Part shown: positions 1-64,000 of the stretch, one piece after another
Layout: every line of letters starts with the position of its first letter
Numbering within the stretch: the stretch's first letter is position 1
Assembly: GCA_015501595.1 (NCBI GenBank)
Contig: JADNRX010000188.1
Span: forward strand, 1 to 64,000
Direction: 5' to 3'
Origin: Hymenopellis radicata
Lineage: Eukaryota > Basidiomycota > Agaricomycetes > Agaricales > Physalacriaceae
Length of the DNA stretch: 64,000 nt
Position numbers and translations under genes: made by a program
The notes under the pieces: generated by a model
Databases searched by the model: none
The model's input: only the letters and a program-made list of their open reading frames with translations
What the model was told of the DNA's origin: nothing

Positions 1-190
1 CCTCATTACGTGAATTGTAGAGCTTGATGGTATTTGGCTGCGCAAAGTTGTAAAGCTCGGTAGATATTCAGGTACTCATACGGTGAGTTACAGATTTCAA
101 TAAGCCCTGCATTTCAGCTGCTGAAGCACTTTCCTAGATTTCGTTAAGAAGCGAAGAGGTTATCTGTAAAGAGAGGTAGGTTCGAAAGTG
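1..190. other. Window edge downstream of XPG-like fragment
   Basis: No confident gene. On the minus strand this could hold the 3' end of the XPG-like pseudogene, but no conserved motif is visible. Confidence 0.2.
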
Positions 191-1036
191 CTAAGAGGCG
201 ACTTGGTTGAGATGCGGAGGAACACGATCAATAATAACTGAATAGGGACAGATGTCAACTGCAAAGTCGCCATCGCCACTGGAAATAGATTTAACCAGTT
301 CACGGATAGCGAGTTCAGAAAAGATAGTCTGCTTAAAGTGTTGGAAAAGCTGAGTACTATTAGATTCCCAAACAAGGTTCTTTGCCGCAAAAGCAGCGAG
401 TTGACCAAGGTTAGGCGACACATCCCAGCAAAGCACCGGAGGGGGCGTAACACCTTGGGAGAAACGAAGACAAAGGTATAGTTGAAGGATATTGTAGTTG
501 GGAAAGTCCTCAGGAATTTTGCGGGTCAAGCTGCGAGCTTTAATGAAGCTTGCATCAAATAAGGCCTTCCGAAAATTCTGACACCACAAAGGACAAAACT
601 CATGAAACTTGGTAGATGACAGATCCAACGCCACTTGAATGAGCTTATCGCCAAAGCTAACAACGGCGAGTCAATGTGCAGTTTTAACATCGCAACCTGA
701 TATCCCATCCTAGAGAGAACATTAAAGGGAGAACGTGGTACGAGAAATAGAAAGATAACTGATGGAATAGTCGCCACCGGCTAATATAGCAATAAATATA
801 AATTGCTTTCGTATCAGGTCAATATCCTCGAAGACAGTAACATTGATGGCGTGGTCAAAGATCTTACGACTGTAAATATCTATTAGATTGATATAGGAGA
901 AGTAAAAGATACACACATGCGAATGACTCTTGGTGCACCAAACACAAAAGTATCACTGTTTTCAGTCAAAACAGCATCAATGATACGATTAGCATACATC
1001 TATGCAAGTTCAGCCTTTGCTTCTCTAAAACTCTAC
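191..1036 (-). pseudogene. XPG-type structure-specific nuclease, degenerate fragment
   Basis: Read on the minus strand, three exon-like blocks match the XPG/FEN1 nuclease family, closest in style to fungal Yen1/GEN1 Holliday-junction resolvases. The first block carries an XPG-I-like run (EAKAELA, a TAG stop, then IIDAVLTENSDTFVFGA). After an intron comes the helix-hairpin-helix region: ILAGGDYS, a second intron, then DGISGCDVKTAH. This is followed by about 150 residues of C-terminal domain. In intact members the first motif usually reads EAEAELA and the acidic pair is DD or DS; here one Glu is Lys and one Asp is Asn. In-frame stops lie near 1012 and at 671-673. The N-terminal nuclease half is absent, and the hAT element at 1067 sits close to the break. 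Family placement is fairly sure from the motifs; exon borders are approximate. Confidence 0.6.
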
Positions 1037-1066
1037 GCACCCCCAACGAGATCCTGCAGATCCGCC

Positions 1067-1628
1067 TAGGGTGACGCAGTAAACCTCCGGGGGGTGTTAA
1101 TAACAGTATTGATACCGACCCCCCGGGAGGTCCTAGTTTCGATACCGTTAATAACGGTATCAATACTGGCACGTGATCATTGCACGTGACTCAAGTGGCG
1201 CAATTTCTGCAAAGGCTCCTATCAGCTCTGCTCAGATTTTCTATGGTTCAGCTCGAGGTACTGGCCATTAAATTGAGGTCTGTAATGAAATTAATCAAAA
1301 TCTATACTGTAGTCTATGTCATTTTCATCTGTCTCACTGTGTTATGGAGGAATACTGTAGAGACTGGTAGAAGTCATCAGAAATTGGACATAGCTTTGTT
1401 AATGCCTGTTTTGTTTTGAGGTCAGGTCTGACTGGGGCCATGGTGTGAGCTTGGTGGGCCGCGGATATGTGTCTGGAGACCCGCCCCACCAAAGTCATGT
1501 GAAATAGTCACGTGCCGGTATTCAAACCTACCTCCCGACCCCCGACGGTTTTGATACCGTATTGATACCATTACTAACCGCAGTAAACCCGAGGTGTATC
1601 AAAACTAAGGGTTTACTTCACCACCCTA
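1067..1628. mobile_element. Non-autonomous hAT element, TIR TAGGGTG
   Basis: A 562-bp element bounded by TAGGGTG and CACCCTA. It is flanked by a perfect 8-bp direct repeat GATCCGCC at 1059-1066 and 1629-1636, the target duplication length of hAT transposons. Internal inverted motifs include CAGTATTGATACCG near 1108 and its complement near 1158. It has no transposase ORF. It separates the XPG-like fragment from gene X copy 1 and splits the latter's reading frame, because joining the flanks restores the segment before LYGAEDP. Confidence 0.8.
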
Positions 1629-1638
1629 GATCCGCCGC

Positions 1639-4490
1639 GATTTCCTCTATGGTGCAGAAGATCCCTTGCTCTGGCCTCAAGAAAATGAGCCCAGCGCCCC
1701 ATATCTTCCATGTCTTCTTCGTATTTTTCCTCGCGACGGATCCGTCGATGATAAGCTCGCTTTCCTATGGGATTCTCCATCGCAGAGTCAGCACTTCGTG
1801 GAGGATGCCTCCTTTCGCCGCAGTTGTGGGCACGCCACGTCGGGACTCAGTCGAGATCTGGAGGCCTGCCTCTCTTGCCTTGAGGCGATGTTCTCCTGCG
1901 TTAGTTTTGATAGTCTTGCGCCCATCACGTATGTGAAGGATATTTTGGAGGTTTCGCTCCAACGCCCATTGTTCCGCCTTTGTAGGAGGGCCCGAGACGT
2001 GGAATGGGGAAGATCAAAGCCCTCACTTCGTACATAAAGCACAATCAGGGTTCTTTTGTCAGTCCGTTGACTTATGCGCTGAGTGGTGCAGCTCGTCCTC
2101 AAATTGGGTTACCGGCTAGAGACCTCAACGAGTCCATCACGAGTCAGACTCGCGACTCGTGACGCGAGTACTCACTCAAAAAGAAGTCCAGTTCAGACTC
2201 GCGTCGGACTCGACTCGCGATGACTCACGAGTCATCGCGAGTCCACTCGCGAGTACTCACCATGAGTCCGAGTCATCTCGGATACTCACGAGTACTCGCG
2301 AGTCCATACGCCCCCAAGTATTCATGCGCAGCGACCATCCCCGGGCAATGGCACGGGGACAGTCAGCTGGGCATGAGGGTATGGTGGGGGTGATGGTGGA
2401 AGGATGGTGGGGGTGGGGGTGGAAGGATAGTGGTGGTGGAGGATGGTCGTGGTGGTGGTGGTCGACTCCGAACGACTCGTCGTCGCGTCCATCTCGCGTC
2501 ATCCGCCTCATCGCATCGCATCCCCCTCCTCATCGCATCATCATCGTGTCGTCGTCGTCATCATCCTCATTCTCATCCATCGTCGGCACCGCGATCCAGT
2601 TGGTGTCGGCAATCGGTGATTGGATCGTGTGCTGCCCGTTTGCGGGGCTTACGCGTCCTATCGACGCCGACTCAAAGTCGAGCGTCGGTCATGTCGGCGC
2701 CGACTTGAAGTCGAGCGCCGATAGCGTCGTCGCCGACCTGAAGTCGAGCAACGAGTGTCCGTAGGTAGTCCAGTGGTGCTCCAGCTCTGCTGCTAGCGCA
2801 GAGCCAGCAGCAGCAGGCCCGGCACAAAGCCGAGGCCAAAGACACACCCCACAGGCTGCCTGACAATCGTCAGAGCAGCGGGGGCGACAATCGTCGCTTC
2901 CCAGGTGGTCGTGGTGGTGGTTACAAGAGAGAGAAACCACCCGATCAGACGCTTACGCGTCGCTTCGGATCTCGGGCCGGATCGCCGGATCAGGCGAAAT
3001 AGTCGCGCATGGCTCGTTTGAGCGACGCAAGGGCCCGTTTGACTTGCAAAAAATTTGTAAATTCAACTAAAATATATCTCTAAATATTTGCGAGTCACCG
3101 TGTGATGATTCGCGGTCGACAGACCGAAACTCAGACTCGCGACCAGACTCGTGACTCCGTGACTCGCGAGTCACGCAAGTGCGAACGCCGACGTGCCCGA
3201 CGCGAGTTGAGTCACCAGATGACTCGGTGACTCGGTGACTCGTTGAGGTCTCTATTACCGGCTGCCTCGTCTTTCTCTCGTTCTACTGTACGCCCTCCCG
3301 GTCGTGGCCCACAGAGTGAGTTTTCAGTTATCGGTGTTAATTGAATTCTTCTGACATATTAATTAGCAAAAGTTCTCGTTTATCCCGAACATGAATTGTT
3401 GCCTCGTATTTTCACCACTTGGCAGAGTGTCGTTGCCAAAATTGACGAGTCGTACGATCTCGCATTGTGCGTGGAGAAGTCGCTGGAGCGGTATTTCCTT
3501 CCCCGCCCAGATTTATTCACCAACGTCAATTCGCACCCCAAACTCTTCGAATATCTGGTTTCCTGGCTGCGCATTCACGGCATTGTGCTCAGCTGCATGG
3601 GACATGGTCAGCCGCAGGCTATCTCCCACAAAGTGTGGCGCTTATGGTTAGATCGTCGCGATTTGGTGGTGACGGTGATGGAAGGTGGAACGAATGCGCC
3701 GAGGAAGATGAAGGACAAAGAGGAGGTGATGGCATTGCTTGCTGTCGCGAGGGAGCACAGTTCAGTGGAGCTGCCGGACGAGGGCAAGTGGAAGGGGAGA
3801 ATCTTTCGTTCTGATGGGCTACTTGCAGAACGCCATAGCCGCGAGATCCTCTGGGAGGTGAATGAGTTGGCATTTTGTTGTGAATTGGCTGCTTTGGATG
3901 AGCGCCTTTCTACCCTTTCTTCTGCTCGTGAGCGCTACAACCGTGTACGGCGCTGCTTCCCAATTGGCCTCGCACCTCTGCATTTCGCCGATTTGGGACA
4001 AGCAAATCATGGCTTGGCGCATCCCGACTGGTTTTCGCGAGCCCCGTTCGTGTACGCTCTTCGCCATGTTATGCAATTTTGGAAGCTGGATGTCGTTCAC
4101 GCGGCCAGGTGGTTAACCGACGAGCAGTACTTCAAGATCGACGAGAAGCGGGGATTAACAGAGGCCAATCTTGATGATGTTGAGCACAAGCTCATCAAGA
4201 TCTATATCTCTTCATTCCTCGCAGTGTACGGCCGGACTCCTCGCCTTCCAATGATTCTTTCGCACCATCCGCACACTGAGTGGAAGCAGCCGGTTTACCA
4301 TAGGATGGCAGTTGGGCCGAACGGGATCTGGATGCCGGAACGCGAGTCGGACAGTTTGTATGATTACTGGGTATCTTGTGGCTACAGTTTGGACGCATTT
4401 TCGTGTATTGTTTCGTCTTGTGAATCCGCGCGCGCCATTGTACTTTTATTTGTATTTTTTTATTGCATTGCTGCACTTTTTTTTTGTTGA
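1639..4490 (+). pseudogene. Gene X copy 1, unrecognised basidiomycete-type protein, broken
   Basis: I do not recognise this family. The exons are clear because gene X copy 2 on the opposite strand (9214-5762) matches them in order. The shared marks are YGAEDPLLWPQ against YGPEDPILFPQ, FVEDASFRR against WVEDLTFRR, an ARP/LPxAS linker, DLGQANHGLAHPDW against DLGQANQGLADPDW, and RTPRLPMIL against RPPRLPMNL near the C-terminus. The longest open exon runs 3396-4490 and follows an intron of about 50 nt (GTGAGT near 3316 to TTAGCAAAAG). The start is not defined. Element F1a (2117-3254) interrupts the coding sequence; removing it with one TSD restores the linker. The last ~40 hydrophobic residues have no counterpart in copy 2 and are probably read-through. 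Confidence 0.55.
2117..3254. mobile_element. Non-autonomous hAT element F1a
   Basis: A 1138-bp element with terminal inverted repeats TAGAGACCTCAACGAGTC and GACTCGTTGAGGTCTCTA, and an 8-bp TSD TTACCGGC at 2109-2116 and 3255-3262. Subterminal zones are crowded with GACTCG/CGAGTC, the usual place for hAT transposase binding. Internal modules are a 22-bp palindrome (2338-2359), a GGGGCTTACGCG block (2644-2655), a dual TGAC-N4-GTCA palindrome (2861-2896) and a GGCTCGTTTGAGCGACG tail (from 3010). It is nearly identical to F1c at 16333-17471, so the family moved recently. Confidence 0.92.
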
Positions 4491-5473
4491 GCAGTTTTGG
4501 AAGGGGGAGGGGCCTTGGGCCGATTAGTTTCCCTAATTTCAAGTGAGCGTAGCTAAGCTGCTACAAGGTCAGTCCATCTTGATCTGACTTGGGAATTTGG
4601 AGAGGGCTCCCATTCGAGCCCCCCCCATGCCTCTCCCTGCGCAAGTTTTTGGGCGAGTAAACTCGCCAAGTTTGTCTTCACCAACTAGGAACTTGTAACT
4701 TGTTTCCGACCCGAGTAGGGTAAACCTGAGTTTTTTTTTTTACCCAGGTAGGCAAGTAGCTGGATCGCAGGTATGTCACGAGTACCTGCCTACTCGCAAA
4801 CTCGTGGTATGCTCTACTAAGAAGTGAGTCTTTAACAGCTGTACTGCTTCTGTTAACAGCTTCAGAGTTTTTGACATCTCCTTTGATGGACACCTAGCTT
4901 ATTAGCTGTGCTGTTGATTGATGGCTGATACAGCTTATTAGGGAGCTTCAGGGCCCATTAGAGTGGTCGCTTTCTTGCCCTCTTACCCTCATCATCTCTG
5001 CATCTTTGAGGTCTGCAGCATTGTCCCTCCATTCCTTTGACTTGGACTCACTTCTTGCTAGTCTTTACAGTGCATCTCTTGCCCTAGGAGCTTCGCTCTT
5101 TTAATCTCTGTCTCTGCAAAGCTGTGAGTCTGCTGTGATCACTGTCTGCTGCCTAATCTCAAGATACATATAGTTTCTTGTTAGATCTATCAGATCTGAA
5201 GCCTGTGCATCACACTAGGAGTCCTGTGTGTATTAAGTGTGCTCTTATGCTCTGATGAGTCCAGATCTTATCTAATCTGATGCTGTGTACTGTTAGCTTC
5301 GCTATTTTTCGCTCTATCTCTGTGTCATCACTGTTCCTCTGCCACCATCATTCTCTATCCTTCACTCCATGTCCACTCATGCCTCTACTATGTTCTCAGA
5401 TCCTTTGAATGGGTTCCAGTGCACTCAGACCCCTTCCTCTTCGCGTCATTCTTCTCTCGAGGTTGATTCCTCA
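4491..5473. other. No gene seen; possible transposon-end debris
   Basis: About 1 kb with no supported gene. Motifs such as GAGTACCTGCCTACTCGC near 4770-4795 resemble the subterminal repeats of the local hAT elements, so part of it is probably an old element end. Confidence 0.4.
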
Positions 5474-5655
5474 TAAAGATCTCAATGAGTTGGTGGATCA
5501 CGCGGATATATCCATACTCGATCCGCTTGGGCATCTCGGAGATCCGATCTGTATGATCCGTAGATCCGTGGCAGGTCGGATCACAAATGGATCGCAGATC
5601 GGGCATTGGGAGCGTGAGTACTCGTCGCGAGTACTCGCGTTGATTTGCGTGAAAT
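5474..5655. mobile_element. F1-type hAT terminal fragment
   Basis: This stretch aligns with the first ~180 bp of F1b and F1e: a decayed TIR (AAGATCTCAATGAG), a CATCTCGGAGATCCGATC block, a GATCCGTAGA/GGCAGGTCGGATCAC block and GAGTACTCG repeats. No opposite end or TSD is present, so it is a truncated relic. Confidence 0.7.
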
Positions 5656-5962
5656 CAGACCACAGAGCACAAAAAAAATTACAAATTTTATGAAGTACAT
5701 AGAGCAAAAAAAAAGTCCGAAAGTCCTGAATAGTACATATATGTAGTCCACAGCCTAATTACTACAACCTTGGTACCCATCTATCTGCCTTTCCACGCTG
5801 ATTGAAATATACCGGTGGCACCCATGACATCTGTGGTTGGAATGGAAGGTTCATCGGAAGGCGAGGAGGGCGACTGAACACCTGGAAGAAGTTCCCGATA
5901 TAGTGTGCGAAGATGGTGGCCGTGAACGCTTCCATTTCCTCCCGTGTGAACCCCGTCTTGCC

Positions 5963-7248
5963 TAGAGCAAGGCACGAGTGTATACCCGGGTGCACCCGAC
6001 ACCCGTCCGGCAAATACTTGCGTCCGAGAAGCCGGACTTGCCACCTGCCAGTACACCCGGGTACCCACAAGTACTTGACCCGCGGGTCAAGTACTTGGCA
6101 AGTACTTGCCTCGCAGGTGTGCAAGTACTTGTTAAAAGTACTTGCATCTTGTGAGCATTTTCGTGCCCGCCGACGACCCCCGAGCAATTGCGCGGGGGCT
6201 CTCGACGTGCACGATACACTTGTCTGAAGCCCCGGTTACTTGCATGAGCAAGAACCGCAGCCAAACGAAGTGTAGTAGGGGATGGTGTGGGGTGGGAGAG
6301 AGGGCAAGGAGAAAAGAGACAGCACGGGGTGAGACGATGGGGCAAAAAAAATAGGCAACCTGTAACGGTGTAAGAAAAACAAATAGAGCAGTGAATACAC
6401 ACCGTTGGGCAATGTCGCATCCACGACGCCATCGGGATAGCGCTGTCAACACAGACGAGCGCGAAAAGCCGCCAGTCGCGCTAGTGGCGATGCGAGCTGC
6501 CGTACATCATGGGTGTCATCCTGGGCGTGGCGGGTGTCGTCCTGACCGTGTGCCGTGCTGGTCATAGACGTTGTCGTCCTGGTCGCTGTCGCGAAAATCA
6601 CCCCGGAATGTATCCGAGGGCGGCTGGGCCGGCGCACAGTCAGACCCAGCGGAGAAAATGTCGTCCTGTCGTATTGCGGCCTCCGTGAGGGCTTACGCTG
6701 TCCGTGCTCGCTCCAGACGGCGTCGTCGCGCAGACAAACGCAAGAAATCGCCCGGATCGAATCCATGGGCGGCGGCGGGCGGCGCGAAGCCAAACCGCAG
6801 GAGAAAAGCCAAGGAAAATAAGTACAAGATGGTGAACAAGCCCCAGAAAATTTTCTGGGGCCGACGAACACAACGCGAACGTTGTGCTGTGGTGGAAGGA
6901 AGCAGAGTGCGAAGATCAGACCCGATCGATCCTTATCCGGCACTTGCCGGGATCTTCGGCGATCTCGGTCTCGGCAAGAAATTCCCGCGAACGTCGTTTC
7001 TCAACGACGTTGGGCTCATTTGAGCCCCAATAAATTCGTAAAAATCATTAAAAATATAATTGACCATTGAGGCAAGTATTAGGCAAGTACTTGCCCCAAA
7101 TACTTGCCGCGCCAACCCCGTACTTGCCACCTGTGCACCATCCGGGTGTTGGCAAGTGCCGGGTGGGCAGGTGCCGGGTGCGGCACCACCCGGGTGATGC
7201 CGATACTTGCGAATACTTGCAAGTACTTACCACTCGTGCCTTGCTCTA
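5963..7248. mobile_element. Non-autonomous hAT element F2
   Basis: A 1286-bp element with terminal repeats TAGAGCAAGGCACGAGTG and CACTCGTGCCTTGCTCTA, flanked by the 8-bp TSD GTCTTGCC at 5955-5962 and 7249-7256. Subterminal CAAGTACTTG repeats are dense at both ends. Its ends are unrelated to F1, yet it carries the same internal modules: palindrome P at 6177-6198, the TTGCGGCCTC...GGGCTTACGC block at 6675-6700, GGCGCGAAGCC near 6780, a second palindrome GCCCCAGAA-N4-TTCTGGGGC at 6840-6861, and the tail block at 6991-7026. It has no transposase ORF. Confidence 0.92.
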
Positions 7249-8616
7249 GTCTTGCCAAACTGCACATCAGAATCCGGTGCAGGATACGGTGACGAAATGC
7301 GCCACAAGTCCATAACCTTCTTCAGCGCATACACGAACTGGGCCCGACTTCACCAATCCGGGTCTGCAAGTCCTTGATTTGCCTGACCGAGATCAACCAG
7401 ACCGAGAGGCGCATCACCAAGGGGGAAACAAAGAGACACGGCCTGCATGAACTTCCGGCTGTCCACATGCTCGGAACGGCACAGGTGAAGGCACAAGGAA
7501 GCCAACTCCATTTGAAACGCGAGCTCATTCGCCTCCCACACAATCTCCAAAACATCATGTTTCCCGTTCTCGGTTGTTGTCGATGTCAAGGGCTGCCCAT
7601 TCCACATCCTAACCTCCAGCAACTCAACCGTCATCTCCGTCTCTGCTGCCGTCACCAGCTTGTCAACCTCTTCCTTCCAAGCCTGATGCCGCCACCCATG
7701 GCAACTCATATCCTTGACATCAGGCAACCGCACCACGCATGCATTGATCCACTCCCGCCACGCCTGATGCGACATGACGTGCGGGGAGTTCGACTGAGCC
7801 ACACCAATCGCAACAGGCCGTATCCTCAGCCACTTCTGGAGCATTTCCAGTGATTTCGCCGGCTGCCCAGTTTTTCAGAACAGGCATAGCTCTCCTCGTC
7901 AATCGATTCGGCAGCGGCGAGCCAGGCGGGAGAGATTGGCGGAAGAAGAGCGTGAACCGGATAAACGAGTTTTTTCGTCACTGGTTGAATTCAATCAGTT
8001 TAAATAGATCAAAGAACAAGAAGAAAAACATACCGGTATTGCCCTTGCCCTTGCCTTTGGCGTGTGAGGCAGTAGGACGAGTCGAAGTCGAAGCACTGGG
8101 AAGAGGAACGGTCGGGCGGGCAACAGCGAAGAAAGGCATAGTTATGGGAGAGCGAAAGTTGCCTTGACTCCTCTCCGCCGCCCTTCGTAGACAGGTATAC
8201 TTTGCATTCAACGAGGCATCTCCCTCCCACAAGACATCGGGAAATTGTGGACAGATTGCTGTCACGGTGCTATACCGGGGATCCCTGAGAGTACGCAGTT
8301 CATCCACGCGTACGCTCCCAAGATCTTCGGTAGGGCGAATAAGCCAGACTGGCACACCAACACGCATGTATAGATTCACGAGGGCAAGGTCGTAAGTGAT
8401 GCACCCCATGAAATTGTCGTGTAAGTCGGGTTTTTTCGGTAAGGAGGGAGGTTATGCCATATCTTGCAGGCTCGACGATGGTGTGATAGGCGTATATCGC
8501 GAGGAGCTCTAGGGCAGTGCGCTGGTAGTCGCGGAGGAGTAGGGAGAAGCGGCCAAATGGTTGATGAAGAAAACGAAGATTGGCGAATATGAGAGATAGT
8601 TTGGCGGCCTCGGTAT

Positions 8617-8718
8617 TGTAGATAGCCATGATACCAGCATTAAGGCTGTCAGTTTCAAAACAGTTCCTGTAGATAGCCATGATACCAGCATTAAGGCTGT
8701 CAGTTTCAAAACAGTTCC
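8617..8718 (-). repeat. In-frame 51-bp tandem duplication in gene X copy 2
   Basis: Two head-to-tail copies of a 51-bp unit (8617-8667 and 8668-8718). It duplicates 17 residues (RNCFETDSLNAGIMAIY) without changing frame. The copies are identical, so the event is recent. Confidence 0.9.
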
Positions 8719-9214
8719 GATGGTAGGTGAAACCGGAGACCAATCTAGAAGAGAAGATAGTGCTCGCCCGCCCGAATCCTCGTCGAAATGTCAAGTCCTC
8801 CACCCAATCGATTACGGGCATTGGATCCACCCAAAGCGAGTCAAGCTCACTGCCAAGATCAGAGGTAGGGCGACACCTCAAGATACAAGGCAGATGAGGA
8901 GCGTCATAAACCGCCATTTGAGGGAAGAGTATAGGATCTTCGGGACCATAGCGAAAGTCGGCGCGCCGTTGTACAATCTGGTTTGCCGCGCGAGGCGGGA
9001 GAGGAAGCCAAGAGGCATTCGGTGTTGTGATGATGGCTGGGGCGTGGGGCAGAATGGCTCCATAGCGGCCATCGAGAGTGGTGATTGCTATGGCGTATAT
9101 TAGTAAATGTTGCTGGGTGAACGCGAAACACCACTTACGTTCAGATGGCGCAGACCGTGCAATCAATAGCTCCAGATTAGCCAAAAGATCGGTGTGGTAG
9201 CCCATATCTACCAA

Positions 9215-9395
9215 TCAAAGCTGTAAATCAGTGCAAAGAATGGAGAGGCGCGTACCCGAAAATCAGACGCGTTGTCTGGACTGTTAAAGTCCAGTCAGTA
9301 CAACGCATCACCTTGAACATAGGCCCATCCACGGCCCCACGACGATTTGGCGCAGAGTACATATGTGCAAGCGCCATTGAGGCAATCGATGCCAC
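9215..9395. other. Short gap upstream of gene X copy 2
   Basis: No gene is seen. It lies between the last gene X copy 2 block and the dual-palindrome cluster, so it could contain that gene's 5' exon or promoter. Confidence 0.3.
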
Positions 9396-9523
9396 TGACG
9401 ACTGTCAGATGGCGGCGGTTGACGACCGTCAATCCGCCAAAGGCACGGCTGGACTGCAAAGGGAAAATTAAAGGAAAAAAAAACCACTGACGACTGTCAG
9501 ATGGCGGCGGTTGACGATCGTCA
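9396..9523 (-). repeat. Two dual TGAC-N4-GTCA palindrome modules
   Basis: Modules at 9396-9431 and 9488-9523. Each is TGACGACTGTCA, a 12-bp spacer GATGGCGGCGGT, then TGACGAcCGTCA or TGACGATCGTCA. Spacing within each module is exact. They are oriented opposite to the modules at 9829 and 9980, giving an inverted arrangement around 9.4-10.0 kb. Role unknown; candidates are transcription-factor sites for divergent genes or ends of a decayed inverted-repeat element. Confidence 0.75.
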
Positions 9524-9828
9524 ATCCGCAGAGAAAAGGGAAACAAGAGGGAACAATAAAAAGGATCTACTCACAAAGGCCACGAAAATAGGAAAAGTCA
9601 AATAAAAGCCAACGGCACTTGGGCGTATGGCGGCGAGCAGAACGGTGAGAGCGACACCAACGAGCAGCGAGACAGATGAGAAGCTGACACAGAGAAGGGA
9701 ACTTGGACAGAGGAAAGTGCTTGTATTGTACATGTCTGGTGTATAAACACAAGGCACAGCCACACTATGTGATCGCATTCTCATTAAGGTCGCGCTCTCT
9801 CTCTCACATCAACTCTGTTCTTGCGGAT
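9524..9828. other. No gene seen between palindrome modules
   Basis: About 300 bp with no conserved ORF or motif, enclosed by inverted dual-palindrome modules. Short CT-rich runs are near 9800. Confidence 0.3.
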
Positions 9829-10015
9829 TGACGGTCGTCAACCGCTGCCATCTGACAGTTGTCAGTGGCTCCAACTCTCTTGCAGCTTGCCATGTCTCTG
9901 TTATCTTCTCTGAACTCTCCTCTTATGTTGGTCCACCTCCTGCACGCCCACAAGCACTTGCTGGACTCTATCTGCGGATTGACGACTGTCAACCGCCGCC
10001 ATCTGACAATTGTCA
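9829..10015 (+). repeat. Two dual TGAC-N4-GTCA palindrome modules
   Basis: Modules at 9829-9864 (TGACGGTCGTCA, spacer ACCGCTGCCATC, TGACAGTTGTCA) and 9980-10015 (TGACGACTGTCA, spacer ACCGCCGCCATC, TGACAATTGTCA). The spacer is the reverse complement of that in the 9396 and 9488 modules. Flanking GCGGAT and GTGGCT are also shared, so the repeated unit is about 46 bp. Confidence 0.75.
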
Positions 10016-10919
10016 GTGGCTCTATTTTCGATGCGGTCTCAAGGCCATCGAGGCCGCCGTCCATCCACGGTGAGTATTTCAAGTTTCTGTGACCTATCAA
10101 AAACAACTCGTTTGTTCGAATCTGCCTTTGCAGATTTAAACAAGATCTTTCGATATATGTGTTCTACAGTAAGTCCTTATCCTCATTCCACTTTTTGTTC
10201 TAAAGAATCTCATCTAGCCCGTCATGCCAATATTGAGTCGGCGGGATGGGTGGCGGCAGGGCGGGATGTCAGGACGCCGGCGGGTAACGACGCGACGAAT
10301 CGAAGATTCACATCTATTTACAAATTTCGACATGGTTTCAAGGCCATCGAGCCCGCCGTTCATCCACGGTGAGTTATTTAAGTTTCTGTAACCTATAAAA
10401 ACAACTAGTTTGTTCGCATCTGCCTTTGCAGATTTAAACAAGATCTTTCAATATATGTGTTCTATGGTAAGTCCTTGTCCTTCCTCCGCTTTTTGTTCTA
10501 AAGAATCTTATCTAGCCCGTCATGCCAATATCGAGTCGGCGGGATGGGTGGCGGCAGGGCGGGATGTCAGGACGCGGGCGGGTAACGACGCGACGAATCG
10601 AAGGTTCACGTCTATTTACGAATTTCGACGCAGTCTCAAGGCCATCGAGCCCGCCGTTCATCCACGGTGAGTATTTCAAGTTTTATAATTCCACCATTAA
10701 GCCTTTTTGTTGGTCAGCCTCTATCTACGGCCTGGAGCACTCATATGTGTCCTTCCAGGACAGTACTCGTGCTCCAGAGCGAACAGAATCGTCTACTCTT
10801 TGTGCACCCCGCACGCTTTCTCAACATGGTATTTAGGCGGGATGGTTGGCGGCGTGGCGGGATGTCGCATCTTATGCCGCCAAACCTATGCATCATCTGA
10901 AGAGTCGTATTTTAACTAA
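10016..10919 (+). CDS. Gene-like region with tandemly duplicated exon pair, function unknown
   Basis: A ~299-bp unit occurs about 2.2 times (anchor AAGGCCATCG at 10041, 10340 and 10638). Each unit reads as a long exon of ~166 nt, an intron of ~65 nt (GTGAG...TTTGCAG), a 35-nt mini-exon, then an intron of ~40 nt (GTAAGTCC...CTAAAG). Splicing this way keeps one frame, giving a repeated peptide of ~67 residues (HLARHANIESAGW ... KAIEPAVHPR, then FKQDLSIYVFY). The last unit splices into a different exon that ends with TAA at 10917-10919. No ATG is found in front, and the first block overlaps a dual-palindrome repeat, so the N-terminus is missing or the whole is a decayed gene. I do not recognise the protein. 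Confidence 0.4.
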
Positions 10920-11209
10920 GTGATCTACAAAGATCTGGATCTACCGGACTCCTCGTTCATGAACCGTTAGTATTTCTAGTTTCTGGATTTCACCTCTCCA
11001 GACCAACTAACTTTTTCTTATCCAGCTTGCTCCTGGAGATTCGCACGAGCACTCGTATGCATCCATTCCGGACCGTACTCATTCTCGTTCTCGTACATTG
11101 CTCCATTTGCTGGTTTGTTTGTATTTTGTTAATCCGAAGATATCCTATCTGATGTTACTATCCAGAATATTATAAGGAGTTCCCCTTCGACAATAATGCA
11201 GCCTCAATA
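10920..11209 (+). other. Possible upstream exon of the small ORF at 11210
   Basis: A segment at about 11025-11107 encodes HEHSYASIPDRTHSRSRT, resembling GLEHSYVSFQDSTRAPERT in the preceding region near 10730-10790 in another frame. GT...TATCCAG borders could join it to the ORF at 11168 onward. Weak evidence. Confidence 0.25.
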
Positions 11210-11545
11210 ATGTCACTCCCGGAATACGACGGCAGTTCATCCTGCTGCAACTCCATTGCGGAAAGGGCGCATGCGAGCCTCCGCGGTGCGTTCATCCACC
11301 GTCAACACGATGCACAAAACAATGCATCTGTTATTGCACTAGCCCTTCAAGTCGCCCAATGGGCGCACGAGATTAAGGTTAATTGCCCAGTTGATCCTCT
11401 TCGATTATGCACTAACAATCTGACTTACTAGCTTACTGACGAGAGGGATCTTGGGATGAAGGAAGGGCCTCACATTGAGATTGACGATATTGGGACTCAT
11501 TCTGCTGTATTTCTGGGTGTAACTGGAGACGGTGCCTCTGCATAA
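11210..11545 (+). CDS. Small spliced ORF, hypothetical 93-residue protein
   Basis: An ATG at 11210 opens a frame (MSLPEYDGSSSCCNSIAER...) that runs through a 54-nt intron (11378-11431, donor GTTAAT, branch-like CTAAC, acceptor TTACTAG) to TAA at 11543-11545. The second exon reads LTDERDLGMKEGPHIEIDD and ends GDGASA. The frame is also open upstream to an acceptor at 11167 (EYYKEFPFDNNAASI), so it may be a 3' portion of a longer gene. No domain is recognised and there are no membrane segments. Confidence 0.35.
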
Positions 11546-12292
11546 TTAGTACTTAATATTACTTGATTTTCTACACTGTGATTGGTGTGTGAGTGTGATT
11601 TCGCATTCGAAATCGCTATTCTTGCTTCAGCTGGCGATCTCGGGCATGGTCTTTGTATCACGCTCTGCGGGGACATAACACAGAGTCACGTTAATCGTTA
11701 CTCTGTCCGCTCCCACTACGACGGTGGGACTGGCAGCATTTGCATATCTAGAGACTGACGAACGTCAGCTCTGCTGCTCTGACAAATGTCAGGCAGCCAT
11801 GCCGGGTGTCACTAGAGGACCGGACGACGCTCGGGCTCGGATATCCACAGAAATCTAATGATTGTCAGTTCCTTCTGTCTGACGATTATCAGCAGTTTTC
11901 GTTGGTCTTGCGGACGTCGGACGGCTCTGGACCTCAACTTATCAATTTGTGTATGCACTTTCATTGGACGCCGTACGTCTCATTCCATTTTGCTGTCTTT
12001 TCCCTAGCTAATATTACTCCGTTTGTAGATCACACGTCTATCTTCCCGTGTGCATAGAATTCCATATCATGCTGGTTTGTCCTGATCATTTTTCCAGACG
12101 GTCATTAGCCACTGAGTACGCTGGATAATGGGGCCTCGCCATATGGCTCGCGAATCGATGGATAATACCATCGATTATATCCCTTTGCGGTGTATAGACT
12201 GGTAAGTTTTGTACATTTTCCCATTCTAATCGACAGCATTGAGACAGTATAAATTTGCTAGGTCTTTCATGTATTTTTCATCGTCCTTCCCC
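11546..12292 (+). promoter_or_regulatory. Upstream region of hAT transposase with two palindrome modules and TATA-like box
   Basis: No gene is seen. Dual palindromes lie at 11756-11791 (TGACGAACGTCA, 12-bp spacer, TGACAAATGTCA) and, decayed, at 11856-11891. A TATAAATT box at 12248-12255 is 38 nt before the transposase ATG. The left terminal repeat expected for the F1 family is not found here. Confidence 0.45.
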
Positions 12293-12616
12293 ATGGCTCC
12301 CAGACGAAAACGCTCTGATACTGTTAGTGAGGGCGCTACCTCCAAGCCTCCTGCGAAACATGGCTGAGGTGGTGCTCCTAGAGCTACTCGTGCGCGCGGT
12401 GGTGCTCGTGGGCGTGCTCGTGCTCGTGGGCATAGTCGTGGTCGTGGCCAGGCTGCCTCACCTGTCAACTTCGACGATGAGATCGAGGTCGAGGTTGTTT
12501 CTAGTGAAGAGGAGGAGTCTGCCGGTGCTAGCAGACCTGCTAACGAGTGGGAGGATGTTAGTCTCTCCTAGCCAGCCAACGATACACATGACGGCAAGCG
12601 AGTATGTATATGTAGG

Positions 12617-13104
12617 CTGTTTTTAATCGCGCCTGCCTTGTATGGGGAACCCGGTGATTATGTCATCTGCCTCATTCGGTAGGAGTTTCCCATGTACTTG
12701 CTAGGCAGTGAACTTCGACGGAAGCGTGTTCTTCTTTCAAATGTTATGCCCATTGGATATATACTGCATTATCTTAAGCTGTGGTACAGTTCTTGGGGGG
12801 TTCTAGGGCTTGTGGGGCAGCTCAGTGCGCAACATTTTGAGGTGCCTTCGACAACTTCCGTGGCTCCGGCACGAAGCCGAGCATCATCGTTGCACGGTTT
12901 TGAGATGCTCACTGCCACCGGAATTTTTTTGGGGAGTTGCAATGGTAAATTAGGAAGCAATTAGGTTACATTGATGCAACATAACGCGTAGGCTGAGATG
13001 AGGAGGCTTTGGCTGCGCAAATTAGCCCATGGGAAACTCCTACCGAATGAGGCAGGTGACATAATCACCGGGTTCCCCATACAAGGCAGGCGCGATTAAA
13101 ACAG
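12617..13104. mobile_element. Long-TIR non-autonomous element inside an intron
   Basis: A 488-bp element whose ends are ~77-bp inverted repeats starting CTGTTTTTAATCGCGCCTG and ending with its complement; arms differ at about two positions. It has no ORF of note. The surrounding transposase frame resumes at 13111 if 12602-13110 (GTATGT...GACTAG) is removed as an intron, so the element would be spliced out. No target duplication is recognisable, so the superfamily is unknown. Confidence 0.8.
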
Positions 13105-15064
13105 GACTAGGAGGACGTCGAGGAAGGCTTAGATGACGGGACATCCTCAGTCGGCACCTTGGATTCCATCGACATTGAGGACGACCAGGACGATGAAGAT
13201 TATTGGAAGGCTAAGCTCGGTAGGTCAATCTTTCCGTGTTTGATTATATACTGACACTCTTAATCAGTTGAGAAGGCTAAGCGCTGGACTTCTGAGACCT
13301 ACAAGCATTTTCTGGACCCCGTCGTTGAGTACAATGAACGGCAGAAGGTTTGGGGTATGCGTTTCATATGCAAATAGTACGTTTTTCATTGTTCATCTTC
13401 TTTGTATTATTATTCAACATGTTCTACAGCGATGCCAACGAGTCTGTTCCCCGGCGGTTCACAGATGCCAGCACCAGCAACCTCGTCCGCCATGTCAGCA
13501 TGTGCAAGGCGCTAGGCGGAGGAGGCCAAGAAACTATCACCTCCTTCGCACACGGTTCGACCTACTCTCATGGTCGGTTGCGTCTCCTCCTTGTCAAGGA
13601 GGTTGCCGTCTGTGCACGTCCCTTCGCCATCGCCGAGGATGAGCCCATTCGCAAGATTATCAGGATGTGTAACGTGAATGCTCGCCTGATCTCCGCCAAC
13701 ACCCTATCTAAAGATGTCAAGGAGGTTTATGAGATTATGAAGAAGATTGTCATGGTTAAATTACAGGTTTGTAGAAACATAGCCTCTTCTTTCAACATTT
13801 TGAGCTGAGCTTTCATTTTAGGAGCTTTCCGGCCGTATTCATGTTGTCTTTGACGGCTGGGCATCGGGAGGGAAACGTTCAAGTCAAGACTTGAATGCGA
13901 TCTTCTTCAATCTCGTCAAAGTCGCGATTGACAAGATCAATCTGGACATGGTGCCGTGAGTATTGTGTTGTGTTTATTTTATGCCATTAATAATTTTTCT
14001 ACAGTCTCCACGAACGACACACCGCTGCGTACCTTGCCAAATGCACTTACGACTCAATCGACGACTTTGGTTTCCTTCTCAAGCTACTCGGGCTTTGTGA
14101 CGACAATGCCAACACAAACCCGGCAATGGTGCGCGAAATGGGCGAGATGTTGCCCTCCAGTAGTCCCATGGGTATCGAGACGTTTGTTGGATGCGCCGGA
14201 CATCAGATTGATCTTGGTACAAAGGTATGGTTTCGTACTTGGCTGTATTGATGTGCCTAACTGTTCGTAGTCTACAATGCGGCAGTTCATTTCGAAGAAG
14301 CTGATCAAGAAGGGATTGGAAGATTACGATGTTACGAAGAATTTCGATGAGGAGGGCAACATTTTTCTCGATGATGAAGATGATTTGCCGACTGCCACGG
14401 ATGCTGCAGCTATGGACGAGGAGGATCGGGATCGGGAGGAAGCCGTGGAGGCTGAGCTCAATAAGTTGATTGAGGCTCTGCACGAGGTGCAGGCCGTGTT
14501 GGACGAGGATAGGAAAATCGCGAAAACAGCTATGACAAAGGTGTGTGAACGATTCTTCTTTTCTTTATCGACATTTTCTTATATAAAGACAGATTCTCAA
14601 GCTCGGCAATCGTGTCTTCAACAGCCAACCGACCCGAGAGGCTCTCGCCTCTCAATGCGAGAAGGCCAAGATCAAGCCGAAGAAGATGATTCACATGGTC
14701 GTGATGCGCTGGAACTCCCTCTTTCCCGTCCTTCAACGTGCCCTCGAGCTGCGAGAGCCCCTCGACACCCTTTGCAAGCTGCCCGAGTTTAACAAGATGG
14801 CTAAGCGAAAGCTGAGGAAGTTCCGACTCACATCGAGTGAGTGGGACGTCATCGAGCAGCTCAAGGACCTTCTGAATGTACTTACTTTCGAAAATCTTGT
14901 ACGCGTGTAAGTAATCTAATGTGTTGTTGTTCGCAGTTCTTCGTGCAAGCGTCAATGTTCATTTGCCGGTCGAAGATCCCTCTTATCTACAAGACGATTC
15001 CGACGATGGATGTGTTAGTCGATGCCCTCGACAAGGTTATCATTGACACGTCAAAGCTCCCCGT

Positions 15065-16097
15065 TAGAGACCTCAACGAGTCAACGGATCACACGGGTTT
15101 ACCCATACTCAATCTGCTCGGGCATCTCGGAGATCCGATCCGTTTGATCCGTAGACCCGTAGCGGGTCGGATCGCACATGGATCGCGGATCAGCCTCTGG
15201 AGGCGCGAGTACTCGTGTTGACTCGTGAAAATGTTGGTATATATTTAAAGTTAATTTACAAATTTTTAGTAAGTTAAACAGGGTCTTGCGTGCCCCAAAC
15301 GAGGCATGCGCGATAATTTCTCGCGATCCGGCGTTCCGGACCGAGATCCGAAGCGACGCGTAAGCGTTGGATCGATGACTCGATCTCTTTGCTCACCACC
15401 ACCACCACCACCCAGGGCATGACGACTGTCATCCCTGCCGCTCTGACGATTGTCAGGCGGCCTCTGGGGTGGAGATTCAGGCTTTGGCTATGTGCTGAGC
15501 CTGCTGCTGCTGTCTCTGCGACGGCAGCAGCAACTTCCGCGACCAGGACGACTTCCGCGACGAGGACGACTTCTGGACTACGGTCACGATGACCTGATGA
15601 CGACGACGATGCAGCGATGGCGGGGATGGAGAGAATGTGGTGAGGATGCGGGGAATGCAGCAAGGATGTGGCGAGAATGCGGCCACGTCGCGATAAAGAC
15701 GTTGACCTCGACTTGGACGACGACGACCGCCGCCGCCGCCACCACCACCACTCTCTGGACGGCAACGACTACCACCACCACTGCCGTAGCAACCACCACC
15801 ACCATACCACCACTCCCACTCTCACCTCCACCACCCTCAGTCTGCATCATGCACGACTGAGTGTCCCCGTGCCATTGCCCGGGGATACTCGTCGGGCATG
15901 AATAGATTTGGGTGCATCCGATACTTGAGTTTACTCGAGTACTCGATCCGCTCGGTGATCTCGGCGATCCGACTCGTCTTGATCCGTAATCCGTGGCGGG
16001 TCGGATCAGATAAGGATCGCGGATCGGCAGTTTGGGCCACGGGTACTCGCGTGACGGATCGCGGATCTGACCCGGATTTGAGTCGTTGAGGTCTCTA
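15065..16097. mobile_element. Non-autonomous hAT element F1b
   Basis: 1033 bp, F1 terminal repeats, 8-bp TSD CTCCCCGT at 15057-15064 and 16098-16105. Internal modules lie in reverse order relative to F1a: CGCGTAAGCG at 15357, dual palindrome at 15420-15455, palindrome P at 15864-15885. The middle is a CAC/GAC triplet-rich tract. It sits in a transposase exon. Confidence 0.92.
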
Positions 16098-16332
16098 CTC
16101 CCCGTCATCCGCGCCGCTGCCGCTGCAGGAAGAGCAACAATCCTCAAGTACTATGCCAAAACCGACGATAATATTATGATACGTGTCGGCATGGGTAAGT
16201 CTGTTTGCTTGATGATGGGTGCTGCCTCTACTAATCTGTGCTAGTTCTCATGCCTCGATACAAGACATCCTACTTTGTTTCGCAAATGTGGCCTCAGGCT
16301 TGGATTAATGCCGCTCTCGAGCATGTCTGGGA

Positions 16333-17471
16333 TAGAGACCTCAACGAGTCCATCACGAGTCAGATTCGCGACTCGTGACGCGAGTACTCACTCAAAAAGA
16401 AGTCCAGTTCAGACTCACGTCGGACTCGACTCGCGATGACTCATGAGTCATCGCGAGTCCACTCGCGAGTACTCACCATGAGTCCGAGTCATCTCGGATA
16501 CTCACGAGTACTCTCGAGTTCATACACCCCCAAGTATTCATGCGCAGCGAGCATCCCCGGGCAATGGCACGGGGACAGTCAGCTGGGCATGAGGGTATGG
16601 TGGGGGTGATGGTGGAAGGATGGTGGGGGTGGGGGTGGAAGGATAGTGGTGGTGGAGGATGGTCGTGGTGGTGGTGGTCGACTCCGAACGACTCGTCGTC
16701 GCGTCCATCTCGCGTCATCCGCCTCATCGCATCGCATCCCCCTCCTCATCGCATCATCATCGTGTCGTCGTCGTCGTCATCCTCATTCTCATCCATCGTC
16801 GGCACCGCAATCCAGTTGGTGTCGGCAATCCGGTGATTGGATCGTGTGCTGCCCGTTTGCGGGGCTTACGCGTCCTATCGATGCCGACTCAAAGTCGAGC
16901 GTCGGTCATGTCGGCGCCGACTTGAAGTCGAGCGCCGATAGCATCGTCGCCGACCTGAAGTCGAGCAACGAGTGTCCGTAGGTAGTCCAGTGGTGCTCCA
17001 GCTCTGCTGCTAGCGCAGAGCCAGCAGCAGCAGGCCCGGCACAAAGCCGAGGCCAAAGACACACCCCACAGGCTGCCTGACAATCGTCAGAGCAGCGGGG
17101 GCGACAATCGTCGCTTCCCAGGTGGTCGTGGTGGTGGTTACAAGAGAGAGAAACCACCCGATCAGACGCTTACGCGTCGCTTCGGATCTCGGGCCGGATC
17201 GCCGGATCAGGCGAAATAGTCGCGCATGGCTCGTTTGAGCGACGCAAGGGCCCGTTTGACTTGCAAAAAATTTGTAAATTCAACTAAAATATATCTCTAA
17301 ATATTTGCGAGTCACCGTGTGATGACTCGCGGTCGACAGACCGAAACTCAGACTCGCGACCAGACTCATGACTCCGTGACTCGCGAGTCACGCGAGTGCG
17401 AACGCCGACGTGCCCGACGCGAGTCGAGTCACCAGATGACTCGGTGACTCGGTGACTCGTTGAGGTCTCTA
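16333..17471. mobile_element. Non-autonomous hAT element F1c
   Basis: 1139 bp, 8-bp TSD GTCTGGGA at 16325-16332 and 17472-17479. Nearly identical to F1a. Palindrome P at 16554-16575, GGGGCTTACGCG at 16861-16872, dual palindrome at 17078-17113. Confidence 0.93.
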
Positions 17472-17693
17472 GTCTGGGACGAATGGGCTCAGTATTATCG
17501 CCCTCGGATACCCGCGCCACCACCTCCGGCTATTGCGGACCCGGTGAGTCTCGAGTCTCATTCTTAACAGTCTGCTGACCTACTTATAGGCCGCTGCTGC
17601 GAATCCATTCGCGAATATTGTGAACTTCGGCCTGAACCAGAACATCGATGTCCTGGACGACTACCTGTCGACACCTCCCATCTCGACTTGCGT

Positions 17694-18702
17694 TAGAGAC
17701 CTCAATGAGTCAGATCCGGGTCTGACTCGCGATCCGAGTGGCGAGTACTTGAGGCCGGAAGAGGCTACTCGTGATCCGTATTTTACTCGACCCGCGTTGA
17801 CTCGCCAGTCATACGGGTCGAGTACTTGCGAGTCTGGTGAGTACTTGCAGGCGATCCGGATCACTGACGAGTCAAAAAATACTCGCACATCACCTCACAT
17901 ACACTCACCCGACCAAAGGTCCATTCATGCCTGGCGAGCATCCCCGGGCAATTGCACGGGGACACTCAGCTGTGCATGAAGCAGAGACTGAGGGTGGAGG
18001 TGGTGGTGGAGGTGGTGCAGTGGAGGTGGGAGTGGTGGTGGTGTAGTGGTGCTGGTCATCGTCATTACGCGTCGCCGTTCTCGCGCATACTCCTCCTCCT
18101 ATTCTCCGTCCTCGTCATCCTCTCATCCTCATCATCCTGCTCCTCATCCTGTCATCCTCCGCTTGTCGTCTGTATCGTCGTCGTCGTCGCGTCGCGTCGT
18201 TGCAATCCTGGCAACATCATCCTCTGCTGCTGTCATAAAGACAGCAGCAGCGGGCCCGGCACAAACCCGAGACCCAGATCTACACCACAGATGCCGCCTG
18301 ACAGTTGTCAGAGCGGCAGGGGCGACAATTGTCGCTCCCTTGGTAGTTGTAGTGGTGGTTAGAAGCAAGAGAAACGACCCGATCGCACGCTTACGCGGCC
18401 TCTCAGCGTCTGCCGGATCGTGGGAATTCCCCAAAAAATCACGCGAACGTCTCGTTTGGGCGACACAAGAGCCCATTTAAGTTACAAAAAATTTGTAAAT
18501 ATAGCTTAAATATATATCTATATAATTGCGAGTCAAACCGAGTACTCGCGACGAGTACTCGTGCCGCAAAAGCCGTACTCGCGATCCTTCTCTGATCCGA
18601 CCCGCTATTGATCCGCAGATCAAACCGGTCGAGTAACCGAGACCCCCGGCCGGATCGAGTACCCAAGTATCCACGTGACCCGCGAACTCGTTGAGGTCTC
18701 TA
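17694..18702. mobile_element. Non-autonomous hAT element F1d
   Basis: 1009 bp, 8-bp TSD ACTTGCGT at 17686-17693 and 18703-18710. Palindrome P at 17941-17962, dual palindrome at 18299-18334, GCTTACGCG at 18389. More diverged from F1a than F1c is. Confidence 0.92.
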
Positions 18703-19063
18703 ACTTGCGTTGATCTGATTAAGTATTGGGCTGCCTTACTCGACACACCGAATGAGTCGGGCAAGGTAAAGGTGACTGCCCAGGGAGCCTTAGCACAGAT
18801 GGCCTTGGACTTCTTGAGTATGCCGGGTATGTTCTATATTCTTTTTCCTGCTTGTAGTATTAACAACGACTACAGCTACCTCGACGGATGTTGAGCGAAT
18901 GTTTTCGGTGGCAGAACTGACGGTTACGAAGCATCGCTTCAACCTGTCGGATGAATCAGTTCGTGCCTGTGTTATACTCAAGGACTGGTTTCGGTCGGGT
19001 CTTGTGCCTATCGACCAAGTAGTACAGATGTTCAATGAGAAATCGGCTCGTGGTAAAGACTGA

Positions 19064-19314
19064 ATAAGTGTAGTAGATACTTGAATATGTACAGAATTTC
19101 GTCTATATCCGTAGCCTGATCCGTAAGTATGGGTAACTCGTTACTGATTCGAATCGTGCATGAGTACTCGCCTAATTCGGGAGTACTCGACTCATCTGAT
19201 CCACGGGTTAAGGTGAGTCGAGTCAGTTAAGGATCACGGATCAGCCCTTTCGGCCATGAGTACTCACATGATGGATCGCAGATCAGATCCGGATATGAGT
19301 CGTTGAGGTCTCTA
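19064..19314. mobile_element. Right terminus of the autonomous F1 hAT element
   Basis: Directly downstream of the transposase stop the sequence matches the right ends of F1b and F1e (GAGTACTCG repeats, GGATCACGGATCAG, GATCCGGATATGAGTCG) and finishes with the F1 terminal repeat ending GTTGAGGTCTCTA at 19314. It then abuts gag2. This ties the transposase gene to the F1 family. The matching left end was not found. Confidence 0.75.
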
Positions 19315-20721
19315 AAATTTCCTCAGTACAGGATTATGCTGAGCTTTTTTTAAAAGCTCGTCAACAACTTCTCTGCTGGCAAAATCACCTCTTTCCACGC
19401 CTTCCTCACTGCTGCTCATGCTACCGGGGCCTCTCCTCATGAGATTAAGGACTATGTCGACCAGGTCATTGCTCTACAAAAGTACTATGAGCCTGACAGG
19501 TCCAAGTCTCCTTCGCAAGAGTGACCTATGCTTTCAGATCACACGGAGTTAGGCCAAATCGGACCCCAAGGGCCTCATCAATTAAGCGTATCGTAAAGTG
19601 CCTTACAGTACATGGTAGATAATACATGAAATGTAGTTACTGTAATTACAGTGGGAGAGGTGGGAGGGGACACAAAAAAGCGGAGCTAACTGTGACCAGA
19701 TAACACAGATTAGCTGGAGGGGAGTGAGACAGTGCAGAGAGCGCACCTGTGACCAGATAGCCCACAGTTATGTCCTTGATAAGGAGTTCTTGAAAAGGAA
19801 TGGGTATCTGGCACAAAAGGCATCAGCTCTGAAGAGCTGGATATGAGACATTGGCACATACTGGAAGCAGAGGGAGCAGGAAGAGCTGTAGGGCTCTGGG
19901 GCTGTGGCAAATGGTTCCAATAGACTTCTAGGGTGCCAATGCATCAGTCCTGAGCAAGAGAACTGGGTAGAGCAAGTGCTGCTTGCCTGGGAGAGCAAAA
20001 GTGCGAATTTCCCACAAATTGGACACTTTGGGCCTGTCTGGACTGGTTTTGGGGCTGGCTAGGCGGCTTCAGACAGTGCTCTAGAGGGGTATGGCATCAG
20101 TCCTGAGCAGGAGGACTGGAGGGATCACGAACTGCTTGCCTCTGGGAGAAGGTGATGGTAAGAGGCAGAAGGCAGAGCGTGGGAACTTTTGCCTAAACCT
20201 TCTAGGGCGCCCTGTGAGTGGCCTCTGTTGTTACTACAATACCAGACACAGGCTAGACAAGTCTAGGAAGAGCTCAGAGGATGGAGTAGCTGCAGTAGTA
20301 GCAGCAGAGAGTCAGCATTTAGTCAAACAATGCAGGTTTTTGACCAAATGATGAGTTGACTCGGTTTGACTCGGTTAAGCTAACTGAGTGGACTCCCTGA
20401 AGCAGGGAGTTAGGTATAGGGGTATGGAGAGGTGTGGGGCATGCAGAGGCCTCTGAAAATGCTCCCTACCCTTGGAATCCGCATTTACATCGAGCACAGT
20501 CTCTTGATAAACAAGAGACTCATCTACGTGCTGTCTTGAATGAGGCTGCTTAGGCTCAGCTTGAGGCTAAGATCAGAGATGTTGAGCCTCCACGTCCTGC
20601 TGGCAATGCCCAGGATTATGGTCTCTCACTCCTTGAGCATCTTTTGCGTTCAGACTCTTCCGCCTCTACGTCTACATCTACCGGTCTCTCGCCTGCTGTT
20701 CTCACTGCCGCTCTCCATCTC
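19315..20721 (+). pseudogene. gag2, N-terminal half of a divergent Ngaro-like Gag
   Basis: Reading around the solo repeat at 19523-20493 gives a Gag resembling the main Ngaro Gag: LVNNFSAGKITSFHAFL against LVADFADGTIPSYNEFL, ATGASPHEIKDYVDQVI against ETGASAGELDDYVEQVV, LNEAA-AQLEAKI against VEEAAWAALGARL. A run of T near 19350 shifts the frame and a Trp codon reads TAG near 20550. It ends at TSD TCCATCTC (20714-20721), next to the hAT end at 20722. The C-terminal half is at 31539-29700 on the other strand. Confidence 0.65.
19523..20493 (-). repeat. Solo Ngaro A-B2 repeat (S1)
   Basis: Contains the B2 block (19525-19600) followed by a full A block ending ...TTTACATCGA at 20493, in minus orientation and with no internal genes. 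It is inserted cleanly into gag2. Recombination between A1 and A2 of a full element would leave exactly this unit. Confidence 0.85.
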
Positions 20722-20935
20722 TAGCGTTTGAAAGTCAGGTTAGGTTAGGTCTTTTGACCTTACCTACCATGACCGTTGACCGCGCCCCCTGACCGGTGAC
20801 CATAACCGCAGTCTAACTGTAATCGGTGCTTAACTGCAGTTTTTAGACCGGTTAGTGACCGGTCTGACTAGTGTACGGTCAGACCGGTCACTAACTGCTG
20901 ATAACCGGTTGTGACTGCCCTAACCGTGCAAAAGT
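20722..20935. mobile_element. hAT element with TIR TAGCGTTTGAAAGTCAGG, left part
   Basis: Begins TAGCGTTTGAAAGTCAGG directly after TSD TCCATCTC. The next 200 bp are dense in GACCGGT/ACCGGTC subterminal repeats, including an inverted pair around 20850-20900. Its partner end is at 31540-31745. Confidence 0.75.
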
Positions 20936-22740
20936 ACTCATCATGGCTCGAGTCCAGAGGTACTCACCAATGTGAGTATACCATTTTACTAGACGAAGTT
21001 CAATTGCACTAAGGCTTCATTAAATGTATATACATGTGTACAACTACAATAGGAATGCAGATATTTTGAGCCGGCGCGGGATGCACAATGATGCTACCCG
21101 CATACCGACTACAAAAAATTAGCGCGGGGGGGATGCGGACTTGCGTAGCCCGATATCCGAAAGGTATCGCGAACAAGGACAGAGAGGTGACATGGCTGAA
21201 GGAGATGAGCGAGCACAACTGCAGCGGAATAGAAGCCTGCACGGCATAAAAATGAAAAGTGTGAAGAAATACGCACCGGTCCGGGCTGGATGCGTCCGCG
21301 ACGCCATCCAGCCCGACTCCCAAATCTACTCACTCGGCGGAGTCGTCCTCACAGCTGCGAGAAAGACATTCTCCATCATCGTTCATCATTTGCTGCCCAT
21401 TTGGGGGGCCCAAAGGCATCACCCATCGCAGCATAGCCTCTTGCAGGCCGTCGTTGTTGTCATTGGTCGTCTGCTGCCCTTTCGAGGGGCTTACACGTCG
21501 ATGTTGGCCCGTTGCTAGGGTGTGCTGGCCCTAACAACGGCCTTCGAGTCGTCCTAGCGGGGCATACAGCATCTCCAGCAGGTGCCGAGATTGAAATGCG
21601 CACCTTTGTGACGCCGCCTGTCAGCAGACAGCGCGGCGTCGCGTTCCCGAGTCCACCAGGGGTCCATCAATATTGTCAAGGAATTGCGGCCTCGTTGGAG
21701 GGCTTACGCATCCAGCGGGGCCGCCGGGGCTCTTCAAGCCCGCAAACAGAGTCAAATCGCAGGGAGACGACGTAAAGTCGGTCTCCACGACGTTTGAGCG
21801 ACGACTCAGAGTCGGTCGCGAGAGAGGTAGTAGTGGTTAGAAGAGAAGAGAGCGACGCCGAACAGTGTTCGATCACTGTCCGGTTGTCCGGATCGGACAT
21901 CCGATCGTCAACGGAATGAGCTCGTCGACGCTCGGGACAGTGACGACAGGCTCAGAGTCATGATTAAAGCGTCGGAATCCAATGCAGGATATGTATATCA
22001 GATATAGCAATAAAATATTTGGTACTTCTACTGCATGTAGATATAGAACTGAGCATACATAGATAGTATACCCTTGAATTAGCTAGAGATCACGCACTCC
22101 AGCGCGCTACACCACGACAGACAGCCAGATTTTCTGTTACATATACACTAAATAGTCCCTTACATGAATGTCAACTACGTCCCAGGGACTCAGCTGGATA
22201 CACACATTGTAGTTGCTGAGATGATTCACCGGACATTGTACTAGACTCAGATCCTAGTCAACAGTCTCAAAAATTTGACCCAAAAATAAAAGACTCTTAA
22301 ATACTCCATGAACACATCCTGCCATATTTTGGAGCTTCAAACGTCTCTGTTATCGTGCTGGAGCACGATGAACCCGCCAAAAATCACCCGGTCCGATCAT
22401 CCGAGTGGTGATCAAGACACTTTTTTGTGCTCGATCTCACCGTCTAACCACCACCATCTCGCGACGCCTGGACTCCGACGACTCAACCAGGGGACGCGGG
22501 TCTTCCAGGCGTCGTTCTCCTTCGTTCTATCTCCTTTTACCGCTTTTTTCAAGAATTTGCGGGCTTGAAAAGCCCCGCAGAACGCGTAAGCCCTCCAACG
22601 AGGCCGCAAATCTTCAACAACAATGATGGTGGCCCCGACGACGCTCTAGAGAACATGGTTCTCCGACGCCGTGCTGTCTGCTGACAGGCGGCGTCGTTAA
22701 GGTGCGTATTTTTCACTGTACTTGAATACTGAGATATCCT
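20936..22740. mobile_element. Decayed element pair with inverted core blocks (F4)
   Basis: No gene. Two related ~150-200-bp blocks face each other: 21581-21765 (GACGCCGCCTGTCAGCAGACAG, TTGCGGCCTCGTTGGAGGGC, TTACGC, TTCAAGCCCGCAAA) and the reverse complement of about 22545-22710. GCTTACGC-type motifs occur at 21489, 21702 and 22584 (reverse), the same block found inside F1, F2 and F3. Terminal repeats and TSD are not identified. Confidence 0.5.
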
Positions 22741-23116
22741 TAAATCCAGGACCACAGCGCTGCAACGACAACGACCGCATGACAACGACGACCGCGCCAT
22801 ATCGACAGCGGTGTTGCGCCTCTATTACAATGGCGGCATCTCAATGACGATGGCGTCGCCTCAAAGACGATGACCCAGTGCCACAACTTCTCTCACCACC
22901 CGACAACGACGACCACCACACGACACCAATGACATCACCATGACGACGGTGACTCAACCCCACGCCCACAACCGCGACACCGCCGCGATTACGCTGACGA
23001 CCCCAGCACTAAGGCAGCACACCATTGACCCACCCAACCACAATCCTACGTGACGATGATTACGGGACCACGACGCCGACGCCGGGACCATGATGTAGAC
23101 AACGATACCTCCCCAC
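22741..23116. other. CGACAACGAC-rich low-complexity tract
   Basis: Imperfect triplet-like repeats of CGACAACGACGACC type. ORFs across it are repetitive and unconvincing. No gene seen. Confidence 0.5.
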
Positions 23117-23381
23117 CCCCAGCATAATCCCTCATTGTCTTGCGTTGATGAGACGTTGTTCTATGTCTCACCATCAGGAGGCGTGAGTGGATTCTCGTGC
23201 CTTATGAAATGCTTCCCGTGCTATTTAGCACGGGTGTGCTCATAAAGCACGAACAAAAATAATTCTTGTTAATCGGTCTGTCAAAACACTATGGGTGAGT
23301 ATACGGGCAGTGTGGGGTATTTTTTTCGTGCAGCGCGGCATATCCTAGGTGTCGTAGGACCTAAAATTTGGTCATGAATAT
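23117..23381. repeat. Flank duplicated in inverse at 48947-49218
   Basis: About 265 bp, nearly identical to the reverse complement of 48947-49218. Contains a hairpin CCCGTGCTATTTAGCACGGG. It adjoins the B2 end of Ngaro copy A, as its twin adjoins the B2 end of copy C, and B2 is cut at the same base in both. Confidence 0.85.
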
Positions 23382-24478
23382 GGAGTTAGGCCAAATCGGA
23401 CCCCAAGGGCCTCATCAATTAAGCGTATCGTAAAGTGCCTTACAGTACATGGTAGATAATACATGAAATGTAGTTACTGTAATTACAGTGGGAGAGGTGG
23501 GAGGGGACGCAAAAAAGCGGAGCTAACTGTGACCAGATAACACAGATTAGCTGGAGGGGAGTGAGACAGTGCAGAGAGCGCACCTGTGACCAGATAGCCC
23601 ACAGAAGTGTCCTTGATAAGGAGTCCTTGAAAAGGAATGGGTATCTGGGCACAAAAGGCATCAGCTCTGAAGAGCTGGATATGAGACATTGGCACATACT
23701 GGAAGCAGAGGGAGCAGGAAGAGCTGTAGGGCTCTGGGGCTGTGGCAAATGGTTCCAATAGACTTCTAGGATGCCAATGCATCAGTCCTGAGCAAGAGGA
23801 CTGGGTAGAGCAAGTGCTGCTTGCCTGGGAGAGCAAAAGTGTGAATTTCCCACAAATTGGACACTTTGGGCCTGTCTGGACTGGTTTTGGGGCTGGCTAG
23901 GCAGCTTCAGACAGTGCTCTAGAGGGGTATGGCATCAGTCCTGAGCAGGAGGACTGGAGGGATCACGAACTGCTTGCCTCTGGGAGAAGGTGATGGTAAG
24001 AGGCAGAAGGCAGAGCGTGGGAACTTTTGCCTAAACCTTCTAGGGCGCCCTGTGAGTGGCCTCTGTTGTTACTACAACACCAGACACAGGCTAGACAAGT
24101 CTAGGAAGAGCTCAGAGGATGGAGTAGCTGCAGTAGTAGTAGCAGAGAGTCAGCATTTAGTCAAACAATGCAGATTTTTGACTAAATGATGATTTGACTC
24201 AGTTTGACTCGGTTAAGCCAACTGAGTGGAAGGGAGTTAGGTATAGGGGTATGGAGAGGTGTGGGGCATGCAGAGGCCTCTGAAAATGCTCCCTACCCTT
24301 GGAATCCGCATTTACATCGACCTATGCTTTCAGATCACACGGAGTTAGGCCAAATCGGACCCCAAGGGCCTCATCAATTAAGCGTATCGTAAAGTGCCTA
24401 CTGTGCTATGCATGTGTGTAGTGGAGGGGTGGATGGAGGTGAAGAAAGATGTTTACGAAACGCAAGATGAGGAAGGTT

Positions 24479-25483
24479 TTAATAGGAGGATTTCTTTTGA
24501 GCTGCTAACTGCTGAGCGGCACGCACTGCTGGATGGTCGCGTATATAGATCTTCCAAGCAGATGATGACCAACGACCTAAGGCTTGAAGAATAGATTCAG
24601 CCAGTCCCAGAGATGCGTAGTGTGTTATGCCTCCAGAACGGACTGAATGACCACCAAACTCTTTACTCACCAGCGCAAAGAATTTGGATTCAAACCAGGA
24701 TCGAGTTGGTACCACGCCGTTGTCACGTATGAAGAGTGCCGCTCGAGCACCATGCAGCTTATCTCTGCGCAAGACATACCGTTTCAGAAGAGCAATTGGA
24801 TCAGCCTCTTTCTGAGTAGTAAACAGTATATCAGTGCCCTGATAGAATGGATCGCTTTTATGATAAGGCAAGCGATAGCCAGCGTATCCAGGTTCAAATT
24901 TGAGACTGGATCGCTTGATGATCTTCTTCCAATCACGAAGTTTCTTCTGATTAGGCTGCACCAGTTCTCCCATTCGGTGAACAGCATAGAAGGCACATGA
25001 CATGATGGTGGCAAAAAGAAGATCATCGTACTTCTGAGTCTGATTTGCGATATTGACAAAGAGTTGAAGGTGATGGATGCGAAGTGGAGGTTTCCTATGT
25101 ATAGGATCCGCTCTCACCTTCTTAGCACCTCGGATAGTAGCTTGGACGAGTGCAGATGCACGAGCGTCAGCAAAGTGAGGATAGAACTCTTTGAGGAAAT
25201 GTTTCGCGCCAGACAAGTATTTTGGAGCAGAAGCAATGAATTGTGATGTGTACGCAATGTAACGAGATAAGGTCTCCGGAGTAGGATCCAAAGACAGGTT
25301 ATGTGTTTTACAGAAGTGAGCGTAATCTCTGGCACCAGTAGAGTAATTAAGACGTGTAGAAGTCTCAATAGCATGAGCCTGCAAGTATAAGACAAGTTCA
25401 TCTAATTTCTGCAAGTCCATGGATGGGCGAGGGGGACGAGTGCGTCTCCCCTCACCCAATGCCTCTAAAAGCAATCTCTCCAT
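24479..25483 (-). CDS. Tyrosine recombinase (YR) of Ngaro copy A
   Basis: 334 residues, intact. It would integrate the circular DNA copy of the retrotransposon by site-specific recombination in the nucleus, in place of a DDE integrase. Catalytic set visible: Arg170 in HRMGEL, His279 and Arg282 in GGHSVRSGG, Trp305 in the sixth position and nucleophile Tyr313 in WKIYIR. The N-terminal ~120 residues form the core-binding part. Its ATG lies 19 nt inside the end of the RT/RNase H ORF, suggesting translation by reinitiation. The protein is identical or nearly so in copies B and C. Confidence 0.88.
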   Translation of the reverse strand: MERLLLEALGEGRRTRPPRPSMDLQKLDELVLYLQAHAIETSTRLNYSTGARDYAHFCKTHNLSLDPTPETLSRYIAYTSQFIASAPKYLSGAKHFLKEFYPHFADARASALVQATIRGAKKVRADPIHRKPPLRIHHLQLFVNIANQTQKYDDLLFATIMSCAFYAVHRMGELVQPNQKKLRDWKKIIKRSSLKFEPGYAGYRLPYHKSDPFYQGTDILFTTQKEADPIALLKRYVLRRDKLHGARAALFIRDNGVVPTRSWFESKFFALVSKEFGGHSVRSGGITHYASLGLAESILQALGRWSSSAWKIYIRDHPAVRAAQQLAAQKKSSY

Positions 25484-27037
25484 CGCACCGGCAGGAGCTC
25501 TCGAGGTGGCTCCATAATGCGGATGCGGTAGGAGGGAAACTGTTTCTGGAAGTCAGAGAACAGCAAGCGGGACAACATGTCTGCCATCACATTGTCAACC
25601 CCGCGGATGTGCCTCACACGTACGTCAATGCCTGTACGCATGACAATGTCTGCAATAGCAAGGAGGATAGCATTGTGACTTGACTGAGAAGCAGCCAGAG
25701 TGTCGAACACTGAGACGGAGTCGAGGCTGTCGGAATGAATCAACAGCGTACGAGGTGGATAGGGACGAGAGGCGGCATGATGGACAGCACATAAGATAGC
25801 TAACAGCTCTCTGAAGAAGGTATCAACTCCGGTTGTAGTTCGGAGTCGATAGCAAAAGCCATTTCCAGCGTATACAAAGGAAAGGCCCAGATTGCTAGCA
25901 TCTGTCCAACAGACCATATCGGCCTCTGTATCGTCTGATGGAGTCTGGAGTGAGGGAAATGGAGCCGTAGATGGCATCAAGCCAGAAACCAATAATCTTC
26001 AGCTGACGACCGTGCTCTTGCTTCTTGTCCTCATAGGGAATGCCAAGAGAGTCCCACAAGAGAAGAAGCTGGACTTGACGATGTGGACGTCGCTGTCCAT
26101 GAAAGAGTACTAGATTGCGACTGGTGTCCCAGCCATAGTAGTCGTCCATGTAGTCGTGCAAGCCGAGTACGTCAAGTTCCCAAGCGATCCAGTTAACCAG
26201 ACCGGAGAACGAGCACCAGCAGTATGGAGATGCACGACTTCCAAAGATGAGACGGCGCACAATATAATAGCGACCGTCAACGATGACAACCTGCTGCAGT
26301 TGCCAGATGGGATGAACAGGGAGATTGAGGAATGCCTTCGAGATGTCACTCTTGAAGAGCAGGATTTCCTCGTAAGGGTGAGTTTGAAGGACGTCATGCA
26401 GTACCTGCCCAAAGGAGTGCATGTCGTCGTACTTCACTTTTGCATCCTCTCTCGCAATGCCCTCATTAAGACCATTGCCAGTATGGTCCATGACGACACG
26501 TGATTTACCTTTCTGCCACACCACGAACATGGGTGACAGGCGCATACCAGGAAGGAGCTTAAAGCCCTCTGGAAGCGCAGGTGACCAGCGACCAGCAGCG
26601 ACTTCTTGATCACGGTGTTTGCGCAGCTCAGTGAGATCGCGCTCCTCAGTAGAGTAATTGTCTTTGATCTGCTCTTTGAGGTGCGCTTCCCACTCACCGT
26701 CATGCAATGACCAAAACCCTTCACGAAGCGAACGAGTAATAGACTTCACAAAGGGTTGATTGGGATGATTGGCCAGAAGTCGCTCAAAGCGGTCAACATT
26801 GATTGGTGTGCTGACCTCGATATAGTTGGCAACGGCAGCAAGAGACTGCTGAATGGTAGGATCGTTGCGAATATGTTCAGGAGGTAAAGGAAGTGGAGGA
26901 GCAGTAAAAGTGGAAGAAATGCTCGGAGGAGCTTTTGATTGTGATGGTACATTCGTAGTAAATACATAGCCACGCTTAAAGCGTGGAGGTGGTGGTACAG
27001 CATCGGATTTAAGCTTCAACGATTTAGGCTTCGACAT
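25465..27037 (-). pseudogene. RT/RNase H polyprotein (ORF2) of Ngaro copy A, frameshifted
   Basis: ORF2 starts with ATG at 27037, inside the last codons of gag (14-nt overlap). It carries a basic/proline-rich lead, then RT motifs LLFKSDISKAF (catalytic Asp), YMDD in LHDYMDDYYG, and, after the break, RNase H with CWTDASN, FRELLAI, HSDSLDS and VMADMLSR. A 269-bp deletion near 25939 (compare copy D) removes about 90 residues of RT connection and shifts the frame, so RT and RNase H cannot be made as one protein. Confidence 0.85.
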
Positions 27038-28398
27038 TGCCGCCTGAACTCGGTCCTGCACGACTGACAGCTCGCTTGGCTTCGAGGAGGACGAGGCAGG
27101 CTGGGTGGCTTTTGGCGGTGTGCTTTCCTCCGCACTCACTGCAAGTACCGTGTACACGGCTACCCGGGCACGGAGATGGGCATTTGCCCAGATTCCAATT
27201 CTGGCAGATGACACGACGACGTGTCGCAGGCTGCGAGCTGCTAGAATCAGAAGACCGCTTGCGTGGATTAGCCGCCTCAGAGGTGCGTAACATCTCTGTA
27301 AGAAGCGGTAACTGGAGTGCATTGCGGTCATTGAGATTGAAAGGAGAGTTAGCATAGCGAGTGCGAGTCTCCTTATCACAGCGAATAGGGAACGCTGGAT
27401 TCGAGGGCGTGGCGCGGAATAGTTCCACAATGAGTACGCGATAGCCCTGGAGTTCGTCCTTGCGGTGAGGGTAGATAAGCCCAACACCGGTGGCATACGC
27501 ATCAAAGACGCGTGTCCACTCGGACTCTTGAGTGAGAGCTCGGCGCGCAGAGACGTGGTCCTTGCGGATGAGCACAAAGCCCCCAGCAAAGTCCTTCGTG
27601 TCCTCTTGCTGATTCGTGCCAGAGTGGATCGAGGCATAGAGTTTCTCAAAATCCACGTACTGGTCCAGCACGATTGAGCGCCAGAGAGAGCGTGCAAACG
27701 GGTCGTGGAGTGACTGCGTCTGACACACATTGATGATAGCGTCGACATCCTTATCATTGGTAAAGAGCCGACGGAGACGCTGAGTCTCTTGGAGGTGTGG
27801 AGAGAGGTTGGTTGGTGAGGCCAACTGCGCGAGATGCGGAGCGGAGGAGAGGACTGAGGCAGAGATGCCTGACGGAGTAGGCTCCGCTCCAAGTAATTTG
27901 GAGAGCAGCGCAGCCGAGGTCGGTCCAGCGACGGGACCAGGCTCGGGCGCACGCTTTCCAGCAGCTGCATCGAGACGCGCACCAAGCGCGGCCCATGCAG
28001 CCTCCTCAACAGCGCGCTTAAGCGCAGCTTGTTGCTCAGCTTGCTGCGCTGCAAGGTCTGGATCAGGAGGAGCCGATCCGTCGTGGTGCTCCTCTCGAGC
28101 AGCAATGATCTGAACGACTTGTTCGACATAGTCGTCCAGTTCTCCGGCTGAGGCACCAGTCTCCCGAGCGAGTCGCAGGAACTCGTTGTAGGACGGTATG
28201 GTACCATCAGCAAAGTCTGCAACGAGCTGCTCCAGTTGCTCTGCACGTTGACGAACCTCTTCGCGGTGATCCGCATCGGATTCGTCTGCAACAGAGTGTG
28301 TAGCGGTACGTAGTGGAGAGGGAGAGGGAGCGACGTAGGAGCGTGTCGCAGAGCGGGAGCGAGAGGGAGATAACATTGAGATCATCGTCCGAGGACAT
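27024..28398 (-). pseudogene. Gag of Ngaro copy A, N-terminal frameshift
   Basis: About 455 residues with a coiled-coil-prone region near residues 60-140 and a C-terminal Cys/His cluster (CQNWNLGKCPSPC ... CSECGGKHTAKSH) typical of RNA-binding Gag of this class. The usual start MSSDDDLNVI at 28398 is thrown out of frame by a 14-bp deletion present also in copy B. Translation could begin at the in-frame ATG at 28385, changing only the first residues. Confidence 0.75.
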
Positions 28399-29699
28399 AG
28401 TCCGCTTCCTGATTCAGGAACGTTCTCAGCAGAATGTGCAACCTAAGGCTGTCTGCGCAGGCTTCTCGCCCTCTTGCTGCCTTTTGGCTAGTCTACTCCT
28501 CAGAACGCAAATGCTCTCGCAGAGAGAACACCCAGGTAATGAGCGAATAGAGAGCGCCTGAACAAGATGTACGACCGATCCTTAACCAAGCCTATCGAAC
28601 ACTCAACGAGCGAACGTGTTACGGCGCACTCGGAGAGCGAACTCGTCTCACAATCAGCGCCCTGATTTACACTCCTTGTGAGGGAGTCAGGCACACGCTG
28701 TACGACCAGGTGTTGAACTCGGTCGCAAGCACAGGTTGAGCTGTACCACTGATTGACGATGACAAGGAAGTACAAGGAGGACACCGAGCCCAGGGAGGTA
28801 TAGCACGCTGAACGGAGTATTGAGCTCGAAGAAGCGGTGGTGAGCCGCTTGAGAGAGGGATGTGGGGTGAAACCGCAAAGAAAAGACGCAAAAAAGCGGA
28901 GCTAACTGTGACCAGATAACACAGATTAGCTGGAGGGGAGTGAGACAGTGCAGAGAGCGCACCTGTGACCAGATAGCCCACAGAAGTGTCCTTGATAAGG
29001 AGTCCTTGAAAAGGAATGGGTATCTGGGCACAAAAGGCATCAGCTCTGAAGAGCTGGATATGAGACATTGGCACATACTGGAAGCAGAGGGAGCAGGAAG
29101 AGCTGTAGGGCTCTGGGGCTGTGGCAAATGGTTCCAATAGACTTCTAGGATGCCAATGCATCAGTCCTGAGCAAGAGGACTGGGTAGAGCAAGTGCTGCT
29201 TGCCTGGGAGAGCAAAAGTGTGAATTTCCCACAAATTGGACACTTTGGGCCTGTCTGGACTGGTTTTGGGGCTGGCTAGGCAGCTTCAGACAGTGCTCTA
29301 GAGGGGTATGGCATCAGTCCTGAGCAGGAGGACTGGAGGGATCACGAACTGCTTGCCTCTGGGAGAAGGTGATGGTAAGAGGCAGAAGGCAGAGCGTGGG
29401 AACTTTTGCCTAAACCTTCTAGGGCGCCCTGTGAGTGGCCTCTGTTGTTACTACAACACCAGACACAGGCTAGACAAGTCTAGGAAGAGCTCAGAGGATG
29501 GAGTAGCTGCAGTAGTAGTAGCAGAGAGTCAGCATTTAGTCAAACAATGCAGATTTTTGACTAAATGATGATTTGACTCGGTTTGACTCGGTTAAGCCAA
29601 CTGAGTGGAAGGGAGTTAGGTATAGGGGTATGGAGAGGTGTGGGGCATGCAGAGGCCTCTGAAAATGCTCCCTACCCTTGGAATCCGCATTTACATCGA

Positions 29700-31539
29700 T
29701 CCTTGCAACGCTTAGGACTACTGTTCAAGCGCTCTTTCAGACTACGCTTAGCAGAAGTAGAGGAGGTTGATGAAGCTGAGAAAGAAGAGGAAGCTGAACA
29801 GCATTTTGGCTGTCCAACCTGAAAGGTGTCTGGTCATAGTGCAGACGTGTCTCTCAATCAATCTGAATAGGTACAGGAGATGTGCTAATAATAGCACGAA
29901 AAAAGTCCACAATAGCCTATTTATAGCTTTGCAGCTCAGACTGGGGATGAGGGTAAATAAGAATAACACCCTCATACCAAGCATTAAAGACACGACTCCA
30001 GTCAGATTCAGACTGAAGCATGCGACGAGCTGAGTAAGTATCCTTCTTAACCAAAAGATAACTCCCAGCTAGTGAGTAGCACGGGTCGGGTATGGGTGCT
30101 CGTGAGCGCTCCCGCCCCGAACCCGGTGCAATACCCGTACCCGAAGCGTTGGGTACAGGTTACCCGTTATTTCGCCCGTGGGTCTCAAACGGGGCAGGTA
30201 CCCCGATACCCGCTTAGTTTTTGAATGATTCGTGCCCACCGCCGACCCCCAAGCAATTGCGCGGGGGTTAGCGACGTGCACGAGACACATTGGCAAGGCC
30301 CCGGCTACTTGCGAGAGCAAGAACCGCAGCTCAACCAAGTGCAGGTGGGGGCAAGGCAGGAAATGATGGTGAGGGAATGAGGAGAGAGGAGACCGTGAGC
30401 GTGAGCATACGGTGGGTGCTAGCAGACGGTGGACGTGAGGCAGGTGACGACAGGGCGAGGGTGGAAGGATACGTACAGTAACATACTGTCTTGAGCTGGA
30501 AGCGCGACGCCCTCCAGCCCATACTCTAACTCCTGGGCGCATTAGTGTGGCGCCTTGGTGCCCGCACTGCACCGCGTTTCCTTATTGAAATGACGGCGTG
30601 AGCCGTTGCGGTAAGCACACCGTCGCGAAGACAGAGTGCTGAACGTCCCATCCTGAAAAGTATTGCGCGATTAGCGGCGAAGCGCTGCCATCCAGACCAT
30701 CCAGCCATCATGCCGCCTCGTCCAGAGGGCTTATGCATCTCGGATCCTTGTGTAAATCGTGCCGTCGCGCAGACGAGCACGATATGCGCCCCGAACTGTA
30801 TTCGACGGCGCAGCGGCCGGCGCGAAGCCGAGCCGCACCAGAAAAGCAAGAAAACAGAAAGCACAGAAGTAGGACAAGCCCCAGAACTTGTTCTGGGGCC
30901 GACGAGCACAACGATAATGTCGTGCTGTGGTGGTTCAAGGCAGAGAGATGTGATCGCAACTGTGCGATCAATATCCGGCATTTGCTGGACAGCTCGGCTA
31001 ATACCGCCGAGCCAGAAGATTAAGCGCAACATTGTTTCTAAACGACGTTGGCCTCATTTGAGGTTAAGTAAATTCACATAAATTGTTTAGAATATGCATA
31101 TTAATGATAGTTGAGTATATGGCCAATACTTATTGCAAGAAACCATTGTGCCAATCTCTAGCACGGGTGGACACGGGTTGCCAGGTTCCCGACGGGTACT
31201 CGGACCGGCACCCGACCCCTACCCAACGCATAACTCGACCCGCACCCGGACCGGGTGACCCGTACCCGTGCTTTTCACTACTCCCAGCAAAAGTCTGCAA
31301 GTCATCATAATGGTTAACTATCTCAGATAAAGAAGTAAAAAGCTTCTCAAAATCGATATATCGGTCTTGTATAATAAGACGCCAGAACGATCGAGCAAAG
31401 GGGTCTTTGATCTGGCATGCTTGCAAGAGCTTGACAAGGAGGTTGACATCCTTCTCAGCGGCCAAAGCACGGCGAAGCTCAATCGTCTGTTGAACATGTT
31501 GGTCAAGAGAGGATGGAGAGCTAAGGTGTGCGAGATGGA
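29700..31539 (-). pseudogene. gag2, C-terminal half, interrupted by hAT F3
   Basis: On the minus strand from 31539: IELRRALAAEKDVNLLVKLL against RLRRLFTNDKDVDAIINV of the main Gag, then KDPFARSFWRLIIQDRYIDF against HDPFARSLWRSIVLDQYVDF. After F3 (30070-31280) it resumes with LLVKKDTYSARRML and IYPHPQSELQSY. Stops occur after that point and the zinc cluster is lost. Its first bases give the TSD GAGATGGA (31532-31539), reverse complement of that at 20714, so both halves come from one gene. Confidence 0.75.
30070..31280. mobile_element. Non-autonomous hAT element F3
   Basis: 1211 bp, ends TAGTGAGTAGCACGGGT and ACCCGTGCTTTTCACTA, 8-bp TSD CTCCCAGC at 30062-30069 and 31281-31288. Ends are unlike F1 or F2, but the interior shares palindrome P (30246-30267), the GGGCTTATGC block (30727-30736), GGCGCGAAGCCGAGCC near 30820, GCCCCAGAA-N4-TTCTGGGGC (30878-30899) and the tail block (31030-31063). 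Confidence 0.92.
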
Positions 31540-31745
31540 TAGCGTTTGAAAGTCAGGTCATGTAACCGCTAAAAGACCGCTAACCAGACCTGACCAGACC
31601 GTGCATAACCGCTATAGCAAGTGACCATGGTTACAGTCACTGACCGGTCATGGTCAACGGTTCCACAAAAAGAGGAAAGACAATAACTGGTCATGACCGG
31701 TCAATAACCGGTCAAGACTACCCTAACCGGTGCCAACCAGTTAGT
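31540..31745. mobile_element. hAT element with TIR TAGCGTTTGAAAGTCAGG, second end
   Basis: Begins with the same terminal repeat as 20722 and has the same GACCGGT-type subterminal repeats. It sits on the opposite side of a gag2 half, flanked by the complementary TSD, as expected if it is the other end of the 20722 element after an inversion. Confidence 0.75.
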
Positions 31746-31755
31746 CTGGACAAAA

Positions 31756-31838
31756 TGGACCCGATGGGAATTGAACCCATGGAGCCCGACCTAGATCATA
31801 GAATGAACAGCCAATATACCGATTGTACCAAGAGGTCA
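31756..31838 (-). tRNA. tRNA-like sequence, probably a pseudogene
   Basis: Minus strand. A good B box (GGTTCAATTCC) sits in a 5-bp T-stem, there is an A-box-like TGGTACAATCGG, and the 3' acceptor strand CGGGTCCA pairs with TGACCTC at 5 of 7 positions. No clean anticodon stem could be folded, so it may contain an intron or be decayed. Ngaro copy B begins two bases from its 5' end. The anticodon is not assigned. Confidence 0.4.
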
Positions 31839-32654
31839 TTCGATGTAAATGCGGATTCCAAGGGTAGGGAGCATTTTCAGAGGCCTCTGCATGCCCCACA
31901 CCTCTCCATACCCCTATACCTAACTCCCTTCCACTCAGTTGGCTTAACCGAGTCAAACCGAGTCAAATCATCATTTAGTCAAAAATCTGCATTGTTTGAC
32001 TAAATGCTGACTCTCTGCTACTACTACTGCAGCTACTCCATCCTCTGAGCTCTTCCTAGACTTGTCTAGCCTGTGTCTGGTGTTGTAGTAACAACAGAGG
32101 CCACTCACAGGGCGCCCTAGAAGGTTTAGGCAAAAGTTCCCACGCTCTGCCTTCTGCCTCTTACCATCACCTTCTCCCAGAGGCAAGCAGTTCGTGATCC
32201 CTCCAGTCCTCCTGCTCAGGACTGATGCCATACCCCTCTAGAGCACTGTCTGAAGCTGCCTAGCCAGCCCCAAAACCAGTCCAGACAGGCCCAAAGTGTC
32301 CAATTTGTGGGAAATTCACACTTTTGCTCTCCCAGGCAAGCAGCACTTGCTCTACCCAGTCCTCTTGCTCAGGACTGATGCATTGGCATCCTAGAAGTCT
32401 ATTGGAACCATTTGCCACAGCCCCAGAGCCCTACAGCTCTTCCTGCTCCCTCTGCTTCCAGTATGTGCCAATGTCTCATATCCAGCTCTTCAGAGCTGAT
32501 GCCTTTTGTGCCCAGATACCCATTCCTTTTCAAGGACTCCTTATCAAGGACACTTCTGTGGGCTATCTGGTCACAGGTGCGCTCTCTGCACTGTCTCACT
32601 CCCCTCCAGCTAATCTGTGTTATCTGGTCACAGTTAGCTCCGCTTTTTTGCGTC

Positions 32655-33140
32655 TTTTCTTTGCGGTTTCACCCCACATCCCTCTCTCAAGCGGCTCACC
32701 ACCGCTTCTTCGAGCTCAACACTCCGTTCAGCGTGCTATACCTCCCTGGGCTCGGTGTCCTCCTTGTACTTCCTTGTCATCGTCAATCAGTGGTACAGCT
32801 CAACCTGTGCTTGCGACCGAGTTCAACACCTGGTCGTACAGCGTGTGCCTGACTCCCTCACAAGGAGTGTAAATCAGGGCGCTGATTGTGAGACGAGTTC
32901 GCTCTCCGAGTGCGCCGTAACACGTTCGCTCGTTGAGTGTTCGATAGGCTTGGTTAAGGATCGGTCGTACATCTTGTTCAGGCGCTCTCTATTCGCTCAT
33001 TACCTGGGTGTTCTCTCTGCGAGAGCATTTGCGTTCTGAGGAGTAGACTAGCCAAAAGGCAGCAAGAGGGCGAGAAGCCTGCGCAGACAGCCTTAGGTTG
33101 CACATTCTGCTGAGAACGTTCCTGAATCAGGAAGCGGACT
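32655..33140 (+). other. 5' leader between A1 and gag in Ngaro copy B
   Basis: About 485 bp conserved in all copies (copy C 43429-43915, copy E 63215-63700). No consistent protein is expected. It probably contains the transcript leader; no promoter motif is certain. Confidence 0.45.
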
Positions 33141-33153
33141 ATGTCCTCGGACG

Positions 33154-34515
33154 ATGATCTCAATGTTATCTCCCTCTCGCTCCCGCTCTGCGACACGCTC
33201 CTACGTCGCTCCCTCTCCCTCTCCACTACGTACCGCTACACACTCTGTTGCAGACGAATCCGATGCGGATCACCGCGAAGAGGTTCGTCAACGTGCAGAG
33301 CAACTGGAGCAGCTCGTTGCAGACTTTGCTGATGGTACCATACCGTCCTACAACGAGTTCCTGCGACTCGCTCGGGAGACTGGTGCCTCAGCCGGAGAAC
33401 TGGACGACTATGTCGAACAAGTCGTTCAGATCATTGCTGCTCGAGAGGAGCACCACGACGGATCGGCTCCTCCTGATCCAGACCTTGCAGCGCAGCAAGC
33501 TGAGCAACAAGCTGCGCTTAAGCGCGCTGTTGAGGAGGCTGCATGGGCCGCGCTTGGTGCGCGTCTCGATGCAGCTGCTGGAAAGCGTGCGCCCGAGCCT
33601 GGTCCCGTCGCTGGACCGACCTCGGCTGCGCTGCTCTCCAAATTACTTGGAGCGGAGCCTACTCCGTCAGGCATCTCTGCCTCAGTCCTCTCCTCCGCTC
33701 CGCATCTCGCGCAGTTGGCCTCACCAACCAACCTCTCTCCACACCTCCAAGAGACTCAGCGTCTCCGTCGGCTCTTTACCAATGATAAGGATGTCGACGC
33801 TATCATCAATGTGTGTCAGACGCAGTCACTCCACGACCCGTTTGCACGCTCTCTCTGGCGCTCAATCGTGCTGGACCAGTACGTGGATTTTGAGAAACTC
33901 TATGCCTCGATCCACTCTGGCACGAATCAGCAAGAGGACACGAAGGACTTTGCTGGGGGCTTTGTGCTCATCCGCAAGGACCACGTCTCTGCGCGCCGAG
34001 CTCTCACTCAAGAGTCCGAGTGGACACGCGTCTTTGATGCGTATGCCACCGGTGTTGGGCTTATCTACCCTCACCGCAAGGACGAACTCCAGGGCTATCG
34101 CGTACTCATTGTGGAACTATTCCGCGCCACGCCCTCGAATCCAGCGTTCCCTATTTGCTGTGATAAGGAGACTCGCACTCGCTATGCTAACTCTCCTTTC
34201 AATCTCAATGACCGCAATGCGCTCCAGTTACCGCTTCTTACAGAGATGTTACGCACCTCTGAGGCGGCTAATCCACGCAAGCGGTCTTCTGATTCTAGCA
34301 GCTCGCAGCCTGCGACACGTCGTCGTGTCATCTGCCAGAATTGGAATCTGGGCAAATGCCCATCTCCGTGCCCGGGTAGCCGTGTACACGGTACTTGCAG
34401 TGAGTGCGGAGGAAAGCACACCGCCAAAAGCCACCCAGCCTGCCTCGTCCTCCTCGAAGCCAAGCGAGCTGTCAGTCGTGCAGGACCGAGTTCAGGCGGC
34501 AATGTCGAAGCCTAA
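33154..34515 (+). pseudogene. Gag of Ngaro copy B, N-terminal frameshift
   Basis: Same structure as copy A Gag, including the 14-bp deletion after LNVI that moves the normal ATG (33141) out of frame. The in-frame ATG at 33154 would give 453 residues with the Cys/His cluster intact. It differs from copy A by few substitutions (for example FPICCDKE against FPIRCDKE). Confidence 0.75.
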
Positions 34516-36074
34516 ATCGTTGAAGCTTAAATCCGATGCTGTACCACCACCTCCACGCTTTAAGCGTGGCTATGTATTTACTACGAATGTACCATCACAA
34601 TCAAAAGCTCCTCCGAGCATTTCTTCCACTTTTACTGCTCCTCCACTTCCTTTACCTCCTGAACATATTCGCAACGATCCTACCATTCAGCAGTCTCTTG
34701 CTGCCGTTGCCAACTATATCGAGGTCAGCACACCAATCAATGTTGACCGCTTTGAGCGACTTCTGGCCAATCATCCCAATCAACCCTTTGTGAAGTCTAT
34801 TACTCGTTCGCTTCGTGAAGGGTTTTGGTCATTGCATGACGGTGAGTGGGAAGCGCACCTCAAAGAGCAGATCAAAGACAATTACTCTACTGAGGAGCGC
34901 GATCTCACTGAGCTGCGCAAACACCGTGATCAAGAAGTCGCTGCGGGTCGCTGGTCACCTGCGCTTCCAGAGGGCTTTAAGCTCCTTCCTGGTATGCGCC
35001 TGTCACCCATGTTCGTGGTGTGGCAGAAAGGTAAATCACGTGTCGTCATGGACCATACTGGCAATGGTCTTAATGAGGGCATTGCGAGAGAGGATGCAAA
35101 AGTGAAGTACGACGACATGCACTCCTTTGGGCAGGTACTGCATGACGTCCTTCAAACTCACCCTTACGAGGAAATCCTGCTCTTCAAGAGTGACATCTCG
35201 AAGGCATTCCTCAATCTCCCTGTTCATCCCATCTGGCAACTGCAGCAGGTTGTCATCGTTGACGGTCACTATTATATTGTGCGCCGTCTCATCTTTGGAA
35301 GTCGTGCATCTCCATACTGCTGGTGCTCGTTCTCCGGTCTGGTTAACTGGATCGCTTGGGAACTTGACGTACTCGGCTTGCACGACTACATGGACGACTA
35401 CTATGGCTGGGACACCAGTCGCAATCTAGTACTCTTTCATGGACAGCGACGTCCACATCGTCAAGTCCAGCTTCTTCTCTTGTGGGACTCTCTTGGCATT
35501 CCCTATGAGGACAAGAAGCAAGAGCACAGTCGTCAGCTCAAGATTATTGGTTTCTGGCTTGATGCCATCTACGGCTCCATTTCCCTCACTCCAGACTCCA
35601 TCAGACGATACAGAGGCCGATATGGTCTGTTGGACAGATGCTAGCAATCTGGGCCTTTCCTTTGTATACGCTGGAAATGGCTTTTGCTATCGACTCCGAA
35701 CTACAACCGGAGTTGATACCTTCTTCAGAGAGCTGTTAGCTATCTTATGTGCTGTCCATCATGCCGCCTCTCGTCCCTATCCACCTCGTACGCTGTTGAT
35801 TCATTCCGACAGCCTCGACTCCGTCTCAGTGTTCGACACTCTGGCTGCTTCTCAGTCAAGTCACAATGCTATCCTCCTTGCTATTGCAGACATTGTCATG
35901 CGTACAGGCATTGACGTACGTGTGAGGCACATCCGCGGGGTTGACAATGTGATGGCAGACATGTTGTCCCGCTTGCTGTTCTCTGACTTCCAGAAACAGT
36001 TTCCCTCCTACCGCATCCGCATTATGGAGCCACCTCGAGAGCTCCTGCCGGTGCGATGGAGAGATTGCTTTTAG
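34502..36074 (+). pseudogene. RT/RNase H (ORF2) of Ngaro copy B, frameshifted
   Basis: ATG at 34502 overlaps the gag stop by 14 nt. RT motifs are present to YMDD. The frame breaks near 35605 at the same 269-bp deletion seen in A and C. RNase H continues in another frame to 36074. Confidence 0.85.
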
Positions 36075-37060
36075 AGGCATTGGGTGAGGGGAGACGCACT
36101 CGTCCCCCTCGCCCATCCATGGACTTGCAGAAATTAGATGAACTTGTCTTATACTTGCAGGCTCATGCTATTGAGACTTCTACACGTCTTAATTACTCTA
36201 CTGGTGCCAGAGATTACGCTCACTTCTGTAAAACACATAACCTGTCTTTGGATCCTACTCCGGAGACCTTATCTCGTTACATTGCGTACACATCACAATT
36301 CATTGCTTCTGCTCCAAAATACTTGTCTGGCGCGAAACATTTCCTCAAAGAGTTCTATCCTCACTTTGCTGACGCTCGTGCATCTGCACTCGTCCAAGCT
36401 ACTATCCGAGGTGCTAAGAAGGTGAGAGCGGATCCTATACATAGGAAACCTCCACTTCGCATCCATCACCTTCAACTCTTTGTCAATATCGCAAATCAGA
36501 CTCAGAAGTACGATGATCTTCTTTTTGCCACCATCATGTCATGTGCCTTCTATGCTGTTCACCGAATGGGAGAACTGGTGCAGCCTAATCAGAAGAAACT
36601 TCGTGATTGGAAGAAGATCATCAAGCGATCCAGTCTCAAATTTGAACCTGGATACGCTGGCTATCGCTTGCCTTATCATAAAAGCGATCCATTCTATCAG
36701 GGCACTGATATACTGTTTACTACTCAGAAAGAGGCTGATCCAATTGCTCTTCTGAAACGGTATGTCTTGCGCAGAGATAAGCTGCATGGTGCTCGAGCGG
36801 CACTCTTCATACGTGACAACGGCGTGGTACCAACTCGATCCTGGTTTGAATCCAAATTCTTTGCGCTGGTGAGTAAAGAGTTTGGTGGTCATTCAGTCCG
36901 TTCTGGAGGCATAACACACTACGCATCTCTGGGACTGGCTGAATCTATTCTTCAAGCCTTAGGTCGTTGGTCATCATCTGCTTGGAAGATCTATATACGC
37001 GACCATCCAGCAGTGCGTGCCGCTCAGCAGTTAGCAGCTCAAAAGAAATCCTCCTATTAA
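36056..37060 (+). CDS. Tyrosine recombinase of Ngaro copy B
   Basis: 334 residues, intact, with the same catalytic Arg/His-x-x-Arg/Trp/Tyr set as copy A. Starts 19 nt before the end of ORF2. Confidence 0.88.
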   Translation: MERLLLEALGEGRRTRPPRPSMDLQKLDELVLYLQAHAIETSTRLNYSTGARDYAHFCKTHNLSLDPTPETLSRYIAYTSQFIASAPKYLSGAKHFLKEFYPHFADARASALVQATIRGAKKVRADPIHRKPPLRIHHLQLFVNIANQTQKYDDLLFATIMSCAFYAVHRMGELVQPNQKKLRDWKKIIKRSSLKFEPGYAGYRLPYHKSDPFYQGTDILFTTQKEADPIALLKRYVLRRDKLHGARAALFIRDNGVVPTRSWFESKFFALVSKEFGGHSVRSGGITHYASLGLAESILQALGRWSSSAWKIYIRDHPAVRAAQQLAAQKKSSY

Positions 37061-38167
37061 AACCTTCCTCATCTTGCGTTTCGTAAACATCTTTCTTCAC
37101 CTCCATCCACCCCTCCACTACACACATGCATAGCACAGTAGGCACTTTACGATACGCTTAATTGATGAGGCCCTTGGGGTCCGATTTGGCCTAACTCCGT
37201 GTGATCTGAAAGCATAGGTCGATGTAAATGCGGATTCCAAGGGTAGGGAGCATTTTCAGAGGCCTCTGCATGCCCCACACCTCTCCATACCCCTATACCT
37301 AACTCCCTTCCACTCAGTTGGCTTAACCGAGTCAAACCGAGTCAAATCATCATTTAGTCAAAAATCTGCATTGTTTGACTAAATGCTGACTCTCTGCTAC
37401 TACTACTGCAGCTACTCCATCCTCTGAGCTCTTCCTAGACTTGTCTAGCCTGTGTCTGGTGTTGTAGTAACAACAGAGGCCACTCACAGGGCGCCCTAGA
37501 AGGTTTAGGCAAAAGTTCCCACGCTCTGCCTTCTGCCTCTTACCATCACCTTCTCCCAGAGGCAAGCAGTTCGTGATCCCTCCAGTCCTCCTGCTCAGGA
37601 CTGATGCCATACCCCTCTAGAGCACTGTCTGAAGCTGCCTAGCCAGCCCCAAAACCAGTCCAGACAGGCCCAAAGTGTCCAATTTGTGGGAAATTCACAC
37701 TTTTGCTCTCCCAGGCAAGCAGCACTTGCTCTACCCAGTCCTCTTGCTCAGGACTGATGCATTGGCATCCTAGAAGTCTATTGGAACCATTTGCCACAGC
37801 CCCAGAGCCCTACAGCTCTTCCTGCTCCCTCTGCTTCCAGTATGTGCCAATGTCTCATATCCAGCTCTTCAGAGCTGATGCCTTTTGTGCCCAGATACCC
37901 ATTCCTTTTCAAGGACTCCTTATCATGGGCTATCTGGTCACAGGTGCGCTCTCTGCACTGTCTCACTCCCCTCCAGCTAATCTGTGTTATCTGGTCACAG
38001 TTAGCTCCGCTTTTTTGCGTCCCCTCCCACCTCTCCCACTGTAATTACAGTAACTACATTTCATGTATTATCTACCATGTACTGTAAGGCACTTTACGAT
38101 ACGCTTAATTGATGAGGCCCTTGGGGTCCGATTTGGCCTAACTCCGTGTGATCTGAAAGCATAGGTC

Positions 38168-38500
38168 TGTTTTAATAGTACTTCACACATCAACTTCTAA
38201 GCCTCCGGACAATGATTAGACATAGGTTTGTATCATATTTGAGTATATTGATACAAATAGATATTAATTTATCGTGAATAAGTATGAGTGTATCTGTAGA
38301 CCTGTACCTCAGAGGACTAATCCACCGAAAATATCATCTGAATTTTTGTATCATATCACTCGAAATGACCACCTGAAAAGATCTCCCTATGACTTGAAGC
38401 CTGAGTTGAAGAGTGTGCTTTACTATTGAAACGACACCAGATCATCCGCCAAAGTGTGAGTCATGTCACCGTGACACGTTGCACCACGGTCATTCACGTA
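38168..38500. other. No gene seen between copy B and a MITE
   Basis: AT-rich unique sequence with no convincing ORF. It may be the promoter side of the DDE-like gene at 38767. Confidence 0.4.
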
Positions 38501-38702
38501 AGGACCCGTGATTATGCTGCCAGAGGTCAATTTTGAAAGTCCCGACAAAATGAGCCAAATTTTCGAGGAAATTTTTGAGCAAAAGATGCAGAACGATCGG
38601 AAACGTCCAAATCTGCATCCAGAATCCGTGGGAAAGTCAATTCTCACCCGGATCCGTGTCGGGACTTTTGCGCCAACCTCTCACAGCATAATCACGGGTC
38701 CT
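38501..38702. mobile_element. Small MITE, TIR AGGACCCGTGATTATGCTG
   Basis: 202 bp with ~50-bp imperfect inverted repeats that begin AGGACCCGTGATTATGCTG and an 8-bp TSD TTCACGTA at 38493-38500 and 38703-38710. The TSD length fits hAT. It sits just upstream of the DDE-like gene, in its probable promoter. Confidence 0.85.
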
Positions 38703-38766
38703 TTCACGTACCAGTTCTTGCTGTATAAGGTTAAATTCCACTCAAGCGAAGCTCGCAACACTAAAT

Positions 38767-40696
38767 ATGGTTATAGTATGGGACGTTACAAGAAAGGTGG
38801 CTCAAAAGCCAATCAAATTCGCGGAAAAAAACCTTCCAACCAATCCTCGCGGCACCAAAGCTAATATGGAGAACCTCTCGCCTGCCGATGCTGCCCTTCT
38901 TCAGGAGCAGGAGCAGCGCAAAAAGGCAGAGAAACATGCTGCTGCCATGGCAGAGAAAGCTGCCCGCCTACAAAAGAAGGTCGCTGATCTGCAACGTGAA
39001 GCAAAGAATGCACGTGATCGCGAAAAGTGGCACAAGAAGGCAAAAGCGGCCTTGCAGCGCAGGCTGAAGGAGAAGGATCTAAAGATAGCCAACTTATACC
39101 TCAGGGTACAGTGTGCGGTTGCGGAAGCTTTGGCCGACAAGCGACAAAATCTGGCAAAACTCGAAAAACTGCTTAACGACGCAAATGCACGACTAGCAAA
39201 GGCAAATGAAGACTCCTCCCAATTGCAGAACCTGTCCTTCAAGCAGAAGTCTGATCTCGTCCTTCTACGAAAGACTCTGCACAACCTAAAGTGCACCGTG
39301 GCCCGTGGACGTCGTCTTCGAGAGCGTGTTCTGGAGAAAGCTCATAAGGCAAAGCTTCTAGCGAAGATGAAGAATAAACATGCCTTCAAGCCACAGATTC
39401 GGACGCTTGCACGAACACTTGTCTCCTGCGGATGTGCCGAGGGCAAGGTGGGCCCGCTCATCAAGGACGTCGCGGCAATATTTGGGGTTACCATTAAGAA
39501 GGTTATGAGCCGTCGTACAGTTCGACGGATCATACTCGAAGGCCTTGTCATGGCCAACGTACAACTCGGGCATGAAATGAATGCTACCGAAGGTCAGTTT
39601 GAGAGCTATTACTATAATAAATCAAACTTACAGAATGTTAGATCTCACGTTAAGTGGCGACAGCACTTCTCGTCGCAATCAAAACTACCAAGCACATCAC
39701 GCAACCTATCGCGTGTTGGAGGTACTTCCTGATGGGACTGTTCGCCTGTCGCTTAAACCCCAGATACGCTTCATGGGTATCCAATCGACAGTGGATCATA
39801 CGACATTGAAATCGAAGGAGTCGTGGGTCAAAACGATGCAGGACATTCTCAGCATCTATGTTGACTCCCCGTTAACTAAGAGAACAGCTGGATACCAGTT
39901 TGACTTACGCGCAATCTGTCGCAAGCTTCGCGGGATGTGTAGTGATCATGTGAATGGGGAAAAGGCAACAGCCGAGGCAATGGAGGAATTAAAACGCGAG
40001 GAGACGATGAAGGGACTTGGCAAAGCAAGAAAAAAAGAGATGGGCTTGGAAGCATTTGAGGAACTTCTCAGAGAATGGAATTGGAAGAAGATAGAAGACG
40101 CCGGAGGCTGGGAGGGATACATGGCCCTCACTCCGGAGGAACGTGCCGTTCGGGATATTGCAACGGTGGACGCGATGATGAAGAGTCTAGGCGAGGAAGA
40201 GTTCAAAACTCTGTCTGCGGAAGAGCAACGTCTGCTTACCTTGTTCGTTTGGTCCGGGTGCTGCATGCACAAGGACCAGAACAGTTTCAAAGGGGGAAAT
40301 GCGGCGATGATGGCAGCATGGAAGGCGCTCGGGCTCCAGGGGCCCATCATCCTCGCGAACAAGGTCAATGCGGCAAAGGTGCGCAATGTCCTCGCACCAG
40401 AGACCGGTTCAAGCACACCTACGGAGGCCGAGATAGCGGCGCTCGAAGCATCCACATTTGGTGGCGCGAAAACGGCATCGCTAGCTGGGGCCATCTTCAA
40501 TAACCGTTGCAATAAGAAGGGTCAAGGAGAGACTCACGTTATCTTCCTCAGCCAGAAAGTCGAGAAACTTGTCCGCCGGTTTCCGCAAACAAATAACACG
40601 CAGTTTGGCAGCCACGGCGAGGCAGCCGGCGAACTGCTCCTTCATCTAAAGGAGTACCGAGAGTTCCTGTTGCATATCAAGACGAAGAAGGTATCG
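38767..40696 (+). CDS. Probable DDE-type transposase of an unassigned fungal family, 3' truncated
   Basis: Exon 1 (38767-39592) encodes a long basic coiled coil (residues ~35-200, Lys/Ala/Gln heptads) then HAFKPQIRTLARTLVSCG and a helix-turn-helix-like RTVRRIILEGL. A 49-nt intron (39593-39641, GTCAGT...TGTTAG) joins to LTLSGDSTSRRNQNYQAHH; the Gly-Asp-Ser/Thr step resembles the first catalytic Asp of several fungal DDE transposases. Exon 2 ends with SGCCMHKDQNSFKGG and NNTQFGSHGEAAGELLLHL, a conserved Cys-His-Lys-Asp motif. An ATG at 38863 is an alternative start. The 3' end is replaced at 40697 by a Ngaro B2 end, so the C-terminus is missing. The family name is not known to me; the DDE call is inference. 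Confidence 0.5.
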
Positions 40697-42660
40697 GTTA
40701 GGCCAAATCGGATCCCAAGGGCCTCATCAATTAAGCGTATCGTAAAGTGCCTTACAGTACATGGTAGATAATACATGAAATGTAGTTACTGCAATTACAG
40801 TGGGAGAGGTGGGAGGGGACACAAAAAAGCGGAGCTAACTGTGACCAGATAACACAGATTAGCTGGAGGGGAGTGAGACAGTGCAGAGAGCGCACCTGTG
40901 ACCAAATAGCCCACAGAAGTGTCCTTGATAAGGAGTCCTTGAAAAGGAATGGGTATCTGGGCACAAAAAGGCATCAGCTCTGAAGAGCTGGATATGAGAC
41001 ATTGGCACATACTGGAAGCAGAGGGAGCAGGAAGAGCTGTAGGGCTCTGGGGCTGTGGCAAATGGTTCCAATAGACTTCTAGGGTGCCAATGCATCAGTC
41101 CTGAACAAGAGGACTGGGTAGAGCAAGTGCTGCTTGCCTTGGGAGAGCAAAAGTGCGAATTTCCCACAAATTGGACACTTTGGGCCTGTCTGGACTGGTT
41201 TTGGGGCTGGCTAGGCGGCTTCAGACAGTGCTCTAGAGGGGTATGGCATCAGTCCTGAGCAGGAGGACTGGAGGGATCACGAACTGCTTGCCTCTGGGAG
41301 AAGGTGATGGTAAGAGGCAGAAGGCAGAGCGTGGGAACTTTTGCCTAAACCTTCTAGGGCGCCCTGTGAGTGGCCTCTGTTGTTACTACAACACCAGACA
41401 CAGGCTAGACAAGTCTAGGAAGAGCTCAGAGGATGGAGTAGCTGCAGTAATAGCAGCAGAGAGTCAGCATTTAGTCAAACAATGCAGATTTTTGACCAAA
41501 TGATGATTTGACTCGGTTTGACTCGGTTAAGCTAACTGAGTGGACTCCCTGAAGCAGGGAGTTAGGTATAGGGGTATGGAGAGGTGTGGGGCATGCAGAG
41601 GCCTCTGAAAATGCTCCCTACCCTTGGAATCCGCATTTACATCGACCTATGCTTTCAGATCACACGGAGTTAGGCCAAATCGGATCCCAAGGGCCTCATC
41701 AATTAAGCGTATCGTAAAGTGCCTACTGTGCTATGCATGTGTGTAGTGGAGGGGTGGATGGAGGTGAAGAAAGATGTTTACGAAACGCAAGATGAGGAAG
41801 GTTTTAATAGGAGGATTTCTTTTGAGCTGCTAACTGCTGAGCGGCACGCACTGCTGGATGGTCGCGTATATAGATCTTCCAAGCAGATGATGACCAACGA
41901 CCTAAGGCTTGAAGAATAGATTCAGCCAGTCCCAGAGATGCGTAGTGTGTTATGCCTCCAGAACGGACTGAATGACCACCAAACTCTTTACTCACCAGCG
42001 CAAAGAATTTGGATTCAAACTAGGATCGAGTTGGTACCACGCCGTTGTCACGTATGAAGAGTGCCGCTCGAGCACCATGCAGCTTATCTCTGTGCAAGAC
42101 ATACCGTTTCAGAAGAGCAATTGGATCAGCCTCTTTCTGAGTAGTAAACAGTATATCAGTGCCCTGATAGAATGGATCGCTTTTATGATAAGGCAAGCGA
42201 TAGCCAGCGTATCCAGGTTCAAATTTGAGACTGGATCGCTTGATGATCTTCTTCCAATCACGAAGTTTCTTCTGATTAGGCTGCACCAGTTCTCCCATCC
42301 GGTGAACAGCATAGAAGGCACATGATATGATGCTGGCAAAAAGAAGATCATCGTACTTCTGAGTCTGATTTGCGATATTGACAAAGAGTTGAAGGTGATG
42401 GATGCGAAGTGGAGGTTTCCTATGTATAGGATCCGCTCTCACCTTCTTAGCACCTCGGATAGTAGCTTGAACGAGTGCAGATGCACGAGCGTCAGCAAAG
42501 TGAGGATAGAACTCTTTGAGGAAATGTTTCGCGCCAGACAAGTATTTTGGAGCAGAAGCAATGAATTGCGATGTGTACGCAATGTAACAAGATAAGGTCT
42601 CCGGAGTAGGATCCAAAGACAGGTTATGTGTTTTACAGAAGTGAGCGTAATCTCTGGCAC
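40697..42660 (-). mobile_element. Ngaro-like copy F, truncated
   Basis: Minus-strand 3' part of an element: B2-A2 40697-41644, B1 41645-41723, 3' UTR and most of YR. The 5' remainder is missing: at 42660 the YR frame is cut and copy C's A1 begins. Confidence 0.88.
41804..42660 (-). pseudogene. Tyrosine recombinase fragment of Ngaro copy F
   Basis: Lacks the first ~50 residues of YR and has a TAG in place of the Trp codon in PTRSWFES (intact in copies A-C). Catalytic His-x-x-Arg and Tyr codons remain downstream of the stop. Confidence 0.85.
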
Positions 42661-43915
42661 TCGATGTAAATGCGGATTCCAAGGGTAGGGAGCGTTTTCA
42701 GAGGCCTCTGCATGCCCCACACCTCTCCATACCCCTATACCTAACTCCCTGCTTCAGGGAGTCCACTCAGTTAGCTTAACCGAGTCAAACCGAGTCAAAT
42801 CATCATCTGGTCAAAAATCTGCATTGTTTGACTAAATGCTGACTCTCTGCTGCTATTACTGCAGCTACTCCATCCTCTGAGCTCTTCCTAGACTTGTCTA
42901 GCCTGTGTCTGGTGTTGTAGTAACAACAGAGGCCACTCACAGGGCGCCCTAGAAGGTTTAGGCAAAAGTTCCCACGCTCTGCCTTCTGCCTCTTACTATC
43001 ACCTTCTCCAGAGGCAAGCAGTTCGTGATCCCTCCAGTCCTCCTGCTCAGGACTGATGCCATACCCCTCTAGAGCACTGTCTGAAGCCGCCTAGCCAGCC
43101 CCAAAACCAGTCCAGACAGGCCCAAAGTGTCCAATTTGTGGGAAATTCGCACTTTTGCTCTCCCAGACAAGCAGCACTTGCTCTACCCAGTCCTCTTGCT
43201 CAGGACTGATGCATTGGCACCCTAGAAGTCTATTGGAACCATTTGCCACAGCCCCAGAGCCCTACAGCTCTTCCTGCTCCCTCTGCTTCCAGTATGTGCC
43301 AATGTCTCACATCCAGCTCTTCAGAGCTGATGCCTTTTGTGCCCAGATACCCATTCCTTTTCAAGGACTCCTTATCAAGGACACTTCTGTGGGCTATCTG
43401 GTCACAGTTAGCTCCGCTTTTTTGCGTCCTTTTCTTTGCGGTTTCACCCCACATCCCTCTCCCAAGCGGCTCACCACCGCTTCTTCGAGCTCAACACTCC
43501 GTTCAGCGTGCTATACCTCCCTGGGCTCGGTGTCCTCCTTGTACTTCCTTGTCATCGTCAATCAGTGGTACAGCTCAACCTGTGCTTGCGACCGAGTTCA
43601 ACACCTGGTCGTACAACGTGTGCCTGACTCCCTCACAAGGAGTGTAAATCAGGGGGCTGATTGTGAGACGAGTTCGCTCTCCGAGTGCGCCGTAACACGT
43701 TCGCTCGTTGAGTGTTCGATAGGCTTGGTTAAGGATCGGTCGTACATCTTGTTCAGGCGCTCTCTATTCGCTCATTACCTGGGTGTTCTCTCTGCGAGAG
43801 CATTTGCGTTCTGAGGAGTAGACTAGCCAAAAGGCAGCAAGAGGGCGAGAAGCCTGCGCAGACAGCCTTAGGTTGCACATTCTGCTGAGAACGTTCCTGA
43901 ATCAGGAAGCGGACT

Positions 43916-45304
43916 ATGTCCTCGGACGATGATCTCAATGTTATCGATGAAACCCCTTCTCCCTCTCGCTCCCGCTCTGCGACACGCTCCTACGTCGCTC
44001 CCTCTCCCTCTCCACCACGTACCGCTACGCACTCTGTTGCAGACGAATCCGATGCGGATCACCGCGAAGAGGTTCGTCAACGTGCAGAGCAACTGGAGCA
44101 GCTCGTCGCAGACTTTGCTGATGGTACCATACCGTCCTACAACGAGTTCCTGCGACTCGCTCGGGAGACTGGTGCCTCAGCTGGAGAACTGGACGACTAT
44201 GTCGAACAAGTCGTTCAGATCATTGCCGCTCGAGAGGAGCACCACGACGGATCGGCTCCCCCCGATCCAGACCTCGCAGCGCAGCAAGCCGAGCAACAAG
44301 CTGCGCTTAAGCGCGCTGTTGAGGAGGCTGCATGGGCCGCACTTGGTGCGCGTCTCGATGCAGCTGCTGGAAAGCGTGCGCCCGAGCCTGGTCCCGTCGC
44401 TGGACCGACCTCAGCTGCGCTGCTCTCCAAGTTACTTGGAGCGGAGCCTACTCCGTCAGGCATCTCTGCCTCAGTCCTCTCCTCCGCTCCGCATCTCGCG
44501 CAGTTGGCCTCACCAACCAACCTCTCTCCACACCTCCAAGAGTCTCAGCGTCTCCGTCGGCTCTTTACCAATGATAAGGATGTCGACGCTATCATCAATG
44601 TGTGTCAGACGCAGTCACTCCACGACCCGTTTGCATGCTCTCTCTGGCGCTCAATCGTGCTGGACCAGTACGTGGATTTTGAGAAACTCTATGCCTCGAT
44701 CCACTCTGGCACGAATCAGCAAGAGGACACGAAGGACTTTGCTGGGGGCTTTGTGCTCATCCGCAAGGACCACGTCTCTGCGCGCCGAGCTCTCACTCAA
44801 GAGTCCGAGTGGACACGCGTCTTTGATGCGTATGCCACCGGTGTTGGGCTTATCTACCCTCACCGCAAGGACGAACTCCAGGGCTATCGCGTACTCATTG
44901 TGGAACTATTCCGCGCCACGCCCTCGAATCCAGCGTTCCCTATTTGCTGTGATAAGGAGACTCGCACTCGCTATGCTAACTCTCCTTTCAATCTCAATGA
45001 CCGCAATGCGCTCCAGTTACCGCTTCTTACAGAGATGTTACGCACCTCTGAGGCGGCTAATCCACGCAAGCGGTCTTCTGATTCTAGCAGCTCGCAGCCT
45101 GCGACACGTCGTCGTGTCATCTGCCAGAATTGGAATCTGGGCAAATGCCCATCTCCGTGCCCGGGTAGCCGTGTACACGGTACTTGCAGTGAGTGCGGAG
45201 GAAAGCACACCGCCAAAAGCCACCCAGCCTGCCTCGTCCTCCTCGAAGCCAAGCAAGCTGTCAGTCGTGCAGGACCGAGTTCAGGCGGCAATGTCGAAGC
45301 CTAA
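43916..45304 (+). CDS. Gag of Ngaro copy C, intact
   Basis: 462 residues from ATG at 43916 (MSSDDDLNVIDETPSPSRSR). Ser/Pro/Arg-rich N-terminus, Glu/Ala/Gln coiled-coil region, a central conserved block (NDKDVDAIINV, DPFACSLWRSIVLDQYVDF, SARRALTQESEWTRVFDAY) and a C-terminal Cys/His cluster for nucleic-acid binding. This is the best full-length gag in the window, as it lacks the N-terminal deletion of A and B and the single-base losses of D. It ends GGNVEA-TAA, overlapping the ORF2 start by 14 nt. Confidence 0.85.
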   Translation: MSSDDDLNVIDETPSPSRSRSATRSYVAPSPSPPRTATHSVADESDADHREEVRQRAEQLEQLVADFADGTIPSYNEFLRLARETGASAGELDDYVEQVVQIIAAREEHHDGSAPPDPDLAAQQAEQQAALKRAVEEAAWAALGARLDAAAGKRAPEPGPVAGPTSAALLSKLLGAEPTPSGISASVLSSAPHLAQLASPTNLSPHLQESQRLRRLFTNDKDVDAIINVCQTQSLHDPFACSLWRSIVLDQYVDFEKLYASIHSGTNQQEDTKDFAGGFVLIRKDHVSARRALTQESEWTRVFDAYATGVGLIYPHRKDELQGYRVLIVELFRATPSNPAFPICCDKETRTRYANSPFNLNDRNALQLPLLTEMLRTSEAANPRKRSSDSSSSQPATRRRVICQNWNLGKCPSPCPGSRVHGTCSECGGKHTAKSHPACLVLLEAKQAVSRAGPSSGGNVEA

Positions 45305-46863
45305 ATCGTTGAAGCTTAAATCCGATGCTGTACCACCACCTCCACGCTTTAAGCGTGGCTATGTATTTACTACGAATGTACCATCACAATCAAAAGCTCC
45401 TCCGAGCATTTCTTCCACTTTTACTGCTCCTCCACTTCCTTTACCTCCTGAACATATTCGCAACGATCCTACCATTCAGCAGTCTCTTGCTGCCGTTGCC
45501 AACTATATCGAGGTCAGCACACCAATCAATGTTGACCGCTTTGAGCGACTTCTGGCCAATCATCCCAATCAACCCTTTGTGAAGTCTATTACTCGTTCGC
45601 TTCGTGAAGGGTTTTGGTCATTGCATGACGGTGAGTGGGAAGCGCACCTCAAAGAGCAGATCAAAGACAATTACTCTACTGAGGAGCGCGATCTCACTGA
45701 GCTGCGCAAACACCGTGATCAAGAAGTCGCTGCGGGTCGCTGGTCACCTGCGCTTCCAGAGGGCTTTAAGCTCCTTCCTGGTATGCGCCTGTCACCCATG
45801 TTCGTGGTGTGGCAGAAAGGTAAATCACGTGTCGTCATGGACCATACTGGCAATGGTCTTAATGAGGGCATTGCGAGAGAGGATGCAAAAGTGAAGTACG
45901 ACGACATGCACTCCTTTGGGCAGGTACTGCATGACGTCCTTCAAACTCACCCTTACGAGGAAATCCTGCTCTTCAAGAGTGACATCTCGAAGGCATTCCT
46001 CAATCTCCCTGTTCATCCCATCTGGCAACTGCAGCAGGTTGTCATCGTTGACGGTCACTATTATATTGTGCGCCGTCTCATCTTTGGAAGTCGTGCATCT
46101 CCATACTGCTGGTGCTCGTTCTCCGGTCTGGTTAACTGGATCGCTTGGGAACTTGACGTACTCGGCTTGCACGACTACATGGACGACTACTATGGCTGGG
46201 ACACCAGTCGCAATCTAGTACTCTTTCATGGACAGCGACGTCCACATCGTCAAGTCCAGCTTCTTCTCTTGTGGGACTCTCTTGGCATTCCCTATGAGGA
46301 CAAGAAGCAAGAGCACAGTCGTCAGCTCAAGATTATTGGTTTCTGGCTTGATGCCATCTACGGCTCCATTTCCCTCACTCCAGACTCCATCAGACGATAC
46401 AGAGGCCGATATGGTCTGTTGGACAGATGCTAGCAATCTGGGCCTTTCCTTTGTATACGCTGGAAATGGCTTTTGCTATCGACTCCGAACTACAACCGGA
46501 GTTGATACCTTCTTCAGAGAGCTGTTAGCTATCTTATGTGCTGTCCATCATGCCGCCTCTCGTCCCTATCCACCTCGTACGCTGTTGATTCATTCCGACA
46601 GCCTCGACTCCGTCTCAGTGTTCGACACTCTGGCTGCTTCTCAGTCAAGTCACAATGCTATCCTCCTTGCTATTGCAGACATTGTCATGCGTACAGGCAT
46701 TGACGTACGTGTGAGGCACATCCGCGGGGTTGACAATGTGATGGCAGACATGTTGTCCCGCTTGCTGTTCTCTGACTTCCAGAAACAGTTTCCCTCCTAC
46801 CGCATCCGCATTATGGAGCCACCTCGAGAGCTCCTGCCGGTGCGATGGAGAGATTGCTTTTAG
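45291..46863 (+). pseudogene. RT/RNase H (ORF2) of Ngaro copy C, frameshifted
   Basis: ATG at 45291. RT runs to the YMDD box near 46175 and on to the shared 269-bp deletion near 46394, where the frame is lost and stops at 46433. RNase H resumes in the second frame and ends at 46863 with RWRDCF. Confidence 0.85.
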
Positions 46864-47849
46864 AGGCATTGGGTGAGGGGAGACGCACTCGTCCCCCTCG
46901 CCCATCCATGGACTTGCAGAAACTAGACGAACTTGTCTTATACTTGCAGGCCCATGCTATTGAGACTTCTACACGTCTTAATTACTCTACTGGTGCCAGA
47001 GATTACGCATACTTTTGTAAAACACATAACCTGTCTTTGGATCCTACTCCGGAGACCTTATCTCGTTACATTGCGTACACATCACAATTCATTGCTTCTG
47101 CTCCAAAATACTTGTCTGGCGCGAAACATTTCCTCAAAGAGTTCTATCCTCACTTTGCTGACGCTCGTGCATCTGCACTCGTCCAAGCTACTATCCGAGG
47201 TGCTAAGAAGGTGAGAGCGGATCCTATACATAGGAAACCTCCACTTCGCATCCATCACCTTCAACTCTTTGTCAATATCGCAAATCAGACTCAGAAGTAC
47301 GATGATCTTCTTTTTGCCACCATCATGTCATGTGCCTTCTATGCTGTTCACCGAATGGGAGAACTGGTGCAGCCTAATCAGAAGAAACTTCGTGATTGGA
47401 AGAAGATCATCAAGCGATCCAGTCTCAAATTTGAACCTGGATACGCTGGCTATCGCTTGCCTTATCATAAAAGCGATCCATTCTATCAGGGCACTGATAT
47501 ACTGTTTACTACTCAGAAAGAGGCTGATCCAATTGCTCTTCTGAAACGGTATGTCTTGCGCAGAGATAAGCTGCATGGTGCTCGAGCGGCACTCTTCATA
47601 CGTGACAACGGCGTGGTACCAACTCGATCCTGGTTTGAATCCAAATTCTTTGCGCTGGTGAGTAAAGAGTTTGGTGGTCATTCAGTCCGTTCTGGAGGCA
47701 TAACACACTACGCATCTCTGGGACTGGCTGAATCTATTCTTCAAGCCTTAGGTCGTTGGTCATCATCTGCTTGGAAGATCTATATACGCGACCATCCAGC
47801 AGTGCGTGCCGCTCAGCAGTTAGCAGCTCAAAAGAAATCCTCCTATTAA
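46845..47849 (+). CDS. Tyrosine recombinase of Ngaro copy C
   Basis: 334 residues, intact catalytic set, differing from A and B at one residue (DYAYFCK against DYAHFCK) and at several silent sites early in the gene. Confidence 0.88.
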   Translation: MERLLLEALGEGRRTRPPRPSMDLQKLDELVLYLQAHAIETSTRLNYSTGARDYAYFCKTHNLSLDPTPETLSRYIAYTSQFIASAPKYLSGAKHFLKEFYPHFADARASALVQATIRGAKKVRADPIHRKPPLRIHHLQLFVNIANQTQKYDDLLFATIMSCAFYAVHRMGELVQPNQKKLRDWKKIIKRSSLKFEPGYAGYRLPYHKSDPFYQGTDILFTTQKEADPIALLKRYVLRRDKLHGARAALFIRDNGVVPTRSWFESKFFALVSKEFGGHSVRSGGITHYASLGLAESILQALGRWSSSAWKIYIRDHPAVRAAQQLAAQKKSSY

Positions 47850-48946
47850 AACCTTCCTCATCTTGCGTTTCGTAAACATCTTTCTTCACCTCCATCCACC
47901 CCTCCACTACACACATGCATAGCACAGTAGGCACTTTACGATACGCTTAATTGATGAGGCCCTTGGGGTCCGATTTGGCCTAACTCCGTGTGATCTGAAA
48001 GCATAGGTCGATGTAAATGCGGATTCCAAGGGTAGGGAGCATTTTCAGAGGCCTCTGCATGCCCCACACCTCTCCATACCCCTATACCTAACTCCCTTCC
48101 ACTCAGTTGGCTTAACCGAGTCAAACCGAGTCAAATCATCATTTAGTCAAAAATCTGCATTGTTTGACTAAATGCTGACTCTCTGCTACTACTACTGCAG
48201 CTACTCCATCCTCTGAGCTCTTCCTAGACTTGTCTAGCCTGTGTCTGGTGTTGTAGTAACAACAGAGGCCACTCACAGGGCGCCCTAGAAGGTTTAGGCA
48301 AAAGTTCCCACGCTCTGCCTTCTGCCTCTTACCATCACCTTCTCCCAGAGGCAAGCAGTTCGTGATCCCTCCAGTCCTCCTGCTCAGGACTGATGCCATA
48401 CCCCTCTAGAGCACTGTCTGAAGCCGCCTAGCCAGCCCCAAAACCAGTCCAGACAGGCCCAAAGTGTCCAATTTGTGGGAAATTCACACTTTTGCTCTCC
48501 CAGGCAAGCAGCACTTGCTCTACCCAGTCCTCTTGCTCAGGACTGATGCATTGGCATCCTAGAAGTCTATTGGAACCATTTGCCACAGCCCCAGAGCCCT
48601 ACAGCTCTTCCTGCTCCCTCTGCTTCCAGTATGTGCCAATGTCTCATATCCAGCTCTTCAGAGCTGATGCCTTTTGTGCCCAGATACCCATTCCTTTTCA
48701 AGGACTCCTTATCAAGGACACTTCTGTGGGCTATCTGGTCACAGGTGCGCTCTCTGCACTGTCTCACTCCCCTCCAGCTAATCTGTGTTATCTGGTCACA
48801 GTTAGCTCCGCTTTTTTGCGTCCCCTCCCACCTCTCCCACTGTAATTACAGTAACTACATTTCATGTATTATCTACCATGTACTGTAAGGCACTTTACGA
48901 TACGCTTAATTGATGAGGCCCTTGGGGTCCGATTTGGCCTAACTCC

Positions 48947-49218
48947 ATATTCATGACCAAATTTTAGGTCCTACGACACCTAGGATATGCCGCGCTGCAC
49001 GAAAAAAATACCCCACACTGCCCGTATACTCACCCATAGTGTTTTGACAGACCGATTAACAAGAATCATTTTTGTTCGTGCTTTATGAGCACACCCGTGC
49101 TAAATAGCACGGGAAGCATTTCATAAGGCACGAGAATCCACTCACGCCTCCTGATGGTGAGACGTAGAACAACGTCTCATCAACGCAAGACAATGAGGGA
49201 TTATGCTGGGGGTGGGGG
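48947..49218. repeat. Flank duplicated in inverse at 23117-23381
   Basis: Reverse complement of the copy A flank, including the TTAGCACGGG hairpin. Similarity stops at GCTGGGGGTGGGG, where the next small element begins. Confidence 0.85.
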
Positions 49219-49561
49219 TTGCCGAACAGGCAACTGCTGAGCAACTTTTGGTTGACACGCGGTGCATTTATCTTTACCTCGCTCCGTGAAAGACCATGTT
49301 TATCTATTTAATACTTTGTCCTCATGTAGTTACTTCGTCCTCGTGTAGTTAGTTCAGACTTATGCAGTCACTAAGTAACCCATCACACAGCCACCGCCGG
49401 AATCAGAAGTCGGCTGCAAGCCAATCGCCAGTCACACGATGAGTAAATAGTATTATGATATTAATGAAATAAGTGCACATTATTAAATATTCAACAATTA
49501 TCCTTTACCGCGTGTCAGCAGAGTTTCTCTGCAGTTGCTCTGGCAGTTGCCTGTTCGGCAA
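49219..49561. mobile_element. Small inverted-repeat element, TIR TTGCCGAACAGGCAACTG
   Basis: About 343 bp between TTGCCGAACAGGCAACTG and CAGTTGCCTGTTCGGCAA. The interior is AT-rich with no ORF. No TSD is seen: the left side is a duplication border and the right side runs within 35 bp into truncated Ngaro copy D, so it marks a rearrangement point. Confidence 0.65.
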
Positions 49562-49594
49562 CTTAATCGAGTTGCCGCCAGTTTGCCACCTGTG

Positions 49595-51123
49595 TGATGG
49601 ACAGCACATAAGATAGCTAACAGCTCTCTGAAGAAGGTATCAACTCCGGTTGTAGTTCGGAGTCGATAGCAAAAGCCATTTCCAGCATATACAAAGGAAA
49701 GGCCCAGATTGCTAGCATCTGTCCAACAGACTATATCGGCCTCTGTATCGTCCCAAGCCTGCGCATTGACGAAGCGCACTCCGATACAGTGTCGCAATGC
49801 ATTGACAAACCAAGTGAGGTCAGATCTAACCTCAAGGTTCAATGGAATGCCTTTGTACTGCAGGGTTTTACCGCTCATCTTGCGGTAGAGCTCTGTAAGT
49901 GCTGGCCGTGCCCAAGGCAACACATTCAAAGCCCAGTTGAGATAACCACCCAAGGATAGCCATTCCTTGAGAGGAGGTTTGAGATCAGACAAGAACGACT
50001 CGATTCTAGTGATCATGTCTGTGATGGAGTCTGGAGTGAGGGAAATGGAGCCGTAGATGGCATCAAGCCAGAAACCAATAATCTTGAGCTGACGACTGTG
50101 CTCTTGCTTCTTGTCCTCATAGGGAATGCCAAGAGAGTCCCACAAGAGAAGAAGCTGGACTTGACGATGTGGACGTCGCTGTCCATGAAAGAGTACTAGA
50201 TTGCAACTGGTGTCCCAGCCATAGTAGTCGTCCATGTAGTCGTGCAAGCCGAGTACGTCAAGTTCCCAAGCGATCCAGTTAACCAGACCGGAGAACGAGC
50301 ACCAGCAGTATGGAGATGCACGACTTCCAAAGATGAGACGGCGCACAATATAATAGTGACCGTCAACGATGACAACCTGCTGCAGTTGCCAGATGGGATG
50401 AACAGGGAGATTGAGGAATGCCTTCGAGATGTCACTCTTGAAGAGCAGGATTTCCTCGTAAGGGTGAGTTTGAAGGACGTCATGCAGTACCTGCCCAAAG
50501 GAGTGCATGTCGTCGTACTTCACTTTTGCATCCTCTCTCGCAATGCCCTCATTAAGACCATTGCCAGTATGGTCCATGACGACACGTGATTTACCTTTCT
50601 GCCACACCACGAACATGGGTGACAGGCGCATACCAGGAAGGAGCTTAAAGCCCTCTGGAAGCGCAGGTGACCAGCGACCCGCAGCGACTTCTTGATCACG
50701 GTGTTTGCGCAGCTCAGTGAGATCGCGCTCCTCAGTAGAGTAATTGTCTTTGATCTGCTCTTTGAGGTGCGCTTCCCACTCACCGTCATGCAATGGCCAA
50801 AACCCTTCACGAAGCGAACGAGTAATAGACTTCACAAAGGGTTGATTGGGATGTTTGGCCAGAAGTCGCTCAAAGCGGTCAACATTGATTGGTGTGCTGA
50901 CCTCGATATAGTTGGCAACAGCAGCAAGAGACTGCTGAATGGTAGGATCGTTGCGAATATGTTCAGGAGGTAAAGGAAGTGGAGGAGCAGTATAAGTGGA
51001 AGAAATGCTCGGAGGAGCTTTTGATTGTGATGGTACATTCGTAGTAAATACATAGCCACGCTTAAAGCGTGGAGGTGGTGGTACAGCATCGGATTTACGC
51101 TTCAACGATTTAGGCTTCGACAT
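49595..51123 (-). pseudogene. RT/RNase H (ORF2) of Ngaro copy D, frame intact but 3' truncated
   Basis: From ATG at 51123 the frame is open through RT (YMDD near 50245), the connection segment missing from A-C (GGYLNWALNVLPWARPAL, KMSGKTLQYKGIPLNLEVRS), and the start of RNase H (CWTDASN, FRELLAILCAVHH). At 49595 coding is replaced by foreign sequence that adds ~30 residues. It lacks the last two RNase H catalytic residues. This shows the ancestral RT layout. Confidence 0.85.
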
Positions 51124-52496
51124 TGCCGCCTGAACTCGGTCCTGCACGACTGACAGCTCGCTTGGCTTCGAGGAGGACGAGGCAGGCTGGGTGGCTTTTG
51201 GCGGTGTGCTTTCCTCCGCACTCACTGCAAGTACCGTGTACACGGCTACCCGGGCACGGAGATGGGCATTTGCCCAGATTCCAATTCTGGCAGATGACGC
51301 GACGACGTGTCGCAGGCTGCGAGCTGCTAGAATCAGAAGACCGCTTGCGTGGATTAGCGCCTCAGAGGTGCGTAACATCTCTGTAAGAAGCGGTAACTGG
51401 AGCGCATTGCGGTCATTGAGATTGAAAGGAGAGTTAGCATAGCGAGTGCGAGTCTCCTTATCACAGCGAATAGGGAACGCTGGATTCGAGGGCGTGGCGC
51501 GGAATAGTTCCACAATGAGTACGCGATAGCCCTGGAGTTCGTCCTTGCGGTGAGGGTAGATAAGCCCAACACCGGTGGCATACGCATCAAAGACGCGTGT
51601 CCACTCGGACTCTTGAGTGAGAGCTCGGCGCGCAGAGACGTGGTCCTTGCGGATGAGCACAAAGCCCCCAGCAAAGTCCTTCGTGTCCTCTTGCTGATTC
51701 GTGCCAGAGTGGATCGAGGCATAGAGTTTCTCAAAATCCACGTACTGGTCCAGCACGATTGAGCGCCAGAGAGAGCGTGCAAACGGGTCGTGGAGTGACT
51801 GCGTCTGACACACATTGATGATAGCGTCGACATCCTTATCATTGGTAAAGAGCCGACGGAGACGCTGAGTCTCTTGGAGGTGTGGAGAGAGGTTGGTTGG
51901 TGAGGCCAACTGCGCGAGATGCGGAGCGGAGGAGAGGACTGAGGCAGAGATGCCTGACGGAGTAGGCTCCGCTCCAAGTAACTTGGAGAGCAGCGCAGCT
52001 GAGGTCGGTCCAGCGACGGGACCAGGCTCGGGCGCACGCTTTCCAGCAGCTGCATCGAGACGCGCACCAAGTGCGGCCCATGCAGCCTCCTCAACAGCGC
52101 GCTTAAGCGCAGCTTGTTGCTCAGCTTGCTGCGCTGCGAGGTCTGGATCGGGAGGAGCCGATCCGTCGTGGTGCTCCTCTCGAGCGGCAATGATCTGAAC
52201 GACTTGTTCGACATAGTCGTCCAGTTCTCCAGCTGAGGCACCAGTCTCCCGAGCGAGTCGCAGGAACTCGTTGTAGGACGGTATGGTACCATCAGCAAAG
52301 TCTGCGACGAGCTGCTCCAGTTGCTCTGCACGTTGACGAACCTCTTCGCGGTGATCCGCATCGGATTCGTCTGCAACAGAGTGCGTAGCGGTACGTGGTG
52401 GAGAGGGAGAGGAGCGACGTAGGAGCGTGTCGCAGAGCGGGAGCGAGAGGGAGAAGGGGTTTCATCGATAACATTGAGATCATCGTCCGAGGACAT
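51110..52496 (-). pseudogene. Gag of Ngaro copy D with two one-base deletions
   Basis: Starts MSSDDDLNVIDETPS at 52496 as in copy C. One lost base near 52409 and another near 51358 shift the frame; the second fuses the Gag C-terminus into the ORF2 frame. Cys/His cluster codons are otherwise present. Confidence 0.8.
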
Positions 52497-53997
52497 AGTC
52501 CGCTTCCTGATTCAGGAACGTTCTCAGCAGAATGTGCAACCTAAGGCTGTCTGCGCAGGCTTCTCGCCCTCTTGCTGCCTTTTGGCTAGTCTACTCCTCA
52601 GAACGCAAATGCTCTCGCAGAGAGAACACCCAGGTAATGAGCGAATAGAGAGCGCCTGAACAAGATGTACGACCGATCCTTAACCAAGCCTATCGAACAC
52701 TCAACGAGCGAACGTGTTACGGCGCACTCGGAGAGCGAACTCGTCTCACAATCAGCGCCCTGATTTACACTCCTTGTGAGGGAGTCAGGCACACGCTGTA
52801 CGACCAGGTGTTGAACTCGGTCGCAAGCACAGGTTGAGCTGTACCACTGATTGACGATGACAAGGAAGTACAAGGAGGACACCGAGCCCAGGGAGGTATA
52901 GCACGCTGAACGGAGTGTTGAGCTCGAAGAAGCGGTGGTGAGCCGCTTGAGAGAGGGATGTGGGGTGAAACTGCAAAGAAAAGACGCAAAAAAGCGGAGC
53001 TAACTGTGACCAGATAACACAGATTAGCTGGAGGGGAGTGAGACAGTGCAGAGAGCGCACCTGTGACCAGATAGCCCACAGAAGTGTCCTTGATAAGGAG
53101 TCCTTGAAAAGGAATGGGTATCTGGGCACAAAAGGCATCAGCTCTGAAGAGCTGGATATGAGACATTGGCACATACTGGAAGCAGAGGGAGCAGGAAGAG
53201 CTGTAGGGCTCTGGGGCTGTGGCAAATGGTTCCAATAGACTTCTAGGGTGCCAATGCATCAGTCCTGAGCAAGAGGACTGGGTAGAGCAAGTGCTGCTTG
53301 CCTGGGAGAGCAAAAGTGCGAATTTCCCACAAATTGGACACTTTGGGCCTGTCTGGACTGGTTTTGGGGCTGGCTAGGCGGCTTCAGACAGTGCTCTAGA
53401 GGGGTATGGCATCAGTCCTGAGCAGGAGGACTGGAGGGATCACGAACTGCTTGCCTCTGGGAGAAGGTGATGGTAAGAGGCAGAAGGCAGAGCGTGGGAA
53501 CTTTTGCCTAAACCTTCTAGGGCGCCCTGTGAGTGGCCTCTGTTGTTACTACAACACCAGACACAGGCTAGACAAGTCTAGGAAGAGCTCAGAGGATGGA
53601 GTAGCTGCAGTAGTAGTAGCAGAGAGTCAGCATTTAGTCAAACAATGCAGATTTTTGACTAAATGATGATTTGACTCGGTTTGACTCGGTTAAGCTAACT
53701 GAGTGGACTCCCTGAAGCAGGGAGTTAGGTATAGGGGTATGGAGAGGTGTGGGGCGTGCAGAGGCCTCTGAAAACGCTCCCTACCCTTGGAATCCGCATT
53801 TACATCGACCTCGGTCCTCTAAACACTTCGGACCTCTCTACGGAAACTCGAATGCCGCTCGGGTTACTGGACGGAAGTCCCTCGCGTAGACCCTCCTCTG
53901 AACGAGGATCTACAAAAGGTGGACACATTGGGAAACTTCCCTTTGTAATCCAGCCAAGCTACATTCAAACGAGTTTCCCTATCAAATCCAAAAATTC

Positions 53998-55902
53998 TTG
54001 CAGACAGTGGACATCGAGGACCGTGGATATAACCGAATCAACCCCAAGGAGGGACGGTTTTTACTCAGTCGGGATCTACGAGAGCCCGTTATTCTGCCGG
54101 CGGATGAACCGCAGACTTTCCTTTCGAGAGCAGCGCGTCTCATAGATGAAAGAACGGAGAAGCGGTGCTACGTGGTTGATCCGGAAGAGACGCTGCTGAA
54201 CATACTGGCGTACGAAGGAACAAACGATTTCGCTTTGTTCCATGCCACATGGGTAGCTCTTTGCAAACGGTTCGCTCTTGGACATTTGTACTTCTCAAAA
54301 TATGTACAACAATTCAAACTTTCCTATAACCCACCTTCGCCTGCCTCTACCATTTCGGATCTATATGCTCCCTTCATACAAGCCACGTCCCCCGCCTCCA
54401 AAGTGCAAGCTTTGTACGCAAATGTTCCACACCACCGGGAACAATTGACGTCTCCAGGGCCTAAGGCTCTCCCATCAGGATGGTGGTCGTCTATAGCTCC
54501 TCCACCTTTGAAGTTCATCTCAGATTTTAAGCTAGATCCTTTCGCTCATCTGAACACTCCTCGCGAATTTAAACCAGCCATTGCGAGACCAAGCGTGCCG
54601 ATCATCCCCGTGTCAACATCTAATCCGAGTATTCCTTCTAGCTCGTTCTCTAACGTCCATTCTGACGAGTCAGAAACGACCACGATGACCAGTAAAGGAG
54701 TAAGATTTTCAAGTGACGAACTGCAAGGTAAAGGGAAGAATCGGCAAGATCCTGACTCCCCAACTCCCTTAGCGTCGCCTCTCTTATCGACCTTTTCCTC
54801 CATGCATGATCCTATGGTAACGGAAACGCCTAGTGCGACTCGACCTCCTCCGTATCCTACCTCCCAATCTTCTTTATCGGCTACGACTAGCCTGAAGCCC
54901 GGTCTGTCGCTGTTTGGGACCACTCCTGGGCCTACAGCTACCTCGACTCCTGCTCCAGCTTGGTCAGCCTTCGCTGGATTTTCAAGTAAACCTCGAGTCG
55001 AGAAAGGAGATCCAGGTCCAGCTGGAGGAAAGGGCGAAAGAGGCGAGAGAGGCGAACGCGGGCCAAAAGGAGAATCGGGGAAGAAAGGAACCAAAGGAGA
55101 GAAAGGCGAGAAAGGTGATAAAGGCGAGCGAGGCATGCAAGGACTTATGGGTCCAGCAGGCGCCGAAGGTCCCTCTGGACCTAGAGGGCCATCAGGTTCA
55201 GGAGGAGGAGGCGGAGATGGCAACGATGAAGAAGGCGCCAAGGCATGGTCGTCGGAGCCATACATCAAGAACGAGCTCAAAGTCGAAGATCTTCCAAAAT
55301 GGAACGGCGAGCACGACTCCGCCATGCAATACTTCTGGAAAATTTCACATCTCGCGTCGTTAGGGGAGAAGATCAGAACGACCTTAGAACGATGGATGTG
55401 GAAAACTTTAGAACAAGATTGCAAAGTATATCAATGGTATACGCTGTTATCGAACGCGGACAGAGAGACGATGAGAGAGGATTATAGAGAGTTTGTTGAG
55501 GTGATCAAGCAAGACTGGTTAGGTTCGGAATGGGTCATGGAGATGCAAAGGATAATGGAAGTACAATCCTTCTGGCAGAAAGGATATGAAACGGAATCCC
55601 CTGCCGAATTTATTGGTCGCAGGACTGTCTTCATACGTCTCCTATCCAAGGTTGAAGTCGACTCACGAGAGGAAATAGAGTTGATCATGCTGAAAGCTCC
55701 TACCGCATGGAAACCAATCTTACACTTGGAAACCATTGAGTCGACTAGGAGTCTATTGGCGAGAGTAGTCGAACACCGCAGGACGCTCATTTACGTGGCA
55801 AACAGGGAAAGAGGTCCTGCAATTTCGGCGAGTTCCTTAGCTCCGATATTACAATCTTTAGGCATCTCAATGAATCCTCGATTTCGGTATTCTCGTCCCG
55901 AC
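53998..55902 (+). pseudogene. Ty3-type Gag with collagen-like tract
   Basis: An open frame of 635 codons (no ATG at its start; the preceding ~190 bp continue Gag in another frame). Residues ~1-150 are a conserved N-terminal block, ~180-330 Ser/Pro/Thr-rich, ~337-401 an uninterrupted series of about 21 Gly-X-Y triplets (GDPGPAGGKGERGERGERG ...), then a Gly run and the capsid-like domain (DLPKWNGEHDSAMQYFW). Collagen-like repeats are rare in Gag; they could make trimers or serve as a flexible charged linker. Element F1e is inserted at its end. Confidence 0.75.
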
Positions 55903-56952
55903 TAGAGACCTCAACGAGTCAGCGGATCACGCGGGTTTACCCATACTCGATCCGCTCGGGCATCTCGGAGATCCGATCCGTTTGATCCGTAGACCCGTGG
56001 CGGGTCGGATCAGTAATGGATCACGGATCGGGCTCTGGAGGCACGAGTACTCGTTGCGAGTACTCGTGTTGACTTGTCAATATTTACATATATATTTAAT
56101 GCTAATTTACAAATTTTTTCAAAGTTAAACAGGGCCTTGAGTCACCCAAACGAGCCGTACACGTGAATTTCCTAGGAATTCTCACGATTCGGCGATTGCC
56201 GAGAGGCCGCGTAAGCCTCTGATCGATAACTCGATCTCTCTCATCTTTCTCTCCCACCACCACGATCACCACCCAGCGAGCGACGATTGTCGCCGCTGCC
56301 ACTCTGACGACTGTCAGGTGGCCTCTGGGGTGAGGATTGTGCCCCGGCTGAGTGCTGGGCTTGCTGCTGTTTCTATGACAGCAGCAACGGACGACTTCAC
56401 GGCGCCGACTCTGGACGAGCACGACCACGACTCCCGGACAACCACGACTCCCGGACAACGACAACGACGGGGATGGAGTGAAGACGTGGATGGAGTGATG
56501 ATGGATGGTGGGAGGATGACGCGTTGACACGGTGAGTGGTGCGCTGATGGAGCCGACAACGACGACTCACACCACCACCATCACCCACACCACCACTACC
56601 TACACCACTACTACTACCACCACCATCACCATCTACCATCACTCTTGCCTCCACACCACCACCATAACCTCCTCCTCTGCTATCACCACCCTCAGTCTGC
56701 ATCATGCACGACTGAGTGTCCCCGTGCCATTGCCCGGGGATACTCGTCGGGCATGAATAGATTTGGGTGCGTGGAATACTCGAGTAAACTCAAGTACTCG
56801 ACCCGCTCAGCGATCTCGGCGATCCGATCCGTCTGATCCGTCGATTCGTGGCGGGTCGGATCACATAAGGATCACGGATCGGCACTTTCGGCCACGGGTA
56901 CTCGCATGATGGATCGCGCATCTGATCCGGATTTGAGTCGTTGAGGTCTCTA
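55903..56952. mobile_element. Non-autonomous hAT element F1e
   Basis: 1050 bp, F1 terminal repeats, 8-bp TSD GTCCCGAC at 55895-55902 and 56953-56960. Reverse internal order: GCGTAAGCC 56209, dual palindrome 56281-56316, palindrome P 56719-56740. Inserted in the Ty3 gag, so it is younger than that element. Confidence 0.93.
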
Positions 56953-56960
56953 GTCCCGAC

Positions 56961-57770
56961 AAGAGACCAGGCCAAGCGGCTGGTAGAGAAGGCATGAACG
57001 TAGAAAGTTTTGGAGAACAGGATTCTAGCGAAGATTTCCCGGACGAGTCTACCAACAACAAACAAGCGGAAGCCTTTGACGTCGAAGTCGGAGCGAACGA
57101 TGATTTTGTCTACAAAAGTGCATTTCAGGTCGTAAAGAAAGCTTTCAACGAGGGCGTTAAGCGGACTTACCCTTTTGAAAAAGACGATAGCATTATGACC
57201 AAACTCGGTCAGTTGCCGCCATCTCCATGCCGAGCTTGTGGAAGCAAAAATCATTAGAACAGAGAATGTCCCCATTGGCATGTTTACCTCGCGAGGCAAA
57301 GTTCGAAGTGGAAAAATTCCAAATCTGCAAAGCTTTCTGAGACGAGTCCGTACGCGAAAGATCCTGAACGAGTGGAACGTGCGTACAACATGGCATACCA
57401 AGTGTTATTCTCCCAGAAAATGGTGGACTTGGACCGATTAGCAGAGGAAACAAAGCAGGATTTTGAAGAGGCTTCCCTAACCTCGAATGGAGCGAGAGGG
57501 TATAAGACCTATGTGGCGAGTCACTGGAGGATGCAAGAGGTACTGGATGACGATATCAAGAACGCGAAATCCAGTATACCTCTAGATCCTAGTCATATCA
57601 TCGAGAAGATAGAGGCCTTTTGGACACAAGACGATCATGAGCGGGAGCGGAACCATAGAGAAGTCAAACACGACTCCTACTCTCCGCCAAGGCTCACCTT
57701 CCTACGCGGGAAGGGTTCCACCCGACAAACCAAGCGAAAACGACTCAGTGGGACCGGAAGTCGAGCCTAA
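56961..57770 (+). pseudogene. Ty3 Gag C-terminus with zinc knuckle
   Basis: Continues Gag after F1e: AKRLVEKA-like and FQVVKKAFNEGVKRTYPF, then CRACGSKNH-stop-NRECPHW, a CCHC knuckle (C-x2-C-x4-H-x4-C) with TAG where a Trp codon is likely. A frame change follows near 57290 into KDPERVERAYNMAYQVLFSQ and a charged tail. Confidence 0.7.
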
Positions 57771-60700
57771 GGAAGGGTTTAACTCAGAAGCTTGTGCAGA
57801 AGCTGAAGCGTCTCAAGCCTCACAGGACAACGTCCCAACGGAACCTCAAGAATCGAGCGACGACTCACCGACAGATCCTCTCCTGCAGACGTCCCTTTCC
57901 TCTTAAGACCTCGACGCAAAAGGGCATCAGATTATTCGGCAGTTGGAGTATCGGTGCTGTCAATGAAAGGTCCGGTGGGAAGTCTTGATGTCCATGGAAT
58001 GTTACGAGAAGATGTCTAGGAAGCCAACGATCAAGAAGGGCAAGAAAATGATGCTATGGCAAGTGACAGACAAGTCAAAAGCATCCAAGGCTACTGCGAC
58101 TTACCTATCTTTACGGAATCCACGGACAGATCGATTATTGAGACGACAGCAGAAGTCTTCCTGGTACTGGGGATGTCAGTACGCTTACTCTTAGGGAGGA
58201 CTATCACATAAATTACGAGTTGTCGGTTACCCGAGAGATTGAAAACGGAACGACTGTTCATTTCGGCAAGACGAAATTTGCGGTCAAAGCGATAGCTGTC
58301 GACGGCAGTTCGGATTGGAAGAATCTTCGGACAAGCGCTTACGGTTTAGCTCACTTTCTCAAAGCCAAACTACACCGTCGCCAACAGACCAGAAAGTGAC
58401 GGGTTAAGCAGACGGAAGGGATGAGAAAAGCCACCGTCAGAGCCGCCCAAGACTACCGGATTAAGCCTCACAGCTGCGTCAACATCTTGGTTCGAAGGAG
58501 ACTTAGGGGAAGATACCGAATGGATCGTGGAGAGAGGGTTACTACCCTTGAAGGGTTCCTTGTACTTAGCAACTCCGAATGTGTTACTCACTCCCGAGTG
58601 CCGCCGAGTACCCATCATGAATCCGACAGACCATCCCAGGATGATACAGAAAGGAGAAACGGTCGGAGCTATCTAACGCGCTGATGGGTATTTCGACAAG
58701 GCGACCTCGGCCAAAGAGTTTGAGAAATACCAGGCGATGACAGAGAAGATTGCGGCCTTGGTTAACGCCAATCTAGAGGAAGCGACGAAGAGTACGGCTG
58801 AAGGCTAGCGTGAGGAAGACGAAGACATCAGACCCAAAATGGCAGCGATGCCTGATCCGACTGTCTATCCATCCCATAATCTTCGAGAGCTGATTGACAT
58901 TGGAACCATTCCGGAACACTTAGAAGAGGAAGCGTGGAAGATCCTAGAGAAACATGAAAAAGCTTTCAGATTCGATGGACGTCTGGGAAACGTAAAGACT
59001 ACCACTAAAATCTGACTGAAGGAAGGCACCGAACCAATCAGCGTACCCATGTACATTGTACACGACCTCCCCTGCCAAACGAGAAGTTATCGACAAACAA
59101 CTGGATGTTTGGATCCAACAAAGGGTGATTGAACCTTCAAAGTCTCCATGGTCAGCTCCAGTCATAATCGCGTACCGAAATGGGAAGCCGAGGTTTTGTG
59201 TCGACTACCGTAGAATCAACGCAGCGACTACACCAGACGAATTTCCGATTCCTCGACAAGCAGATATCCTCGCTGCATTATCTGGAGCCCAGGTATTCTC
59301 GGCCCTAGACGCTCTATCGGTTTCACACAAATGGACTTGTTCAGTGAAGACGTTGAAAAGACGGTGTTCTGTACTCACCGTGGATTGTTCCATTTCCTGA
59401 GAATGCCGTTCGGACTACGAAACGGCCCATCCATATTCCAGAGGCTTATGCAGTCGGTTCTGTCCCCGTACCTTTAGTCTTTCACGTTAGTTTACATCGA
59501 CGATATCGTGATATACTCACCAAGCTACGAAGACCATCTTCAACATCTCGACAAAGTGTTAGGAGCGATAGAGGAAGCGGGGATAACCCTATCCCCACGA
59601 AATGCCACTTCTTTTACAATTCGATCCTACTACTTGGACACCAAGTATCGAGATTAGGGCTATCTACGCACGAAGAGAAGGTCAGAGCTATTGCGGAATT
59701 GAAGCGCCCGACGAAAGTCTCCGAACTTCAGACCTTCATCGGCATAGTCGTGTATTTCACCCTGTTCATTCCGTACTTTTCGGATATCTGTAGCCCTCTC
59801 TTTGAGTTGCTGAAGAAAGGGAAGCCTTGGAAATGGGAGAAAGATGAAGAATACACGTTTCAGAAAGCGAAGCGAGTCCTACAAGAGGCGCCAGTTCTAG
59901 GCCATCCTGAAGAAGGCCTTCCCTATAGACTTTACACCAACACGTCTGATGAAGCGTTAGGGTGCACTCTGCAGCAAGTACAGCGGATGCGAATTAAAGA
60001 TCTTACGGGGACAAAAGCTTACGACGTACTCAAAAGTGCCTGGGACAATAGATTGCCAATGCTAAGGATGTATTCGAAATTGGGGGACAAGGATGAGAGC
60101 GACCTGTACAAACAAGAATGGAGCGACACTTTCGAGGAATCCGAGGTCTGGGTCGAACGGGTCATAGGATACTACTCACGCAGATTCAAAAGCGCAGAGA
60201 CGAGGTATTCGACGACAGAGAGAGAAGCCCTAGGAGCAAAGGAAGGACTGATTCGGTTTCAACCGTTCATAGAAGGCGAACAGATCTACCTTATTACGGA
60301 CCACTCGGCTCTTCAGTGGGCGAAAACCTTCAAGAACACGAACAGACACTTGGCAGCTTGGGGGACTGTTTTCTCAGCGTATGCTCCGAAACTGAGCATT
60401 ATTCACCGTTCAGGCCGCAAACACAGTAACGTTGATCCTTTGAGCCGAATTTCTCGAGACGCTCCAGAGAACGTATCCCCAACCAGGGACAGTAGCATGA
60501 AATCCCTATCTCCCAACATAGACCTAGTAGACACGCAGGAGACAGCCTGGATTCGACCGCCTGCGGAAAAAATGGCTGCTGTTGCAACGCGGGCTCAGCG
60601 ACGAGCAGCTGCTAGTGAAGGGGGGACAGAGAAGGAGAAGTCATCACCAGCAGCGACCGTCATACCATCACAGGAAGATTGGGAGGAAGAACTACGCGAG

Positions 60701-61283
60701 TTCCAAGGACAGACAAACGAGGATGAAGAAGAGAAGGAAGATGGAGAAGACATCCACGATGTGTATCGGAAAGCGGAAGCTCCTATTCCGACTTTACACG
60801 TTTCTTTCAGCAAGGAACTGATACAGAGATTCATTGACGGTTACCAGGTGGACCCACAGTTCGCGAAGATCTATACAGATTCCCCTCTCTCCTCAGAGAG
60901 ATGGAATCCAAATCAGTGATTTTTCAAGGAACCTAATGAATGGACTTCTGTATTTTCGAGATGTCAACTACACGGCCCGACTCTGCGTTTCAAAGAGTTT
61001 ACGCGTAGAAATCATGAGGGATGCACATGAGAATCCTTTGGAGGCGGTCCATATGAGTGCCGATCAACTATGGTGGAAAGTGTCTTCAAAATTCTACTGG
61101 TATAGAATGAAGGTTGACTTACGGGCATTCGTGGAGTCATGCGACGTGTGTCAGAAAATCAAAGGAAAAACCTTCAATCGATTCGGATTTCTCATTCCAA
61201 GCCCTATCCCCACTCGTCCCTACGAATCAGTATCCATGGACTTCGTGGTAGATCTGCCATGGTCAAATGGTTACAACGCCATT
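57771..61283 (+). pseudogene. Ty3 Pol: protease region, RT, RNase H, partial integrase
   Basis: 57.9-58.5 kb resembles a protease region without a visible Asp-Ser/Thr-Gly site. RT begins near 58860 (TIPEHLEEEAW, FRFDGRLG), then SPWSAPVIIAYRNGKPRF, DYRRIN and YIDD near 59490; frame changes lie near 59065, 59315 and 59600. RNase H follows: YTNTSDEALGC (first Asp is Asn), YSTTEREALG, ITDHSALQW, SNVDPLSR. Integrase shows the zinc module HENPLEAVH ... CDVCQKIKG and MDFVVDLP with the first catalytic Asp, and is cut at 61283. It cannot encode an active enzyme. Confidence 0.8.
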
Positions 61284-61433
61284 TAGAGCATGCCACGAGT
61301 TTCGGCCAGCGCAGGTAACTCGCAGGTAACCTGCGACTCGCGACTCGCGACCCGGGTTCGCGCAAGTCGCAGGTTTGAGGTTGGAGGATTCTGCAAGTAC
61401 TTGCGCAGGTTCCGGTAGTCAGTTAAGCCTATG
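61284..61433. mobile_element. hAT end fragment resembling F2
   Basis: Starts TAGAGCATGCCACGAGTTTC, close to the F2 terminus TAGAGCAAGGCACGAGTG, followed by repeated GCAGGTAACTCGCAGG / GCGACTCGC and CAAGTACTTGC subterminal motifs. It breaks off where the solo Ngaro repeat begins. Confidence 0.6.
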
Positions 61434-62348
61434 AATTAAGCGTATCGTAAAGTGCCTTACAGTACATGGTAGATAATACATGAAATGTAGTTACTGTAAT
61501 TACAGTGGGAGAGGTGGGAGGGGACGCAAAAAAGCGGAGCTAACTGTGACCAGATAACACAGATTAGCTGGAGGGGAGTGAGACAGTGCAGAGAGCGCAC
61601 CTGTGACCAGATAGCCCACAGAAGTGTCCTTGATAAGGAGTCCTTGAAAAGGAATGGGTATCTGGGCACAAAAGGCATCAGCTCTGAAGAGCTGGATATG
61701 AGACATTGGCACATACTGGAAGCAGAGGGAGCAGGAAGAGCTGTAGGGCTCTGGGGCTGTGGCAAATGGTTCCAATAGACTTCTAGGGTGCCAATGCATC
61801 AGTCCTGAGCAAGAGGACTGGGTAGAGCAAGTGCTGCTTGCCTGGGAGAGCAAAAGTGCGAATTTCCCACAAATTGGACACTTTGGGCCTGTCTGGACTG
61901 GTTTTGGGGCTGGCTAGGCGGCTTCAGACAGTGCTCTAGAGGGGTATGGCATCAGTCCTGAGCAGGAGGACTGGAGGGATCACGAACTGCTTGCCTCTGG
62001 GAGAAGGTGATGGTAAGAGGCAGAAGGCAGAGCGTGGGAACTTTTGCCTAAACCTTCTAGGGCGCCCTGTGAGTGGCCTCTGTTGTTACTACAACACCAG
62101 ACACAGGCTAGACAAGTCTAGGAAGAGCTCAGAGGATGGAGTAGCTGCAGTAGTAGTAGCAGAGAGTCAGCATTTAGTCAAACAATGCAGATTTTTGACT
62201 AAATGATGATTTGACTCGGTTTGACTCGGTTAGGCCAACTGAGTGGACTCCCTGGAGCAGGGAGTTAGGTATAGGGGTATGGAGAGGTGTGGGGCATGCA
62301 GAGGCCTCTGAAAATGCTCCCTACCCTTGGAATCCGCATTTACATCGA
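61434..62348 (-). repeat. Solo Ngaro repeat S2 (partial B2 plus A)
   Basis: Minus orientation; B2 is truncated at AATTAAGCGTATCG and A is complete to TTTACATCGA. No internal genes. Confidence 0.85.
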
Positions 62349-62387
62349 ATATAATATTATGCATAACCTGCATATAACCTGTGTTAT

Positions 62388-64000
62388 TCGATGTAAATGC
62401 GGATTCCAAGGGTAGGGAGCATTTTCAGAGGCCTCTGCATGCCCCACACCTCTCCATACCCCTATACCTAACTCCCTGCTTCCAGGGAGTCCACTCAGTT
62501 GGCTTAACCGAGTCAAACCGAGTCAAATCATCATTTAGTCAAAAATCTGCATTGTTTGACTAAATGCTGACTCTCTGCTACTACTACTGCAGCTACTCCA
62601 TCCTCTGAGCTCTTCCTAGACTTGTCTAGCCTGTGTCTGGTGTTGTAGTAACAACAGAGGCCACTCACAGGGCGCCCTAGAAGGTTTAGGCAAAAGTTCC
62701 CACGCTCTGCCTTCTGCCTCTTACCATCACCTTCTCCCAGAGGCAAGCAGTTCGTGATCCCTCCAGTCCTCCTGCTCAGGACTGATGCCATACCCCTCTA
62801 GAGCACTGTCTGAAGCCGCCTAGCCAGCCCCAAAACCAGTCCAGACAGGCCCAAAGTGTCCAATTTGTGGGAAATTCGCACTTTTGCTCTCCCAGGCAAG
62901 CAGCACTTGCTCTACCCAGTCCTCTTGCTCAGGACTGATGCATTGGCACCCTAGAAGTCTATTGGAACCATTTGCCACAGCCCCAGAGCCCTACAGCTCT
63001 TCCTGCTCCCTCTGCTTCCAGTATGTGCCAATGTCTCATATCCAGCTCTTCAGAGCTGATGCCTTTTGTGCCCAGATACCCATTCCTTTTCAAGGACTCC
63101 TTATCAAGGACACTTCTGTGGGCTATCTGGTCACAGGTGCGCTCTCTGCACTGTCTCACTCCCCTCCAGCTAATCTGTATTATCTGGTCACAGTTAGCTC
63201 CGCTTTTTTGCGTCTTTTCTTTGCGGTTTCACCCCACATCCCTCTCTCAAGCGGCTCACCACCGCTTCTTCGAGCTCAACACTCCGTTCAGCGTGCTATA
63301 CCTCCCTGGGCTCGGTGTCCTCCTTGTACTTCCTTGTCATCGTCAATCAGTGGTACAGCTCAACCTGTGCTTGCGACCGAGTTCAACACCTGGTCGTACA
63401 GCGTGTGCCTGACTCCCTCACAAGGAGTGTAAATCAGGGCGCTGATTGTGAGACGAGTTCGCTCTCCGAGTGCGCCGTAACACGTTCGCTCGTTGAGTGT
63501 TCGATAGGCTTGGTTAAGGATCGGTCGTACATCTTGTTCAGGCGCTCTCTATTCGCTCATTACCTGGGTGTTCTCTCTGCGAGAGCATTTGCGTTCTGAG
63601 GAGTAGACTAGCCAAAAGGCAGCAAGAGGGCGAGAAGCCTGCGCAGACAGCCTTAGGTTGCACATTCTGCTGAGAACGTTCCTGAATCAGGAAGCGGACT
63701 ATGTCCTCGGACGATGATCTCAATGTTATCGATGAAACCCCTTCTCCCTCTCGCTCCCGCTCTGCGACGCGCTCCTACGTCGCTCCCTCTCCCTCTCCAC
63801 CGTGTACCGCTACGCACTCTGTTGCAGACGAATCTGATGCGGATCACTGCGAAGAGGTTCGTCAACGTGCAGAGCAGCTGGAGCAGCTCGTCGCAGACTT
63901 CGCTGATGGTACCATACCGTCCTACAATGAGTTCTTGCGACTCGCTCGGGAGACTGGTGCCTCAGCCGGAGAACTGGACGACTATGTCGAACAAGTCGTT
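62388..64000 (+). mobile_element. Ngaro-like copy E, running off the window
   Basis: A1 62388-63214, leader, then gag from 63701. It stands head to head with solo S2, separated by 39 bp. Confidence 0.88.
63701..64000 (+). CDS. Gag of Ngaro copy E, partial
   Basis: ATG at 63701 (MSSDDDLNVIDETPSPSRSR) with the long N-terminus of copy C, open for 100 codons to the window end. Small changes against C (DHCEEV for DHREEV, a few silent sites) make it a slightly different lineage. Confidence 0.8.
   Translation, partial: MSSDDDLNVIDETPSPSRSRSATRSYVAPSPSPPCTATHSVADESDADHCEEVRQRAEQLEQLVADFADGTIPSYNEFLRLARETGASAGELDDYVEQVV

Follow-up and report, generated by a model that had tools for sequence, protein, structure and literature searches.

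We wanted to understand how hAT-type transposable elements with differing ends, lying in a 64,000-nucleotide stretch of Hymenopellis radicata DNA (the window), come to carry what looks like a single internal core. In the window, F1 (2117–3254), F2 (5963–7248), and F3 (30070–31280), all on the plus strand, are intact hAT-type elements with TAGnG ends and perfect 8-bp target site duplications (TSDs; TTACCGGC, GTCTTGCC, and CTCCCAGC, respectively); they are 1.0–1.3 kb long, and their terminal inverted repeats (TIRs) are TAGAGACCTCAACGAG, TAGAGCAAGGCACGAG, and TAGTGAGTAGCACGGG. F1 is present in five copies, the other four being located at 15065–16097 (minus strand; TSD CTCCCCGT), 16333–17471 (plus strand; TSD GTCTGGGA; 98.6% identical to 2117–3254), 17694–18702 (plus strand; TSD ACTTGCGT), and 55903–56952 (minus strand; TSD GTCCCGAC). 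F4 (20722–22760, plus strand) is a related stretch with hairpin units, whose borders are provisional, the left one having been deduced and the right end having been looked for and not found. We noted an 8-bp TSD in 6 of 6 F1 copies and in 8 of 10 F3 copies examined, and 15 of 18 F2-core places examined outside the window had TIRs and perfect TSDs, as did the window copy. The short TIRs of the hAT superfamily start with the consensus YARNG, which the TAGnG of F1, F2, and F3 fits and the TAGAC of X elements misfits at base 5. An earlier note on this DNA had described the ends as unrelated; several end types are indeed present, but they are distant relatives, with 10 of 16 TIR bases equal between F1 and F2, 9 between F1 and F3, and 10 between F2 and F3 (8–14 of 16 across all pairs compared).

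The same note had claimed that F1, F2, and F3 carry the same internal blocks in the same order. BLAST aligned F2 with F3 in stretches of 339 bp (71% identity) and 123 bp (83%) and, at E 0.01, matched F1 to neither of them. Covariance models built from F2 and F3 rows only and then applied to F1 (with E-values that are rough) did find the core in F1, which confirms that the three elements have an ordered internal core in common. The model for hairpin P and a second hairpin (R1) was trained on, among others, 6159–6277 in F2 and 30228–30346 in F3 (both minus strand), and hairpin P was recovered in all five window F1 copies at a best-strand E of 5e-7 to 1.1e-4, namely at 2322–2376 (minus strand; E 4.2e-5), 15812–15903 (plus strand; E 5.3e-7), 16538–16592 (E 1.1e-4 on the plus and 2.6e-4 on the minus strand), 17923–18022 (minus strand; E 5.2e-5), and 56668–56758 (plus strand; E 5.7e-7), in the copies starting at 2117, 15065, 16333, 17694, and 55903, respectively. 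In the copy at 16333, P scores slightly better on the strand opposite to that expected. The H1–H3 block was detected in two of the five F1 copies (at 2650, E 0.0018, and 16867, E 0.00056) and in F4 (at 21683, E 0.064). Hairpin H2 forms two tandem units 33 bp apart in F1 (2664–2718; 16881 and 16914 in the copy at 16333) and is also seen in F2 (6720–6741) and F3 (30759–30780), whereas H3, previously noted as the block GGC(G/A)C(G/A)AAGCC, is found at 2816–2837 in F1 (also at 17033) and 30814–30835 in F3; F4 has two units of the H2/H3 kind 34 bp apart (21764–21819), and all of these are on the plus strand. The tail, comprising a palindrome, a CTCATTTGAG hairpin, and an AT-rich stretch, lies on the plus strand at 6979–7051 in F2, 31017–31089 in F3, and 2997–3069 in F1, and further F1 tails are at 17214–17286, 18436–18498, and 56107–56180 (the last on the minus strand). 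Each of these four F1 matches, from five copies, is weak (E 0.15–0.95); at E ≤ 1, the tail model had no matches in the 64 kb beyond F2, F3, and these four. The F2 and F3 tails, said to match at about 26 of 28 bases, match at 24 of 28, with the quoted coordinates shifted by one base.

In the genome as a whole, a 20-base pattern for P was matched exactly 491 times, versus 0 for its backward control. Among the matches listed, we examined 99 P places (the last listed was left out); for 55 of them, an exact left end of F1, F2, or F3 lies 161–236 bp further out, with P always in one orientation relative to that end and 0 in the opposite one, and the other 44 have no assigned end. Further, one hairpin unit is common to F1, F2, F3, F4, and X and occurs at 11 window places, all within these elements and on a single strand, compared with 0.015 expected on the element strand (9.9 kb scanned); it is present in two of the five window F1 copies, which are near-identical to each other. 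One form of this unit had 634 exact genome matches versus 2 for the backward control. It is therefore very hard to credit, given these pattern controls and the hairpin scan, that the block matches are due to chance or base composition. We note that the elements are richer in GC than the window (56–59% versus 51%) and that F1 lacks a BLAST match to F2 and F3, both in favor of a chance reading, but the fixed place and orientation of P, the excess of hairpin units, and the counts of 491 to 0 and 634 to 2 (with no control of equal height) speak against it.

The core consists of hairpins in series that show compensatory change. In each of the three blocks, the covariation score was higher than in any of 500 shuffles, the shuffles being ones that ignore the relatedness of copies; further pair types in A2 (500/500) and A3 (425/500) and double-change pairs in A3 (232/500) were not above shuffles. 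An unpaired C opposite two purines and a loop ending in A stay constant across 18 different outer stems. In H2, pair 64–83 is CG in 12 cases, UA in 8, and otherwise in 1, and pair 66–81 is UA in 12, CG in 9, and otherwise in 0; such scarcity of intermediates argues against CpG decay having struck the two arms of the hairpin independently, although shared ancestry reduces the weight of this argument. G.T and A.C mismatches (66 versus 113 cells, 26 versus 36 pairs) showed no clear one-sidedness. As paired letters change together, the folded shape is likely to be under selection, which fits a constraint on the core.

That note had left two options, a core passed between transposon ends or a much higher rate of evolution in the ends than in the middle. 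Inside each of the two families F2 and F3, identity is 0.84–0.95 over the outermost 40 columns and 0.64–0.95 in core windows. When the families are compared with each other, it is only about 0.4 over those columns and 0.26–0.55 in the arms; in many core windows, the likeness between F2 and F3 about equals that within a family. Thus, between these families, the internal region is more alike than the TIRs. Inside each family, however, it is the ends that are better conserved, and steadily faster evolution of the ends therefore fails as an account; the occurrence of one core with several end types is supported. The fall in end identity, confined to the comparison between F2 and F3, looks like replacement. 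An F2-type arm repeat, GGCAAGTACTTGCC, is found just inside the right arm in 6 of 10 F3 copies, above shuffles at ≤2/500 (three of the ten copies are not above shuffles, and a fourth is weak), which suggests that ends have been exchanged.

Core trees and ends were compared for F2 and F3. The first whole-core tree splits F2 from F3 (support 99/98) and so agrees with the ends; after four rows were added, L068, which is a copy of F2, is placed with the F3 copies (99/97), and a single F3 clade in this enlarged tree is not rejected (p 0.21). Six block tests gave p < 0.05 in two cases (0.008 and 0.022, uncorrected). The PHI test on the core gave 0/500 and, with pair partners removed, 0/500, 0/500, and 12/500, and one hairpin variant is common to an F2 copy, L040, and an F3 copy, L065 (97/99). 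Recombination of core segments is, on these alignments, moderately supported.

Different ends had also been expected to need different transposases. This holds insofar as hAT-domain genes are flanked by F3-type ends: an element with the hAT dimerization domain (PF05699) was found with such ends, which in 8 of 30 loci lie 556–811 bp downstream of a hAT domain and which also bound a 4.3-kb hAT element. For F1, F2, and X ends, we could not establish any element that carries a transposase; on C540, an F2 end pair 8.6 kb apart spans hAT-domain matches but, as its flanking 8-mers differ, is no more than a candidate. In the two bounded transposase-bearing elements, model R1 found no hairpin P at E 1, and by BLAST F3 shares only the terminal ~70 bp of one of them. 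The idea that the core is a non-coding part of transposase-bearing hATs is thus unsupported, since both bounded ones are without it. A protein-coding core is likewise unsupported: eight window ORFs of F1, F2, and F3 matched no transposase family, their weak matches, to Adipogenin (E 0.021) and CobD_Cbib (E 0.075), were below cut-off, and the longest ATG ORF per copy (88–235 amino acids) varies in strand, frame, and place. F1, F2, and F3 are predicted to be non-autonomous. No Rfam family reached its gathering score over the whole window; matches below it had E of at least 0.099 in F2 and at least 1.8 in four F3 loci.

Overall, we lean toward the reading that these are hAT-type, predicted non-autonomous elements in which one hairpin core occurs between several end sets, was likely moved among them, and has a fold that is likely selected. 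Each end family's hAT transposase would mobilize the elements bearing those ends, and template switching within the homologous core, during ectopic recombination or the repair that follows excision, would yield mosaic cores and, occasionally, new ends on an old core. We would guess first that the element is mobilized or copied with the help of a transcript of the core or of core hairpins extruded as DNA. A rather unlikely alternative is a single ancestral non-autonomous hAT with the core, from which the F1, F2, F3, and X ends shifted stepwise while tracking changing transposases, with no core transfer. The distant relatedness of the TIRs, the similar offsets of P from the left end, and the first core tree, which divides by ends, agree with such descent. 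It sits poorly with F2 arms that remain alike within the family even as the core diversifies but are unlike F3 arms throughout, with the F2-type repeat remaining in F3 right arms, with the mosaic cores indicated by PHI and the block trees, and with F3 ends that are nearer those of transposase-bearing elements (13 of 16 bases) than those of F2 (10 of 16).

It is less probable still that the arms match by mutation, template switching between imperfect repeats correcting them within a functionless core. Subterminal repeats in subfamilies of F1 do likewise show concerted change, and mismatches that are not clearly one-sided would be expected without RNA, but arm correction would tend to remove mismatches, whereas the unpaired C and A-ending loop persist over the 18 outer stems, and the core recurs in several families in fixed order. 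Beyond the reading that we prefer, we entertain, with considerable doubt, the idea of the core as a structured selfish module, a transposon satellite, in which a multi-hairpin RNA or DNA hairpins with tandem C-opposite-two-purines units would bind a factor of the host or of the transposase and which would survive by acquiring the termini of any hAT family that happens to be active. If so, the module, rather than the transposon, would be the unit of descent.

In maize, the hAT system Ac/Ds1 includes non-autonomous copies with foreign interiors; there, one end set encloses several interiors, whereas here one interior has several end sets. The CMITEs of corals are piggyBac-type MITEs that differ in their TIRs and have in common an internal stretch, of unknown origin, that is better conserved than those TIRs and that the authors suspect of a role in transposition (PMC2872659). 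CMITEs duplicate TTAA and are about 100 bp long with a 75-base middle, and the cited portion of that study does not describe a fold, covariation, or an arm remnant (PMC2872659), whereas the elements here are of hAT type, 1.0–1.3 kb long, and have a core built of hairpins; as they have 8-bp duplications instead of TTAA, they are CMITE-like in working but not members of CMITE. Galileo, of the P superfamily in Drosophila, has a single central region with TIRs of three subfamilies, for which ectopic recombination, conversion, and template switching in gap repair have been discussed; these are subfamilies of one long-TIR transposon, and a common hairpin core is not described in the cited portions (PMC3573991, PMC4168063). 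The highly conserved domains of SINEs are middles common to non-autonomous elements with differing heads and tails, and one such middle was once acquired by a DNA transposon, MER6; SINEs, however, are copied through RNA (PMC6887750), whereas the core carriers here are all hAT-type DNA elements. As far as these sources go, what we describe is a structured hAT form of a known phenomenon, with the conserved middle of CMITE and the multi-TIR middle of Galileo as precedents; a literature search of partial coverage turned up no hAT family described as having a core of hairpins that change together. Repeat libraries based solely on ends or solely on interiors would classify these elements in conflict. 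Whether an interior helps movement was left open by the coral study (PMC2872659), and the 20-base mark at 491 places, together with the co-changing hairpins, is a natural data set for this question. The non-autonomous transposon can be viewed as having two histories, one for the ends, which must suit a transposase, and one for the middle, which is subject to some other demand.

The three intact element families of the window, F1 (five copies, the first at 2117-3254), F2 (5963-7248) and F3 (30070-31280), are of hAT type and are flanked by perfect 8-bp target duplications. Across the 75.5-Mb genome, in which the window lies on contig C505, exact end patterns gave 538 matches for F1, 184 for F2 with its close variants, 118 for a further end type, X (TAGACCTGGGCANGAGTG), and 44 for the strict F3 left end, and the backward-pattern control gave 0 each time. 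The earlier note had taken the ends of F1, F2 and F3 to be unrelated. This is not so: among the 16-base ends of F1, F2, F3, X, a further family (Y) and transposase-bearing elements, 8-14 of 16 bases were common in every pair, indicating that the ends are distant relatives. The Y end is near that of F2 (14/16 bases); Y elements (~410 bp; ends TAGAGCATGCCACGAG) occur elsewhere in the genome at loci L011 (1673-2088), L024 (2593-3000) and L046 (1579-1994), with a single end at 61284 in the window. A further short hAT-like element (1067-1628; 562 bp; ends TAGGGTGACGCAGTAAACC; TSD GATCCGCC) has relatives at L043 2916-3477 and 3525-4106. F1 copy 2117-3254 has the same TIR as copies 15065-16097 and 55903-56952, whereas the motif that recurs subterminally along the two arms differs (GACTCGCGAGTC type versus GGATCCG type), which would fit a concerted change of arm repeats. 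Nested insertions were also seen: an X element abuts the right end of an F2 element (L044 5419-6488), and F1 ends lie on both sides of F2 ends (G000 C458:31999-35609). Further, the F3 window copy sits in the 2140-nt spacer of an inverted repeat (arms 23611-29699 and 31840-37928; 6089 nt each, 100% complementary), of which the first yielded no Pfam match for the two ORFs that were tested; an ORF at 53998-55905 has a collagen-repeat Pfam match (E 5e-10).

BLAST left F1 unlinked to F2 or F3 in a first comparison; the diverged F1 copy at 17694 gave 39-44-base matches to both (E ~8e-4). Covariance models trained solely on F2/F3 rows detected the hairpin P, near the left end, in all five window F1 copies, in the X elements of L024 and L044 and in the F1 element of L039. 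After P, the block of hairpins H1-H3 and the tail keep the same order at lower scores. The proposal of an ordered core common to F1, F2 and F3 is borne out. Because P is near-palindromic, the model's strand call is weak; the expected strand scored higher in 4/5 window F1 copies and 1/2 X copies. A strand-specific exact P 20-mer lay at offsets of 208-235 from the left end in F1 (35 places), 161-236 in F2 (15 places) and 178-181 in F3 (5 places). Among the 99 places in the matches listed, it was never reversed relative to an F1, F2 or F3 end, and 44 had no exact end of these families in range, showing that there are additional end types or decayed copies. At G000 C258:132248 and 132552, and again at C471:96144 and 96449, two P hairpins lie 304-305 bp from each other on the same strand; the C258 pair combines an F2/F3-type with an F1-type hairpin and is possibly a hybrid core. 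Inside F2, upstream of the main match, lie two weaker H1-H3 matches (6416-6494, E 0.014; 6507-6651, E 0.0003), which could reflect a duplication of the hairpin block inside the core.

When 17 F2 and 7 F3 copies were aligned jointly, identity over the left outermost 40 columns was 0.95 within F2, 0.84 within F3 and 0.44 between families, and over the right outermost 40 columns 0.89, 0.93 and 0.39; between-family arm windows ranged from 0.26 to 0.55 on both arms. Identities in core windows were often near-equal (F2/F3/between, e.g. 0.95/0.90/0.92, 0.84/0.83/0.79 and 0.79/0.74/0.73), some windows were lower between families (e.g. 0.80/0.64/0.49), and the spacer between the two core parts was poorly conserved everywhere. 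Because end identity is high within families (0.84-0.95) and low between them (~0.4), we conclude that ends are strongly kept in a family and apparently replaced between families; one of the two options in the earlier note, that ends simply evolve far faster than the middle, is not supported. The F2-type arm repeat GGCAAGTACTTGCC is present in F3 copies immediately inside the right arm, with matches of 14/14 in L060 and L067, 13/14 in L063, 12/14 in L059 and L064, and 10/14 in L062 (2/500 shuffles) and L065 (16/500 shuffles); the F3 window copy, L061 and L066 match at 9/14 each, not above shuffles. The simplest reading of these sequences is that an F2-like element would have acquired F3 ends. 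Alternatively, GGCAAGTACTTGCC could be part of the core and have been amplified in F2 arms.

The earlier note had proposed to test whether core and end trees agree. The first whole-core tree split cleanly by ends, a single F3 clade was not rejected in a larger set (p 0.21), and only two of six block tests fell below 0.05, uncorrected (0.008 and 0.022; the rest 0.057, 0.065, 0.24 and 0.45), all of which speaks against recombination. In its favour, F2 copy L068 carries a core resembling those of F3 (support 99/97). One hairpin variant is common to F2 copy L040 and F3 copy L065 (support 97/99). PHI found fewer incompatibilities among close than among distant sites (0/500 for each of three window sizes; 0/500, 0/500 and 12/500 after dropping one partner of each predicted pair). 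We read this as core exchanges that were few or old.

An outward-pointing F3-type end was found 556-811 bp downstream of the hAT dimerisation domain in 8 of 30 hAT-domain loci, two of the eight being near neighbours on a single contig. Over 26 bases, the L025 end and the left end of L067, a core-bearing copy, do not differ. The 4316-bp element at L043 4186-8501, which is flanked by a perfect duplication and matches PF05699, has only the terminal ~70 bp in common with F3. At E 1, covariance model R1 detected no P in this element or in the 4046-bp hAT element at L046 3671-7716. Among the 30 loci, R1 detected P only in L024, within its X element; most loci span just 1.5 kb on each side, so the core could sit further out. 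For F1, F2 and X, the analysis established no partner that carries a transposase.

The fold was assessed on MAFFT alignments made without structure (21 F2/F3 rows, three blocks). The hairpin covariation score exceeded all 500 shuffles, which ignore relatedness, in 3/3 blocks, and slid controls scored lower throughout. In blocks A2 and A3, further pair types (500/500 and 425/500) did not exceed shuffles, and neither did double-change pairs in A3 (232/500). H2 is the clearest case, its two inner pairs being 12 CG versus 8 UA and 12 UA versus 9 CG with one exception; F1 has an H2-like hairpin with the inner pair reversed (GAC/GTC, versus GTC/GAC in F2 and F3). The block GGC(G/A)C(G/A)AAGCC, listed separately in the earlier note, is itself a hairpin of the H2 kind. 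A scan for this unit (4 paired bases, C, 3 paired, a 5-base loop ending in A, two purines, closing stem) found 11 places in the window, each of them on the element strand and within F1, F2, F3 or the related stretch F4 (20722-22760); two F1 copies, 98.6% identical to each other, account for six of the 11, and the scan found none in the three other window F1 copies. Over the 9.9 kb of elements, an order-2 Markov control predicts 0.015 places on the element strand and 0.07 on the other, so these matches do not fall to chance once base composition is modelled. In 100 distinct, partly related inner-motif instances from all DNA examined, flanks showed 62% Watson-Crick pairing versus 38% when partners were shuffled (at most 44% in 1000 shuffles), and 41 had a complete outer stem versus 7.0 shuffled (maximum 14), with 18 different stems. 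One form of the unit, GCCGWCNNNNAGWCGAGC, has 634 genome matches (control 2). Among the first 100 of these, same-strand neighbours were spaced by 33 bp in 24 cases and by 66 bp in 8, and opposite-strand neighbours within 200 bp never occurred; for 34, an exact P lay upstream in the same orientation, 3 showed another arrangement and 63 had none within 1.3 kb; and 58 lay inward of an exact end by no more than 1.3 kb (X 26, F1 18, F2 7, F3 7), leaving 42 that did not.

None of 8 ORFs tested had a credible Pfam match, and no Rfam family reached gathering score. Element-strand mismatches at paired sites numbered 66 G.T versus 113 A.C, which would suit RNA from the opposite strand, but a count by pairs gave 26 versus 36, so the folded form may be RNA or DNA. 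In coral piggyBac-type MITEs (2010), the middle is described as more conserved than the TIRs (PMC2872659); Galileo is described as having a single central region with TIRs of three subfamilies (PMC3573991), and gap-repair template switching is discussed for it (PMC4168063). The conserved SINE domain reported in the MITE MER6 (PMC6887750) is a further parallel. This analysis adds a hAT case, a core that is folded and co-changing and contains a hairpin unit recurring in it, and the remnant of other ends.
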